64,000 nt of DNA from Macrolepiota albuminosa (lineage: Eukaryota; Basidiomycota; Agaricomycetes; Agaricales; Agaricaceae). Shown one piece after another: positions 1 through 64,000 of this stretch (its first letter is position 1; each line of letters opens with the position of its first letter). The stretch lies in assembly GCA_027475525.1 (NCBI GenBank), contig JAMWFC010000120.1, forward strand, positions 186,001 through 250,000, read 5' to 3'. The notes beneath the pieces are model-generated. The model had not been told where the DNA came from, searched no databases, and was given only the letters and a program-made list of their open reading frames with translations. Both the position numbers and the translations under genes were made by a program.

Positions 1-1879
1 CGCGACAGGCTCGGGAGCAGGGGTAGCGCCGGCAACAGCCATCACAACATCTTTGGCGGGCGGGATATCCACGACGACTGGAAGCAAAGGAGTAGGGGAC
101 CTGGCAACAAAGAGGTTAGCGCAACCTAAACAGGAAAACACGAACACTACGCACCGATTACCACTGGGGCCGCTCTGATAAGGGTTAGCGGCGATAGGGG
201 GAGTAATGCAAAGCAGAAGAGCGCGTACCGCCAATAGCGCATCGGTGTCGACTACAGGCCCAGCCTCATCGTCATCCTCGCCCTCAGCATCCCTCTCGGT
301 ATCCTCGCCCTCATCAGTAGACGACTCGGTAGAAGACAAGACAACAGGAGTAGCAGGCGCTAGCTCCTGGCGCTTACCGGGACTCTTGCTAGGGGAGGCG
401 ACAATGGGCTTACGTTTCGAAGGGACGGGACGACGGGGAGAGTGGGCAAAGGGGGCCGCCACGGTGGTACCATCTTGGGTGATGGGAAGCGCTAGACTTG
501 CAGCACTAATCACAGTGGGCTGACAAGTAGCGGCCAGGTCGCGTTGCTGCAGCACAAAGGCCCGGGCGTTACGAACTAGGACGGCGCGCTTGTAATTGCG
601 CTGCATGATAGCGTCCCTACCACGTTCGCGAGTACGAATCCCATTGAAGGCACAGCCCCGTTTCAACGCATCGCAGCGGTAGCAGGGAAGAGAAGCGGTA
701 GGAAACCAGCAACCCTCGGGATCGTTTTCAGACCAGCATTTATCGCACTGGGAAAGAATTTAGCAACGTCATCAACCTTTCAGGGACGAACAAGTACTTA
801 CCGCACCAATCTTCACCCTAAAAGCGCGGCGCTCCACGGGTGCCACTGTAACCTTCTTCTTAGCGCCGAGTATTTGGACACCAGCCGGGAGGCCGGTATC
901 AATAACGGTAGTGTCGCGACGAAGGCGCAACAGATCACGAAGCTCCGCGTCGGTAAACATAGTTTGGTTGGGCGCCTAAGGAGGGCTCGATCAGGCACTA
1001 GAGACAAGCGATCTTGAAAGGAAACACTTACGACATACAAAGGGGCAACACGAGCAGGGAGATTGACCTAAGAAGCAGAGTTAGTAGAAGAACCAAAGGC
1101 AAGAAGACAAGGATGCACGGTACGTTTAGGAGGGCTAGCGAGAGCAGGGGGCACGCGGTTAATAATGACGGCAAAGTTACGGGGAGGAAGGCAAGAAATA
1201 GTATGGGTAGGTCTGGGCCAGGGCTCACTGGCGGTAACGGCAATCCGTTTGATGGCCGAATGAGGAGGCACAGTACGAGTGGGAGAAACGACAATGGGTG
1301 CAGGGCAAGTGGGAGAAGCATCGCCACGAAAAGGACTACCGAGAATGGGAGGAGGCAGAACGGAAACAGGAGCAACAGGAGCGGCCGGAGCGGAAGGAAC
1401 GGTAGGGGCCGACAAGGCACTAGGAAGACTGGCAATGGTGGGCAACGTAGCAACCGACTACTCAGGGTTAACTTGGAAGATGTGAGGAAGAAGAGGAGGG
1501 GACTCACTTTGCCAACCTCGGTACTAGCCAGCAGGGCGTCAATCTCGTCGGAGAGGGAAGGAGCCTAGTATGGGCGCTGAACCTTAGCGCCACGAACCCA
1601 AAATCAAACTTAGAAACTTACAAAAAGGTCCGCGAAAGGGCGCAACCAATCGGCACCTTCGTATTCACGGTACCGGGCCACACACCACTCGCGAACCTCG
1701 GCACCCCGCTCCCAGGAACTGTCGGAGCCGCGGACCACGAGCCAGCGCCGGTAGAGTTGCATAATGCCAGGGACGGTTTGTGGCGCATCGGCGGGACCGA
1801 CAGACTTAGCGCGATCAAATAAATAAGAGGCCTTAGCCAGGAAATTGCGAAGAGCAGAGGCATCGAAAGGAGTGGACAT
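1..1879 (-). CDS. Antisense accessory gene of LTR element 1, with six-cysteine cluster (partial, runs off left edge)
   Basis: This gene reads leftwards from ATG 1877-1879, opposite to the retroelement whose 3' LTR begins at 2027. Exon 1 ends near 1622 (conserved REWC, then WLRPFADLF). Short exons near 1505-1568 and 1068-1460 follow, the latter Pro/Ser/Ala-rich. The exon at about 800-985 starts APNQTMFTDAELRDLL. The next exon, from about 750 leftwards, opens with CDKCW and carries six cysteines spaced C-x2-C-x8-C-x8-C-x2-C-x6-C, then a basic, acidic and low-complexity tail that continues past base 1. The gene at 47420-49876 has the same exon order, intron positions and cysteine spacing, which supports a real gene. 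The spacing resembles the fungal Zn2Cys6 binuclear cluster; DNA binding is inferred. I see no nonsense codon in the main exons. Its function is unknown. Confidence 0.7.
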
Positions 1880-2017
1880 GTTGGGAAAGATGGAAAGGAA
1901 AACACGAGAAGGAGAAGTGCAGAAAACGACTTTTATAAGGTGCTGGCGGCATCATACGGACCGTAGCGCAGCCAAATTAATGACGGCGTTTGACTGAGGA
2001 TAGTCAATTTTTCAGTT

Positions 2018-2026
2018 GGGGGGAGA
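2018..2026 (+). other. Polypurine tract of LTR element 1
   Basis: A run of G followed by AGA lies directly before the LTR start TGATAGG. The preceding 25 bases match, with one change, the sequence next to the polypurine tract of the complete element (47174-47210, other strand). This fixes the orientation of element 1 as plus and identifies the following LTR as its 3' LTR. Confidence 0.75.
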
Positions 2027-3251
2027 TGATAGGCTTCTACTCGGACTGAGCGCATCAAGGGACATTATAGGCCAACCGACACTTGACGTATTCAGGACTC
2101 TAGCGACCAGCTTCTACTCGGACTGAGCGCATCAAGGGACATTATAGGCCAACCGACACTTGACGTATTCAGGACTCTAGCGACCAGTTGGGGATATAGA
2201 GCAGCTCTAGCTCTGGCAAATTACTACAGGATGTGGAAATTTATCCTAACCTCTAGCTACCAGGCCTTCAGCGCACTCCTTTCACCTAGCCCAAGGATGA
2301 AGAAGGCTCATAACGTATAACGCTAGCACGACGGCAGGAGAGGACTCTAACTAAACCCCCACCTAGCCCAAGGATGAAGAAGGCTCATAACGTATAACGC
2401 TAGCACGACGGCAGGAGAGGACTCTAACTAAACCCCGATCACTTCCAGAAGGAGCCAGCAGCAGGCGCTGCCATTTGACAAGGAACTTCAATCAGAAGTC
2501 TAAAAGGATCAATGACGGCGGCACTGGATATACTTAAATCCGACATCTGGACCTGCCAGGAACTAATACAATGAGTAGCGCTGACATTAGCGCTCACGGC
2601 GTCTGTCGAGGATTTTCCGACCATACCCCGGAACAGCCTGGCCAATCGGAGATATAGTAAAAGTGAGCAGACTTGTACAATTCTAAGTCAATATAGAGTC
2701 GCCGCTGGTTGCTGTGGGTCATAACACCGTTGGTCGCCGTCAGCCATGTGCAAAAGGTCGCCGTTGACAGGTCACCGTTAGAGGAAACCACGAGGAGAGG
2801 CGCTAGGAGGTAGCGCCGCAGATGGGCTCGTATCTTGGCAAACACGGTAGCGCATAGTATATAAAATAGCTACTTTACATGTATATAACAACGAATCGTA
2901 ACCCCTCGAACACACAGTTACACTTAGCGTTCAACTCGCGCTAGCTTCCTTCGACTTCGTCACTAAGTCGGGCGCTAGCTTCGTCTATCTCGTCTTCATC
3001 GTTTACGGTGCCACCTACGGGCACAATACGCTGCGCTACTCGTCTTTTCTCCAATATCTTTGCCTAAACTACAACGCTTACCGTCTGCCAGGTAGCCCCC
3101 GAAGTGCTATAATCTAGCGCATCGTTTTACTACCTCCACTCGAGCACACCGGGACCCTGTCAGGACTCCTCACAACTACGTACGCCAAGCACTGGAGACG
3201 GCGTTGTACTGCGTATACGTCCAGCGCACCCAACCACAGTTGGTGTCATCA
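2027..3251 (+). mobile_element. 3' LTR of Ty3/gypsy-type element 1
   Basis: The LTR begins TGATAGG and ends GTCATCA. It aligns along its whole length with the solo LTR at 39279-40321. It contains two direct duplications of period exactly 77 bp (2034-2187 and 2283-2436) that the solo LTR lacks. Removing them gives about 1,071 bp, close to the 1,043 bp of the solo copy. A TATA box lies at 2858-2867. The rest of the element lies left of the window, so the target-site duplication cannot be tested. Confidence 0.8.
2858..2867 (+). promoter_or_regulatory. TATA box of the LTR promoter
   Basis: The motif TATATAAAAT is followed by the conserved R/U5-like part of the LTR. The solo LTR keeps TATAAAAA at the matching position (39928-39935). 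It is the likely RNA polymerase II promoter of the element. Confidence 0.5.
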
Positions 3252-4778
3252 ACGCACGCAGGCTTGGGCTTTAATGCACGTACTGTAGTCAAAGTGATGA
3301 GTTCGGGTGCCGTTAACAAGTCCAACGCAGCCTTTCATCATAAATACCCGCCCACGCATCAGTAGTGGGAAAGGTTCTCGTTGTTCAGGCAGCAGATGGC
3401 AAACGGGAGAGGGTAGGTTTGTTTTCCATGATAGATATATTTTGAGTGTCCTGTAAATCTTGAGGAGTGCGTGATAATAGCATTCGAATCGTTGTGCTTC
3501 AAACTCGTGTATATAGAGGGTATTGTGATATCTTTTCTGTCATGGTCAAGGGTCAGGAGGTCGTCATTTTCGGGTCGTCATTTCCAAGAGCGTGTACAGA
3601 GGTTGGTACAAGAATTGAGCCTTCTGAGAGAGAATATAATGTAGTAAGATGAGTTGTCACCAGTGCCAGTCTGGATGCCGAAGGTATGGCTGGGATGATG
3701 CGAAGCAGTGAATTCTACAGGCTCTAGCACAGATTTAGCACCAAGAGGATGGTCCTGGCCATACCCAAGGGTTATGCGCAGTTCTACAGCTCTAGCACAG
3801 ATTTAACACCCAGAGGATGGTTTTGGCCATACCTACGCTTTTTACCGTCATAATTTGCCAATGTTAAATAGAAACTAACTTGTGTAAATGGTTTTCTTCT
3901 CTACTGCATTCTGGAACAGAGATGGAGAGTAGAATATTGAGGGCAAGAAATAGAAACGGTGACTCCGATCCCTCAACATCTAGTAGGATAATTAAGAATA
4001 TACATATGTTAGTTATTAAATAAATGGAAGGGACAACCTCGTATCTCTGTCAACATCGGATCAGGGCTTTTCATCTTTCGTCTGAATCGGGTCTGATGAG
4101 ACCCTGTTGAGTTTCTACTCGTAATTCAACAGATAAAACGGTACCGTGAGTAGATAAGCTGTGTCGCCTGCTTCACCGCGGTGCAGGCGGAATACGAATG
4201 TGTCTGTGGGAGGAAGGAGAAGTGAGTAAGTTTTTATTTTTCTTAGATGGGTGAGACATAGGATATTCAATCACCAGCTTCAAAGCTTACATTCAGCTGT
4301 AATCCAACGACGTCAATGCTATCAAACATGGAAAGAATCAATAAGAACGAACTGTACCATAGTACTGGACACGTAGAGCCCTTCATCTATATGCTGGCTT
4401 TACCCACATTTGGGATTGGCTGCATATGACCCACCAGTGGGACTATATGAATTTCTTAGAACATATAATTGTGTGGGTGGAGGAGACATACCTAGCACTT
4501 TGAATGCCAACAACGCATGCTTGAGACTCTATGGCTGACAAACAAAACTGCTCATGGTTACACGGAGATTGCTGCAGAGCTGTCATGTCACGTTATCTAA
4601 AATCTTCCACTCCATTCTAGAATAATCCGCTGGTTCCAGAAACATGTTCCATCAGAAAGTGCCAATCGTGGGCAGTTGTAGCTCCAGCAGCGGATGACAA
4701 ATGAATGTGTATGTTTATTGTTGTTGTATGATTTGTGTTTGATTGTTCAAATCCGTTCTTGTTCTTCAATTGTCACCA
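3252..4778. other. Gene-free stretch between the LTR and the JmjC gene
   Basis: AT-rich sequence with no convincing coding frame, RNA gene or transposon end. The only structure seen is a diverged 68-bp direct duplication at 3711-3833. A motif 'gctccagcagcgg' near 4680 resembles the inverted unit of the minisatellites at 9.7 and 18.3 kb. Confidence 0.5.
3711..3833. repeat. Diverged 68-bp tandem duplication
   Basis: Two copies of a segment centred on 'ctctagcacagattta', starting at 3722 and 3790, differ at several positions. The period of 68 and the sequence divergence set it apart from the exact 77-bp duplications elsewhere, so this is probably a genuine old duplication. Confidence 0.6.
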
Positions 4779-7700
4779 TGGACGGTATAATGTCATCTCA
4801 CCACCCTCGCCTCGACAACTCTAAGTTTTATAATCACTCATGGTATTCAGACGTTATTCCTAACACTCATGACCTGTCTTCTCACTTTGACAGCACACCT
4901 GTGGCGGCAAGTTACTTAGATATTCTTTATGCATGCTCTGCTGACCTATTTAAGGCGCTTGCACATGTGTTGTCTGAGGCAGAAAAAAATATTTCTCTTG
5001 CTAGCCGTTCAGACGTATTCTCCATATTTTGAGATACTATAAATGATGTCCCTGTTTATTGTGTACCGAAAGATAAGGCACTCGAAGCCTTTTTCAAAGT
5101 TATTATGTCATATTGTGTACTCGACATATACACGCTTGTATGTGAGGATGAGATGCGCCCTCCACAAACCTCGGGGCCGATGATGGAGAATAGCCGTTCA
5201 GTAGGTTCATCTTCTATTATCTATTTCATTGTTTGAGTTTGTGTTTTAGCCGGTAAACCCTTTAAACTCACTCCCAAACCTTATCGGGAAATTCCATAAA
5301 AACCTTGTACAACATCTGAAAAAGATAAATGCCAAATCTAGAGGAGAACGACCGAGAGACCGTCCTACCCCCAAGTTTACGGGTCCTCGCATGAAGCTGT
5401 ACTCCGAACTCACTTCTCGGGTCAGCAATAAGGGTGTTCAAAACACCATAATCAATCTTACTAGTGCAGCGTTACATCTAAGTTGCCTATTAAAGGTAAT
5501 TTTAATTGATATCAGTTCGAATGTCCATTAAAGTTGCCTCAGGGTAACCTTTATCTACTGTCCGATATCACGGCAATCGAAGATATCATTGTTGACGAGT
5601 ATTTCCCTTCTCGACCTTATTATAATGGCTGCTCATTGTCTTTGTTGTGTATAGCGAAAGCAGATCTAGCGATCAAGACCAATTGAAATACCTCCATACT
5701 ACGCATGGCGGTGCCATCGACGGTGCCGGTTCATATGGTTGCTCGACTATTATGCACAACTCCCTTTATCTGGCATTACTCGTATCCCCCCTAATGTTAC
5801 TTCTTCCTCGCGAATATGGTACACTAACCGGTAAAGACTCCCTGCTACAGGTAAATTGATATATATATTTTATTTTGTTTGAGCAGCTCTGATTGCTTTT
5901 CAAGCTTTGGAGGCATGTTGGTGGGCTGGAACGTCCACGTATCGTCGTTGAGGCGGATTGAGCATTGTGGAGAGTGTTGTTCTTGGCAGCTCAGGGTGGT
6001 AACCTGCTAACCGAGCTGTCATCTGCCTTGAATACCTTAACTGATCAAATCAATGAAGCGGCTCCTGCTTGGATTGAAATTGTATCTGTCCCTTCACCTT
6101 CTAAGAAGCCCCCGCTTGATGCTTTGCATGTTCCTTTGATTGCTGCATTGACCACTTCAACGAGCAACGAAGCCAAACAAGATGATGATGCAAGCCTGTT
6201 GTTTGGACCCGCTCCGTTCCCTGTTGGATTGGTTGACTTACCAGGACCCCTTATTCGCTTGGCAAGCCTGTCAGGTCATGTAGATATTCCTCATCCAACC
6301 GTCGGTGACAAGCCTTATGGTAATGAGCAGTCTTCACCTACGCGACCTGAAAATTCAGACAACTCGACCATTTCTCCAGATTTAGGAGACTTTATGGACG
6401 TGTCACCTGATATCTCCAATAACAATGCTGAGGATACCCGTCTTGACCCGTCCCCTTGTACAGATGCACTCGACCATGCATTGGAAGACCCCACGGGATC
6501 CAAAAACTATAACAAGTTAACCAATGTCCCTTCCTCTCTGAATACCGTCCATGCCTTGGATGATGCTATGGACGTGTCGCCCGTTATTTCGAATTGTGAA
6601 GTTGAGGATTCCCCCGAACTGGACCCCATGGACGTGGCATCCGACGTTTCAAATTGTGACATTGAGGATTCCCCTGCAGGTGCCCGTGAGCATACTAATT
6701 CCAATATGGCACCTGCTACTGGGGCATTTATTCCCAGGACAGACATACCAGATGGAGAACAGGTGACACCCGTAGTTACCGGTATTTGGTTCACTAACTT
6801 TAGACAACGCCTCTGAGACAGCAGTTAACGACGATTTGCCTACTTCCGACCCGGCGGTGACTGTCGGCTCCGCTAAGACTTTGAAAGGAAAGCGGAGAAA
6901 GTCAGCGCATATTGCGGCCAAAAACAAGCGACGTAATACAGCACCCTTGACACCTAGGAAGAGGAAACAAAACTACACAAGTAAGGCTCATGTAGACTCT
7001 GATAGCGCTAGCAAGCCTCCCACGATGGACTCAGATAACGATAGCAATTCCTTCAACGACTCCGCTGAGAGAACGGCGGTTGCTTTACCCCTTGACAATG
7101 TTGAGACGGATTGGGGTTACATTGGCCTGACTCTTGAGTCTACGGTGAGTTACTGTCTATGCGTTGATCAACTGGCTGTGATTCTGGGTTTAGGATGATG
7201 AGGATAGCCATACCGTCAAAGCTCCAAATCGTCTTGATCTCTCAGAACCATGGATTCTCCATGAAGGGGACACCATACATATACCATTGTCTGGCAGCGA
7301 TGGGATGTTTGAATACACACCAAGATTTCATGTGCGTATATATTCTATTCCGTACATATACCATTGTCTGGCAGCGATGGGATGTTTGAATACACACCAA
7401 GATTTCATGTGCGTATATATTCTATTCCGTTCTAGTAGCCTTCTGTTCACTGCTCTGTAGCTCGACAGGGACCTTGTTTGGTTTCGCAGATTGTATGCCG
7501 CATCTGTTGCCCATCAGGTTTGACCCTCATCTGTGAAGGTGATGACTCAAACCGAGTATCACTCTTCCTCTTCACTTGCTCTCTCCAAAACCTTAACGTC
7601 GCATTCTTGTATTCTTGTCATTGGGGACCAGCATATTGACCCAGGTTTCAATGCACGCTCCTTATCAGACGTATGCGTCTTGGACAATGTTATCCAGGTG

Positions 7701-9530
7701 CATGGTACGCTCAAGCTCCTTTGTAACATTTTTATTATCTTTAATTTTAATTCCTTTTCCCACAGATTTCACCATATCTGGTACCGAGCGTTTAAAGCAT
7801 GTGACACCTCGGGATCTTCTAAGGACGCTAGAATCTTTGTACCCAAGATCATTAAGTGCTTTGGATATTCCTGCCTCCCTAGAAACTTTCCCGCGCCTCC
7901 CATTCTCAAGCGACTCGGCTGTCTGGGGAAAAGTTCAAGGTCATGGGTACTGTAAAGTGGACAATTTTTATCCAATTTCCGATATGCAATGGAATCTTGC
8001 TTCCACCAGTGGCACCCACCATTACTAGCACATCAATGCCAATGGTTTTGCTACGTTCGTCTTCATCGAGACTGGTGCAAAGTTGTGGTTTGTGGCGGCG
8101 CCCAAATCTGGAAATTACGATGACTTCGGAGCATGGGACCTTTATGTTAATGATTTCTACACCAGAAAGCCAAATGATGAAAAGTGGGACGTCGAGCTCC
8201 TTGTTCTGCAGCCGGGTTCCATGCTGTTTGTCAACTGATTATTTCTTTTCCTTGTATTATTTACTGATAATGTATTATTACAGCATCATGCACCCATGCT
8301 TACCTCATGCCGTAGTTACTCCAATACCTACAATATGCTGTGGGGGTCATTTCTACAATACATCAACTCTCGCTGCCTCAATAATCGGCTTGTATCACCA
8401 TTACATTGCCTTGACATCAATATCCAACATGGACCACAGTCCCGCATCAGACACGGTGCTGATGCGCCTCCTCACATATTTCGTCCTTGTTCTTGTCGAT
8501 TCGGTGACCGATCACGGTACGTGAAGTCATTGTCACATCTGTTTATACCATTCACGTATGTGCAGATTACGACAATGGTCACGTTCCGAACACAAACTCA
8601 TGGGACGGCGTGCTGATACTTCTTCATTTATGCAACTATTTTGAATTGCATGATGCACTTGCGCCTTCGGACCATGCTTGGAACGGCGATCTTCGATCCT
8701 TTGAGGTGTCCGTAAAAAACCGGGTCCGCGCACGAAGGCTGATGTACTGGTTCTTCTCCAATCACGAACTCGAAAGCGAGTCCGATGGCAGTATCATAAC
8801 GGGTCTGCCTGCGCTTGAACACATATCATCTCGGTTCCTGGCTATCCATGCTTGTGTACTTATGCACTACAAAAAAATCACATGGCTGAATCATATACGC
8901 GGTTCCGACGCAGATACACCCCCGTCAACAACTTGTATCAATATCCAATCCGTCCTCCATGACGGACCTGCCTGGAAGGCGTACACCCTTGTCTGTCCAT
9001 GTCTTGGTGCTTCCAATGTTGATCCTGCTGAATTAACGTTTGCCTGGAGGGGCAGCCGATATATTATTCGCAAAGTTCCAACAGTTGACTTCCGTGAGTG
9101 TTTTCCGCATATAAGTTCTGACATTTTTTCATACTTCCTCAGCTTATCCGTACATCGATGGTTATGTTTGGCGGGATTCCACGATTGCACGCCAACTCGG
9201 CGTCACACTCACAAATTTCAATCCCCGACGCGAAGAAGACGCTGACTTGTCTTGCTGGGTCGAATTTTCTGTCGATGAATTAAAAACTTACAATGCCTGC
9301 CCCGAGGCTGGTTATATCAGTGACACCCCCCCCAAATCTCCCGTTCTTGCTCCTACAGATATGCCCCGTAGTCTCAGCCAAGCAAGTGATAAATTGAGTA
9401 GCTCAAGCAGTAAAGACGAATCATCAGACAGGCTGGTAAGTTGCTCAGTACAGGTGTCGATATTGTACTCATTTGCTTAATCTAGCTGCTAAGCGAATCC
9501 GACGGTCGTAGCGTTTGTTATTTGTTGTAG
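4779..9530 (+). pseudogene. Decayed JmjC-domain gene
   Basis: Proposed start ATG 4779 (MDGIMSSHHPRLDN). The N-terminal part (4779-5210, 5246-5500) includes a basic RGERPRDRP stretch. A Ser/Asp-rich disordered region at 5965-7190 repeats the motif MDVSxxISN three times and carries a Lys/Arg-rich KGKRRK patch. The JmjC-like core is at 7790-8420: QWNLAST, then HINANGFATFVF, GAKLWFVAAP, LQPGSML, LPHAVVTP and GGHFYN. A conserved C-terminal region lies at 8590-9100, then an intron (gtgagt...cctcag) and a last exon ending near 9530. Damage: TGA after FSIF (about 5031), TAG at 8026-8028 where the family has Trp, and Asn (8035-8037) at the first Asp ligand of iron. A 77-bp duplication at 7277-7430 adds an artificial frameshift. 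JmjC proteins are Fe(II)/2-oxoglutarate dioxygenases; this copy is probably dead. Confidence 0.6.
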
Positions 9531-9690
9531 TTTATGTTGCCGCCTTTTTTTAGTCCATTTGTCCAATTATCATGTATACCATCAAACAAGACGGTACAAC
9601 ATCTAGTGTCTGAAACAAATAAGATTGGTAAATTGTTTACCGTGCAGAAGACGGTAAAAATGCTCGATCCAATATTTATGTCACACTAAA
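9531..9690. other. Short spacer after the JmjC gene
   Basis: About 160 bases with no coding frame. It contains two close copies of a short motif around 'gacggta', near 9590 and 9650, and leads directly into the minisatellite. No transposon terminus was recognised. Confidence 0.3.
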
Positions 9691-9820
9691 GTAGCCTGCT
9701 GTTGTAAGCTGCTCCAGCAGCGGTTTATGTAAGCTGACACTACAGCAACAGTTTATGTAAGCTGATGCTCCATCAATAGGTTATGTAAGCTGATGCTCCA
9801 GCAGTTGTTTATGTAATCTA
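9690..9820 (-). repeat. 28-bp minisatellite, left array (minus orientation)
   Basis: About four copies of a unit read on the plus strand as 'gctccagcagtggtttatgtaa' plus variable bases. This is the reverse complement of the unit at 18290-18600. It ends a few bases before the stop codon of Helitron 1, so the Helitron gene lies between inverted arrays of the same minisatellite. Confidence 0.7.
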
Positions 9821-9838
9821 CCACTTCCATTGACGTGA

Positions 9839-10770
9839 TCAATCTCTCCTGATATATACAGCCAACGTGGCTGTCCTGGAATTGCACTTTGACATATCAA
9901 TCAAGCTCATAGATTCACTTTCCTTTATCATTTTATATCCAGTTGTCAATCCATCATGATGCCAAGATTCGTTAGATGAAGATACGTAGCGGCTTGAAAA
10001 ATGAGAGTTGCCAAAATATATAACTCCTTTTAGTGTGTACTTACTCACCCTCGAAGAATCAACGGTCGTGATTTCAAGCCTCTTATCCACGTCGACTGAT
10101 ACACTTGATATATCTACTTACTCATCCTCAAAGAATCAACGGTCGTGATTTCAAGCCTCTTATCCACGTCGACTGATACACTTGATATATCGAAATAGAT
10201 AATTGGAGGGGCCATCAGAAACTGAGAAACCTTGATTAGTCATCTCGCACATGAATCACACCTTGTGCTTGTATAGCACCAAAAGTCATCAACATGCTCA
10301 CGAATGGATGGTCTTCCTGGCATCAGTATGATCATTACTGATTTCGATTTCACTCTCCGACGGGCCATGGCATGGTGAGCTGGACAGACCATAAACGAAT
10401 CAAGCACATCTGACACGTTGACAGATAGTTCGTTAATCAAAGAGTGTACAGACGTGTATTCACCAAACGGGAACTCTCTGTGATTCCTCTGAGACAGCTT
10501 GGTCCTTCATTAATCAAAGAGTGTACAGACGTGTATTCACCAAACGGGAACTCTCTGTGATTCCTCTGAGACAGCTTGGTCCAAAGCCATCCCTGGTCTC
10601 CTCAAGGGCCTCATGATCTCCCGGGGCAATACTATGGAAATCCTTCACTAGATGTTTGTTTAGACGCGAGCTCAATGCACTAAGCTTTCGAGACCATTCT
10701 AGAGGATCTTCTCACCATAAATTGTATATAATAGACAATACAGAATTGTATGCGCAACTGTTCAGCTTCC
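9839..10770 (-). other. USP-like peptidase domain at the end of the Helitron 1 protein
   Basis: The Cys box SCAYNSVLSIIYNLW (about 10712-10757) resembles the 'NTCYLNSVLQ' box of ubiquitin-specific proteases. A cysteine/histidine pair region (CPAHH, later CYTSTRCDSC) could be a zinc ribbon. The His box YTLKGVIYFGNSHF (about 10000-10045) followed by SWHHDG resembles 'YxLxGVxxHxGxxxxGHY'. Two in-frame TGA codons and two 77-bp duplications (10433-10586, and 10041-10194 with two mismatches) interrupt it, but the frame is otherwise open to the stop at 9839. Animal Helentrons can carry an OTU cysteine protease; a USP-like fold here is inferred from motifs only. Confidence 0.55.
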
Positions 10771-13700
10771 ATGAACAGGCAAAGGGGGAACAAGTACCTT
10801 GCAAAATAGACAGACTATCTGCGTGACTCAACCGTCGGCGTTTGCTTGGACCATGCTCAATGTCTTCCTGCATCTTCCGTTTTCCTGTGCTGCATGGATC
10901 CTTGTATACCTTGGCCCCTCTGGCAGGGATGAAAGTGTTTTTGGGCAATGGCCTTTCTTGTAGTGGCCTCTCTCTTGATATTATATGCCAATTGATATCT
11001 ATGTACCCTGAATCATCAAATTGATTGTTTTTACCCCATCTCAGGGACGGATGCAAATGAGGAGGAAAGTATGTGTCACTTTTGCATTGTCTAAACGATG
11101 CTATCAAATTGGACCGTCTTGGAGCGTCATGGAAACCCTTTGGCAGCTTCCCTACATACCTCAGCCTCGTTATCTCATCCAGCAACTCTAAATCCCGGAA
11201 CTCCTGACGTAGTGCGCCAGTTGCTTTTCCTTGAATGACGGTTCTGTCAAATCCACGTATTATAATAGTGCCGGCTGCAGTAGCGCTTCGGGACAGTGCT
11301 GTATAGTAAGCCTGATGGGATTGACATTTGAACAAGTCAACAGGATTAAAAGGCCTAGTCTTCCCTTGGCTAGCATAATCGGTTATAGCATAGTTGACGA
11401 GTATTTTGATTTGTGATCGCAAAATTGTAATCTTTTGGTTGTTAGGTAGACTGCATTCAGTTGAAACAGTGCTTCTAGTTATTGGTACTACGTCTTCAGG
11501 AAGACCTTCTATTTGTACATGATGCGGTGGATTCTTCAGTTTTACAAACAGCGTGTCTATCATACGTTGACCAACAGAACCCGTACATGACTTCCATCCA
11601 TATACGTAACCTTCTTGACCATTTGTGATACAGAGCTCTGTGGCAATGTTAGTCTTGATGATAATAGGTAAGCCGACGCATAGCGACAGTTTGCCTGCAA
11701 CTTGACCAGATGTGGATGAAGGAGGCTGCTCCCATAAAATATTCTGAATAGAGGAGTGTAGAGGAACTCTGTTTCTACCTGATGCTCCTTGACCTTTACC
11801 TTTGCATGTGCTCTCGTCACCCTTGTCAAGTACAGTATCTTCGCTAAAGAAATCTGTCAGCTCGAGTCCACTCTCCAGGGCAAATCTGCTACTTCCAACC
11901 ACATTGACAGCATCTTTATCTATGTTGTGTGCTGTTATGATAGACACATTATGGAAGTCATCATTGAGAAGCGAGGAGTCTGAAAGATTGGAGACTTGCC
12001 GAGACTCCAGGAACTGGATATTGTCTTTGGTGCATGCTCGATACCTCATGTTAGCAAGGGCCGTTCTAAAGGATTTGTTGTCTGGACTTTGCATTGTCTG
12101 TCTCATATTCTGTCTCAATATGACTACTGTAGTAACCTGGTGCCAAACTGCTTTACCCAATGCAGCCTTTTGTTTGTTCAGATCTATAGATCGCATACCC
12201 ACACTGCGACTGTACAGCGCTGCATTCTCACGGCCAGTTACTGGCGGCAGCTGAGCAAAATCACCAGCAAACACCATGTTCATACCACCAAAAGGGAGGT
12301 GCGACAGACCTGTAATCTGAGCAAGGTGCGCTGATATCTTGTACATATCCCTGCAAGACAACATGGATACTTCATCAAAAAATACATATTGCACCCCGAA
12401 AGGTGCGCTGATATCTTGTACATATCCCTGCAAGACAACATGGATACTTCATCAAAAAATACATATTGCACCCCGATAAGGCGTGACTTTACTTGAGCCA
12501 GTTGTGCCGGAGAGTCACGTACCATATCATTAATTCCAAACAGATAATGGTAAGTCGATCCACCTAACAATGATGCTGCGGTGCCGGAGAGTCACGTACC
12601 ATATCATTAATTCCAAACAGATAATGGTAAGTCGATCCACCTAACAATGATGCTGCGGTGCTGGTAGGAGCAACCACTGCAAACCTACATATGAGATTCT
12701 CCATGGGCTGCAAAGTATTGGGACAGCACCTTAAGCACCTGTGTTTTCCCAGTGCCCCCCATACCCCCCATATACATTCTCAACTGTTTGGGGTTAGAAG
12801 TGGCAGCATGGTTAGCCACTATTCTAAATGCTCTGGTTTGTTCCTCATTGAGATTGAAACTGGTAGTAATTTCGGATATAGTGGGTTCCCATTTGATATT
12901 CAAATGTTTTTTCTCTAGGAAACTACGATCACATACTTCCACAATGCCTCGGATATAGTGGGTTCCCATTTGATATTCAAATGTTTTTTCTCTAGGAAAC
13001 TACGATCACATACTTCCACAATGCCCGGCTTGTTTTGTTCGTCCGATCTTCCAACGCGCTGTTCACGAACAGACGACATGTCTTTTTGCCTATCTTTTAG
13101 TATGGACGCACGAGTTTCACTGACCTTATGTCTCCAGTAAGTACTGGGCATGTCTGACACAGAAGGTGAATGCTTCGTTGTAACAGGGGAGGTTTGGCCC
13201 ATTACAGGCTTATCCCAATTCAGGCTCGTCATGGTGGAAGTCATAATAGCCATATCTCTCCGACGTTTTAGTTCGGTTTTGCCAAGCTCATTACTACAGT
13301 CAAGGTCTATCCCATAGTCCTCAGGTTGTCTGTTATCTTTGTCGTCCATATGATCCTTTTGTTCAATATCTCTGACATTGGAAACTGAATTGTCCATTCC
13401 CGGGAATGCCACACCGCCTCGCTTCAACTGTGCATAGAAATCGTCACAGGCATCCAAACACTCATACTTAATATTCATATTAGCCATAAGACACAGTTGC
13501 CTTTTAGTAAAATGATGGTTGTCGAATGCTGTGCTCTATAAATCATACTTGTTTTTTAAATCAGCACCTGAACGCCAAGGCTTGAATAAGGTAAGCATTG
13601 TGACGCAGTATTTGTCTCTATCCCCTTTATCATGCCTTGGAAGAGTAGGACCAATGAAATTGGGCACGCACTTCTGCCCTGGCGGATATACAAGAGTAGC

Positions 13701-16700
13701 ATGGGAGTCTGACAAGGGATGATCGTCTGTAAAGTTGACGGTCAGCATGTTGGCCGATTTAGACTTGCAACTTTTGTTCCCTCTATGAGTTGATTTTACT
13801 CGTTCGCATCTAGAAGCCCATCCGTACAATGTCATGTTACGCAATTCTATGCCACGGTATATGTAGTCAAACACAGGAGATAGTCCCACCACTCGGCCTT
13901 TCTTTCTGATGATCGCTATTTTGTCAGATCCGTATGAACTGTCAGTTGGCTGATTGTCAGGCCAAGCACGTTTGACCTCGTGGACAAAGCTGGGCCAATG
14001 AAGATTGGTGAATTTATGGTCGGTGTAATGATCGGGGTTACCAAGAAGGTACATACATATCATCGGGGAACCCATTTCTGACTTTGCACTCATTACATTA
14101 GCCATTTTTGTCATGAGAGACCTTGCTTTTTCTTGCTGTGGGAGAGGTCCGTTAACAATATCTTGGTATTTTGTGAGCACTGTGCCAACAGCCTCAAATG
14201 CTGTGTACATTTTAAGCGATGATTTAGTTATATATTTACTTGGTATTTTGTGAGCACTGTGCCAACAGCCTCAAATGCTGTGTACATTTTAAGCGATGAT
14301 TTAGTTATATATTTAGTGACATATAAAAGGACACCCCTGACCGCCGTTCCCGAATGAAGACTAGTTACATCAGTGTTGCATCTAAACAAACAACTCAAAG
14401 ATGTGGTGAATGTGTTCAGCCATGGTTCCGCTTTATGCATATTGAGCGCACCTGTTAGAGGGTCGACTTCAGTCTGTTGGAAGAGTTCTTTGGGAAACCA
14501 AGCCTTACATCTGCCCCATTTGTTGTCTAGACACCCTTTATTCTCTTTGCCTAATTTTTTACTTCCGTCCTTCTTATATGATGTATGGCAGGTATGCACA
14601 TTTGACCTAAATACAATGTCATCTACAGTGTTACGGAATTGAGTCCACCAATTAGATGTCTCCTCACATCCAACACACTCCTGGGGCAGTGCCTGAGGGT
14701 CAGATTGACCAGCATCGGGTATATTGTCCGTAGAAGCATCACAGGCTGTTGGTACTGAGAGTTTGTTGATTGAAGTTTCTTGTTTACTCCGACACAAATG
14801 ATCGGGAGGAGGGGGCTGGGGCATCGTCCGCGTGGGATCAATATATTCTGGCATCTTCTTGGATTTTTCAATGTTATCTATTACTTTGTCCATTGTCCCA
14901 GTAAGGAAGTCGCCGGTGAAGGCAGATTCCAGATATTCCACTAGGGCCCTCTGAAAATCAGATGAGGGGTCCATGATTTTCTGATGAGCTTCCTCAGGTG
15001 ATAGACTTCCATGAAGCCAAAGGAGCATATGCAGATGCAAGGTAAGTCTACCTTGCTGCTCGACTGTCCCGTAGTATGCAGACATGTGACCGTACAAGCC
15101 TTCGTGTTCAGTATCAACACCCAATACGTGCTTTATGAAAGCAGACACCATAAAATGAAAGAATCTGGCCCCTGCAACAGGATTACGTGCAATAAGTTGA
15201 TATGCAGTGTCAGAAGGTAATAATATATCAGGTTCAAACTTTATATTATCACCGGCATAGTACAGACATATAGGGTGTCTGATATCCACAGGCGACAACA
15301 TTATAAACCAAGAAGGCGCGCCTTTGTCAATCACTAATGACCATATCTCGTTTCTCATATGCTTTTTTGTTATTGGAGACCCGTCGATCCGGCCCGACAC
15401 AGCATCAACGTCTTCAATAACTTTGAAACATTTCTGTTCCTCCTGGTTCGTGGGCTTGATAATCTCGCCTTTGGCCATACGATCAGCCATACTTCTGAGT
15501 AATTCCACGTCAAGACTTGCTATGCGTTCAGCAATATGAGCAAAGTTGTTTCTTTCAATCGCCAGAAACCCCCCTGTAGTTGCGGCTCTGATCTGCTCGT
15601 GACTGAATGCCGCAAAGGGAAAGCCAGTATCTCTCTGGAACCGCTTATCATGATACATGAGGAGATTGCCTTTGTGAACCTTAACAGAGATACAGCCTTT
15701 TACACAGCCTGGACCCCCAAAGCCATACGGAAACAACCAGGGAAACATTTGAGGATAAACAGTTGCGTCCTTCATCCAATTAACCGGACGGGATGAATGT
15801 CCAACTAGCAGTGCTTTGCCATTGGAGTGCCAGTGCTTTAAAGCAATACCTTTAAGCTCATCTTTTGTTTTTGCTGATAGGCTCTCACCCGTCAGTCCAT
15901 GCACGACAAAAGGACAATCCCCGGCTGATACCCCATTATCTCCATCAACTTTGTAAACGGCAGGGTCAACTGTTCTGTTTTCCTCCAGAGACTCTTTGTA
16001 AACGATCTTTACTGGTGGTGTATCTTCTGGATAGTCGTCAAGATTGCTATCGCATATTTCAATGTCCGTATAAGCAGAATGATTAAGCTTGAGCCATTCC
16101 AATGCCTGCTTCACAGCGTTTCGGCGGACAAGCAAAGGCAATCGTTTGAGATCTTCCCCAGTAGGCTGACAAGGCCCTGTAAATAGAATAGCTAAAACAT
16201 CATCCATGTCAGCCCTTGGAGGAGGCAGTACATGGTAAACCTTTTCAACGGGAGATTCAAAAGCAATCAAATGTGCGTTCATTTTGCTGAGACCCGAGGA
16301 TGACACGTGTGTGAAACAGAGAGACCTGGAGATTCAAAAGCAATCAAATGTGCGTTCATTTTGCTGAGACCCGAGGATGACACGTGTGTGAAACAGAGAG
16401 ACCTACGTACTTTGGCAACAAGGAGCTGTTCAACCCATTTAAACGGGATAAAACAACTGGAACAGCACCAATCCAAAAACCGTTTGCAAGTGCATACTTA
16501 GGAACTTTGCCCTTCAACAATGGGATCCTGCACTCTGAACAGATAGAATTGCATCTATGATCCAACACCGGGCCTCTTATTTCTCTCACAGACTCCGTTC
16601 CTGAACGCCTCTCCACTCTGGTAACTCCTTCGGCGGATAACACACCGAGAAACCCTTTCATACTTTTTAAAGTATGCATATCCTTAACTGGGCGCAGCAA

Positions 16701-17662
16701 ACCACAAACAGTGCAACCACGTTCTTCTAATTGCGCTGGACCTGTTTCGTTGCAAAAGTCACGTATGATTTGAGTAGTTAGGCTTGGTGTAAGAGGTGCA
16801 GGAGGAAATTCGGGCTTGTCAGGGCCCCAAACATCTGCCTCAAGAACAACTTCATGCTTTTGATTATGCACCATGGAGCGTCTCAGCATGTTTCTTGCTT
16901 GTGAACTGAGATCAGCCGTCAATACAGTAGACCAACTAACACATTTTGAGCAACTGTGAGAATTAAACAAATCACTTGGATGTGATGCTCTAAAACGCTT
17001 AGAGAGTGCAATCCCATGTATACGTGCTACAGATCGTAGCTGCTTCAATGTGAGATGTTGTGAAAGGGTAGACAAAGGCAGCCTAGCATGCACGTACCCT
17101 GCAGTAATGATCGTAGCTGCTTCAATGTGAGATGTTGTGAAAGGGTAGACAAAGGCAGCCTAGCATGCACGTACCCTGCAGTAATTGGGTACGACAGCAA
17201 ACCAACATCATCTGCATGATTGATGAATTTGAATACGTGCCGCGGGTTGTGTTTGCCCTGACTCACGTCGATGTACGTATCTACTTGTGCAAAGGAGAAC
17301 ACATGAGTTTTACCACTGCCTATAGGTCTGAGGACACGTTTAGGTTTACGAAGCAATCTTTGACGTCCAAGGGACTTGTGCATGGACAATCGACCACTCC
17401 TACGGTAAGCTCTAGATGCAGATAGATGCGAATACCCTAATATTCTAAGCCCAGGTACCACAAATGATTTTACTGCAGAAAGGGTTGAGCTAATAACAAC
17501 GTGTTGGTCCAAACAAGGCCATGTATCAGGCAAACGGTATCCACGCAGTAAAGTTTCGATAGCAAATGCAACATTACATACATTGTTCCTCATCACGCGG
17601 TTACACAACATAGGACCTAGGTGGCATCGATGCAGGCATGCTAGAAAATCGTGACGGGACAT
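9839..17662 (-). CDS. Helitron 1 Rep-helicase with USP-like C-terminus (interrupted)
   Basis: Likely start ATG near 17662 (MSRHDFLACL). Order along the protein: a cysteine-containing region typical of basidiomycete Helitron proteins (CTVCG, CSECR, KVPKYALANGFWIG; 16400-16800); the Rep nuclease with two-His motif TLHLHMLLWL (about 15020) and tyrosine motif YVTKYITK (about 14300); a PIF1-type helicase with Walker A GGMGGTGKT (about 12765), DEVSML (about 12370), GDFAQLPPV (about 12250), RQNMRQ (about 12100) and YYTALSR (about 11300); then Cys- and His-box regions resembling ubiquitin-specific proteases. Helitron Rep nicks and rolls single-stranded DNA and the helicase unwinds it. Frame breaks at 12325, 12504, 12872, 14162, 16251 and 17032 coincide with 77-bp duplications. 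Real-looking stops are TAG 13536-13538, TGA 10712-10714 and a TGA near 10240. This is a young, nearly complete copy. Confidence 0.85.
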
Positions 17663-18290
17663 GAGGGATCGCATCACAAAAAGTCGCGTTATCCTGCATT
17701 GTTTGAACGTCACAGGAACAGTCAAAACTCTACAATAATATAACCAGGGCATATAGAACCAACAAAAAACATAGCACCAATTAGGTATGTTGACCCTAAA
17801 AAAGGGAAATATCCAATGTGTGTGTGTCCTGGTGCCCATAGAGTCTCGAATCACAAGGAAACATGTACACTGATTTGTGTTTATATCAATCCGTATGGTA
17901 GTATGCCATTCTGTATAGATATGATAGCATCATTCAGTGTCACGGATCGAGCATTGCTCAGTATCATAGATCGAGCATTGCTCAGCGTTCGACAGAACAC
18001 ATAGGTATTGAGAGCGCGCATGTTGAATTACTATAGGCCCCCTACCAACCGTACATGAGAGATGTTGCGCCAAATTAGATACGTGCATACCTTGTGAACG
18101 ACGCATGTTTTAAAACAACGAGCAATATACGGACTAATAGCCAGGCACCGTACACAGACAATATCATCGTTGAAATCAACGCACGAGTACAAAACAAGTT
18201 ACATATGAAGCAACCATCAATATGGTCACCTGAACTAACATTACGTCATAGCTCAAAACCATCAAAGTGAGCAATAGCTTATATAAACCA
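17663..18290. other. Leader of Helitron 1 and spacer
   Basis: Upstream of the proposed start of the Rep-helicase. The reading frame stays open to about 17854 but its composition is not protein-like. A duplicated motif 'gatcgagcattgctcag' occurs at about 17945 and 17970. No canonical Helitron 5' TC end or 3' CTRR end was found. Confidence 0.4.
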
Positions 18291-18600
18291 TGTCCAGAGT
18301 AGCGGCTTATATAAACCATTGCTGGAGCGACAGCTTACATAAACTATTGCTGGAGTGACAGCTTACATAAACCGCTGCTGGAGCGACAGCTTATATAAAC
18401 CATTGCTGGAGTGACAGCTTACATAGCTGGAGTGACAGCTTACATAAACCGCTGCTGGAGCGACAGCTTATATAAACCATTGCTGGAGTGACAGCTTACA
18501 TAAACCACTGCTAGAGCGACAGCTTACATAATCCACTGCTGGAGCAACAGCTTACATAAACCACTGCTAGAGCAACAGCCTACATAAACAAGCATTAACA
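18290..18600 (+). repeat. 28-bp minisatellite, right array
   Basis: Roughly ten copies of 'gcttacataaaccactgctggagc' plus 'gaca' or 'aaca', diverging mainly at the last bases. A period-77 direct duplication (18349-18502) lies inside and inflates the copy number. The same unit is inverted at 9690-9820 and recurs at 23868-23945. Confidence 0.85.
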
Positions 18601-18971
18601 CAGTAAATACCACCGAAGGTAACGCGATGAAAAATTTACTCAGTGAACAAACGGTCAAACAGACAACAGCTCAAAAAGTTTATATCGAGACTATCTCAAA
18701 ACAACGTGACACAAAAACGACTGCTCAAGGTAACAAGTAAACGTCCGATGGCTAGATGGCTAAGGTCACAACTGAGGTCACATATACACAAAAACGACTG
18801 CTCAAGGTAACAAGTAAACGTCCGATGGCTAGATGGCTAAGGTCACAACTGAGGTCACATATGCCCACCTGCCTCCTATGCGGAAGGTCGCTGAATAATA
18901 TATATATATATATATTTTTTTTTTTTTTGGAAGTCGACCAGCAAAGACAGAAGGAGCGGTGAAAGCAGGAA

Positions 18972-21659
18972 CTACTTGCGCGCCTTGGACTTGGCCTTCC
19001 CCTTAGTGGCACCGGCGCGGTCCACCACAGGAGCAGGTTCAACAAGACGCATCACATACGCGCCTTGGACTTGGCCTTCCCCTTAGTGGCACTGTCCATC
19101 ACAGGAGCAGGTTCAACAAGACGCATCACGTAAGTAGGGTCGTGCAACACAATGACAAACAGCAAGTTCAAGGTGAGATACCTGAAAAACGTGAGAACAT
19201 ATCCAAACACAACGAACACCAACGTACTTGTGACCACCGGACTCATACCAGTTGGCACTGAAACCAACACTGATGACAGAACTTTCCAGAACCTCAACAT
19301 TGTTGTTTTCGTATGGACGCCAAGAAGGAAGAGTATCAAAGTCACTGGGCATAAAATGGAATGGTTGACCAGTTTCTACCCTGCCGTCATATACAGGTAC
19401 TAAGAAAATGTTAGAACACCATCTGGAAATGAGCCTAACAGGAACCTTTGTGATCAAACTCAACAACTGGCTTGTACAGATCGGCAACCCCAGCCGATTT
19501 GAACACCGGAGCATCCATCTCAGTAAACATTGAGTTACTCTTTATACCAGAGGGCCTCTTGGACTTGGGAGTTGCATACCCACCATCTGAAGTCACATCA
19601 AACGCAGAACCAACAAAACAACGAAACACGACTCACCAACATTGTATGTAGGGGTTTTACCCTCACCTCGAGTAACAAATGCCACACCATTACCAGAAAG
19701 AGTACCTCGAACACTGTCCGGGAGGTTGAAAACACAACTCAAAACAGCAAACTGACAAAGAGACTCCTGATGGAATTCAACAATCTTGATACGATGCTGA
19801 CCATACTTGTCAGACGGACTCCCAACAAGAACAGAACTGTCAAATAAATGTGAGACAGTTACCACTCCAGAGGTAATACAGACACAGAAGGGACCCATCA
19901 AATCCCGAAGAGCCAATCGCTGCTTCGGGGCATTGAGTTGGACAGGGTCAGTCCTGGCCAAGTTAACGTAGAAGGCGTGACGATTGAATAAAAGAGAAGC
20001 CGACAACGAACTATTTAAAGAGTCATACATAAGAACAGAAAAAAAAAATACAAAACAATAAGCAAAACGCACGTCCAATTGTCTTCATTCATATGCTCAG
20101 CAACAACACCAATGCGCGCGTAACGGATTTTACCATCACTGTTCATTTTGTCATATCCAAAAGGCTGGATTATGAGTTGTTTCCTGACGACAAGTTGAGT
20201 AAATGCAAGCAAAATAGTAGACATTGGTCCGCACTTAAGGAACGGCAGTCCTTGATAAGTCGACACCATAAACTTTTCTTGAATAGAAGGCTGCATGACC
20301 GCATCCACTGCAAGCTCTTCTGCAGGATTGAGACAAGGATCAATGCTGTAGCAAGACATCAACAAATGAGGTACAGAGATAAAGGGAATAAAATAAAAGC
20401 AGGATTGAGACAAGGATCAATGCTGTAGCAAGACATCAACAAATGAGGTACAGAGATAAAGGGAATAAAATAAAATAAAATAAAATAAACATACGGTTCA
20501 ACAGCATCCGAGCGAACAATCAAAAGCGGAGCAGCCAAAGCAGACAAAATGGGGACGGGAGGCACGGGAGACTCGTCATCTTCCGACAATCCATAATCGG
20601 GAGCAGAACTATCATTGACAATAAAGTCCGATAGCGTGTCGCTATTATTGTCCGCAACATCCCAATCGTCGACGTTATCGTCGCCCGCCGCGACAACAAG
20701 AGGCTTCTTAACAAGCGGCCTAGGTACGGGCCGCTTAGCAATCCTATACCAAAGCGAAAAGAACAAAATGAGCACAAGCAAATAACAGAAGAAACAATCC
20801 ACACTGACACAACAGGCAAGTCATCATCGTCGTTGTCAGACAATTCAACAAGTTTTTTTGGTGCAAATTTGTCATCCAAATTTGGACTAGCAGCCTTGGC
20901 CGCAGCTCCGGCACACGACATTTTAGGGCTTGACTGGCTCGCAAACAAAGCCTTCTCCGTCATGGTACGGGAGCGCCTTGAGAGTGCAAAACATAAGGCA
21001 AACCGCGCATGAACGCGAACAAATCAGAAATCACGTACACAGCACGACCACTTGACAAGGTCGCATCTTCAGCAGTCAATCCAGCCATAGCCCGACTACA
21101 TAGCAGCAGTCAAGCAAAGTAACAAGGAAAACGGGGATACAAACATGAAAGGTGTATCAACGGATAGAATGGACACAGCCCTCTTTTTCTTGGGCGACGG
21201 CATGGCAGGAACACTAACAGAACTGATACCAAGACATTAAGTAAAATGATAGTCACAAATACAACAAGTAACACATGAACCTATCATGCGAGGCAGAAAC
21301 CTTTTGCTTAGACGGCGACCCGCCGTCAATAGACCTAAAGAACATTAGCACTACAGATTACAACACAAAAAGAGTACTCACCCAGCAGATGGGTCGCCTG
21401 TTTCAGATCCAGAAGCTGTCGCCGCAGAAACGCTATCAAATATGCTACAATAAGCAAATTAGCAAGACCGACCGGAACTGAAAGAGCTGTACACATGCTT
21501 GCAACCTATCCGCACTCCTGCACCGAGGATAACAAGTTTTTTTCTTTAAAAAAAAAAAAAAAAAAATCAAAGACACCAATATAAAACACACATGGTCTTG
21601 AGTTGGTCAACAAGTGTCTGAGCCTTATTCTCTTCAGACTTTATCTTGCGAGGAGGCAT
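18972..21659 (-). CDS. Unnamed multi-exon gene A (repeat-associated hypothetical protein)
   Basis: Proposed start ATG 21659 (MPPRKIKSEENKAQTLVDQL); stop at 18972-18974 after the basic tail KGKAKSKARK. Many small exons encode a Ser/Lys/Asp-rich N-terminus (for example SPKKKRAVSILS, then LVELSDNDDDDLP near 20830). The folded part follows: QGLPFLKCGPMSTILLAF and YARIGVVAEHMNEDNWTC (20090-20300); FNRHAFYVNLARTDPVQLNAPKQ and GVVTVSHLFDSSVLVG (19650-20000); TEMDAPVFKSAGVADLY (19440-19540); VPVYDGR, FHFMPSDFDTLP and SVISVGFSANWYESGG (19210-19400); LNLLFVIVLHD (19120-19180). I do not recognise the family; the layout resembles repeated hypothetical proteins of agaricomycetes. A 77-bp duplication at 20322-20475 breaks one exon. 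It is divergent from gene B, about 450 bp away, which suggests a shared promoter region. Confidence 0.55.
18979..19138 (-). repeat. Diverged 80-bp duplication covering the 3' end of gene A
   Basis: Two copies of the segment encoding ATKGKAKSKAR, starting at 18979 and 19059, differ by an 8-base insertion/deletion and several substitutions. The period of 80 and the divergence separate it from the exact 77-bp duplications. The outer copy supplies the stop codon. Confidence 0.6.
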
Positions 21660-22109
21660 TGGTTTGTATAGTGACACAAAACACACAGAGAAAAAAGAGG
21701 AGGCAGAGAGGGGATTATTGAGGACAGTGGACAAAGGACACTTATATAGAGCAGCAAGCTGCACGTTGCATCAAAGAGGGAAAGGCAGTATAATGTAAAG
21801 AACGGTGTATCCCTTTCTTCGAACAAAATAAAATCAAGTAGAATGAAAAATTCAGTAAGACAAGATTCACAGAAGGCACAGCAGGACCTTTTAGATAGAA
21901 CACAAGCATTACAGATCCACAACTCGTAACGTTGTACCTTAATAGCCATAACCTCAGAAGGGCAACGCACTAGAGATTCACCAATGAGAGGACAAAGAAA
22001 GAGAGACAGAGGAACATCACAAGGTCTGTTCCTGAACAGTTGAGGATGATAAAACAAAGCCAGAAACAAAGCCAGAAATTAATGTACCATTGGAAACAGA
22101 CTACGGGAA

Positions 22110-23555
22110 GCGTCAAGATGACAGGCACAGAAGGTACCAAACAACCGAAGTGCATATACCAAAAAAGACGAAGCCGATAGGAAGGAAACGAGTTGGGTAT
22201 GGGATAGGTAAACCAAGATACGTCACATCATACACAGGAAAACAGTCGAGGCACTCACTGATCACTTCCTGATACTATAAAGAATACACAGATAGCACAA
22301 CAGACTAGCAGCAATACAATGTATGTCTAGCCACTGTCCGACAGGTGTATTATGCTGACAGAGCCACAATAGATATATCATAACAGAAATGACCTTAGGA
22401 GCAGATTACAACACAGAGGCAGCAAGTAAGCAACATTTACAGACACCTCAACATCAGTAGACTCATTACGCAACCAAGAAACTGCGATCGAGAAAGCCAT
22501 ATGCAAAGAAGAAGAAGAAAACGACATTATGTTGACTAGCGTTGCACGTGTAAGTAACCAAACTGCACATCGTATGTCGGACTCTCAACATACAAGACAC
22601 AACAGGAACCAAGATGGGCAGAAGCCATTAAGACAAAAGAAGTAAATAAGCCTCACTCATGGCAACTAGTGTACGTCCACGAAGATGGCGATATATCAGA
22701 CAAGGAGTTAGTTTTCACGGTATACGGAGCCATCAGCGAAAAGGATCTCCTGCCACTGAAAAGAGAAACGTGCATGAGGTGCGTTCAATGAGATCCAATA
22801 TAACAGAGTCTAATCACATAAAGCAGCGACTACAGACGACTGAAATACATGAAGCAATACGTGAAGCTGGATGGCCTAGGAACAAAACATTTCGACAATG
22901 CAATGATAGGAGCAACGGAGATTAGCAAGTACTTTGAACTTGAGTTCTCAGAAGGCCGACTCGAATGCTGGTACAACGTGTTACTCGGACAGCAAGAAAG
23001 ATCACTAGACATTGCGAACAGGATATTTACACCGACATGCAATGTGGAGAAGAACGAACAACACATTCCCATGGACAGGGAACTAGACCCGTACAATCTC
23101 ACAGAGAAAATAAGGCAGAAAGGGTTCATGATTACCGAAGACAACGTGGTCCAATTTTCGAAGATGAAGGTAAATGAAGGGAACAGGACAACGTAAGTAC
23201 AACACAATAGAGCAACACACAAAACTGAAGGAAACTTAAGATACAAACATTACAAGCCGGAAAGATTCCGAGTGGGAGACCTCGTTTCTGTCCAGCTATC
23301 TTTCCAGGTTGTTAACCTGGCGGGTGGGAAACTCAAAATGCTTCTCATATTGAGATCCATGACTCTTATCGAGCACCGGTCTAGCTTCATAAAAGTGAGC
23401 GACAAAGCAACACAGTAAACACACTGATAAACACCCCACAGAACGTAGTATCCAACGAAGGGACCAAGAACAAACTGAAGAGAAAGCTGAGAGACATTTC
23501 AGACAAGGGCCAGAACAGAATGGACGTAGACGCATCAGGCAACGGCAACCAATGA
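22110..23555 (+). CDS. Unnamed multi-exon gene B (repeat-associated hypothetical protein)
   Basis: The 5' end is unresolved; an ATG near 22120 is possible. Supported exons: about 22441-22552 (TSTSVDSLRNQETAIEKA), 22612-22643 (EPRWAEAIKTKE), 22666-22779 (YVHEDGDISDKELVFTVYGA), 22840-23193 (KQYVKLDGLGTKHFDNAM, EGRLECWYNVLLGQQERS, DRELDPYNLTEKIRQKGF), 23232-23396 (KPERFRVGDLVSVQLSFQVV, LKMLLILRSMTLIEHRSSF) and 23440-23555 (KLKRKLRDISDKGQNRMDVD, stop TGA 23553-23555). Exon borders follow GT-AG. I cannot name the family. The 'RVGDLVSVQLSF...ILRSM' segment resembles repeated hypothetical proteins of mushroom genomes. It is head-to-head with gene A, and the pair lies between copies of the 28-bp minisatellite, which suggests transposon cargo. 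Confidence 0.5.
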
Positions 23556-24504
23556 TTACATCGATCAAAAAGCCTTCAATTGCGACCACGACACTCGGAT
23601 CACATTCGCTTTGTCACATTGTCAATAACGGCCTCATTGATCTTTGCCAATTGCATATAGTTTCGACTACGATTCACAGACACTTGCTTGGGTCTGACTA
23701 TATTGTTGTCCTGCTTCCTTCCCTAACGAGTCTACTGGACCCATATTTTGTTTCTCCCTCATCCACCGATCCTTCTTGTTTTAGTCGCTTTTATAGTATT
23801 CCCACATCATCATATTACCAAATACACTGCATTTGCCTGCAAATGTAATATCACAAACAAACAACTGCAAAGGCTTACATAAACCATAGCTGGAGCAACA
23901 GCTTACAGAGCAGCAACTTACATAATGTCAACTTACATAACCAGTGGCCAGGAATTTATTTCTATTTTCTTTTGACGCAACCCCAACTTGTACATATCTT
24001 ATTCACTTTCATACTTCCTCACTTTTGTTGTTCACCAGTTCATTAGTTCAATAATATTTCATTCCTGCTGACAAGTCAATAGCTACCTATCTAGTGTAGG
24101 TAGATTATGTTATAGTTCATTAGTTCAATAATATTTCATTCCTGCTGACAAGTCAATAGCTACCTATCTAGTGTAGGTAGATTATGTTATCGTAATATAA
24201 CGATTCATCTATCAACGATGTAAACGACTGCTGGAGCAAAGAAATAATGAAACATTCTCACATCCGACAGAAAACATAACAAATTACATACACAATAAAA
24301 ATATACAAACAGGAAACAAATGAAAATAAATCAAGATAAAGGATAGCAAAACAAACAAATAAAAATAAAAAACACATTCGTATATATAATCCATCGACTT
24401 GGTGAAATAAACACAATAATGCGCTCAACACAAGAAAATTATATATATGTGTATATAAAGAAAACGCAAGGATTTTTCAACATGAGGATGAACATAATAG
24501 CTGG
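23556..24504. other. AT-rich spacer with minisatellite remnants
   Basis: Two to three degenerate copies of the 28-bp minisatellite occur at about 23868-23945. A perfect period-77 duplication at 24037-24190 looks like an assembly overlap. Otherwise the stretch is AT-rich with no coding frame that I can support. Confidence 0.5.
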
Positions 24505-24785
24505 TAGAGATAGCCGAAAGGGAGCAAATATCGAGGACATGGCAGTAATAGCCAGTAGAGATAGCTGAAAAGGAGCAAATATCGAGGACATGGCAGTAAT
24601 AGCCGGTAGTAATAGCCGGTAAAGATAGCCAAAAGGGAGCAAATATCGAGGACATGGTAGTAATAGCCGGTAGTAATAGCTGGTAAAGATAGCCGAAAAG
24701 GAGCAAATATCGAGGACATGGTAGTAATAGCCAGTAAAGATAGCCAAAAGGGAGCAAATATCGAGGACATAGCCAGTAGAGGAAG
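24505..24785. repeat. 51/63-bp minisatellite
   Basis: Five copies of a core 'gatagcc(a/g)aaagggagcaaatatcgaggacat' are separated by 'ggcagtaatagccagtaga' spacers, some carrying an extra 12 bases (a second 'agtaatagccggt'). All three minus frames stay open across the array and give monotonous repeats, so those frames are a composition effect and not genes. Confidence 0.85.
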
Positions 24786-25156
24786 AGAACAGCAACTGCC
24801 GAGATCACGTGAGGGGCACAAATTTCAAGGACAAAATGCGCGCCAAAGCAGGTAGTAAAACCTCAGTCTACTAAAGTAGACCTCGGAACTACAGGTAATA
24901 AATGAGCACTAGTAAAAATGAAAAGGAAGTAAGCTAACATACCCTCAGTCTTGGGAAAAGAACTGAGGGTTTTCCTAATCCGGACCATGGCACTATACCA
25001 CCAATCCAGTGGTGGCTTAAAGAACTGTATAGCACAATCATCAACGATTGTGTCAATAAGTAAAGTGAGTAAAGAAGAATGACAAAGAATTATGCTTGAA
25101 TAACTGGGAAGTAACTGACGCCACCGCCACGACAAGAGGCTGAGAGTCTATCCTGA

Positions 25157-25350
25157 CAGTATTATGGAGCAAACACCCAGATACAAAATGCCTCTGCCTG
25201 ACAGCAGGGATGCACCTCACTTTAGACACAGTGAGCCTGCAGAGGTTTACTATTTTCTACAAAGGATGCAGTCACTGTTTGAACATGCAGGTGTCCAGCC
25301 TGCTGTCAGGCAGAGGCATTTTGTATCTGGGTGTTTGCTCCATAATACTG
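25157..25350. repeat. Perfect 52-bp inverted repeat around a gag start
   Basis: The left arm 25157-25208 and right arm 25299-25350 are exact reverse complements, with a 90-base loop. Each arm contains the same ATG region (MEQTPRYKMPLPDSR), read rightwards on the plus strand and leftwards on the minus strand. The shape suggests a snap-back product formed at the 5' end of a retroelement transcript or cDNA. Confidence 0.85.
25164..25292 (+). pseudogene. Truncated gag start of an LTR retrotransposon
   Basis: The frame opens with ATG and encodes DAPHFRHSEPAEVYYFLQRM and SLFEHAG, which resembles the N-terminus of basidiomycete Ty3/gypsy gag (compare ELSQYFKELEYLFRDCGI in the gag at 56397). Homology stops at about residue 44, where the sequence turns into the inverted copy of itself. 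Only this fragment remains. Confidence 0.55.
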
Positions 25351-25880
25351 GTCAAGCTTGTTGGCTCAGTAAGTGAAGACTTAGTTTTTGATGGTGTGAA
25401 TGTGCACTTCTCTGTCCAAAGTTTTTGTTTATGAAGTACGTCTGGGTCTGAAAGAATTGGAACTGTGTCCTTAGAGAATGCACAAGTCTCTCTTCTTCTA
25501 GGAGAAATAGAGTTTTTCACCCCTTAGTTGAGTAACCTTAGGTGTGCCAGGCCAAGAACCTGGCGGTGTGAAACTAATGTTTCTTTTAGTGGGGTTGGAC
25601 TCCAAATGGAGATCTGACAATGTAATTGTTTGTGCAACAAAAGCCCCCTCATGGTGGGCTCCAGATGAGGGGGTGAAATGAAAGTTTTAATTTATTATAA
25701 GTTGCTCAAATGGAATTGGGCAAAACTTAAGTTAAAATGTAAAACTTCAATTCATGAAGTTCTGGTGGTTTTAGTTACACGCGCGCACACATTGTAATAA
25801 AGTGTTATAAGTTTTTAATCGATTTATTTAAAATGTCGCGTAGCACACACTCAAAAATGGGTCAATAAAGTATTATTACT
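25351..25880 (-). mobile_element. Leader, primer-binding site and LTR remnant of the fold-back element
   Basis: Read on the minus strand, an LTR would end at about 25666, followed by a primer-binding site at 25663-25652 (TGGAGCCCACCA), a leader, and the gag ATG at about 25345. The same 12 bases form the primer-binding site of the complete element (56777-56766), which supports the identification. The outer border of the LTR was not found; 25880 is a guess. Confidence 0.4.
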
Positions 25881-27584
25881 AAATCCGAAGCTACTGTACT
25901 GCTCATAGGCCTAAGAGATCCGCTCCCTGGGGATTTTGAGCCGTGGCAATGCAATTGCTTGCCCGACTTCCCCGAAATCCCATCCTTCTTTATACCTAGT
26001 CTTCTATGCACAGACCATCGTATTCTTCGCATGTTTCAATGCCGGTTCATGGCATTACCATGCCCAGACAGTTGGTTATTGCATTACCGACTATTACCGA
26101 GCCTGGGCAGGTGGCTATTGGTTTCTCCGTTTCTTGGTGCACGTAGTCACACCTTTTTCCGGCTAAACCCTCCTCTGTAGCCTGGCTACTCCCCTTTCCT
26201 CTCTTGTCTCGTCGTCTTTTCCTCTCCCTGGTTGCCGGTGTACACGTTGTGCGGCTCGTCGGTCTTTGTACACGTGGCAGAAGTAACAGAGGAGTACTAT
26301 CTTTGTGGAAGGTGAGGTGTCGGCAGGATTGACTGATGCGTGATCAGTTTGATTAGATTGATCTTGGATACCCTCCGAGATCTTTATCTTATCCAACCTT
26401 GCGGCTGTTGCCTCGATCTCTTTGACTGGCTGTTTCGCGTACCCGGACGTCGTCGGGCCGTTTTGGAGTAGTGGGTGGTGGTCTTATTTCTGAGGTACGT
26501 CGAGTCTACAGTTTCAAACCCGCACATATCAGCTTACCGTTTTCAGCTATATGTGTCGTACGTAGAACCAGTATATTTCTTTTAGTTCTCTCAGGCTACG
26601 TCTCAGTTTCGAGACATGTGTATCAATACCGTTGTGCATGTTGATTCTCTCTTCTTGCGAGCTGGCTTTGAAACGACTTGAACTCACAGTAAGCATCGTC
26701 TTTTCCTTGAGTCTTCGTCAATCACGGAATCTCTGCAGCACTGGCGAAAAGCCTCATCATGCCTGCCTGGACTGCGATTGTCGCACAGCAGATCCTAGAT
26801 GCTTGACTTGACATAGGAATGGAAACACGCATGTCCCGAACAGAAAGACTGTTAAAGGCATGGCATGTATAAAACAGCCATGGCGCCACATCACCTACAA
26901 TCGCAGAGGTTGATCCATTTCCTTCCTTCGTCCCCGCATCAGAGCCCCTCTCTGATGACCTTTCTGCTACCCACATACCCTAGTTTTGATACTTTAGATG
27001 ACAATTGGTTCTGACCTGGGATCAATGCCTTTTCCCTTTGGAAGAAACATCATTCATTGGAATTGTCCAGATCACTTGATCTTCCCCTTCCGTCTCCTTT
27101 CCTATAGTGTATGCTTACAGTCAGCTTTTCGGCGGCAATGACTACTCTTTCGATGTCATGATTTACTTTCAAAATACCTCAAACTATTTGTTCTGCTGCC
27201 CGTCCTTACTGTTTCTCTTTAACACTTGATTGTATCTTTATTGCTATTCATTGTCCCTCCAATGACATTTCTTCATCTTGCGCTGTATCACACCATTCTA
27301 TACCGATAGACGTTGTAAACATGATAGATTTCATGGAGTTCTGGCTTTTGACCTTGAAAAGAGGCTTGTAACAAAATTCAGTTCAGAAATACCCTTATAT
27401 AATTAAATATGTACATAGATGCAAGGCAAAACCGATTAGAAAAAATAGTGCAAGGGACTCAGGCATTGAGAAGCCAAACGCTTTGACTTAATGATTATGG
27501 CTGCAAGGATTATAATGTAAGACCGATGGGAATGTACCTAGTGTCGCTGAAAAAAAAATTGTGAGATTACAGTTTCTAAGTCTA
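25881..27584. other. Gene-free stretch before the phosphofructokinase gene
   Basis: Mixed-composition sequence with a few short open frames (for example at 25936-26180) that lack recognisable motifs or consistent splice sites. No repeat unit is shared with the flanking transposons and no 77-bp duplications occur. The last few hundred bases probably include the 3' UTR of the phosphofructokinase gene. Confidence 0.4.
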
Positions 27585-30568
27585 TTATTTCAGTGCCGGA
27601 CGGCCCACCAAGGCCTCTACAATTTCGGTCACTCCCTCCCACCACGATTCTTTTCCTCTTCTGTTCTTCATGTCAGCATGCTTCACCATGTCTTGCACTG
27701 GGACCCATTTGATAGAGCTGGACTGTATCGTGATGACAGCAGCACTATCACCGGATGCCTGTCTCGTTCTTGCGGACTGTGCTTGGAGTAAAGCATGGTG
27801 CCGCTCAATAAACGACATGCACTTGAGTGACAACCGCACAGCACGCGCCCTATCCATTGGTGATGGAACGCCGCCTTGCAAGGTGTGTCCAAGCGATGCA
27901 CAACGAGCATCGAATAAGGAAGCGCCCTCCTCCTTGAACATGTTGGTAAGCACCTCAGTTGTATAAACTGATGAAGCGACCTCGTTCCTGAGAATGTGAG
28001 ACATGAGGTAGATAGAACAGGTTTTGAAGTGCTCCTGACATACCGAATGACGAGACGCCCTTCACTTTTGCCCTTCTCGTCAAGATTATACCTCGTCTTA
28101 AGAAACTTGACATCTCTGCGCAACATATCCAGGGTGATTCCGGTCTCGGGTACGTAGACAAGAGAAGCACCGGTCTACATAGTTGGTCAATTTCAAAGCA
28201 AAGACATCGAGCTTCTTCACTCACAGCCAAAGCTCCCATAGTAGCAATATAGCCACACTTACCTCCTTGAGTCTCGACAACAAACACACGATTTCTCGAT
28301 GCACTAGCACTCTGTTTGATGGCGTCACAAGCATCAACCAAAGCATTCAGACTCGTGTCACTACCGAGGCTGAACTCGGTTATAGGTACATTGTTGCTGA
28401 TCGTCGCAGGTAAGTGTACCATTGGGATGTGGAACGCAGGGTAATGCTTCCTGCCTTCCTCCAAAATGAGCAAGGCGTGGAAAGCCTCAAACCCGCCAAT
28501 CATCATCAAAGCATCAAAGCTAAACTTTTGAAAAGTTGACGCAACAGCTCCGAGATCGATAGATGGTAGAGTCCTGTTGGTACCAAGCTCTGAACCTCCT
28601 CGGGCCATCCAGGAATCAACACCGAGCCACGAAAGTTTGATGACGTTGTCGTCAAGAAGGCCAGGGAATCCGTTTTGAACTGCAAGTGGAGTGTGGCCTT
28701 GCTGAAGACAGTAACGAACGGCAGCACGAGTTGCTGCATTCATTCCACCAGCTGGTGCACCCATGCTATGGATACATCAGATATACAATTCATCAACACT
28801 GTTCCAACTTACTGCATAATGGCCACGCGGAGACGCTCAGGGTGTATTGGATAAGATGATTGACAAATAACAGCATTCCAGGCTTACCTTTTCATCGGGA
28901 AGGGAAGGCTCATTCACTAGGACCGAAGTTGTCATGAAACCATCCAAGCTCTCAACGAATTCTGGATCCCTCAGAGACATAGCCTTTTCAAAATCCCTGT
29001 CGCTAACGGCTTGCGCCACAGCCCTCGTCTGTAAGAGAAATGAACGTTGCGTTGCTAAAAACTGAACGGAAGTTGACTACCATTTGAACAGCCTCCATCA
29101 AAGGGACTCGTATGATTTTATTTTCTTGCGTACCAATCATATATGACGGGGCTTCTGGTGTAGACTCTAATAACGCTTTAACTGCTTCTACGCCTTGAAG
29201 TGTGGGCTGAGAAAAGGATAAGTGTCAGAGCGGATTTAATCATTCTCAACGAACCAGAATACGATCCCAGGCGCATGGTCGTCCACCTCTTTGAGTATGA
29301 CCCAAGGTTGTCACTCGTGTGTCGAGTCCGAGACGTGTTGAGAGGACTTCTTTGACATATTCCGCTTTTATAGGGTTTAGTTCAATATCAATAGCACCTT
29401 CGGCAACAATCACAATCGTCTTGCGCTTGCCAATTTCGCGGTGCTGAACTATGAATTGATATTTTTCACTTTGTGAGCGAGGTAGGTACTTACGCGCTGA
29501 ATAGCAGAGCACATCTCATCTTCCCAGGGCATAGTTTTCGGGGGTCTTTCGGGAATAAAGATGAAATCTGCACCACCGCTGTATATTCATCATTGGTTAC
29601 TATTTCAGCTGGAGGGTAAAAAAGAGGCTCACGCAACACCAGCAAGAAGGGCCAGCCAGCCGCAATGCCTTCCCATGACTTCAAGAACGAAGGCGCGAGA
29701 GTGACTGATGGCTGTTGAGTTAATATTATCCATCGCTTCGCAGATGCGATGTAAAGCTGTTGGGGCGCCAATAGTCATGTCTGTCATCGACATATCATTG
29801 TCAATGGATCCAACAAGGCCGACAATCTTGAGGTGCGCATGCTCCTGTGCTTGAGTTTCAGTGATTCTCGCTACAGATTTCTGCGGTCAGCCATGAGCGA
29901 TTTATAGTCGAATGTGGTTAATGAAACAGACATTGTACACGGAGCTCAGCGACAAGAGAAGGCCATTCGGCTCTGAAGACATCAGCGCCTGTTAGGGACC
30001 CATCTCCTCCACAAACGACCAATGCGTCAATGCCTTCTTTGATAAGGTTGTAGGCAGCAGTTAATCGACCCTCATGTGTACGGAACTCCTTTGATCGCGC
30101 TGTTCCAATGAGAGTACCTCCCTAAGTCGTCGAAAATCAAAAGAAAACACAAGACAACGAACGTGAAGCTTACTTCCGCAAACCACCCCCGTACATCATC
30201 AAAGCCCACCCGCACAATGTAGCGACCAGAGAGAGTCCTTCCGCCCGTTTGGTCACAAGCTCCATTCCTCAACAAGTTACCATCGCCGAATCTGAGATTG
30301 TTCAAGAAATTGTCTCCAGAGACAGAAACAGCAGTGGTAGGACATCCCTCGCGTGTTTGAGCATAATATTCTGTGTTTCCTCGGACAAGACCTTCATAAC
30401 CCTCACGTACAACCCACATTTCACAACCCCTGCATGAGATGACACGCGTCAATTACGGACGAGAAACGACAGAAAAGTATACTTTAGAATGCCTGTCTTG
30501 ACTACTGTCCGGACGACAGCATTCATTCCTGCACTGTCTCCTCCAGAGGTGAGGATTGCGATTTTCAT
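27585..30568 (-). CDS. PFK1: ATP-dependent 6-phosphofructokinase, fungal two-lobed type
   Basis: It phosphorylates fructose-6-phosphate to fructose-1,6-bisphosphate, the committed step of glycolysis, in the cytosol. Start ATG 30566-30568 ([19 protein letters not shown]); stop at 27585 after GRPALK. About nine exons with short introns; exon 1 ends at 30483. N-lobe: [39 protein letters not shown], then [15 protein letters not shown] with the catalytic Asp (about 29800), EVMGRHCGW, and [14 protein letters not shown]-lobe: [17 protein letters not shown] (about 28764), [31 protein letters not shown] and [14 protein letters not shown]. The duplicated lobes match fungal enzymes, where the C-lobe is regulatory and binds effectors. 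No nonsense codon or 77-bp duplication is seen, so the gene appears intact. Confidence 0.95.
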
Positions 30569-30814
30569 TTTGGATGCGTCAGAGCTACTCGAGGCGCGAA
30601 CGCTTAAGCATGCATGACGCAGTGATACGTGTCACGTGGTATTTGCGCGTATTTGTAGTGGCTATTGTGGTTGCGGCATTGACAGAAACAAGAACATTGA
30701 CTTCTCTTTCTTACTATTAGTTTGCGCCACCATTCTTTTCTATTTCCAATTCTGACACCAGCGACACACTTCACTATTCCAAAAACACGTAACTGCCGCT
30801 CGCGCCCCACCGCG

Positions 30815-31814
30815 ATGCTCGACTTTTCTCCAGACCCTCTTCCGCCCGTTCCACGGCCTCTCAAGCGTTCTGCATCCGTGGCATCGCTCCCTACCCCTCC
30901 CAGAACTCATCATAAACGAAAACACGCCACTCGCAGCCTCAGGGGCGACGATTCAGACACAGATCCTGATAACATCTCCGCCAGTGAGGCAGAGTCAGAG
31001 AAACCTCACAATAAGAACAAGAAACAACGCATCAGCTCCAGTAAGAGTGCTGATGCTGAAGAGGATGCCTTCTGGCTCAGCAAATCTGACGGTGATGTGC
31101 CTACCACTGTTACAGCCTCGATCAAGCATGTGCCTCCAGGTCTTATCTATCGACGGCTAGCACCAGCGGCGTCGACCAGGAGTGTTGGTTCCGCGCCCGT
31201 GTCGCCTCCGCCGTCCAATCGCAAGCCCGTCACAGCTGTACCACCTACCACTCCCAAATCTCAGCGCCCAAAACGCAGTATACCCGTGCGTGACTCGCCC
31301 AACAACCCCTTCCTCGTGTCACCCGCGTCCGTCATCGAGGACAGCGCTAGTCCTACACCCAGCTTGTCGCCTCATACTCCTCGATACCAAGAGCAGCCCA
31401 CGGTTACTTACGTTTTGTATGTATCCCTCCCAATGTTACTTTTTACGCATTTTGATTTTCTCGTTTTCGTACAGCCGGGGCGTACGCGGTACTTTTCCGA
31501 ACCCCCTGTATGATCATGAACGTAACCGGCCACGTTCTCCCTCCGCTCGTTCTCGCCTGCCTCTCGAGCATCCGGATTACTCACCCGACTCACAATGTGT
31601 ACCAAAGGTTCTTTTTCCTATGGCACCGCGGAAGTCCAGAGCACGGCTTACGGGGAAGACCTTGGAGAAAGAGTTACAAAATGGGAAGAGGAGAAGATCA
31701 GTTTCTGTCAGCGGGTCTGGCAGCGAAGATGACAATGAAGATGAAAGGGGTAGGATTATGCCGAAGAAACTGGATTTTACCACACTTCAGGCGGGTCCAA
31801 GCCAGGAACAGTGA
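30815..31814 (+). CDS. Conserved hypothetical protein, disordered, Ser/Pro/Arg-rich
   Basis: ATG 30815 (MLDFSPDPLPPVPRP) is preferred over the upstream in-frame ATG at 30722 because coding-like sequence begins there. One intron: donor gtatgt after VTYV(F) near 31416, acceptor ttttcgtacag near 31475. The next exon reads FRGVRGTFPNPLYDHER and runs to the stop at 31812-31814. The protein is about 310 residues, rich in Ser, Pro and Lys/Arg, with KRSASVAS, NKKQR and GKRRRSVSVS patches that could be nuclear-localisation signals. The only well-structured motif is YVFRGVRGTFPNPLY. No domain is recognised. It diverges from the phosphofructokinase gene with about 250 bp between the starts, so the two may share a promoter. 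Confidence 0.7.
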
Positions 31815-32047
31815 ATCGACTCGATCTCCTATCTTGGACTGTTACCGTTTGCTTATTAGAACGGAATTCGCGTAACCTGGACAGAAGCTCAGATAGTTTG
31901 GCATTCAACTCATGCGGTTGATGCAGAGGCGAGTGAGAATGCCTATGTGCCTTTCACGTTTTTTACCATGTTGGGTTGTTATGTATGCATTGAATCTAGT
32001 ATTGTAGAAATATGAATTAACATGCGAATTTTTCTTGCTCAACTCCT

Positions 32048-33163
32048 TCAGCTCAACCATGTCGTCCACTTGCTATCTTTGCCCTCAATAACTGCAGAAA
32101 TTTCCCTAGCTACGACTCTGTCGGCCTGTTCACTGGGATGAAGCTCATCGTACCTGAAGAATAAAGAGTTGTGATTTTTTCTGCCAACGATTCAATGTAC
32201 ACACCACAAGTAGCTATCTTGAGCCTTGGGGTCAGTGACTGTGGTACACACGCCCGTCGACCCGTTCAGCTCAAAGACACAGGAAGAGATTGCACCCGTA
32301 ACATTAAGCGGTGCCGTTCCATTGAGATACTGCGCTGGATGTGCAAACATGTCGGCAAACAGTGCATGGGAATCGAAATAACCTATAAAATACCATGAGC
32401 TACTCTATCTTTTTCTTTATCAATGAAGCTCTCGAATTACCAATATGCGAGCCGTGGAGAGTAGGCGCGAGGGCTGTGAGTAAGAGCTTCGTAAGAGCGT
32501 TTCCAGATAACGTGAGCTCAGTCATGAAGTTGTTCCACTGTGTAGTGTTTCTCTCGGCTGTCCAGTAAGTATTTGGGTACGAGTCAGCGGCATAGAGCGG
32601 GGTATCTTCCAGTGGGATCATCTTCAGCGAATGCAATTAATGAGAGGGCAGTTCCATCAACAAAACCAACTTACATTCTGGAAAAGAAAGTTTCTTGCAC
32701 CACTTTCATACAGCACCTTGACCCAATTCACCATGCAATTGGCGACATCGACAAGGGAGGCATTGTTGCTACCTGAGATGAGGGAGTTGACCCCAAGGTC
32801 ATTTGTCCCGATCCATAGTGTGTACAGTGTTTCCTTCGCGACAAGCTTAAGCGACCCATTGTTCTTCTCAGAGAGATACAAGGGAAGTTGGCTCTCAAAC
32901 AGGGATGGGAAGGGGCGGAACGTAAGGTTGTTGGAGCACGTCGCACCAGCGCGTGCAAAAGGATGCAGCGAAACCTGAGCATAGCCCGCTGCATAGGTAG
33001 GCCACGAAACGCCATGATCACCAGTTATAACAACATCGGTATAGCTGTCTCCGAACGTAACTAGATTCTTTATTTTTTTTGCCTTGAGACCCTTTGCACT
33101 TGAGGAGTAGGCGGAGGGGATGTAGGCAAGCAGAAGAACCCACAATGCGATGAAGAGCTTCAT
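32048..33163 (-). CDS. Secreted GDSL/SGNH acetylesterase, CE16-like
   Basis: It probably removes acetyl groups from plant-wall oligosaccharides outside the cell. ATG 33161-33163 begins a signal peptide (MKLFIALWVLLLAYIPSAYS). Block I is VTFGDSYTD with the nucleophile Ser; WIGTNDLG supplies the oxyanion Asn; WYDELHPSEQ near the C-terminus gives the catalytic Asp and His. At least four exons: first exon to about 32673 (RNFLFQN), then PLEDTPLYAADSYPNTYW (about 32470-32620), then YFDSHALFADMF (about 32210-32380), then a last exon of about 100 bases to TGA 32048-32050. Length and motif order fit fungal CE16. Several N-glycosylation sequons are present. It looks intact. Confidence 0.88.
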
Positions 33164-33967
33164 ATCGATCCTTGAGAAGGTGCTCCCCAACACAATCCAT
33201 CGCGTTCTTATAAACTTTCAGGGATTGGACTCTTACCTCGATGCATCAGCAAGCGTGGATTCCAGAACTACGAAGGTAGTAGAATCGCTCATCCTAAATC
33301 CAGAATCGGTGGATTTTTCCAGATTTTGCGATGCCTACGTAGAGTTCGAAACATTCATCAACGGTATTTCGAGACCTTTCTGGGAAAAGGTGTGCTCTAC
33401 CCTGAATCATGTGTTGCAGCTCCCTGATCACGGATCTTCCTCGGTTTTGCAACTACCCAAAATGTCCCGCTATACAGAGTTTTGATACCATTGTGCCGAA
33501 TGAATGATAGGGATTGAGTGTATGATGCGTTTCATAGATAAAGTAGGTCAATTGACCGGTTTCCAAAGTAGAAATCAAGCTCACACTCACTATACTTGGC
33601 AAACAGCTCTAATTTGATATTCAGTCATTAGTCAACTGCAAGTTAAGAGATAGAACTCACTGCTAGGTATAACTAATTGAAAATTTCTTGAAGGCATTGA
33701 GAACGAAGATATTTAGTAGAAAACTCTGAACTCCAGTCAAGTTGTTCCATAATTAGCCAGCGCCATTCTACCATCAGTAGTCGGCCTTCATTCAATAAAT
33801 TAGTGACATATTGAGGATATCGCAAGTTTCATTCGTTAGAGTTAGAGTAATACATGTGCTGGCGGTTGTAAGTGGTGATTAGGAAATGCCCCTTGAGGAG
33901 AGTCAACTTAAAGAGCCAAACAAAGGCGGTGATGAATTTCCTTTTTTGAGTTTGTCATAAATTTCTC
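33164..33967. other. Intergenic region between the esterase and MRPL2 genes
   Basis: About 800 bases containing the divergent promoters of the esterase (minus) and MRPL2 (plus). An open frame at 33150-33485 starts inside the esterase start region and has no recognisable motif. No repeats were seen. Confidence 0.4.
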
Positions 33968-35200
33968 ATGTTCTCCTTGGTGCGGGGCAATGCTGCCCTG
34001 CTGAGAACGTGTTTCTCCTCATCCCAATGGACCCAAACCCTTTTCCGCGGCTATTCTACAGAATTACGGAGGAAGAAAACTTCAACGACAGACATCAAAA
34101 AAGCCTTGTCGCGGTCCACGTCGCTGTTCAAAACATACAAACCCATTACACCAGGTATTCGGCATCTGAAGAGACCACTGAACCTGCATTTATACGAAGG
34201 ACGTCCGGTACGGGCACTAACTATTGCAAAACGCAAGAAGGGAGGCCGTAACTCGTACGGACGCATAACTGTACGACATCGTGGTGGCGGACACCGTCAA
34301 CGTATACGTACGCTCGACTTCGTGCGTGAAGAGCAAGGTATTTACGATGTCATCCGTATCGAGTACGACCCCGGTCGGTCAGCGCACATCGCACTCGTGC
34401 GAAGCCGGAACCCGAAACACGAGGGTATACAACGGTGGAAGTATATCCTCGCGACCGATGGGATGAGGGCGGGCGATGAGGTGCAGAGTTTCAGGCAGGG
34501 AATCCCTGAGGGGTTTATTCCTGAGTTTGATGCGGCTAAGAAGGAAGAGGAGAATATTTCTGAGGCGGCGGGGGAACAGAGTGGGGGACGGGGACAGAAC
34601 ACTTCGTCTGCGCATTCGCTTGCGCTCGGTATCTTGCGCACTATGACTTTAAAACCAGGAAATGTGCTCCCCCTCAAACTTATGCCACCTGGGACAATTA
34701 TCCACAATATTGCACTTCAACCTTCTGGCCCAGGTATCCTCGTTCGCGCCGCTGGGTCGTTTGGACAGATCGTGAGCCACGAGGATGCAGGACGCTATAG
34801 TCACATCCGTCTACAAAGTGGTGAAGTCCGGAAAATCCTGTCCGACTGCTGCGCGACAGTAGGCAAGGTTAGCAATCCACTTTGGAAGGGCAGAAGTCTT
34901 GGCAAGGCCGGTCGCGCGCGCTGGTTGGGTAGACGGCCTTCGGTGCGTGGTGTCGCCATGAACGCGTACGTACAAGCTTTTGAATGTGATTCGTCACTCA
35001 TAAATGGCTAACTCTTCTGTAGATGTGATCACCCTCACGGAGGTGGAAGAGGAAAGTCCAAGTCTAACAAACATCCTGTATCTATTTGGGGCTGGGGCAC
35101 TAAAGGAACGCGTACGAGAAAACCAGGACCCAAAGGCCCGAAGAATAGCAATAAAATGGTCATTCGTGAACGCCCTAGAGGGAAGGACAAACGTAGATAG
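33968..35200 (+). CDS. MRPL2: Mitochondrial large-subunit ribosomal protein uL2m
   Basis: It binds 23S-like rRNA near the peptidyl-transferase centre in the mitochondrial ribosome. ATG 33968 begins a basic, Ser-rich presequence ([19 protein letters not shown]) typical of mitochondrial import. Then come [19 protein letters not shown] and [20 protein letters not shown], a lineage-specific acidic insertion ([19 protein letters not shown]), [35 protein letters not shown] and [19 protein letters not shown]. One intron (gtacgt at about 34967 to ctgtag at 35023) separates RGVAMNA from [13 protein letters not shown], which holds the invariant HPHGGG loop. Stop TAG 35198-35200. The gene is intact and converges with the small gene at 35328. 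Confidence 0.95.
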
Positions 35201-35327
35201 AGCGCCACCAGGTGTCCTCGGTACTTTATCACTAATAATTACTTTGATCACGTCCTGCAAACGTTCGACATTTAGTCAATCGTGCAGCGTGACCATTCCT
35301 ATTCCTGCTGACCTCTGTCTTTTCTTT

Positions 35328-35618
35328 TCATTCTTCCTCTTCCTCTGCATCCTCGACATCGTACTTCAGTGTCTTTGCGGTCTCCTTACTCGATTCTGCC
35401 TTTCCAACAGCATCTCTCCACACGGTCAGCTCATTTCCGAGTTGATCCCTGGCCTTAGTGATCGCAACTTTGAGCGCGCCATAATACGCCTCCGATCCCA
35501 CTTCGGAGGAATTACAGTCAAGCGCATGCGTCAGGGTTTTTGATACGCTGATCTCCTTTGCCTCCTTGACTATCTGCGTGGGCGGATTGAGCTCGTAGCT
35601 GATTGTTATCGTCGCCAT
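35328..35618 (-). CDS. Small acidic-tailed protein, possibly Gon7-like KEOPS subunit
   Basis: The proposed start MATITISYELNPP at 35618 gives about 96 residues ending DVEDAEEEEE. The central part reads YYGALKVAITKARDQLGNEL and TVWRDAVGKAE, a helical segment resembling fungal Gon7 proteins, which stabilise the KEOPS complex that makes t6A on tRNA. The frame stays open upstream to 35762, and gtatgt near 35645 with acceptor acaatcag near 35603 would allow an alternative spliced start, so the N-terminus is uncertain. The family assignment rests on size, helix pattern and acidic tail only. Confidence 0.45.
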   Translation of the reverse strand: MATITISYELNPPTQIVKEAKEISVSKTLTHALDCNSSEVGSEAYYGALKVAITKARDQLGNELTVWRDAVGKAESSKETAKTLKYDVEDAEEEEE

Positions 35619-36314
35619 CGAAAGTCGAATGAAGAGATAAACATACGTAACGTCGATGGCTTCCGCTTCAAACCGCACGTGAAGAAAAATATTGTTCCCT
35701 CTCAGATGAGTGTCCTCCTGAACACGCCTAAGTCTCGTCTCGTACACTCTCGATAGACACAAGGAACTACATCGAATATCATGTTGTCATGGCCATTAAT
35801 CACGATCATTTGGTCTCCACTCATCAAAATCCAAGAAGCAAAAAAGCAATAAGGACCTGCGTGTTCTATTGGTGGCCGCCTCCTCGCTCAAACAATCCTT
35901 CCTAGACACACCATCCTAATTGAAATCAGGCACAAGGGGTCGCGGAGTCTGGTGTCAAGGGAATCTGATTGCACCACACCTGATGGGCGTTGGTCGCGTT
36001 GATTACTTTGAGATCTTAACAACTGGGTGATGTGACGGCGTGTTCTGTGTTCTTGTGTTTTACATCAGGCAGCGTAACTGCGATGGCGATAATGATGTTT
36101 AAACACCTCAGAGCTTCGTTGACAAAGCTACTTATCTTCTGATGAGTGCCAGAAGTTGGACGTTGAAACATTGTAATTCTTTGTCAACAGAATGCCTCGC
36201 CAAAATCGTGCTTTGTGAGGTTTAGCATTGATGTGTCACTGTCAAAAGTTGATAGATAGGGTGGTTTACAGACATCTATAGTATATGGGGCAATTGTTTT
36301 GTGGAAACTAATGT
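35619..36314. other. Border between the conserved gene block and the Helitron region
   Basis: No gene recognised apart from the possible upstream exon of the small minus-strand gene (to 35762). Composition becomes AT-rich near 36200. The homology shared with the right arm of the inverted repeat starts at about 36315. Confidence 0.4.
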
Positions 36315-36880
36315 GATTTTTTATAGAGTGCAGATTCTGTTCTGTCTGATAACAGGAATCTTGATGGCCTTGTATTATATCCTGTGGAATATCTCAACTC
36401 TTTGAAAGCCAGTAGTCTTCCTTTGGCTAAACTGGCTTTGAAGATTGAAGTTCCTGTCATGCTCCTTAGGAATTTGGATATAATCAAAGGACTTTGCAAT
36501 GGAACAAGAATGATTGTCACTTATATCAGCATCAAAGTCCTCAGATATTGTATCATCAGTAGAGATGTCAAGTTTTCAGGTTCAACTGTTTTGATTTCAA
36601 GGATCAATTTAGATGCCCTTGGAAAAGATTTGCTGATATCATTATGCAGGAGATAGTTTTTAATTTGATTGGCCTTTGTTATGACTATCAACAAGTCTCA
36701 AGGGCAATCAGTCAAATATGTTAGATTGGACCTTTGATCACTTGTTTTTACATATGGCCAACTTTATGTTGCACTTTCTTGATGCACATCAGGAGATTGT
36801 ATTGGAGTTATTTTGTCAGAAGAAAATACATCAAAAACAACTGAAATCCTCAATGGTTTACAAATGTAAGTGTGATTGTT
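36315..36880 (+). pseudogene. Decayed C-terminal fragment of a Helitron helicase
   Basis: SADSVLSDNRN, VLYPVEYLNSLKASSLPLAK, VMLLRNLDIIKGLCNGTRM and RINLDALGKDL align nearly residue for residue with the minus-strand helicase at 40411-40965. This copy is broken by TAG near 36655, frame changes and loss of the 'LYVALSR' motif. It begins abruptly at 36315, so only the last third of the helicase remains. It forms the left arm of a large inverted repeat with the Helitron 2 end. Confidence 0.85.
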
Positions 36881-37389
36881 AATTAACTACTTATTACTGA
36901 CTTTTATATTTTAGCATCTAACTTGACTTTTGTTGATACTGTACTAATATAATATATATATAACTTGGAATTATAGCATTATTTCTTGATATTGTAATAT
37001 TTGATAAATGTAAAACTCTCTATTCATTAACAACATATGCTGGCATCAGTAAGACATAATGAAAGTAAAATTATGATAGAAGCTGAGTTACTAATATACA
37101 TATTTAAAGCCCTAACTGAATGAAGTGAGGTTGGGGTGGAGACTAAGTTACTCATATACATATTTGGAGCTCTAACTAAATGAAGTGAGGTTAGGGTAGA
37201 AGCTTAATTAGGAGGGTTTGAAGGCAAAGCTCTTAATGAGCTACAAAATTTGTGCTGAATGCATAAATCATAGCTTATCTTTATAATATATAGGATGACT
37301 TTTGTAGAAATTTTAGTAAATGACTAATGCTGACCAAGACTGATCAAGAACCTTCCTTTCAGGGTAACAACATAAGAGTTGGCTTATTT

Positions 37390-37530
37390 GAGTACAAGCT
37401 ACGATTCATGCCTTCAGCATAAATTTTGTAGCTCGTTGGGGGCTTCACCTCCAACCCCCCCCCTCAACTAAGCCTCCACCCTAACCGAACAAAGTAAGGT
37501 TAGGGCTCCAAGTATATATAGAGAACTCAG
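37390..37530 (+). repeat. Hairpin module 1 (degenerate)
   Basis: Three palindromes in a row. First, 'agctacgattcatgcc...' pairs imperfectly with '...aaattttgtagct'. Second, 'ttgggggc ttc acctccaa' is a damaged G/C hairpin. Third, 'cctaac...gttaggg' has a short loop. The same order recurs at 38130, 38778 and 59133, and inverted near 37090-37290. Confidence 0.7.
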
Positions 37531-38129
37531 TGCTTAATCCTAGCCTCAACCTCACTTCGTTCGGTTAAGGCCTTGGTATTTCACAACTCAATGCTTAATC
37601 TCAGTCCTTCCACAACTCTCAAAGCATTATTGTAAGCTAAATTGAATTTTTCTTGAATTTTTCAGATTTTATCAAGCATTTATAAATCTCCAAAAAACTA
37701 AAATCAGTGTATCAGTAGCCTTTGAATTTTTTCTGATTTTTGAGTGATTTTCCTGGAATCTTTGAGCATTTTCTACTAACATCTTCTGGAAAACAGACCA
37801 ATTGAGTTTCTGATTTTTGAGTGATTTTCCTGGAATCTTTGAGCATTTTCTACTAACATCTTCTGAAAAACAGACCAATTGAGCCTTTCTGGAATTCTCC
37901 ACATTTCCTGAGCATTTTATAAATCCCAAAAAAAAAGCTTAACTTGGTGTATCATTGGTTCTTGAATTTTTTCTGATTTTTCAATGATTTACTTGGAATT
38001 TTCTAAGCATTTCTAATACTAAAATGAGCCAACTCTTATGTTATTACCCTAAAAGGAAGGTTCTTGGTCAGCCTTGGTCAGCCTTACTAATCAGATAGTT
38101 TTCACGAAATGGTTGTCCCATATATTATA

Positions 38130-38245
38130 GACGAGCTATGATTCGTGCCTTCGGCATGAATTTCGTAGCTTGTTGGGGGCTTCACCCCCAACCCCCCCCC
38201 AACTAAGCCTCCACCCTAACCTCACTTCATTCGGTTAGGGCTCCA
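38130..38245 (+). repeat. Hairpin module 2
   Basis: A stem of about 16 bp ('gagctatgattcgtgcc' with 'ggcatgaatttcgtagctt'), then 'ttgggggc ttc acccccaa', then 'cctaacc tcacttcattc ggttagg'. It is followed by a second, weaker 'ctcaacc...ggttaag' pair. Preceded by 'gttgtcccatatattatag', a segment shared with the other modules. Confidence 0.75.
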
Positions 38246-38777
38246 AGTATGTATAGAGAACTCAGTACTCATTCTCAGCCTCAACCTCACTTCGTTTGGT
38301 TAAGGCCTCTGCATTTCACAACTCAGTGCTCATTCCCGGCCTCAACCTCACTTCGTTCGGTCAACTCTCAAAGTATTATTGTAAGCTAAATTGAATTTTT
38401 CAGATTTGATCCAGCATTTATAAATCTTTAAAAAACTAAAAATCAGTATATTAGTAGCCTTTGAATTTTTTCTGATTTTCTGGTGATTTTCCTGGAATTA
38501 TTTGAGCATTTTCCACTAACATCTCCTGAAAAACAGAGCAATGAATTTTTCTTGAATCTTTCAGATTTCTTTAAGCATTTATAAACCTCAAAAAATTCAC
38601 AATCAGTGTATCAGTAGCCTCTGAATTTTTCCTGATTTTTTGGTGATTTTTCTAAGCATTTTATACATACATCTACCAAAAAACAAACAAAAAAGGAAGT
38701 ATTTGTCAGCCTTAGTCAGAAACTGTCAAAACTGACTAAGCACATCATTTCCCAGGCGTCGTCGCATTATATAAAGA

Positions 38778-38890
38778 CGAGCTACGATTCGTACTGAAGG
38801 CACAAATTTTGTAGCTCGTTGGGGGCTTCGCCCTCAAACTCCCCCCAACTAAGCCTCCACCCTAATCTCACTTCGTTCGGTTAGGGCTCC
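38778..38890 (+). repeat. Hairpin module 3 (right arm of the inverted repeat)
   Basis: Same three-hairpin order as the others. The first stem is weakened ('gagctacgattcgt' with 'aaattttgtagctc'). It is followed by repeated 'aacctcacttcgtttggttagagctccaagtatgtata' units to about 39020. It pairs with the degenerate inverted module at 37090-37290. Confidence 0.7.
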
Positions 38891-39278
38891 AAGTATGTAT
38901 AAGTAACTTAGCCTCCACCTCAACCTCACTTCGTTTGGTTAGAGCTCCAAGTATGTATATAAGTAACTCAGTCTTCACCCCAACCTTACTTCGTTCGGTT
39001 AGGGGTTCCAAATATGTATATTCATAACTCAACTTCTATCATGACTTACTTTCATTATGTCTTACTGGTTCAAGCATATGTTGTTAAAGAATAGAAAGTT
39101 CACATTTATCAAGAAATGATGTTACAATTCCAAGTTATATATATTCTATTAGTACAGTATCAACAAATATCAAGTTAGATGCTAAAATATAAAAGTTAGT
39201 AATAAGTAGGTAATTAACAATCATACTCACATTTGTAAACCCAAAAAATAATGCTACAATTCCAAGGTATATGTACAG

Positions 39279-40321
39279 TGATAGGCTTCTACTCGGATTG
39301 AGCGCATCAAGGGACATTATAGGCCGACCAACACTTGACACACTAGAGACTCTAGCGACCAGCCTTGGGTACAGAGCAGCCCTAGCGTGGTCGCTCTATG
39401 GCAAGACTTATCCATTCATCTCAATCACCAGTATCAGCCCCTCAGCACACTCCACTCAGTTACTTTGAAGACCAAGAAGGCTCAGAACTCATAGCGCTAG
39501 CACAATGGCGGGAGGTGACTCTGACCAAACCCCGATCAATACCGAAAGGAGTTAGCAATTGGCACTGTCAATCACCGAGGCACTTCAATCAGAAGTCCAA
39601 AGGAATCAATGATGACGAGACAGGATACATACAGACCCGACATTTAAATCTATCAAAAGATGGTACAATATTTAGCGCCAGAATTAGCGCTTACGGCATC
39701 TGTCGAGGATTCCCCGACCATACCCCGGGATGGCATGGCCAATTAAATTACATCAAAAAGTGAGCAAACTCGTACCATTTCTAAGTAGTTTTAGAGTCGC
39801 CATTGGTCGCCGTCACCAATGTGCTGCAGGTCGCCGTTGACAGGTGGCCATTAGCTACAGCCACGAAGAGAGGTGCTAATTGGTAGCGCCATCAATGGAC
39901 TTATTTTGGAAATACTGTAGCGCATAGTATAAAAACTAGCTACTTGCCATGTATATACTAACGAATCGTAACCTCTTGAGCACCCAGTTACACTTAGCGT
40001 TCAAATCGCGCTAGCATTGCCTGACTTTGTCACCAAGTTCGGCGCTAGCTTTGTCTATCTCGTCTTCGTCGTTTACGGTGCCACCTACGGGCACGCTACG
40101 CTGCGCTATTCGTTTCTTTCCCTATAACTTCTCCTAAACTACGACGCTTACCACTTGCTAGGTAGCATCCGAGGCGCTATCATCTAGCGCATCGCCCTAT
40201 CATCTCTGCTCGAGCACACCGGGACCCTGCCGGGACTCCTCACAAACCCGTATGCCAGGCACTGGAGACGGTGTTGTACTGCGTATATGTCCAGCGCACC
40301 CAACTACAGTTGGCGTCATCA
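39279..40321 (+). mobile_element. Solo LTR, same family as element 1
   Basis: 1,043 bp from TGATAGG to GTCATCA, flanked by the 4-bp direct repeat ACAG (39275-39278 and 40322-40325). It interrupts a sequence that is continuous in the left arm of the inverted repeat ('actgtactaatataatatat'). There is no internal region, so it is a solo LTR left by recombination between the two LTRs. A TATA box is kept at 39928-39935. Confidence 0.9.
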
Positions 40322-40410
40322 ACAGTATCAAGTTAGATGCTAAAATATAAAGTTAGTAATAAGTATATAATTAACAATCACACTTACATTTGTAAACCAT
40401 TAAGAACTTC

Positions 40411-41490
40411 TTAATACACAATATTTGCAGTCATTCTTGATGTATTTTCTTCTGACAAAATCACCTTGATACGATCTCCTGATGTGCATCGAGAAAGTGC
40501 AACATAGAGTTGGCCATGTGTAAAAACCGGTGATCGAAGGTCCAATCCAACATGCTTGACTGATTGCCCTTGAGACTTGTTGATAGTCATAGCAAAGGCC
40601 AATCGAATTGGAAACTGTCTCCTGCGTAATGGTATGGGCAAATCCTCTTCAGAAGCATCTAGATTGATCCTTGGAATCAAAACAGTTGAACCTGCAAACT
40701 TGGCATCTCCACTGATAATACGACATCTGAGAACTCTAGTGCTGATGTGAGTGATAATTATTCTTGTTCCATTGCAAAGTCCTTTGGTTGTGTCCAGATT
40801 CCTGAGAAGCATGACAGAAACTCCAATCTTCAAAGCCAGTTTAGCCAAAGGCAAACTACTGGCTTTCAAAAAGTTGAGATATTCCACAGGATATAATGCA
40901 AGGCCATCAGGATTCCTGTTATCAGAGAGAACAGAATCTGCACTCTGTAAAATTCTTTCTTCCCCTGGATACCTCTCTAGAACTTCTGCATTAATCTCCT
41001 CTATATCAGAGTTCTTGCCAGAGAGAATAGTCCGGTCCAGGTAATACTGATCATTTTGAGGATGACTAATATCAGGATATGTGGAAAAAATCAATCCAGT
41101 GATAGAATTGTCATCATAGATCATCCTTTCAGGCAGTTTGACTGTTTCTCCAGGTCCTAGATTTTTCCCTGCACCAACATCCAACAACCAAGCTGCATGA
41201 GCAATATTGTCTACAGTCTGCTCCAACCGCATATTTTGGACCAAGTAATGGACTTGAATATGATCCCAAAGTCAGCCTCTTTTGAGTGAAGCAGCAATCA
41301 TCTGCTGCCTGAGTCCATGTGGAACTACTGGAAGAGTTTGCCTAAAGTCCTCTCCAAAAACCACAGTAACTCCACCAAAGAAAATGTTGTTATTGAAGAT
41401 GTCTCTGAAGCCACAATCTACAGATTCAATGGCATTTTTGTGTTGCATTGGAACTTCATTCCAAATAACAACTTTGGTGCGAAGTATGAG
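40411..41490 (-). pseudogene. Helitron 2, C-terminal half of the helicase
   Basis: Reads leftwards from the inversion breakpoint at 41490: LILRTKVVIWNEVPMQHKNA (helicase motif II, Asn where Asp is expected), TVVFGEDFRQTLPVV (motif III), then an in-frame stop after SLKRG, VQNMRLEQTVDNIAHAAW (motif IV), LCNGTRIII, TINKSQGQSVKHVGLDLRSP and GQLYVALSRCTSGDRIK (motifs V-VI), ending at 40411. This is the canonical PIF1/RecD2-like end of a Helitron helicase. It belongs to the gene whose middle is inverted at 41491-45360. Confidence 0.85.
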
Positions 41491-44400
41491 CTATGATCAG
41501 TAGCAGAGGCACAAAGGGCTTTACATCAGCTAGAGGTGAGACAAAGACAACTTTTAAAAGTTGCATTGACTAAGAAAGATTAACAGGATGTAGATCTCAA
41601 TCCTGAACATAGGCCTTTGAATCAGGCTAGGGCTGAAAGGATCTTACAAAACTGGCAACAGCAACATTTAGCTGATCTTGAAGAGGATTTCAATGATTTG
41701 GATCCTCATGGATTACAAAATATCCATGCAGCTTTTGATGAAATGCTTCAAAATCCTTTGGAGTATTTGGAGCATCCCATAGACAATGAGATTGATCCAA
41801 ATCTACTGGATGATCCTAGGAATAATCCTGCTGAGAATATAGAGGAGGACTTGGAGTATGTGGATCCACCTGGAGATATCTACTGGATGATCCTAGGAAT
41901 AATCCTGCTGAGAATATAGAGGAGGACTTGGAGTATGTGGATCCACCTGGAGATAATAGACAGCAAAATCTACCAGCACCTCCTAACTTGGAGTATGTGG
42001 ATCTACCTGGGAATGTCATGCAGCAGAATATACCAGCACCTCCTGTCTTACAAAGGATTCAAGAACCTGATGATGTTCAGCCTAGGAATGCTCTTCCAAC
42101 AGGAAGACAGCATTATATAGATGGATCCCCTTCACACTATCTTGGTTCTATGGATGTTGCATGCCCACACTGTCATGCTCTACATTTTGATGCTGAAAAG
42201 CTCTCCAAGTCTACTAGACGTAATCCAAAGTTTGGCATGTGCTGTTTACAAGGGCAGATTGATTTGCCCAGACTTGCAGACGCTCCACCAGAACTGCTTG
42301 GCTTACTCCAAGGTCACCATCCTCTTTCTGATGCTTTTAAAGCATCTATTTGCCAATACAATGCAGCCTTTGCATTTACATCTCTGGGAGTCAAAATTGA
42401 CCAGGCAATTACCAATGCTCCTGGACCATACAGCTTTAGGATTAATGGAGAGCTCCATCATCTGACAGGTGCTTTGCTTCCAACTGAAGGTGATCATCTT
42501 GTGTATGCACAACTCTACTTCTACGAGAGCTCCATCATCTGACAGGTGCTTTGCTTCCAACTGAAGGTGATCATCTTGTGTATGCACAACTCTACTTCTA
42601 CGATCACAATCAACAATTGGCTTTTTGTCAGGGAAGCAATCCTAGATTGGATCCTCAGATAATGGCCTCTTTGCAGGATATGCTTCATAGAGTCAATCCC
42701 TTTATTGGCTTATACAAGCTTGCAAAGCAGATTATGACAGAAGTTCCTGAAGGCCAACCACAAAGGCTTTCTGTTCAACTGAGGGCTGACTTTGGAGACC
42801 ATCGACGCTATAACAACCCTAATGAACAGGAAGGAGTTGCTGCAATTATACCAGGAGATGGTTCTGAAGAACGATCAGATCACCGTGACATAGTCCTGCA
42901 TCTGCATGGAGGTCAATTGAAGCGAATCAGCCATCTACACCCCTATTACACTCCTCTGCATTACACTATTATATTTCCAACTGGAGAACCTGGATTTCAC
43001 ACCAATATTCAATCTCAATTTGGACCAGCAGGAGAACAAAGAGCCAAAAAAGTTAGCCAAACTGCATATTATGCATATAGGCTGCAGCAAAGAGCTTTGG
43101 AAGCTAATGCTGCATTGCTTTGGAGTGGCAGACTATTTCAGCAATATGTTGTAGATGCATGGGCATCAACTGAGCAGAACAAGCTCAATTGGGTCCGGCA
43201 CAATCAACAGAAGATTAGGGCTGAAGTCTATCAAGGAATAGTCAATGCGGCTGCTGGAGATGAAGACTTATGCAGACAAGGCTGACAAGTGGTCCTTCCT
43301 TCTTCTCATGTTGGAAGTGAACAACACATGCAGCAACTATTCCAGGACTCTATGGCTATTTGCAGACATTTCCATAAACCAGATCTCTTCATCACCATGA
43401 CTGCCAATCCAAAGTGGCCTGAAATAGAAGAGGCTCTGCTAAAAGAACCTATGGTTAATGGAAAGAGGCAAACAGCTTCTGACTGTCCAGATATTGTTGC
43501 CAGAGTATTTGAACTCAAGAAGAATGCTCTTTTGAAGGACATAAAAGATGGTCTATTTGGAAAATGTGTGGCATCTGTCCATACCATTGAATTTCAAAAG
43601 AGGGGACTTCCACACATACATATCTTGATCTTTTTCCACCATCATGACAAGATCAAAGATGCAGCTCATGTGAATACTATTGTTTCTGCTCAAATTCCTG
43701 ATCCAGTGACTCAGCCTCAATTGTATCAGGTATTGGCTTTGCTTGAATTATCAATGCAGTGACTGACCTTTGTTATTAGGTTGTTACTACCAATATGGTT
43801 CATGGTCCATGTGGAGCAGATTTTCCCAATGTCAAGTGCATGGTAGATGGCAAATGTTCTAAGAGATATCCCAAAGAATTTCAAGAAGCTACACAGTATG
43901 GTGATGATGGCTATCCCCAATATGCCAGACCTAACAATGGCTGCTTTTTTGAAAAGCATGGTCGTCGTTATGACAATCATAATGTTGTCCCATACAATCC
44001 ATATCTCTCAGCCAAATTCTAATGTCATATCAATGTGAAAGTCTGTGCTTCAGTGGATGCAATCAAATACATTCACAAGTACATCTACAAGGGCCATGAT
44101 AGGACAACTTTGGAGATTGCTAGGGAGGAGAGGGATGAAATCAAGGAACACTTGGATGCCAGATACATTTCTGCTCCTGAGGCTTGCTGGCACATCTTTG
44201 AATTCAACATGCATGCTGAATATCCTTCAGTGTACAGATTGCCTGTGCACTTGGAAAACCAGCATGAAGTCTATTTCCCAGATGATGAACCAATACAGGT
44301 GGTAGCTGCTAGACCTAATGCAGACAAGACTGCACTCACAGCTTGGTTTGAAGCCAATACCAGGTTTCCCAATAATAACACCACTTATCAGAACTTTCCA

Positions 44401-45360
44401 ACCAAGTTTGTTTATGAAGCATCTAAACGGAGTTGGAAGGAGAGGCAGAGAGGGACAGCAATTGGAAGGATGTATTTTGCTTCACCAAGACAGGGAGAAA
44501 GGTTCTATCTCAGGATGCTCTTGACTGTTGTAACCAATGCAACTTCATGGGCTGATCTCAGGACAGTCAATGGCCATATCTATCCCACTTATCAAAAAGC
44601 ATGCAAGGCTCTAGGTCTTTTGGAGGATGATGCAGAATGGAGGCAGTGTCTCACTGAAGCTGCTCCAATCCAACTAGGATCAGCTCTCAGACAGCTGTTT
44701 TGCACTATTCTATTCCACTGTGCTCCTGCCACTCCTGAGGCTCTATGGAATGAATTCAAGCATTCTATCTGTGATGATCTTCAACACAGATTGGAACATA
44801 CTAGGCAGTACAGGGACCGGATCTTTACCAATGAGGATATTTATGACTATGGCCTTTATCTCATCAATGACACTTTGATGAATTTTGGGAAAACTCTGAA
44901 AGACTTTCCCAACATGCCAGAGGCTCAACAGAATTGGAACATAGTTCCAGGTAATTGGCATTTGCATAAAAGATTGACTTGAATACTGATCATTCTTCTA
45001 GGCAACAGGCTTTTAGAAGATGAAACCAATTATGATGTTGAGGAGCTCAAGCAAAGAGTGGAGAGTAACAAGGCCAAGTTCAATGTGGAACAACTGGAGA
45101 CTTTCAATGCTGTCATAAACTCAGTGAACAACAATTTGGGCAGGATGCTATTCATTCACAGTGCTGGAGGATGTGGCAAAACCTTTGTCTGCAATACTCT
45201 GGCTGCTGCAGTTCGTTCTAATGGAGATGTGGCATTATGTGTAGCATCATCTGGCATTGCTGCCTTATTGTTGGAAGGGGGTAGGACAGCTCATTCAAGA
45301 TTCAAAATTCCCATTCCTGCTCTTGACACATCCATTGCCAATATCAAGAGAGGAACCCAG
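41491..45360 (+). pseudogene. Helitron 2, inverted middle segment (Rep nuclease and helicase N-half)
   Basis: Reads rightwards: SVAEAQRALHQLEVRQRQL, an acidic spacer with the repeat EYVDPPG/LEYVDLPG, a Cys motif region (DVACPHCHALHF), the Rep domain with HUH motif KRGLPHIHILIF (about 43610) and tyrosine motif IKYIHKYIYKG (about 44085), then Walker A HSAGGCGKTF (about 45165) and RTAHSRFKIPIP. The frame stops at 45360 (GTQ), between helicase motifs I and II. Introns at about 43730-43780 and 44950-45000 fit GT-AG. In-frame stops: TGA 41494, TAA near 41576, TGA near 43284 and TAA near 44021. Period-77 duplications at 41802-41955 and 42448-42601 break the frame artificially. Confidence 0.85.
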
Positions 45361-46235
45361 TTCATGCTCTTTAGTTATAGCAATATCTCTGAGCTGTTGT
45401 TGCTCATGCAATACTGCTAATGCTTGTTGTTGCCTCTGTTGCTCCTGCAATACTGCTAGTGCCTGCCATTGTCTATCCTGCTCCTCAGCTGCAGCAATAT
45501 GTGTTGTTGCCTCTGTTGCTCCTGCAATACTGCTAGTGCCTGCCATTGTCTATCCTGCTCCTCAGCTGCAGCAATATGCCTCAATCTTTGTTGGTCTTGC
45601 AATGCTGCTAATGATTGTGCTTGTATAGGAGCAACCTGCTGTCTCCCTCTATTCCTAAGTGCAGGTGGCAGTGGCAGTGGCATTGTGAAGTTTGGCAAAG
45701 CAGCTCTATGCAAAGCAGGCATTCTAGGTATAGGATTTTGTAAAGGAGCATCCCAACCTTCAGGCAAATGAGTTTCAGGTATACTCATAGCAGTCCCACC
45801 AACTACAGGCTGATTGACTGATCCCACTCTATGATCTCTTCCATGCACAGCAGCTGGTAGAGGTGCTACTATTGAAGGCACATAAGGAGCTCTATGTGCA
45901 AGAAAAGGTAGAGGTGGTATCATTCTAGAAATAGGATTTTGCAAAGGGGCATTCCATCCTTCAGGTAAATGAGTTTCAGGAAGAGCCCTAGCAAATAGAT
46001 CCTCAGCAACAGTTGGTGGTCTAACAGGCCTCCTCAAAGAGCTAGAAGTATTTCCTCCAGAGCTTGAACCAATCTGATTATTTCCCCCAGTTCTCATATC
46101 CCCCAATCCTGTAGTTCCAAGTTGTACATCCTCAGATGCAAATAAGTTCATAGCAACAGTTGGTCCAATAGGCCTTCCCAAAGAGCTAGAGGCAATCTGA
46201 TCATTTCTTCCAATTCTCATATCCCCAGTTCCCAT
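45361..46235 (-). pseudogene. Helitron 2, Gln-rich N-terminal segment (proximal part)
   Basis: On the minus strand the frame encodes repeated MRTGxNxQIGSS motifs, two copies of ETHLPEGW(N/D)APLQNPI, and a Gln-rich helical part (QALAVLQEQQRQQ) that ends KEHEL at the breakpoint 45361. It has no stop codon once the period-77 duplication at 45426-45579 is collapsed. The LTR element inserted at 46236 separates it from its upstream part at 57719-57958. Low-complexity N-termini of this kind occur in other Helitron proteins; function unknown. Confidence 0.75.
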
Positions 46236-47173
46236 TGATGACGCCCAAAGTTTGGTCAGTAACAAATATAACTATAGTGTTACCGTACCAAAAGCTTGCG
46301 TTGGGTGCGCTATAAGTGATGTGAGGAGTCCTGGGCAGGTCCCAGAGAACGCGCCTGTGAAGATGAGAAAAAGTCGGTAAGGGGGTCGGCAAGTGTAAAG
46401 CGCTAAGGTAAAGCGCCTATGAAGAAGCGGTAAGCAAACACGGCAATGTCAATGGCAAGAACACAGTAAGCTTAGCGAAGTCTAAGCGTCGTAACTGCCT
46501 GCCGTAGATGCAAGGCATGAATAAGTCGAAGGCTAGCGATGAAGTCTGCAACTGCCGACGAGCTTGACGTTGCCGACCGTAAATGAGATCTTGAGCATAA
46601 GGGAGACTAAAGAAAGGGGAGCAGGAAACTCTGGTCTATTGTTCGATGTCCGTATGTACAAGTTGGTAAGTACTTTATATACTACAAGGAGTTCACCGTC
46701 GCCAGTGACCAACCATTGCCAAAGTGCGGTAAACTGGAAAATTTCATAGGGGTAGCTCCAACGGTTTCAGATCCCTACCGTCCATTCAAGACCCTTAGCG
46801 GCGCCAGGTGGCAGATCGTGATGCTAAACCATCAATCCATCACCCTTCTGTCTGTCCAAAAGGCTTAGCAATGTCAGGCGCCAAATCGAGGCGCTAAGCG
46901 ATGTCAGATGCCAAGGTCAAACGCCAAGCTGTCCGTCAGTTTTTGATAGATCATCAGGCTTCTCCCTAAGCGCTGTCGTCAGTGACTGATGCCATCTGTC
47001 AGTTGTCATTCTGTCTGCCGTCGGCGCTATCACTGATTGGATCTGCTTCTTGCCGTGCGCAGCCGTCAAATATTGCCAAAATTAGTTAGTTAGCACACGC
47101 TAAGGTACCCTGAGCCTGTGCCGTGTTGCCGTAGCCTGCTGTTGATGCGCTGATCCTGTATGGGGTCCTATCA
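46236..47173 (-). mobile_element. 3' LTR of element 2
   Basis: 938 bp, bounded on the plus strand by TGATGACG and CCTATCA. A TATA motif (minus strand) lies at 46681-46673. Compared with the other LTR there are about 30 differences, all transitions and nearly all at CpG positions. Confidence 0.95.
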
Positions 47174-47182
47174 TCTCCCCCC
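47174..47182 (-). other. Polypurine tract of element 2
   Basis: On the minus strand GGGGGGAGA lies directly before the LTR start TGATAGG. The flanking sequence matches that of element 1 (2000-2026). Confidence 0.8.
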
Positions 47183-47419
47183 AACTGAAAAATTGACTGT
47201 CCTCAGTCACCAAATAAGGCTACCGTTACCGCTTTTGTGACAAGTGGTCTGTGCGTTTTTGAGATTTTGTTTATAGTCCTGGCGCATGAGTGTGGACTTC
47301 GTTTCTCCTCCCATCTTTTATCTGGCGCTCTATTAAAATTAAATGTCTTTCTGCATTCCAACATGAGTGTGGACTTCGTTTCTCCTCCCATCTTTTATCT
47401 GGCGCTCTATTAAAATTAA

Positions 47420-49876
47420 ATGTCTTTCTGCATTCCAACTCCGCCCCCCGTACCGTCTCGCGAGGCTCAAGATGCTGCCTCCGCCTATATCGAAAAGGCA
47501 AATAATTTCCTCAAGCGAATCGATAGCGTTGGCGCAGACGCGCCTATAAATTTGGTGACTGCCGTTATGAAGTTATACAAGCGGTGGCTGGAGGTGCGCG
47601 TTCTTGGTGTGGGCTGGGATCGCGAAATAGAGGTTTGAGAGTGGTGCCGATCGCGGTACCTGGATCATTGTGGCATGGAGTGGTTAGCGCCTTTTGCTCG
47701 TTTTGTAAGTACCTCTAGCTCTTGCCGTGTCGCTAGCTGATCGAGTTGCCAGGCACCTCCTCCCGTCCCAACGATTGAGGACAAGTTGGAGGATATTCTG
47801 TCCGGTGCCTTGCCGATGACGGTAAGTGCGCCTGCAGCAGAGTGAGTATTCCTAACCCATTCCTTTGACCTTAGCTTTGGTCTGACTTGTCGCCTCATAG
47901 TAAACAGGAGGTGTTGGCACCGTTAGCGCACATGCAGGTGGAGGAGGAGATCGCGGCAAGGCAGGAGGAGGTTTCTCAAGACGCCTGCGAGATTACCAGG
48001 GCGCTAGAGGAGCGAGAGAGGGTGGCAGCATTGGCAGCAGAGATGGAGGAAGTTGCTGCGGGGAAGGCGCCTGCCGCCAAGAGGCAGTCGGTAGCAGAGG
48101 GATCCAGCCAGGGTGGTCGTGCCGGCAGCACTTTGAGCCCAGTGTTGCTGGCTAGCAAGTCAGGCTCGCCGAGGAAGCCGGCAGGTGCTTCCAAACGTAA
48201 GGTAAGTGCTAATTTTGCTTGCCGTTGCCGACAGTCGCTAACGACGTCTGTAGAGTCGCAAGGCGGCTCCTCAATACGCGGTAAGTGGTCTTTGGAAAAT
48301 GTTGCCGACAGTCGCTAACGACGTCTGTAGAGTCGCAAGGCGGCTCCTCAATACGCGGTAAGTGGTCTTTGGAAAATCTAGTCTCCTTATTTACCGTGAT
48401 CCTTCTAGGCGCCAACGCAGTCCAGTTTTGATGACAAGGAGCTCAAAGGACTGCTGTTGCCGCGTCACGAGGAGGCCGTTCTTGACGAGGGGCAAGAGGC
48501 CAGGGTTGTCATGGAGGAGATGAAGGGAAAGAAGACCATTTCCCTGGCGACCCGGCAAGCTTTTAAGGAGGTGTGGGGAGCGGTAAGTAACTCTTCTGTC
48601 TTTTTAAGTCTTTTGCTAACTCTTAGCGCTAGTGTGACAAGTGCTGGGCCGACAACGACCCAGAAGGCTGCTGGTTCCTGACTGGAGCCCAGCCATGCTA
48701 CCGTTGTGGCGCCCTGAAGTGCGCTTGTACCATCAACAGGGCCAAGAGTCGTGAGCGTGGCGGCGTGCCAGATGCTCTCGTCGAGAAGACGTTTTCCCAT
48801 GCAGTATTGGTAAGGAGGGCTAGGGAGTTTGTGGAGGGGCAGAAGAAGAAGGTGGCTGCAGGTGGCATGGCAGCAATTGGACGGGCCTCCTTGGCGTTGC
48901 CGACGTGCCAAGGAGATGGGTCAGAATCTGTCGGCAATCGAGGCGCCGGCGAGCGCCAAGGGACTTCGGTCCCAGAAAGACGTCAAGCCCCTTCCCCAAG
49001 CAAGGGGAAGGGCAAAGCAAAGCACCCTCGTGTGGTCTCATCGTCGCCTTCCCCCTCGCCAGCTCCAAAGGACACCGAAATGGAGGACCTGGAGAAGGCG
49101 TTGGCGGCTAGTCACCTCCCACCTCGTGACACAGAGGCTGGCCCCAGCGGTCTCTTGTCGCCCATTCACTTGGCAGAAAGCAGGAGGAGGGAGAGCAGGA
49201 GGCGCCTCAAGAGGAGCGGGAAGACGCTCCCGTAGATGTCGAGATGGGAGAGGAGGAGAAGGCAGAGAGGGTGGCAACGGGAAGGGATGAGGATGCCGAG
49301 GGTGAAGAAGAGACCTTGGCTACTCAACAGGAAGGCGACGAGGTGGTGGCAGGCGAAGGGGAGGGAGCGGTTGGAGTTGCCAGGGAGGAGCCTGAGTGGC
49401 GCTGGCTGCCTCCCTACAGTAGCGTTGCCCCTTGGGAGGTATTAGACCCTGAGGACGTTGCCGGACTGGAGCCTAGGCGACCTGTCGTCGCCAGGATAAA
49501 CCCTGTCTGGACTCCCCAGCCACAGCCAACAGTCACTGGCGACGCTTTCAACTGGCTGGGACAAGACCTCATGTACCCAGTGGTGGCGCTTAACCCACGG
49601 AAGATGCTGGAGAGGTTTTTGAGGAGGGCGGCAATGATGGAGGCAGCAATGGGGCGAGAGCAGAAGCGAGTCCGAGGGCAGCTAATGGCACTAAGGTTGT
49701 GCTACTCCAACCTTGGTTGTAGCCTTAGCGTTCTTTGCGACTACCAGGCAGATTGCCAAGCTGCCATGGATTGGCAGACCGCCAACAACATCTTGCCTGA
49801 CGACCTTCTTCCTCTTCGCGATTCCTCCCTGCCAGTCTCTGACAGCTCCTTACCGATGGACAACGATAGTGATTGA
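47420..49876 (+). CDS. Antisense accessory gene of LTR element 2, with six-cysteine cluster (damaged)
   Basis: Start MSFCIPTPPPVPSREAQ at 47420. Exon 1 carries MKLYKRWLEVR, a TGA at 47636-47638 where the sister gene at 1-1879 has Arg (REWC), and WLAPFARF before gtaagt. Later exons: VPTIEDKLEDILSGALPMT (about 47760-47820); a coiled-coil and Ala/Glu-rich exon (47880-48200); SSFDDKELKGLLLPRHEE (48410-48582); then an exon opening CDKCW (48634) with C-x2-C-x8-C-x8-C-x2-C-x6-C. An acidic tail with a frame change near 49180 and a helical C-terminus (AAMMEAAMGREQKRV) end at 49876. Duplications at 47285-47438 and 48224-48377 are assembly-like. It converges with pol. The cysteine pattern is Zn2Cys6-like; a role in regulating the element is only a guess. 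Confidence 0.7.
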
Positions 49877-50300
49877 GCAGACCTTAGCGTAGATAGGCTG
49901 CTTATGTAAATTTTGTTTGTTACCGTCTCGTTTTATATATTGCCTTTTCCTTGCCAAGTGGAAGAATTAAGTCCAGCCTGAGTTAGCAAACCAGCACAGG
50001 GTAAGTCAAGTAAGGCAAAGGGAAGACAAGCGGTAAGCATTTTTAAGGTAGGTGGTAGCAAGAGGAGAAGTAGGTGAGGGACTTAGACAAATTTTGAGGA
50101 CAAAGGGAAACGCTCAGTAAATCATCATAGCAAAAAACCCTTGGCAAGAGTTGCGCAGGGCACTAAGCGTTGGCGACCCGCTAGCGCTGTGGCTTGACTA
50201 TGTAAGGAATTGTCTGTTGGATATAGTACAGTAAGTATCAGCAAGAAAGATAAGTAAGATAAGTAATAGAAAGAAAGAGCTTATCAATATCTAGTCTTTT
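49877..50300. other. Gap between the convergent antisense gene and pol of element 2
   Basis: About 420 bases without a coding frame, holding the 3' ends of both convergent transcription units. AT-rich with repeated 'taagtaag' motifs near 50250; no clear terminator signal beyond this. Confidence 0.4.
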
Positions 50301-51690
50301 CTAATCATTTTCTTCTTCTTCAACCAGAGTTGGCAAATCATCATCGTCCAATAATTCTGTTTCTTCAAGTTCCCTAAGCTTGGCGGTGTCGATATCTAGC
50401 GCTTCAAGCGGCAAGTCAATGTGTTCTCTGGCGAGGTATGGCAATAGGCGAAAAGCGGCAACAGGTCGATGTAGCACTGAACCATCTAATTCACAGAGCA
50501 CGTAAGCGCCTCCACGGTTACGAGAGATAACTACCAAAGGTCCTAGATAGCGCGGACACATTTTCTTGTTGTATGAGGTTTCAATTTTGGAGTTGCGCAT
50601 AAGCACTAGCGTGCCCCTTGGGAAGTTGTAATTCTTGATAGTGGCGCTATGCTTGGTCTCAAATCGTAGGGCTGCTTGGCGACAGGCGCTAAAGACTACC
50701 TCGTGGAGTCGTTCTAAATCTTCCTTCCTTCGCTGGAGATCAATAGCTCATCTGGCGATCAGATCGGTAGTCGCTAAGATACTATTGGGTGCTGGCTGAA
50801 GGTAGGTCGCTTCTATAATGTCGGCAGGGAGTAAAGGATGGGTGCCAGTAGCTGCGTAATAGGGAGAACAACCCATGTGCTTATGAATGGTAACTCTTTC
50901 CGACCAAAATACTGAATAGGTCGCTACGCTCCAATGAAACTCGTCGCCATCGACTGCCTTGAAGAGCGCTTGCCGAACGTCAAAGTTTGGTCTCTCTACC
51001 AGGCCATTGGCACGTTTGTTGTAGCCAGATACTCGAATATGATGGATATTGTATTTCCTGGCGAGATATGTTAGCGCTTTGATGATGGGCGCACCGTTAT
51101 CCGTGACGATTTCTCTTAGCGCTCCCCAATGGCAAATGACGTCCTCAAATAACCACTTGGCGACCGCATCCGTATTTTCTCTCTGAAGCATTCGAAATTC
51201 AGGCCAGTGGATTAGCGAGCAACGACCTTGAATGATGTACTTGTAGCGACCGGATTTGGGCATATGCATGGTATCGACGTAGATTTTGCTGAAGAGGGGA
51301 GCTGGCATTGCAACGGTTGGCAGGATAAGCACTTGGCGTGTTTGTTGAATTTGGCAGAGGTGGCAAGTCCTAATGTACCAGGCGATATCGGCACTAGCGT
51401 GTGGCCACCAGAATTGTTCTAACAAAGAGGCTCAGGTAGCATACAGACCTCTATGTCCTAGCTCATCATGCATGGCGTGCAGGACTTGTAAGCGACTTTC
51501 TGGCTTGATGACCAGCTTATGAGCTCCATCTCGATTTCGTCGCCAAAGGCGGTTGTTGGTAAAGAAGAAGTGGGTGGCATATCGGATAAAGGTCGCGTAT
51601 TGCTCGTCGGTAAGGCCTGCGGGTCGCTTAAGGTCTTGTATCCATTGTTCAACTATTAACAAGCAACTGTCTTCCGCCTTTGCCTTGGTG
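50301..51690 (-). pseudogene. Integrase of element 2
   Basis: Order on the minus strand: zinc-binding HHCC region (HDELGHRG near 51460, CHLCQ near 51365), the catalytic core with YVDTMHM (first Asp), IVTDNGAP (second Asp) and GLVERPN (Glu), then a GPF/Y-like module (PRYLGPLVVISRNRGGAYVL) and an acidic end (LVEEEEND, stop 50301). No chromodomain follows. The frame is split at about 51430 and 50750 by single stops or shifts. The DDE triad itself is present. Confidence 0.8.
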
Positions 51691-51692
51691 GA

Positions 51693-54050
51693 TCAGGGAA
51701 TGGCATCATAGGTCAGGTTTCTGCTGTCTTCTCTTAGCGGATGGGGTTCCTGTATGACTTTGACTGGAGGCAAGTCTTGTCCAAGGATGCTTGCTGTGTA
51801 GAATGTGAGGGGTGCGGTAAAGATCTCGGGGTGGTAAGAGACAATGGGATGAAAAAGGATACTGGCAGGCTGTTGCCGTCGTAGTAGGGGAATTGGCTGT
51901 TGGATGAGGTGCATAAAACCATGTAATCTGTCGATCCAGTCCTCGAAATCGCTATCCGCCTGTGGATCCACTGCCGGGTCGCCAGGCTGCCGCGGTCGCC
52001 TAGAGAGTCCATCTGGTCCGTGGAAAGAGCTCTTGACGTGTACCAACTCAAAGTGAAACATTAGGATGGCGACTACCCACCGGTTCATGCTAGCGGATAG
52101 CTGGATATCGGGATTCTGCAGCATGCCTTTGATGTACCTAGCGTTGACTTCAACGATAAGGTTCCAGACGCCAATCAAATACATCTTTAGCGACCGAAAG
52201 GCTTTGAAGAGTCCATAGAGCTCTAGCTTAGGCTGACTGTAGCGAGATTCCCTGTCGTTTAGCGTAATAGACCCAAAGCAGTTGTAGCGTCATTGTTTCC
52301 GATTGTTACTAAGGCACTGGCACAAGAAGTAGCCAACGGCAATGTACGAGGTATCCACCGCCAAGATAACAGGGTCGGCAGAGCTATAGTCAATAGGAAC
52401 TAGGGGTTTGGCGTCTTGTAAGGCTTTTACTAAGTCTCGTTGTGCAGTGACCTGGTCTGGCCCAAATTCAAAGGGCTCATTAGCACGGGTGAGTCGGTTA
52501 AGGGCGTGCATGCGATGGGCAAAGTTCTTGACGAATATCCTGAGAACGCCAATGGTACCTAGAAAGGCGCGAACTTCAGATAAGTCGCGGCAAGGGCCCC
52601 ATCGCTCCAAGAGTGCTAAGCGAGACTCGTCGGGAACACGTCCATCGGGAGTGCAGATGTGACCAAGTATTTTGAACCTTGGCACACAAAGAAGGAGCTT
52701 ATGGCCGCTAAAGGTACCACCGCTATACTTCATACGTTGGAGAACTCGGTTGAGCAGCTGGAAAAACTCCCATAGCGCTAAGCGAATGTTGGAGTTGTCG
52801 GGATGGGTCGCCGGTAAGCCGTTTACGAGTCGCCAGTCTTTGGGGCCTTTGACGCCAACGTCATCAATGAAGCTGAGGACATTATGCGGTATCTCGGATT
52901 GGAGAATGAAAGTGATGTCATCATGAAAGATAGGGACTGAGTTTGTCCAGCCCATCGGTAGAGTGACTAGGCGCAAAGCGCCAAACGGAGTTTGAAAAGT
53001 AGTAAGGTCTCGGGAAGAAGGGTGTATGAGGCATTCGTCGTAGCCAATGTAGAGGTCAAGGGTGGCACCACAAATGCGCCCGGCAAAGGACTCGGCAACA
53101 TGGTCAGGGAAAGGCGGTATGCCAGAGTGTCGTATTGTAACCCTATTCAGCGGTTCGAGACTATGAACTATGCATAGATTGCCGTTCTTTTTGAGGACAC
53201 AGAACCATTGGGAGCGGTAAAAACTGTTTGAGGGCTTGTAGATGCCAGCCTTTATCTTGGTCCTAATGATTTGGCAGACCTCGGCTTCGATCCCAGGCGG
53301 TAGCGGTTGGTTGTGCTCAGTCCACGGCACGTGAGAAATGGTCGGGATCACAACAGGCAGGAAGAAGTCTGTATGTAGACTGCCGCGTTCTGAGTCCTCC
53401 CAGGCGAAGGCTTTATCTTGCTTAGCGACGAGGTCGGTAAGGACATTCAACTCATCTTTGGTTAAAAATCCTGTGTCATGCTCCTTCGCAAATTGTTGTT
53501 GGCGCTCTGCGGTAAAACGTCCTGTGGGCTGAAAGGGTGGCAGATTTGGTGATAAGGTTGGCATGTCGGCAAGAGGGTTGCCAATGATCTGGCGCTTGAT
53601 TCTAAACGTCTCGGGAGAGTGCGTAGCGACGGGTTTTGTTTTAAGCGCAACTGGCTTATATTTCTTTTTGACTTGAACCCCTTTCCTTTTGGGAGTGTTA
53701 GCTTGGTTATATACAGAGGTGGAAAGGGGAACTGTAGCCTGAGGAGCGGCAAGTCTGAGAACGGCAGGAGACAATGCTCTGGGAAGGGTAGCGAGATATG
53801 TATTGGTAGACGCAATGTTTTGAAAGGATTCAGAAGTGGTAAGGTACAAGTACGCTAGAGCGGAGTCGGTAATGTGTTGATTTTTCTGGTAAAGCTCAGC
53901 GTCGGTAGTGGATAAAGTAGTTAAAACGTCTTCATCAAGAAAAGCAGTAGACACAACATTTACAAGACCAGTAGAATGGTCATATTCCAGCGTTAGCACC
54001 ACATCTCCATGATCGTCGCCAATCATCTCCTCGATGGTCTGTGAAAACAC
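51693..54050 (-). pseudogene. Reverse transcriptase and RNase H of element 2
   Basis: Reverse transcriptase: AGIYKPSNSFYRSQWFCVLK, IVHSLEPLN (Ser where Asp is usual), ATLDLYIGYDE, TTFQTPFGALRL and SFIDD for the YxDD box. The thumb/connection reads LSEVRAFLGTIGVLRIFVKN. RNase H: ILAVDTSY (first Asp), YSQPKLELYGL (Glu, in the gap between open frames) and VEVNARYIKGM, with Asn where the second catalytic Asp is expected. A stop at 52290 splits RNase H. The altered RNase H residue and stop argue that the element cannot replicate on its own. Confidence 0.85.
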
Positions 54051-54789
54051 CGGTGGGGAGGCTCGTTGGCATGTTGGTCGGTAAATTCTGGGGGCTTAGC
54101 GTGGGCGCCTTTTTGTTGTCCCCTAGGGAACGTTGGCACCGTTCGTCGGATTCCAGAATTAGGGTCGCTAATTGTTAGGGTCGTTTCGTCGTCGGTTACA
54201 GTCTTGACGACTGATCGCGCCAAGACGTCGAAGGGTCTGCCAAGTAGTAGGTCGTATGCCAGGGAGCGCAAAATGTGTATCTGTAAGTAAAATGTGATGT
54301 CGCCAAGGGTGCAAGGTACATTCTTGGCGAGGCCTAAAGATCTGTCTACCATGCCGTTAGCACTCTGCATGTTTAATATCACCGTAGGGTCATAAATGAG
54401 GCCTAGATCGTTAGCGACTTTAGCTGCCATAGAAATGATTTGAGACCTGCTATCCACAATTGCCTCTACCTCGTGCTTGTTGTCGACAGTTAGCGCTACT
54501 GAGCGGATAGCGTGCAATTCTTGAGCGACGGTAAGGATTGCCGGGTCCTCTCCATGGTCCACTGACCTAAGATAGGTCTCCACTGGGTCCACAGAGGTGG
54601 CGTTAGCGATGGTGTCAGCAGGAGAGTCTTCAGTGTCACTGACCTAAGATAGGTCTCCACTGGGTCCACAGAGGTGGCGTTAGCGATGGTGTCAGCAGGA
54701 GAGTCTTCAGTGTCCAGAGAGTCGATGGTGACGGAAAAACCGGGAAGCGCGTCGTCGAGGTCCTTGACCTCGGCAATGGTTGTCGCCAA
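54023..54789 (-). pseudogene. Retropepsin-like protease of element 2
   Basis: AIVDSRSQIISMA (54430-54460) is the aspartic-protease active site with Arg at 54446-54448 where the DSG motif has Gly. LLLGRPFD follows in the flap/C-terminal half. A period-77 duplication (54560-54713) precedes it and shifts the frame artificially. The Gly-to-Arg change would probably abolish dimeric protease activity. Confidence 0.75.
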
Positions 54790-54795
54790 GGGTCG

Positions 54796-56397
54796 TCAAG
54801 AGGTAACTGCCGTCTTGACTTGGTTGCGGATATCAGGAGCAATACTACAAAGTTCTTCTACTGATAAAGTGACGGCGGTTTTCATGATGCAGCTGAAGAC
54901 GTGGTATGATTTTTTGATGTCGAAAATTGGCGCGGTAGGTCGGTAGCCACCCTCAGGACGTTTCTTGGGAGCGGCAAAATTTCGTTGTGCGGGTGTGTGA
55001 TAACGGTCAGGAATCCCTGAGTAGGGATGGAGAGGCGGCAAAGGCGGTTCAGGAACAGCAGAGGACAACGATGGTTCTGGAGTGGTGGCTGGCGGTGCGG
55101 CAGGAGCGGGAGTCGGTAGCTTGCTAGCGGGAGGCATTGGCTTGTATCCTTTAAGAGGTTGTTTGGGCTGCTTAACTTCAACCCCATCAAAAACCTGATT
55201 TTTAAGCGAATCCAATTCCTGCTGTAGCTTGGCGATACGTTCTTCTTACGAGAAAGTAGGATGGTCACCAACGCTGTCGAAGTGTAAGACCTTGTGGATC
55301 ATTTGCTGTTGGGTCACCTGTTCAGGGTCGGGGTTGGCGTTGCCAGAAAGTGTGCCGGTAACGATTTGTCCTGGGTTGCACCTATGCCATTCATCAACTC
55401 GCTCCTGGAAAGACTTCTTGTCTGGGTAGTTGGGGATGGTGGCGCCAGTGGTGAGGACTATCTTGCCGTCGATAGCCCTTCGAATTCTTCCTTGCCGAAT
55501 GTAGTTTTCTAGTGTCGTGCAGCGTCCTCTAGTCATAGTATGTCCAATTTCCCCACAGAAGTGGCAAGGGCCAGACGGGGGTACATTAGCGGGTCAGTTA
55601 GCGAGATTGGTGGTAATCATAGTTTCGATACGAGTCATGGCGGAAGCGACAGCAGCGGTAACGGCAGCGTTGAGATCCTTCTTCTTAATGAAGTCGGCAA
55701 CAGGAGGCAGGATGGGAATGATACCGTTAGTTCACTCAGGTGGTAGGCTCATCCTAGCGCGTTGCAGCCCAACGCCAGTGTCTGTTCCCTTGAGAACCCA
55801 TTTACTGGCTTCAAAGACGTCGGCAACGTTATAGGGCTCATCTAGATGATGGGCCTGGTGAACTATCTCTAAGCGATGAGCAATACGAGTCCAAAGCGAA
55901 GTCGGGATGCCTTGTTGGAATAGGCGCCGTTCCTCGTTAATATAAAGCTTTCCGTTTTGTACTAACCACCTAGCGATCTTTTGGAATTCGCAGTAATACG
56001 TGGAGAATGCGCCAAGAGACGATGTGCCACTGTCGAATGATTCCTGTACTAATTTCTGCAGCTCGTTTACCGAGTATTGGGTAGCTTCTTCAGCGCCAGG
56101 GTACAACTGAATCACTGCCGTCTTCCAGCCTTCATACGAGGCGCCTTGGGCTGGAACAGGTAGGGCGGCAGGAACAAAGGCGGCAAACTTGGCAAGGCCT
56201 GTCCACGTCTCTGCCATGTCATACGATACATATCTTGCCGCATACTCCTTCATCTGTGTGTGGTCGGTAATGCCACAATCCCTGAATAAATACTCCAATT
56301 CCTTGAAATACTGGGAGAGCTCCCGTGGCTTGGACTCGTCCCATTTCGGTGCCGAGAAGTGGTTGCGTGGTGGCATGCGCTGAACTTGTTGTTCCAT
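54796..56397 (-). pseudogene. Gag of element 2
   Basis: ATG 56395-56397 (MEQQVQRMPPRNHFSAPKWD), then ELSQYFKELEYLFRDCGI and a capsid-like helical region to 55732. A zinc knuckle CHFCGEIGHTMTRGRC (about 55550) has H-x6-C in place of the usual H-x4-C. A Pro-rich linker (PAPAAPPATTPEP) ends near 54796. Stops at 55732 and 55243 interrupt the frame. The start lies just after the primer-binding site and 5' LTR. Confidence 0.8.
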
Positions 56398-56765
56398 GGC
56401 GACGGTGGTACTGAGTTTGGTTAGCGGTTATGGGGAAGGAGTTCTAGAGATTGGTGACGGGGTAAGAGAAATGGCGAGTTGAGAAAGAGGTGTCAACGGA
56501 GTGATGGGGGTAACTGGTTGCGGTACAGCAAGTGGCGACGCTAAGAGGTCGTCAGCGCTAAAGTCAAGAGAACGCGGGAAGAGATCAGGAAATTCGTCTA
56601 CAGTGGCGTTCTGTAGTTCCTGTGCAAGAGAGAGACCCGGTAAGGCACCAGGTGGTTGTGGAGTTGATGGGTGGGAAGGAGCTATGCCTTCTGCCGACTG
56701 CTCTAGCAGGCGGCGCCTACGCTGGAGACGGGTTTCTGGCGGAATTCTGCCCTAGAGATCCCTCG

Positions 56766-56777
56766 TGGTGGGCTCCA
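56766..56777 (-). other. Primer-binding site of element 2
   Basis: On the minus strand TGGAGCCCACCA lies three bases after the 5' LTR. The leading TGG pairs with a tRNA CCA end. The tRNA was not identified. The same 12-mer occurs at 25652-25663 beside the gag remnant. Confidence 0.6.
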
Positions 56778-56780
56778 ATT

Positions 56781-57718
56781 TGATGACGCCCAAAGTTTGG
56801 TCAGTAACAAATATAACTATAGTGTTACCATACCAAAAGCTTGCGTTGGGCGCGCTATAAGTGATGTGAGGAGTCCTGGGCAGGTCCCAGAGAACGTGCC
56901 TGTGAAGATGAGGAAAAGTTGGTAAGGAGGTTGGCAAGTGTAAAGCGCTAAGGTAAAGCACCTATGAAGAAGCGGTAAGCAAATATGGCAATGTCAACGG
57001 CAAGAACACAGTAAGCTTAGCAAAGTCTAAGCGTCGTAACTGCCTGCCATAGATGCAAGGCACAAATAAGTCGAAGGCTAGCGATGAAGTCTGCAACTGC
57101 CGACGAGCTTGATGTTGCCGACCGTAAATGAGATCTTGAGCGTAAGGGAGACTAAAGAAAGGGGAGCAGGAAACTCTGGTCTATTGTTCGATGTCCGTAT
57201 GTACAAGTTGGTAAGTACTTTATATACTACAAGGAGTTCACCGTCGCCAGTGACCAACCATTGCCAAAGTGCGGTAAACTGGAAAATTTCATAGGGGTAG
57301 CTCCAACGGTTTCAGATCCCTACCGTCCATTCAAGACCCTTAGCGGCGCCAGGTGGCAGATCGTGATGCTAAACCATCAATCCATCACCCTTCTGTCTGT
57401 CCAAAAGGCTTAGCGATGTCAGGCGCCAAATCAAGGTGCTAAGCGATGTCAGACGCCAAGGTCAAACGCCAAGCTGTCCGTCAGTTTTTGATAGATCATC
57501 AGGCTTCTCCCTAAGCGCTGTCGTCAGTGACTGATGCCATCTGTCAGTTGTCATTCTGTCTGCCGTCGGCGCTATCACTGATTGGATCTGCTTCTTGCTG
57601 TGCGTGGCTGTCAAATATTGCCAAAATTAGTTAGTTAGCGCGCGCTAAGGTACCCTGAGCCTGTGCCGTGTTGCTGTAGCCTGCCGTTGATGCGCTGATC
57701 CTGTATGGGGTCCTATCA
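56781..57718 (-). mobile_element. 5' LTR of element 2
   Basis: 938 bp, the same length as its partner. TATA motif on the minus strand at 57226-57218, placed to start transcription into gag. Ends are TGATAGG and GTCATCA in element orientation, the same termini as the element 1 LTR although the interiors differ. Confidence 0.95.
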
Positions 57719-57958
57719 CCATGTCTCCAGTTTTCATATCCCCAGTTCTCATATCCTCAGTTCCTATATCCCCAGTTCTCATATTTCCAGTTCCATAATG
57801 AAGTGGTATAACCACTGAAGTAGATCTTCTACTTCTATTTGCATGGCGCTCATCAGGATCAGTCATTTGTAACTGTTGTAGCCTGCTTTGAATCCTAGCC
57901 TGCTGTCTTTGACCTTCAGGAGTACTGGGTCCATTATTAGAATGAGTAGTTGAAGATT
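57719..57958 (-). pseudogene. Helitron 2, N-terminal segment (distal part)
   Basis: On the minus strand an exon opening after a ctttcag acceptor encodes SSTTHSNNGPSTPEGQRQQA and MTDPDERHANRSRRSTSVV, then the repeats NMRTGDIGTEDMRTGDMKTG. These repeats continue as TGDMRIGRNDQ at 46235 on the other side of the LTR element. The exon therefore belongs to the same gene and shows the exact insertion point. Confidence 0.75.
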
Positions 57959-59132
57959 GCCTGAAAGAATAATTTTTTAAGCATTTTCATAGCTTAAAAC
58001 TATTGAAAGACACTTACATGATGAGTGTATCAATAGCTCAAAGTTGTCCAAGTATTACTGTAAGCTGAATAGAATTTTTCTGAATTTTTTTGAATTTTTT
58101 AAGCACTTATAAAGCTCAAAAACAATGAAAGTCACTTACTACAATAGCCCAAACTTTCACTATAAGCTGAATTGAATTTTCCCTGATTTTTCTGTGATTT
58201 TTTTCGAATTTTTTAAGCATTTTTTAAGCTCAAATACATTAAAAATCACTTACAATGATCAATCAATAGCTGAAAGTTGTCGAGCTATTGAATGTTTGTT
58301 AAGAGCTCAAATACATTAAAAATCACTTACAATGATCAATCAATAGCTGAAAGTTGTCGAGCTATTGAATGTTTGTTAAGATTCATCAATCAATCAATTA
58401 ATAATTACTTACTTTGTAGTAGAGTGTGAAAATTTCGCTATAAGAATATTTGTTAATAGTCATCAATCAATCAATCAGTCAATACTTACTTTGTAATCAA
58501 ATTTTGAAGTTGTAGCTAGATCAATCATTTATTAATATCTATCAATCAATCAATCAATCAATACTTACTTTGTAATCGAGTTTCGAAGGTAGCTAGATCA
58601 ATCATTTATTAATATCTATCAATCAATCAATCAATCAATACTTACTTTGTAATCGAGTTTCGAAGTGTTGCTATAAGAATGGTTATTAATATTTGTAAAT
58701 CAATCAATCAATCAACACTTACTTTGTAGTGTAGTTTACTCACTACAACATTGAAACCGTGGAAAAATTGATGCTGTTTGGTTTAAGATCATGCGAGGCA
58801 TGAAAACTGGTGTCCACTAAATCGCATTTTGGCCTCGGCCACATTCACACACTCCAGATACCTTCCACATGTGTCCGAGAGATATTGTACATTTAAATAT
58901 TTAATATACACTCTTTTTCATTAACACACTTCAGATACCTTCCACATGTGTCCGAGAGATATTGTACATTTAAATATTTAATATACACTCTTTTTCATTA
59001 ATTAATATCTTTTTTTTTTCTTTTTTACTGAAAAACTGACCAAAAAACAAACGAAAAAGGCATTCTTTGTCAGCCTTAGTCAGAACTGACTAATCAATAA
59101 TTCCCATGAAACGGTTGTCCCATATTATATAG
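57959..59132. repeat. AT-rich repeated 5' flank of Helitron 2
   Basis: Contains 'gaatttttctgattttt' units shared with 37620-38700, and a series of 'atcaatcaatcaatcaatacttactttgta' units at 58380-58740 (about five copies, one pair inflated by a period-77 duplication at 58512-58665). Further period-77 duplications occur at 58227-58380 and 58848-59001. No gene was seen. Confidence 0.6.
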
Positions 59133-59245
59133 ACGAGCTACGATTCGTGCCTTCAGCACGAATTTCGTAGCTCGTTGGAGGCTTCGCCCCCAAACCCCCC
59201 CCAACTAAGCCTCCACCCTAACCTCACTTCGTTCGGTTAGGGCTC
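59133..59245 (+). repeat. Hairpin module 4 (best preserved)
   Basis: 'gagctacgattcgtgcc ttca gcacgaatttcgtagctc' forms a stem of about 16 bp with a 2-base bulge. 'ggaggc ttc gcccccaa' and 'ccctaacc tcacttcgttc ggttaggg' follow. This is the cleanest copy of the three-hairpin array. Confidence 0.8.
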
Positions 59246-59859
59246 CAAGTATGTATAGAAAACTCAGTGCTCATTCCCGGCCTCAACCTCACTTCGTTTG
59301 GTTAAGGCCTCCACATTCCACAACTCAGTCCCCTTTCCACAACTCTCAAAGTAAGCTAAATTGAATTTTTCTTGAATTTTTCGGATTTTATTCAGCATTT
59401 ATAAATCTTTAAAAAAACTAAAAATCAGTATATTAGTAGCCTTTGAATTTTTCCTGATTTTCTGGTGATTTTCCTGGAATTATTTGAGCATTTTCCACTA
59501 ACATCTCCTGAAAAACAGAGCAATGAATTTTTCTTGAATCTTTCAGATTTCTTTAAGCATTGAAGAACCTCAAAAAATTCACAATCAGTGTATCAGTAGC
59601 CTCTGAATTTTTCCTGATTTTTTGGTTATTTTTCTTCAAATTTCTAAGCATTTTATACATACATCTACCAAAAAACAAACGAAAAAGGCAATTCTTTGTC
59701 AGCCTTAGTCAGAACTGACTAAGCACATCATTCCCACGAAACAGTTGTCCCATATTATATAGATACATACTTGGAGCCCTAACCAAATGAAGTGAGGTTG
59801 GAATAGAAGCTAAGCTACTTATACATACTTAGAGCTCTAACTGAACAAAGAGTAGAGGC
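59246..59859. repeat. AT-rich Helitron flank up to the third LTR
   Basis: Repeats the 'gaatttttctgattttt...gagcattttccactaacatc' block found at 37620-38700. It ends with inverted 'ccctaacc/ggttaggg'-type units at 59760-59850. The LTR of element 3 interrupts it at 59860. Confidence 0.6.
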
Positions 59860-60727
59860 TGTTGTCAGGTTCCGCTGACGACGGGGGCCTTCGGGGGCAA
59901 GCGGGTCTTTACTAGGCGGACTCGAAGTCTACGGAGAGTCTCCGGGTGAGTTCCGGAGTTTTGGGTAGGGCACGGGGTGGCTACGGAGCGCCGGAGTTTG
60001 TAGAAGCAGGTAGAGCAGGATCCCAGGCTAAGTCCGGAGTACGAGGTGGGAGTGGGCGGAGCCTTGTTAGGGCAGAGGGGTGATCGGAGGAAGAGACTGA
60101 GACCGGGAGACTGAGATGGGAACCGGGAGACTAAGTTAGAATTGAAGTGAGACTTTTAGAAGGCTGGGAGACTTGAGAGAGTAAGACAGATAGATTGAGA
60201 CAAGTACGAAATAGACAAGAGAGTATAGAGACGAGTTTATAGCAATATCAAGACTACTGTAATATACTACGAGCTGCGGGTTAAGTACCAGGTGCCGGGT
60301 GAGTTCCGGGCCACCTGGGCAAGGTCCATACCCTCCCTCCATGTGGTGCATCCCATGTGGTGTATTGTGCGGGTATCAGTCCTCTACTGTCGCGTGGTCC
60401 CGGGGGGCGTGGATGGGTTGCGGTGTATTGTCCGGGTTCGGGAGTGGCGCCGGGAGGGCGGCGTCAAGTGGGGGCAGCCCCCGGCATGATCGATCGAGGT
60501 TTGGGACGGCGTCCGGGGCACGTGGTGTGTTGGCGGGGCTTCGGGCCTTATCCGGAGGTTGAGCATCGGGTTGGGCCGGGTCGGTCTTAGTTGGGGTGGC
60601 ATCGGATCTAGTCGGTCTCGTTCCGAAGTGCTCCAGGGACGCGCTGGGGGGGTTGGGTCCAAAGGAGGGGTTCCAGGTAGGACTTACTGGGGGGTTCGGG
60701 GTGGCGTAGGTGTGGCTCGTGACATCA
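59860..60727 (-). mobile_element. 3' LTR of LTR element 3
   Basis: 868 bp from TGTTGTCAGG to CGTGACATCA on the plus strand; the termini are imperfect inverted repeats (TGTTGTCA/TGATGTCA). A TATA motif on the minus strand lies at 60241-60236. A polypurine tract abuts it at 60728. GC-rich, unlike the AT-rich flank to its left, so the border is sharp. The partner LTR lies beyond the window. Confidence 0.7.
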
Positions 60728-60738
60728 CCCCCTCCTTT
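60728..60738 (-). other. Polypurine tract of element 3
   Basis: AAAGGAGGGGG on the minus strand immediately precedes the LTR start TGATGTCA, which sets the orientation as minus, the same as the integrase at 63 kb. Confidence 0.65.
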
Positions 60739-60876
60739 AGCGCCGAGTCCCTACGAGGCGTCGGCAGCTGTGCCCTTCTTCGTGGGAGCCGAATTTGAAG
60801 TTTCGAAGGTTGATGCCATCAGTCGGGGGGCTAGAAAAGGGCAGCGTTAGTCCTGGGAGGCTCCCCCTATCTCTTC

Positions 60877-62608
60877 ATGTCACGTGAACAGACGCCTCTC
60901 CGCTCTCCAACCCCTCCCCTGGCCGGGGACAACTCCCTGGCCACCTGGCAAGAATACGAGGCGCGTTGGAGCGCGTACGAGGAACGCCGGGACCGCCGGC
61001 ACATTGAGGAACTCGCCCGTGGGTACTCCGGCGTGGGTCTTGCGGTACTGCTGACGTGATTCCCATTGCAGGGAGGATTTTGCAGGGCTCGCACCCGGCA
61101 CTGGTCGCCAGGCCTTCATCACTCCAGTCCCCCCCCGCCTCCGCTTCTCGGGTCCACGTCGACCGGCAGCCTACCCTCGGTGTGGGTCAAGTGTGGGAGG
61201 TCCCCCAAGCACAGGTGACGGAGGAGCAGTTTGTGGCAGCCCAGGGGCGGCATCGGGGGCCACTGGAGCGATCCTGGTGCGAGGCGGCGGGTCCGGTGCG
61301 TGGGTCTGTTGCCCCGGAAGCGTCCTGCTAACTTCCATAGTGCGTGATGTGTGCGCGCCGGGGGGTGTCCTGCGAGTTTGAGGAGCCCACGGCGGGGTCC
61401 CACCGGGATACTTCCATGTGCGTGGCATGCCGTTTGCGACATGAGCGGTGTTCGGTGGTGCTGGCGTGGCGGGCGCGCTGCATGGCCTGGGAGCAGGGGT
61501 GGAGCGAGGAGTGGGTGATGGAGAGATTGAGGGAGAGTCCCGGGACCAGGGGCCAAGGGGAGTGGAGTCGCACGTCATCGCCCCCGCGGGCGTCGTGTGG
61601 TTACGCCACGGGTGGTGCCGGAGTCGTCGTCTTCGGAGTCGTCCTCAGCCCGGTGGGTGGATAAAGGTAAGCAACGGGCTCACAATTCGTCGGACGAGGA
61701 GGATGCGCCTCCCACCCAGCGTCGTCGAGGGTCTCCCGGGAGTGGGGCTGCAGGTCCTTCAAGCCTCCCGGGGCAGGTGTTTTTCCCCAGCTCTGGTCGT
61801 CCAGTGCCCGGGCCATCTTGCGTACCCGGGACGGAAGAGGATCTTGCCGCCTCCCGTTGTCAGCTCGCGGAGGCCGGCGCTCAGGAACGCCGCCTGTCGT
61901 CGCGCCTCCAGGACGTCATCGAGGAGGGCCAGCGGGAGTGGCAAGCGAGGGAGGGGTTGCAGGAGGAGCTGGGCGTGGTCGCGCGGGCCCGGGAGGCCCT
62001 GGAGGCGGAGGTGGCGGGCTTGAGGGCCCGCTTGGGACAAGAGGACGGGGTGGGGCCAGGACGGGTGGCGTCGGAGGTGCGGGAGGTAGAGCTGAGAGAG
62101 TTGCTGGGCAGGGTGGAGGGAGCCCAGGCGAGTCTGGTGCGTCGCCGGGGCTGGCTGGTGGGAAGCGTGGCAGCCACCCGTGGCGAGGCTATGCGTGAGT
62201 GCCCTTGCGCTCGTTCCGGGGTCCCGGCTGACCTTTATCCCAGGTTGGGCCTGAGAACACCGCCTCCTTCTGGACGGAGGGGCCTCGGCGTATGCCTTCA
62301 TCCAGCAGGGCCTCGCAACAACGCCGGGTCTCTCGTCGGCGGAGGTGACTTGGGGGCTGGAGCAGTGGGGACGATTACTGGCGGCCCACCGGAGGCGCAA
62401 TGTAATCGTCCCAGGGTCGTGGGTGGAGATGGCGGCGGATGCGGAGGAGCCCCTCCCCTCATACGAGGAGCGGGTGGCCGCGGTTCTGTCGTTGATGGAG
62501 GCTGCAATGGGGGCTCCTCCGGCGGCCACGGAGTCGGGGGTGTCCAGGGAGGCGTCCGGTAGTGGGGCGGGAGCGTCGGGGAGTACGGGGGGGCCTTCGG
62601 GGTCGTAG
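60877..62608 (+). CDS. Antisense accessory gene of LTR element 3, Zn2Cys6-like
   Basis: Start MSREQTPLRSPTPP at 60877; WQEYEARWSAYEERRDRRHI follows. Exon 2 (about 61075-61290) includes GSHPALVARPSSLQ; then an intron gtgcgt...ccatag. The next exon, at about 61341, reads CVMCARRGVSCEFEEPT...CVACRLRHERC, exactly C-x2-C-x6-C-x15-C-x2-C-x6-C, the spacing of the fungal Zn2Cys6 DNA-binding cluster with a long loop. Then come ARWVDKGKQRAHNSSDEEDA, a long coiled coil (LAEAGAQERRLSSRLQDVIE, AREALEAEVAGLRARLGQ, about 61860-62150), an intron gtgagt...tcccag, and a helical C-terminus (EEPLPSYEERVAAVLSLMEA) to the stop 62606-62608. A TGA right after the last acceptor looks like a CGA mutation. Same place and orientation as the other two antisense genes, but diverged in sequence. 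Confidence 0.65.
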
Positions 62609-62894
62609 GGGGTGTCTTCCTTTTTGGCAGCTCGCTTTTCTTGTTCTTCTTGGAGGTGTATCTAATGTAGCAGTAGGATGTATATACATATCTGGGATTG
62701 TCTTCGGTGAGTCTGGAAAATAAGTGGCATGAAAGGAAGTTGGAAAAACTTATAGATAGGTATCGGAGACTGTTTTTTGGTAAGTATAGAAAAATAAGAG
62801 GCTGGGAAAGGAATCGGAGAACTTATGGGTGGGAGTTGAATCCTGGGTGAATCCAGAGGCAGGGGTTACGCCCTTGTAGGCCGTCTGTGGGAGG
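62609..62894. other. Gap between the antisense gene and pol of element 3
   Basis: About 290 bases with no coding frame, between two convergent genes. Contains two related segments around 'ggtaagtatagaaaaataag' and 'ggtgagtctggaaaataag' (about 62705 and 62780), an old duplication of about 75 bases. Confidence 0.4.
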
Positions 62895-64000
62895 TCAGCC
62901 CCGGGAGGCGCGGGGCTTGCCAGGGTGGGTGCGGTGGAACTCTCGGAGCTTGTCGGGGGTGGTCTTCAGGTTTCCCACAGGTTCCCAGGTGTCGTCTTCT
63001 GGTCCGTAGCTGACTCATCGTACGAGGTAGTTTACTCGTCCGCGGATAATTCGGGAGTCGAGGATATGATCCACCTCGTAGTGATACTCGTCATCTACTT
63101 CGAGGGGCAGAGGTCGGTCGGGGCGTTGTCCCGGGAGCGGGTCTGGGGCGTGTCTTTCGAGGAGTTGGACGTGGAACATGGGGTGCAGCCTCTTGAGGCC
63201 TGGAGGGAGGTCGAGCTGATAGGCGTGGGAGAATACCTTCCAGACGATCTTGAAGAGGCCGAAGCGCTTGTGGTCGAGTTTTACTGAGGGGTGTCGGGTC
63301 CGAATGTTGCGTCGGTCGAGCCAGACTAGAGTCCCGGGGGGCCAGTCAGGCGTATTTTCCCGCTGGGGGTTTGCATGCTTGGAGTAGGCCTTATTCGCGA
63401 TGTCGATCTCGCTCCGGAGGAATTCGTGGAGGTCCTGGAGGTCCTGGGCCGCTTCATGGGCAGCGTGGGCCGGGATATCCCAGAGGGATAGGGTTAACCG
63501 GGGGTGGTATCCCTTGTTCGCAAAGAAAGGGGACACCCCGGTGGCGGAGTGGGGGGTGTTGTTGTAAGTGAACTCGGTGAGAGGGAGTTCGGCGTGCCAG
63601 TCGTTCTGGAGGTAATTGACGTAGATCTGGAGGTACTGTTCGAGGGTCTGGTTGACGCGTTCGGTCTGGCCGTCGGTCTCCGGATGGTAAGCGGTCGACA
63701 GGTTGGTCCGGACGCTGAGGGCCTTGCACAGGGACGTCCAGAACTTCGAGACGAAGAGGGGGCCTCGGTCGGAGACGATGTCGTCAGGTAGCCTGTGCTT
63801 CGAGAACACGTGTTCGAGGAAGAGCTGGGCGAATCTCGGAGCGTCATCGGTGGTGTGGCACGGGACGAAGATGGCCTGCTTAGTGAGCCTGCAGACAATG
63901 ACGAGGATGGCATCGTACCCTTCCGATTCTGGGAGCTCGACGATGTGATCCATGGAGATGGAGGACCACGGGCGCCTCCCCACGGGCAGGGGCTTAAGGA
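62895..64000 (-). pseudogene. Integrase and chromodomain of LTR element 3 (partial, runs off right edge)
   Basis: On the minus strand from 63983: [15 protein letters not shown] (first Asp), [14 protein letters not shown] (second Asp), [14 protein letters not shown] (Glu), [54 protein letters not shown] (GPF/Y) and [17 protein letters not shown]. The chromodomain begins [23 protein letters not shown] at 63015-63017 replaces the conserved Trp of 'YLVRW'; after it the frame continues [15 protein letters not shown] and ends at TGA 62895-62897. Chromodomain integrases of Ty3/gypsy chromoviruses target heterochromatin. This copy is broken in the aromatic cage. Confidence 0.9.

What the first reader, a model, noticed from the sequence alone, without database searches (positions are those of the whole stretch)
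1..62608. Three LTR retrotransposons each carry an antisense Zn2Cys6-like gene between pol and the 3' LTR
The genes at 1-1879 (minus), 47420-49876 (plus) and 60877-62608 (plus) all run opposite to their element and lie next to its polypurine tract. All have introns, coiled-coil or acidic tails and a six-cysteine cluster: C-x2-C-x8-C-x8-C-x2-C-x6-C twice, and C-x2-C-x6-C-x15-C-x2-C-x6-C once. The third belongs to a different, chromodomain-bearing lineage. A conserved position in diverged elements implies selection. An encoded regulator of the element or of the host is a reasonable but untested idea. This is the best candidate for an undescribed system in the window.
Basis: partly seen in the sequence, partly recalled or inferred. 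Interest (0 to 1): 0.88.

Follow-up and report, generated by a model that had tools for sequence, protein, structure and literature searches.

The report
Spliced antisense genes in LTR retrotransposons
Two distantly related groups of jumping genes in this genome carry, beside one end and on the opposite strand, an extra many-intron gene with a six-cysteine zinc-type cluster; it recurs widely in the genome and is kept by selection, so it probably helps the element control itself.

Summary
The three LTR elements found in and beside the window each carry an antisense, multi-intron gene between pol and the 3' LTR. Genes 1 and 2 are homologous (32% identity). Gene 3 lies in a distant chromodomain lineage and shows no detectable sequence homology to them, though all three have a phase-0 intron directly before the first cysteine codon. 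In the same genome the gene-1/2 cluster motif has 625 places and an integrase motif of those elements 703 (reversed-pattern controls 0). Where pairs could be read, the gene lies antisense at fixed distances from integrase. Purifying selection: dN/dS 0.24, 0.16 and 0.29, against 0.14 for integrase. The cysteines are nearly invariant. The window copies of genes 2 and 3 are broken; period-77 duplications throughout are probably assembly artefacts. 'Zn2Cys6' fits gene 3 only, below the Pfam cut-off; genes 1 and 2 match nothing in Pfam. The kind is known: antisense additional ORFs of plant Grande and Retand and of Botrytis Boty. New are the cluster, up to eight introns, two lineages and a palindrome beside the antisense start. 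A DNA-binding regulator is likely but untested; other species could not be searched.

The parts
2027..3251 (+). 3' LTR of element 1 (TGATAGG...GTCATCA); its gag-pol lies left of the window in L009
1991..2006 (-). leader palindrome of element 1, TGACTA-TCCT-CAGTCA (one mismatch to the form of its relatives)
1..1879 (-). gene 1, antisense; exons 1879-1622, 1564-1508, 1457-1119, 1067-1032, 975-802, 747-229, 174-155, 100 to -325 (holds a 77-bp duplication), -376 to -708
652..747 (-). six-cysteine cluster of gene 1, C-x2-C-x8-C-x8-C-x2-C-x6-C
46236..57718 (-). element 2; LTRs 46236-47173 (3') and 56781-57718 (5'), 96.9% identical; target-site repeat CCAT
47194..47209 (+). leader palindrome TGACTG-TCCT-CAGTCA between polypurine tract and gene 2
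47420..49876 (+). gene 2, antisense; exons 47420-47704, 47753-47821, 47875-48201, 48331-48357, 48409-48582, 48633-49876; window copy broken (TGA at 47636, 16-bp deletion)
48633..48728 (+). six-cysteine cluster of gene 2
50748..54592 (-). pol frames of element 2 (weak RT and RNase H matches, integrase zinc-binding domain), broken into several ORFs
59863..60724 (-). 3' LTR of element 3; 5' LTR ends at 70922 (in L010), 97.2% identical; target-site repeat GCTGT
60877..62608 (+). gene 3, antisense; exons 60877-61018, 61072-61295, 61341-62194, 62244-62608; window copy broken (29-bp deletion, TGA at 62252)
61341..61451 (+). six-cysteine cluster of gene 3, C-x2-C-x6-C-x15-C-x2-C-x6-C
63018..63998 (-). 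integrase core and SH3_Tf2-1 domain of element 3
62898..63119 (-). chromodomain of element 3, split by an in-frame stop

Best explanation
The antisense gene is a long-standing third gene of these Ty3-type LTR retrotransposons. It codes for a protein with a six-cysteine, probably zinc-binding cluster. It is read from its own promoter just inside the 3' LTR as a separate, spliced antisense mRNA. Its introns survive retrotransposition because they are introns only on the antisense strand; the sense RNA that is copied keeps them. The protein most likely works in the nucleus, in trans, as a DNA-binding regulator of its own element family, possibly through the palindrome TGACTG-N4-CAGTCA beside the polypurine tract. 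In role this would resemble HBZ of HTLV or the antisense proteins of plant Grande and Retand. Shown: gene structure, recurrence, position and protein-level selection. Inferred: transcription, zinc and DNA binding, nuclear place and regulation.
For: Gene 1: 8 introns of 50-57 bp leave one open frame of 694 codons in copy L019. dN/dS: gene 1 0.24 over 175 pairs of 21 copies; gene 2 0.16 over the 28 pairs of 8 copies; gene 3 0.29 over 429 codons of 4 copies; integrase control 0.14 over 52 pairs of 12 copies. Context-matched shuffles, non-CpG changes: gene 1 shared changes 0.18 (0 of 2000), gene 2 0.25 (0 of 1000), gene 3 0.36 (0 of 1000). Cysteines kept in 125 of 126, 48 of 48 and 23 of 24 places. 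Recurrence: 625 cluster-motif and 703 integrase-motif places, controls 0; 56 of 100 listed integrase motifs paired with an antisense cluster motif; 17 of the 18 best element-3 integrase matches paired. TATAAAA before the gene-1 start in 21 of 21 copies; palindrome exact in 19 of 21 gene-1 and 6 of 7 gene-2 leaders.
Against: No transcript data. No domain of known DNA binding is recognised in genes 1 and 2, and gene 3 stays below the Pfam cut-off. Structure models are too poor to use. The palindrome was not found beside element 3 and may serve plus-strand priming instead. Many single copies are decaying: 7 of 21 gene-1 and 7 of 8 gene-2 copies have stops or frame-shifting indels, and close gene-2 pairs show 0.52-0.62.
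Confidence: 0.5

Rival explanations
1. The protein is an anti-silencing factor: it binds family-specific DNA and lifts host methylation or heterochromatin from its element, as VANC proteins do for Arabidopsis VANDAL transposons.
For: Changes in gene 1 are concentrated at CpG sites (362 of 770 counted), which fits methylated, silenced copies. Transposon-coded sequence-specific anti-silencing proteins exist (VANC; abstract starts seen in the listing).
Against: Nothing here separates this from ordinary transcriptional regulation; no similarity to VANC was tested.
Confidence: 0.2
2. The antisense RNA itself, not the protein, is the working part, for example by making double-stranded RNA with the sense RNA.
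For: Such a role is discussed for plant antisense ORFs (PMC7264820, passage).
Against: Selection acts on codons: dN/dS 0.16-0.29, invariant cysteines, codon-position rates 0.086/0.045/0.165.
Confidence: 0.06
3. The protein serves another step of the element cycle, such as nuclear import, particle function or choice of insertion site, rather than gene control.
For: Accessory roles of this sort are discussed for antisense ORFs (PMC7264820, passages); genes 1 and 2 also keep an N-terminal and a C-terminal region.
Against: Separate antisense expression is not expected of a particle component; nothing direct either way.
Confidence: 0.15
4. The gene is a passenger: a captured host gene or a second transposon nested once in an ancestor and carried along without use.
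For: Single copies decay, and many window-like copies are broken. A capture from the host is the likely first origin of any such gene (inference).
Against: Purifying selection on shared changes, 0.18-0.19 for genes 1 and 2; presence in two distant lineages at the same place. No search for a host parent gene was possible beyond the element families.
Confidence: 0.05

Closest known systems
Antisense additional ORFs between pol and 3' LTR (aORF-3R) of plant elements: Grande gene23, RIRE2, PvRetro13
   Same: Same place and orientation; in most copies of a family; constraint like other element genes; nuclear place known for the Grande protein (PMC7264820)
   Different: Six-cysteine cluster and 3-8 introns here; no cluster or such splicing is mentioned in the passages I saw
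Retand antisense TRP28 proteins (PMC11963269)
   Same: [quoted passage not shown] predicted DNA binding
   Different: No Pfam match of genes 1 and 2 to any family, so none to TRP28; the word intron does not occur in that main text
brtn of Boty-like elements in Botrytis and Sclerotinia
   Same: Antisense additional gene in a fungal LTR element (PMC7264820; PMC8365987, passages)
   Different: Ascomycete elements; the brtn sequence is not held here, so homology is untested
HBZ of HTLV-1
   Same: Antisense nuclear regulator encoded at the 3' end of a retroelement, promoter in the 3' LTR (passages)
   Different: HBZ is a bZIP protein (recalled); here a cysteine cluster and no bZIP match in Pfam
Fungal Zn2Cys6 transcription factors (PF00172)
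   Same: Six cysteines in two C-x2-C...C halves; the gene 3 spacing is close
   Different: Genes 1 and 2 have x8 in the first half and no match; gene 3 stays below the cut-off; the cluster lies in the middle of genes 1 and 2 (residue 289 of 694 in L019)

Membership tests
Antisense additional ORF (aORF-3R) | lies between pol and the 3' LTR | tested here: met
Antisense additional ORF (aORF-3R) | opposite strand to gag-pol | tested here: met
Antisense additional ORF (aORF-3R) | present in most copies of the family | tested here: inconclusive
   625 against 703 motif places; 56 of 100 listed integrase motifs paired by exact matches only; 17 of the top 18 in the element-3 family but 32 of all 122 scored. 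Lists were capped, so these are lower bounds
Antisense additional ORF (aORF-3R) | conserved to a degree like other element proteins | tested here: met
   dN/dS 0.24 for gene 1 against 0.14 for integrase in the same loci
Zn2Cys6 (PF00172) | profile match above the curated cut-off | tested here: not met
   genes 1 and 2 none; gene 3 cluster exon 16 bits against 21
Zn2Cys6 (PF00172) | spacing C-x2-C-x6-C-x(5-12)-C-x2-C-x(6-8)-C (recalled) | tested here: not met
   genes 1 and 2 have x8 in the first half; gene 3 has x6 but a loop of 15
Zn2Cys6 (PF00172) | two zinc ions bound by six cysteines; DNA binding | not testable with these tools
   structure models pLDDT 55 and 44, not used
Retand TRP28 (PF04195) | TRP28 profile match | tested here: not met
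   genes 1 and 2: no Pfam family at E <= 10; for gene 3 only the cluster exon was scanned
HBZ-like | bZIP domain | tested here: not met
   no Pfam family in genes 1 and 2
Boty brtn | sequence homology to brtn | not testable with these tools
   sequence not held

The most novel reading that the evidence does not exclude
An old class of retrotransposon-borne antisense regulators: a spliced cysteine-cluster protein and its palindromic target beside the polypurine tract form a self-control or anti-silencing switch, and the cluster exon, which begins at the same phase-0 intron position in all three genes, is one module shared by two distant Ty3 lineages through common descent or exchange.
Probability: 0.25. 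Interest if true: 0.87.

Novelty: new variant of a known kind. Interest (0 to 1): 0.7.

Why it matters
Retroelements normally lose introns when they copy themselves through RNA. A gene with up to eight introns, kept by selection in a family with about 600 motif copies because it runs backwards, would show that LTR elements can carry a host-style spliced gene for a long time. If it is a DNA-binding regulator, control of fungal LTR elements by their own antisense gene becomes directly testable, and some orphan zinc-cluster gene predictions in such genomes would turn out to be element genes.

Tried and rejected
Sense-strand coding as the cause of conservation. Sense ORFs of 184 aa (1014-1568 +) and 256 aa (61759-62529 -) overlap genes 1 and 3. 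They hold stops in 8 of 21 and 3 of 4 copies, and their dN/dS is 0.51 and 0.67. On the spliced gene-1 columns the other forward frames give 0.91 and 1.55, the reverse frames 0.66, 0.31 and 1.62; I put the 0.31 down to third positions that coincide with those of the gene (reasoning, not tested). Rejected, though the sense frames are not wholly unconstrained.

CpG decay as the cause of low dN/dS: rejected for non-CpG changes by context-matched shuffles. At CpG sites the signal is weak: gene 2 0.74 (8 of 1000), gene 3 0.78 (73 of 1000, not significant).

Tandem exon duplication in gene 2 as biology: rejected; it is one of 33 period-77 duplications (30 exact over 77 or more bases, 3 over 70-73), and no other period from 20 to 399 was found in the 84 kb.

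Homology of genes 1/2 to gene 3 by profile comparison: not found (hhalign probability 0.24 and 0.34%; narrow profiles). Common origin rests on position and intron placement.

Wide protein search with residues 225-360 of gene 1: 235 candidates, none at E <= 0.001; two of three such searches were not used. PDB by sequence: nothing useful. Structure models poor, so no fold search was made.

Papers: ten searches showed no report of antisense cysteine-cluster genes in LTR elements of fungi; only open-licence texts are held. PMC7264820: passages and section 5. PMC11963269 and PMC8365987: passages. All others: search listings only.
Full report
I did not identify the species; that it is a fungus is inference from intron size and gene content. 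I fetched 10 kb on each side to see more of elements 1 and 3.

ANATOMY. Element 2 is complete: LTRs 46236-47173 and 56781-57718, 96.9% identical, ends TGAT...ATCA, polypurine tract, target-site repeat CCAT (read). Element 3 runs from 59863 to 70922, LTRs 97.2% identical, ends TGTC...GACA, target-site repeat GCTGT. Element 1 ends at 3251 and its gag-pol lies left of the window; its 5' LTR start was not reached. Element 1 shows aspartyl protease and integrase zinc-binding domains above the Pfam cut-offs, and weak RNase H and RT matches (E 0.00092 and 0.036). Elements 1 and 2 share 69% identity in the RT frame and 86% in integrase; element 3 shares only 23-32% with them and has a typical RT (E 2.6e-30), an SH3_Tf2-1 domain and a chromodomain split by a stop. 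Of ten other window ORFs scanned, six match Helitron, PIF1, DUF6570, phosphofructokinase or ribosomal L2 models and four match nothing. So each of the three elements with paired LTRs and pol that I recognised carries the gene; repeat-rich stretches such as 36-41 kb were not worked out.

GENES. Gene 1 was modelled on copy L019: 9 exons, 8 introns of 50-57 bp, 694 aa. Of 21 copies, 14 have an open frame if the 76/77-bp insertions are set aside. Seven do not: stops in L020, L031 and L035; frame-shifting indels in L032, L033, L037 and L038. Four of the 14 (L025, L026, L028, L029) have one non-canonical splice site. Gene 2 has 6 exons; of 8 copies, only L004 has no stop and no frame-shifting exon indel, and it has a 77-bp duplication at an intron border. 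Gene 3 has 4 exons; the window copy is broken by a 29-bp deletion and a TGA. Apart from the 77-bp duplication, the window copy of gene 1 is open. Gene 1 and gene 2 proteins align over 721 columns at 32% identity. Gene 3 shows no profile similarity to them. In all three an intron in phase 0 sits directly before the codon of the first cysteine. The introns match the strand of the gene, which is why they can outlast retrotransposition (inference from the established cycle).

ASSEMBLY. The 84 kb hold 33 tandem duplications, all of period 77; the fetched loci hold 104, some counted twice because loci overlap, and the next commonest periods have 3 each. None lies between 24.1 and 41.8 kb, where the phosphofructokinase and ribosomal L2 genes are. 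A 77-base graph overlap left at contig joins is the natural explanation (inference). Single copies may therefore be chimeric and some frame breaks unreal.

SELECTION. Gene 1: NG86 dN/dS 0.24 over 175 of 210 pairs (those with dS above 0.1); divergence at codon positions 0.086, 0.045, 0.165; introns 0.110. Introns thus diverge less than synonymous sites (0.23). Context-matched shuffles on 770 minor-allele changes, 362 at CpG sites: shared 0.45, shared non-CpG 0.18 (45 N, 139 S; expected 116, 66), singletons 0.65, non-CpG singletons 0.53, each 0 of 2000 shuffles as low. So constraint acted on the lineages that spread, and single copies decay. Gene 2: 0.16 overall; 0.10-0.20 at dS 0.45-0.75; 0.52-0.62 for the three closest pairs; corrected non-CpG 0.25, CpG 0.74. 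Gene 3 (4 copies, 429 codons in four segments, exon 2 left out): 0.29; cluster 0.16, C-terminus 0.20, exon 1 0.33, middle 0.38; corrected non-CpG 0.36, CpG 0.78 (73 of 1000, not significant); other frames 0.92 and 1.08. An earlier look at gene-3 exons 1-2 gave 0.47. Integrase in 12 of the gene-1 loci: 0.14.

RECURRENCE. A 33-base pattern for CWxxNDPEGCW with up to one mismatch has 625 places, reversed control 0; some are 77-bp duplicates. A 35-base integrase pattern has 703, control 0. Each answer lists its first 100 places, all exact. I used the 100 integrase places and the 67 of 100 cluster places in the contigs they cover: 56 of 100 integrase motifs have an antisense cluster motif downstream, at 2.5-2.8 kb (32), 4.0-4.9 kb (23) or 6.5 kb (1); 54 of 67 cluster motifs are paired; five neighbours within 7 kb stood otherwise. 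For element 3, 122 integrase places (scored of 3743 candidates) and 150 cluster places (of 732) give 32 pairs, all antisense at 1.6-2.6 kb, and one other neighbour; 17 of the 18 best integrase matches are paired. The lists were capped, so these are lower bounds and an unpaired motif does not show absence. Of 20 ten-kb gene-1 loci, 19 have integrase on the opposite strand downstream; in L037 it was not found. These loci were chosen by the gene, so they show that the gene lies in elements, not that every element has it.

CONTROL REGION. Elements 1 and 2 share the stretch from the polypurine tract to TGACTG-TCCT-CAGTCA. The palindrome is exact in 19 of 21 gene-1 copies and in 6 of 7 gene-2 copies that reach it; within two mismatches the window has only these two sites. 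TATAAAA lies 56-58 bp before the gene-1 ATG in 21 of 21 copies; no such box was found in gene 2. No palindrome of this kind lies beside element 3. It may also belong to plus-strand priming.

MECHANISM. A cysteine cluster followed by a conserved segment, basic stretches and acidic tails (seen in the sequences) is the make-up of a nuclear regulator, and the palindrome beside the gene start suggests control of the element by its own protein. This is inference; nothing was tested at the bench.

KNOWN KIND. [quoted passage not shown] PMC8365987, passages). In Retand elements 97% of clusters carry antisense TRP28 proteins predicted to bind DNA (PMC11963269, passages). The finding is therefore a new variant of a known kind. 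The cysteine cluster, the many introns, the two distant lineages and the scale are the new points, as far as ten searches of open texts can tell.

Noticed in passing
window, L009 and L010, e.g. 2033, 2283, 7276, 12323, 41801, 48224, 58227, 70705: 33 tandem duplications of exactly 77-bp period in 84 kb and no other period: probably contig overlaps left in by the assembler. They break frames and distort copy structure.
   Followed up: yes
own genome, e.g. C35:104048, C62:643078, C114:3582409: A group of gene-1-type cluster exons with an open frame of 202 aa and identical best scores at many places: looks like a recently amplified subfamily.
   Followed up: no
own genome, e.g. C44:238843, C107:807738, C107:993823: Gene-3-type cluster exons in open frames of 600 aa and more, 59-60% identical to that of the window: further subfamilies, some next to integrase.
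   Followed up: partly
10715-17093 (-) and 42551-43282 (+): Helitron remnants (Helitron_like_N, PIF1, DUF6570).
   Followed up: no
antisense gene 1, copies L011-L038: Nearly half of the counted changes (362 of 770) are at CpG sites, as expected of methylated repeats.
   Followed up: partly
L009:3125-4660 and 52293-54095: The RT frames of elements 1 and 2 match Pfam RVT_1 only weakly (E 0.036 and 0.00035): an unusually divergent Ty3-like lineage.
   Followed up: no
39474-40323: 77.7% identical to part of the 3' LTR of element 1 (2377-3253) without pol beside it: perhaps a solo LTR.
   Followed up: no
1014-1568 (+) and 61759-62529 (-): Sense ORFs of 184 and 256 aa overlap genes 1 and 3; stops in 8 of 21 and 3 of 4 copies.
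   Followed up: yes
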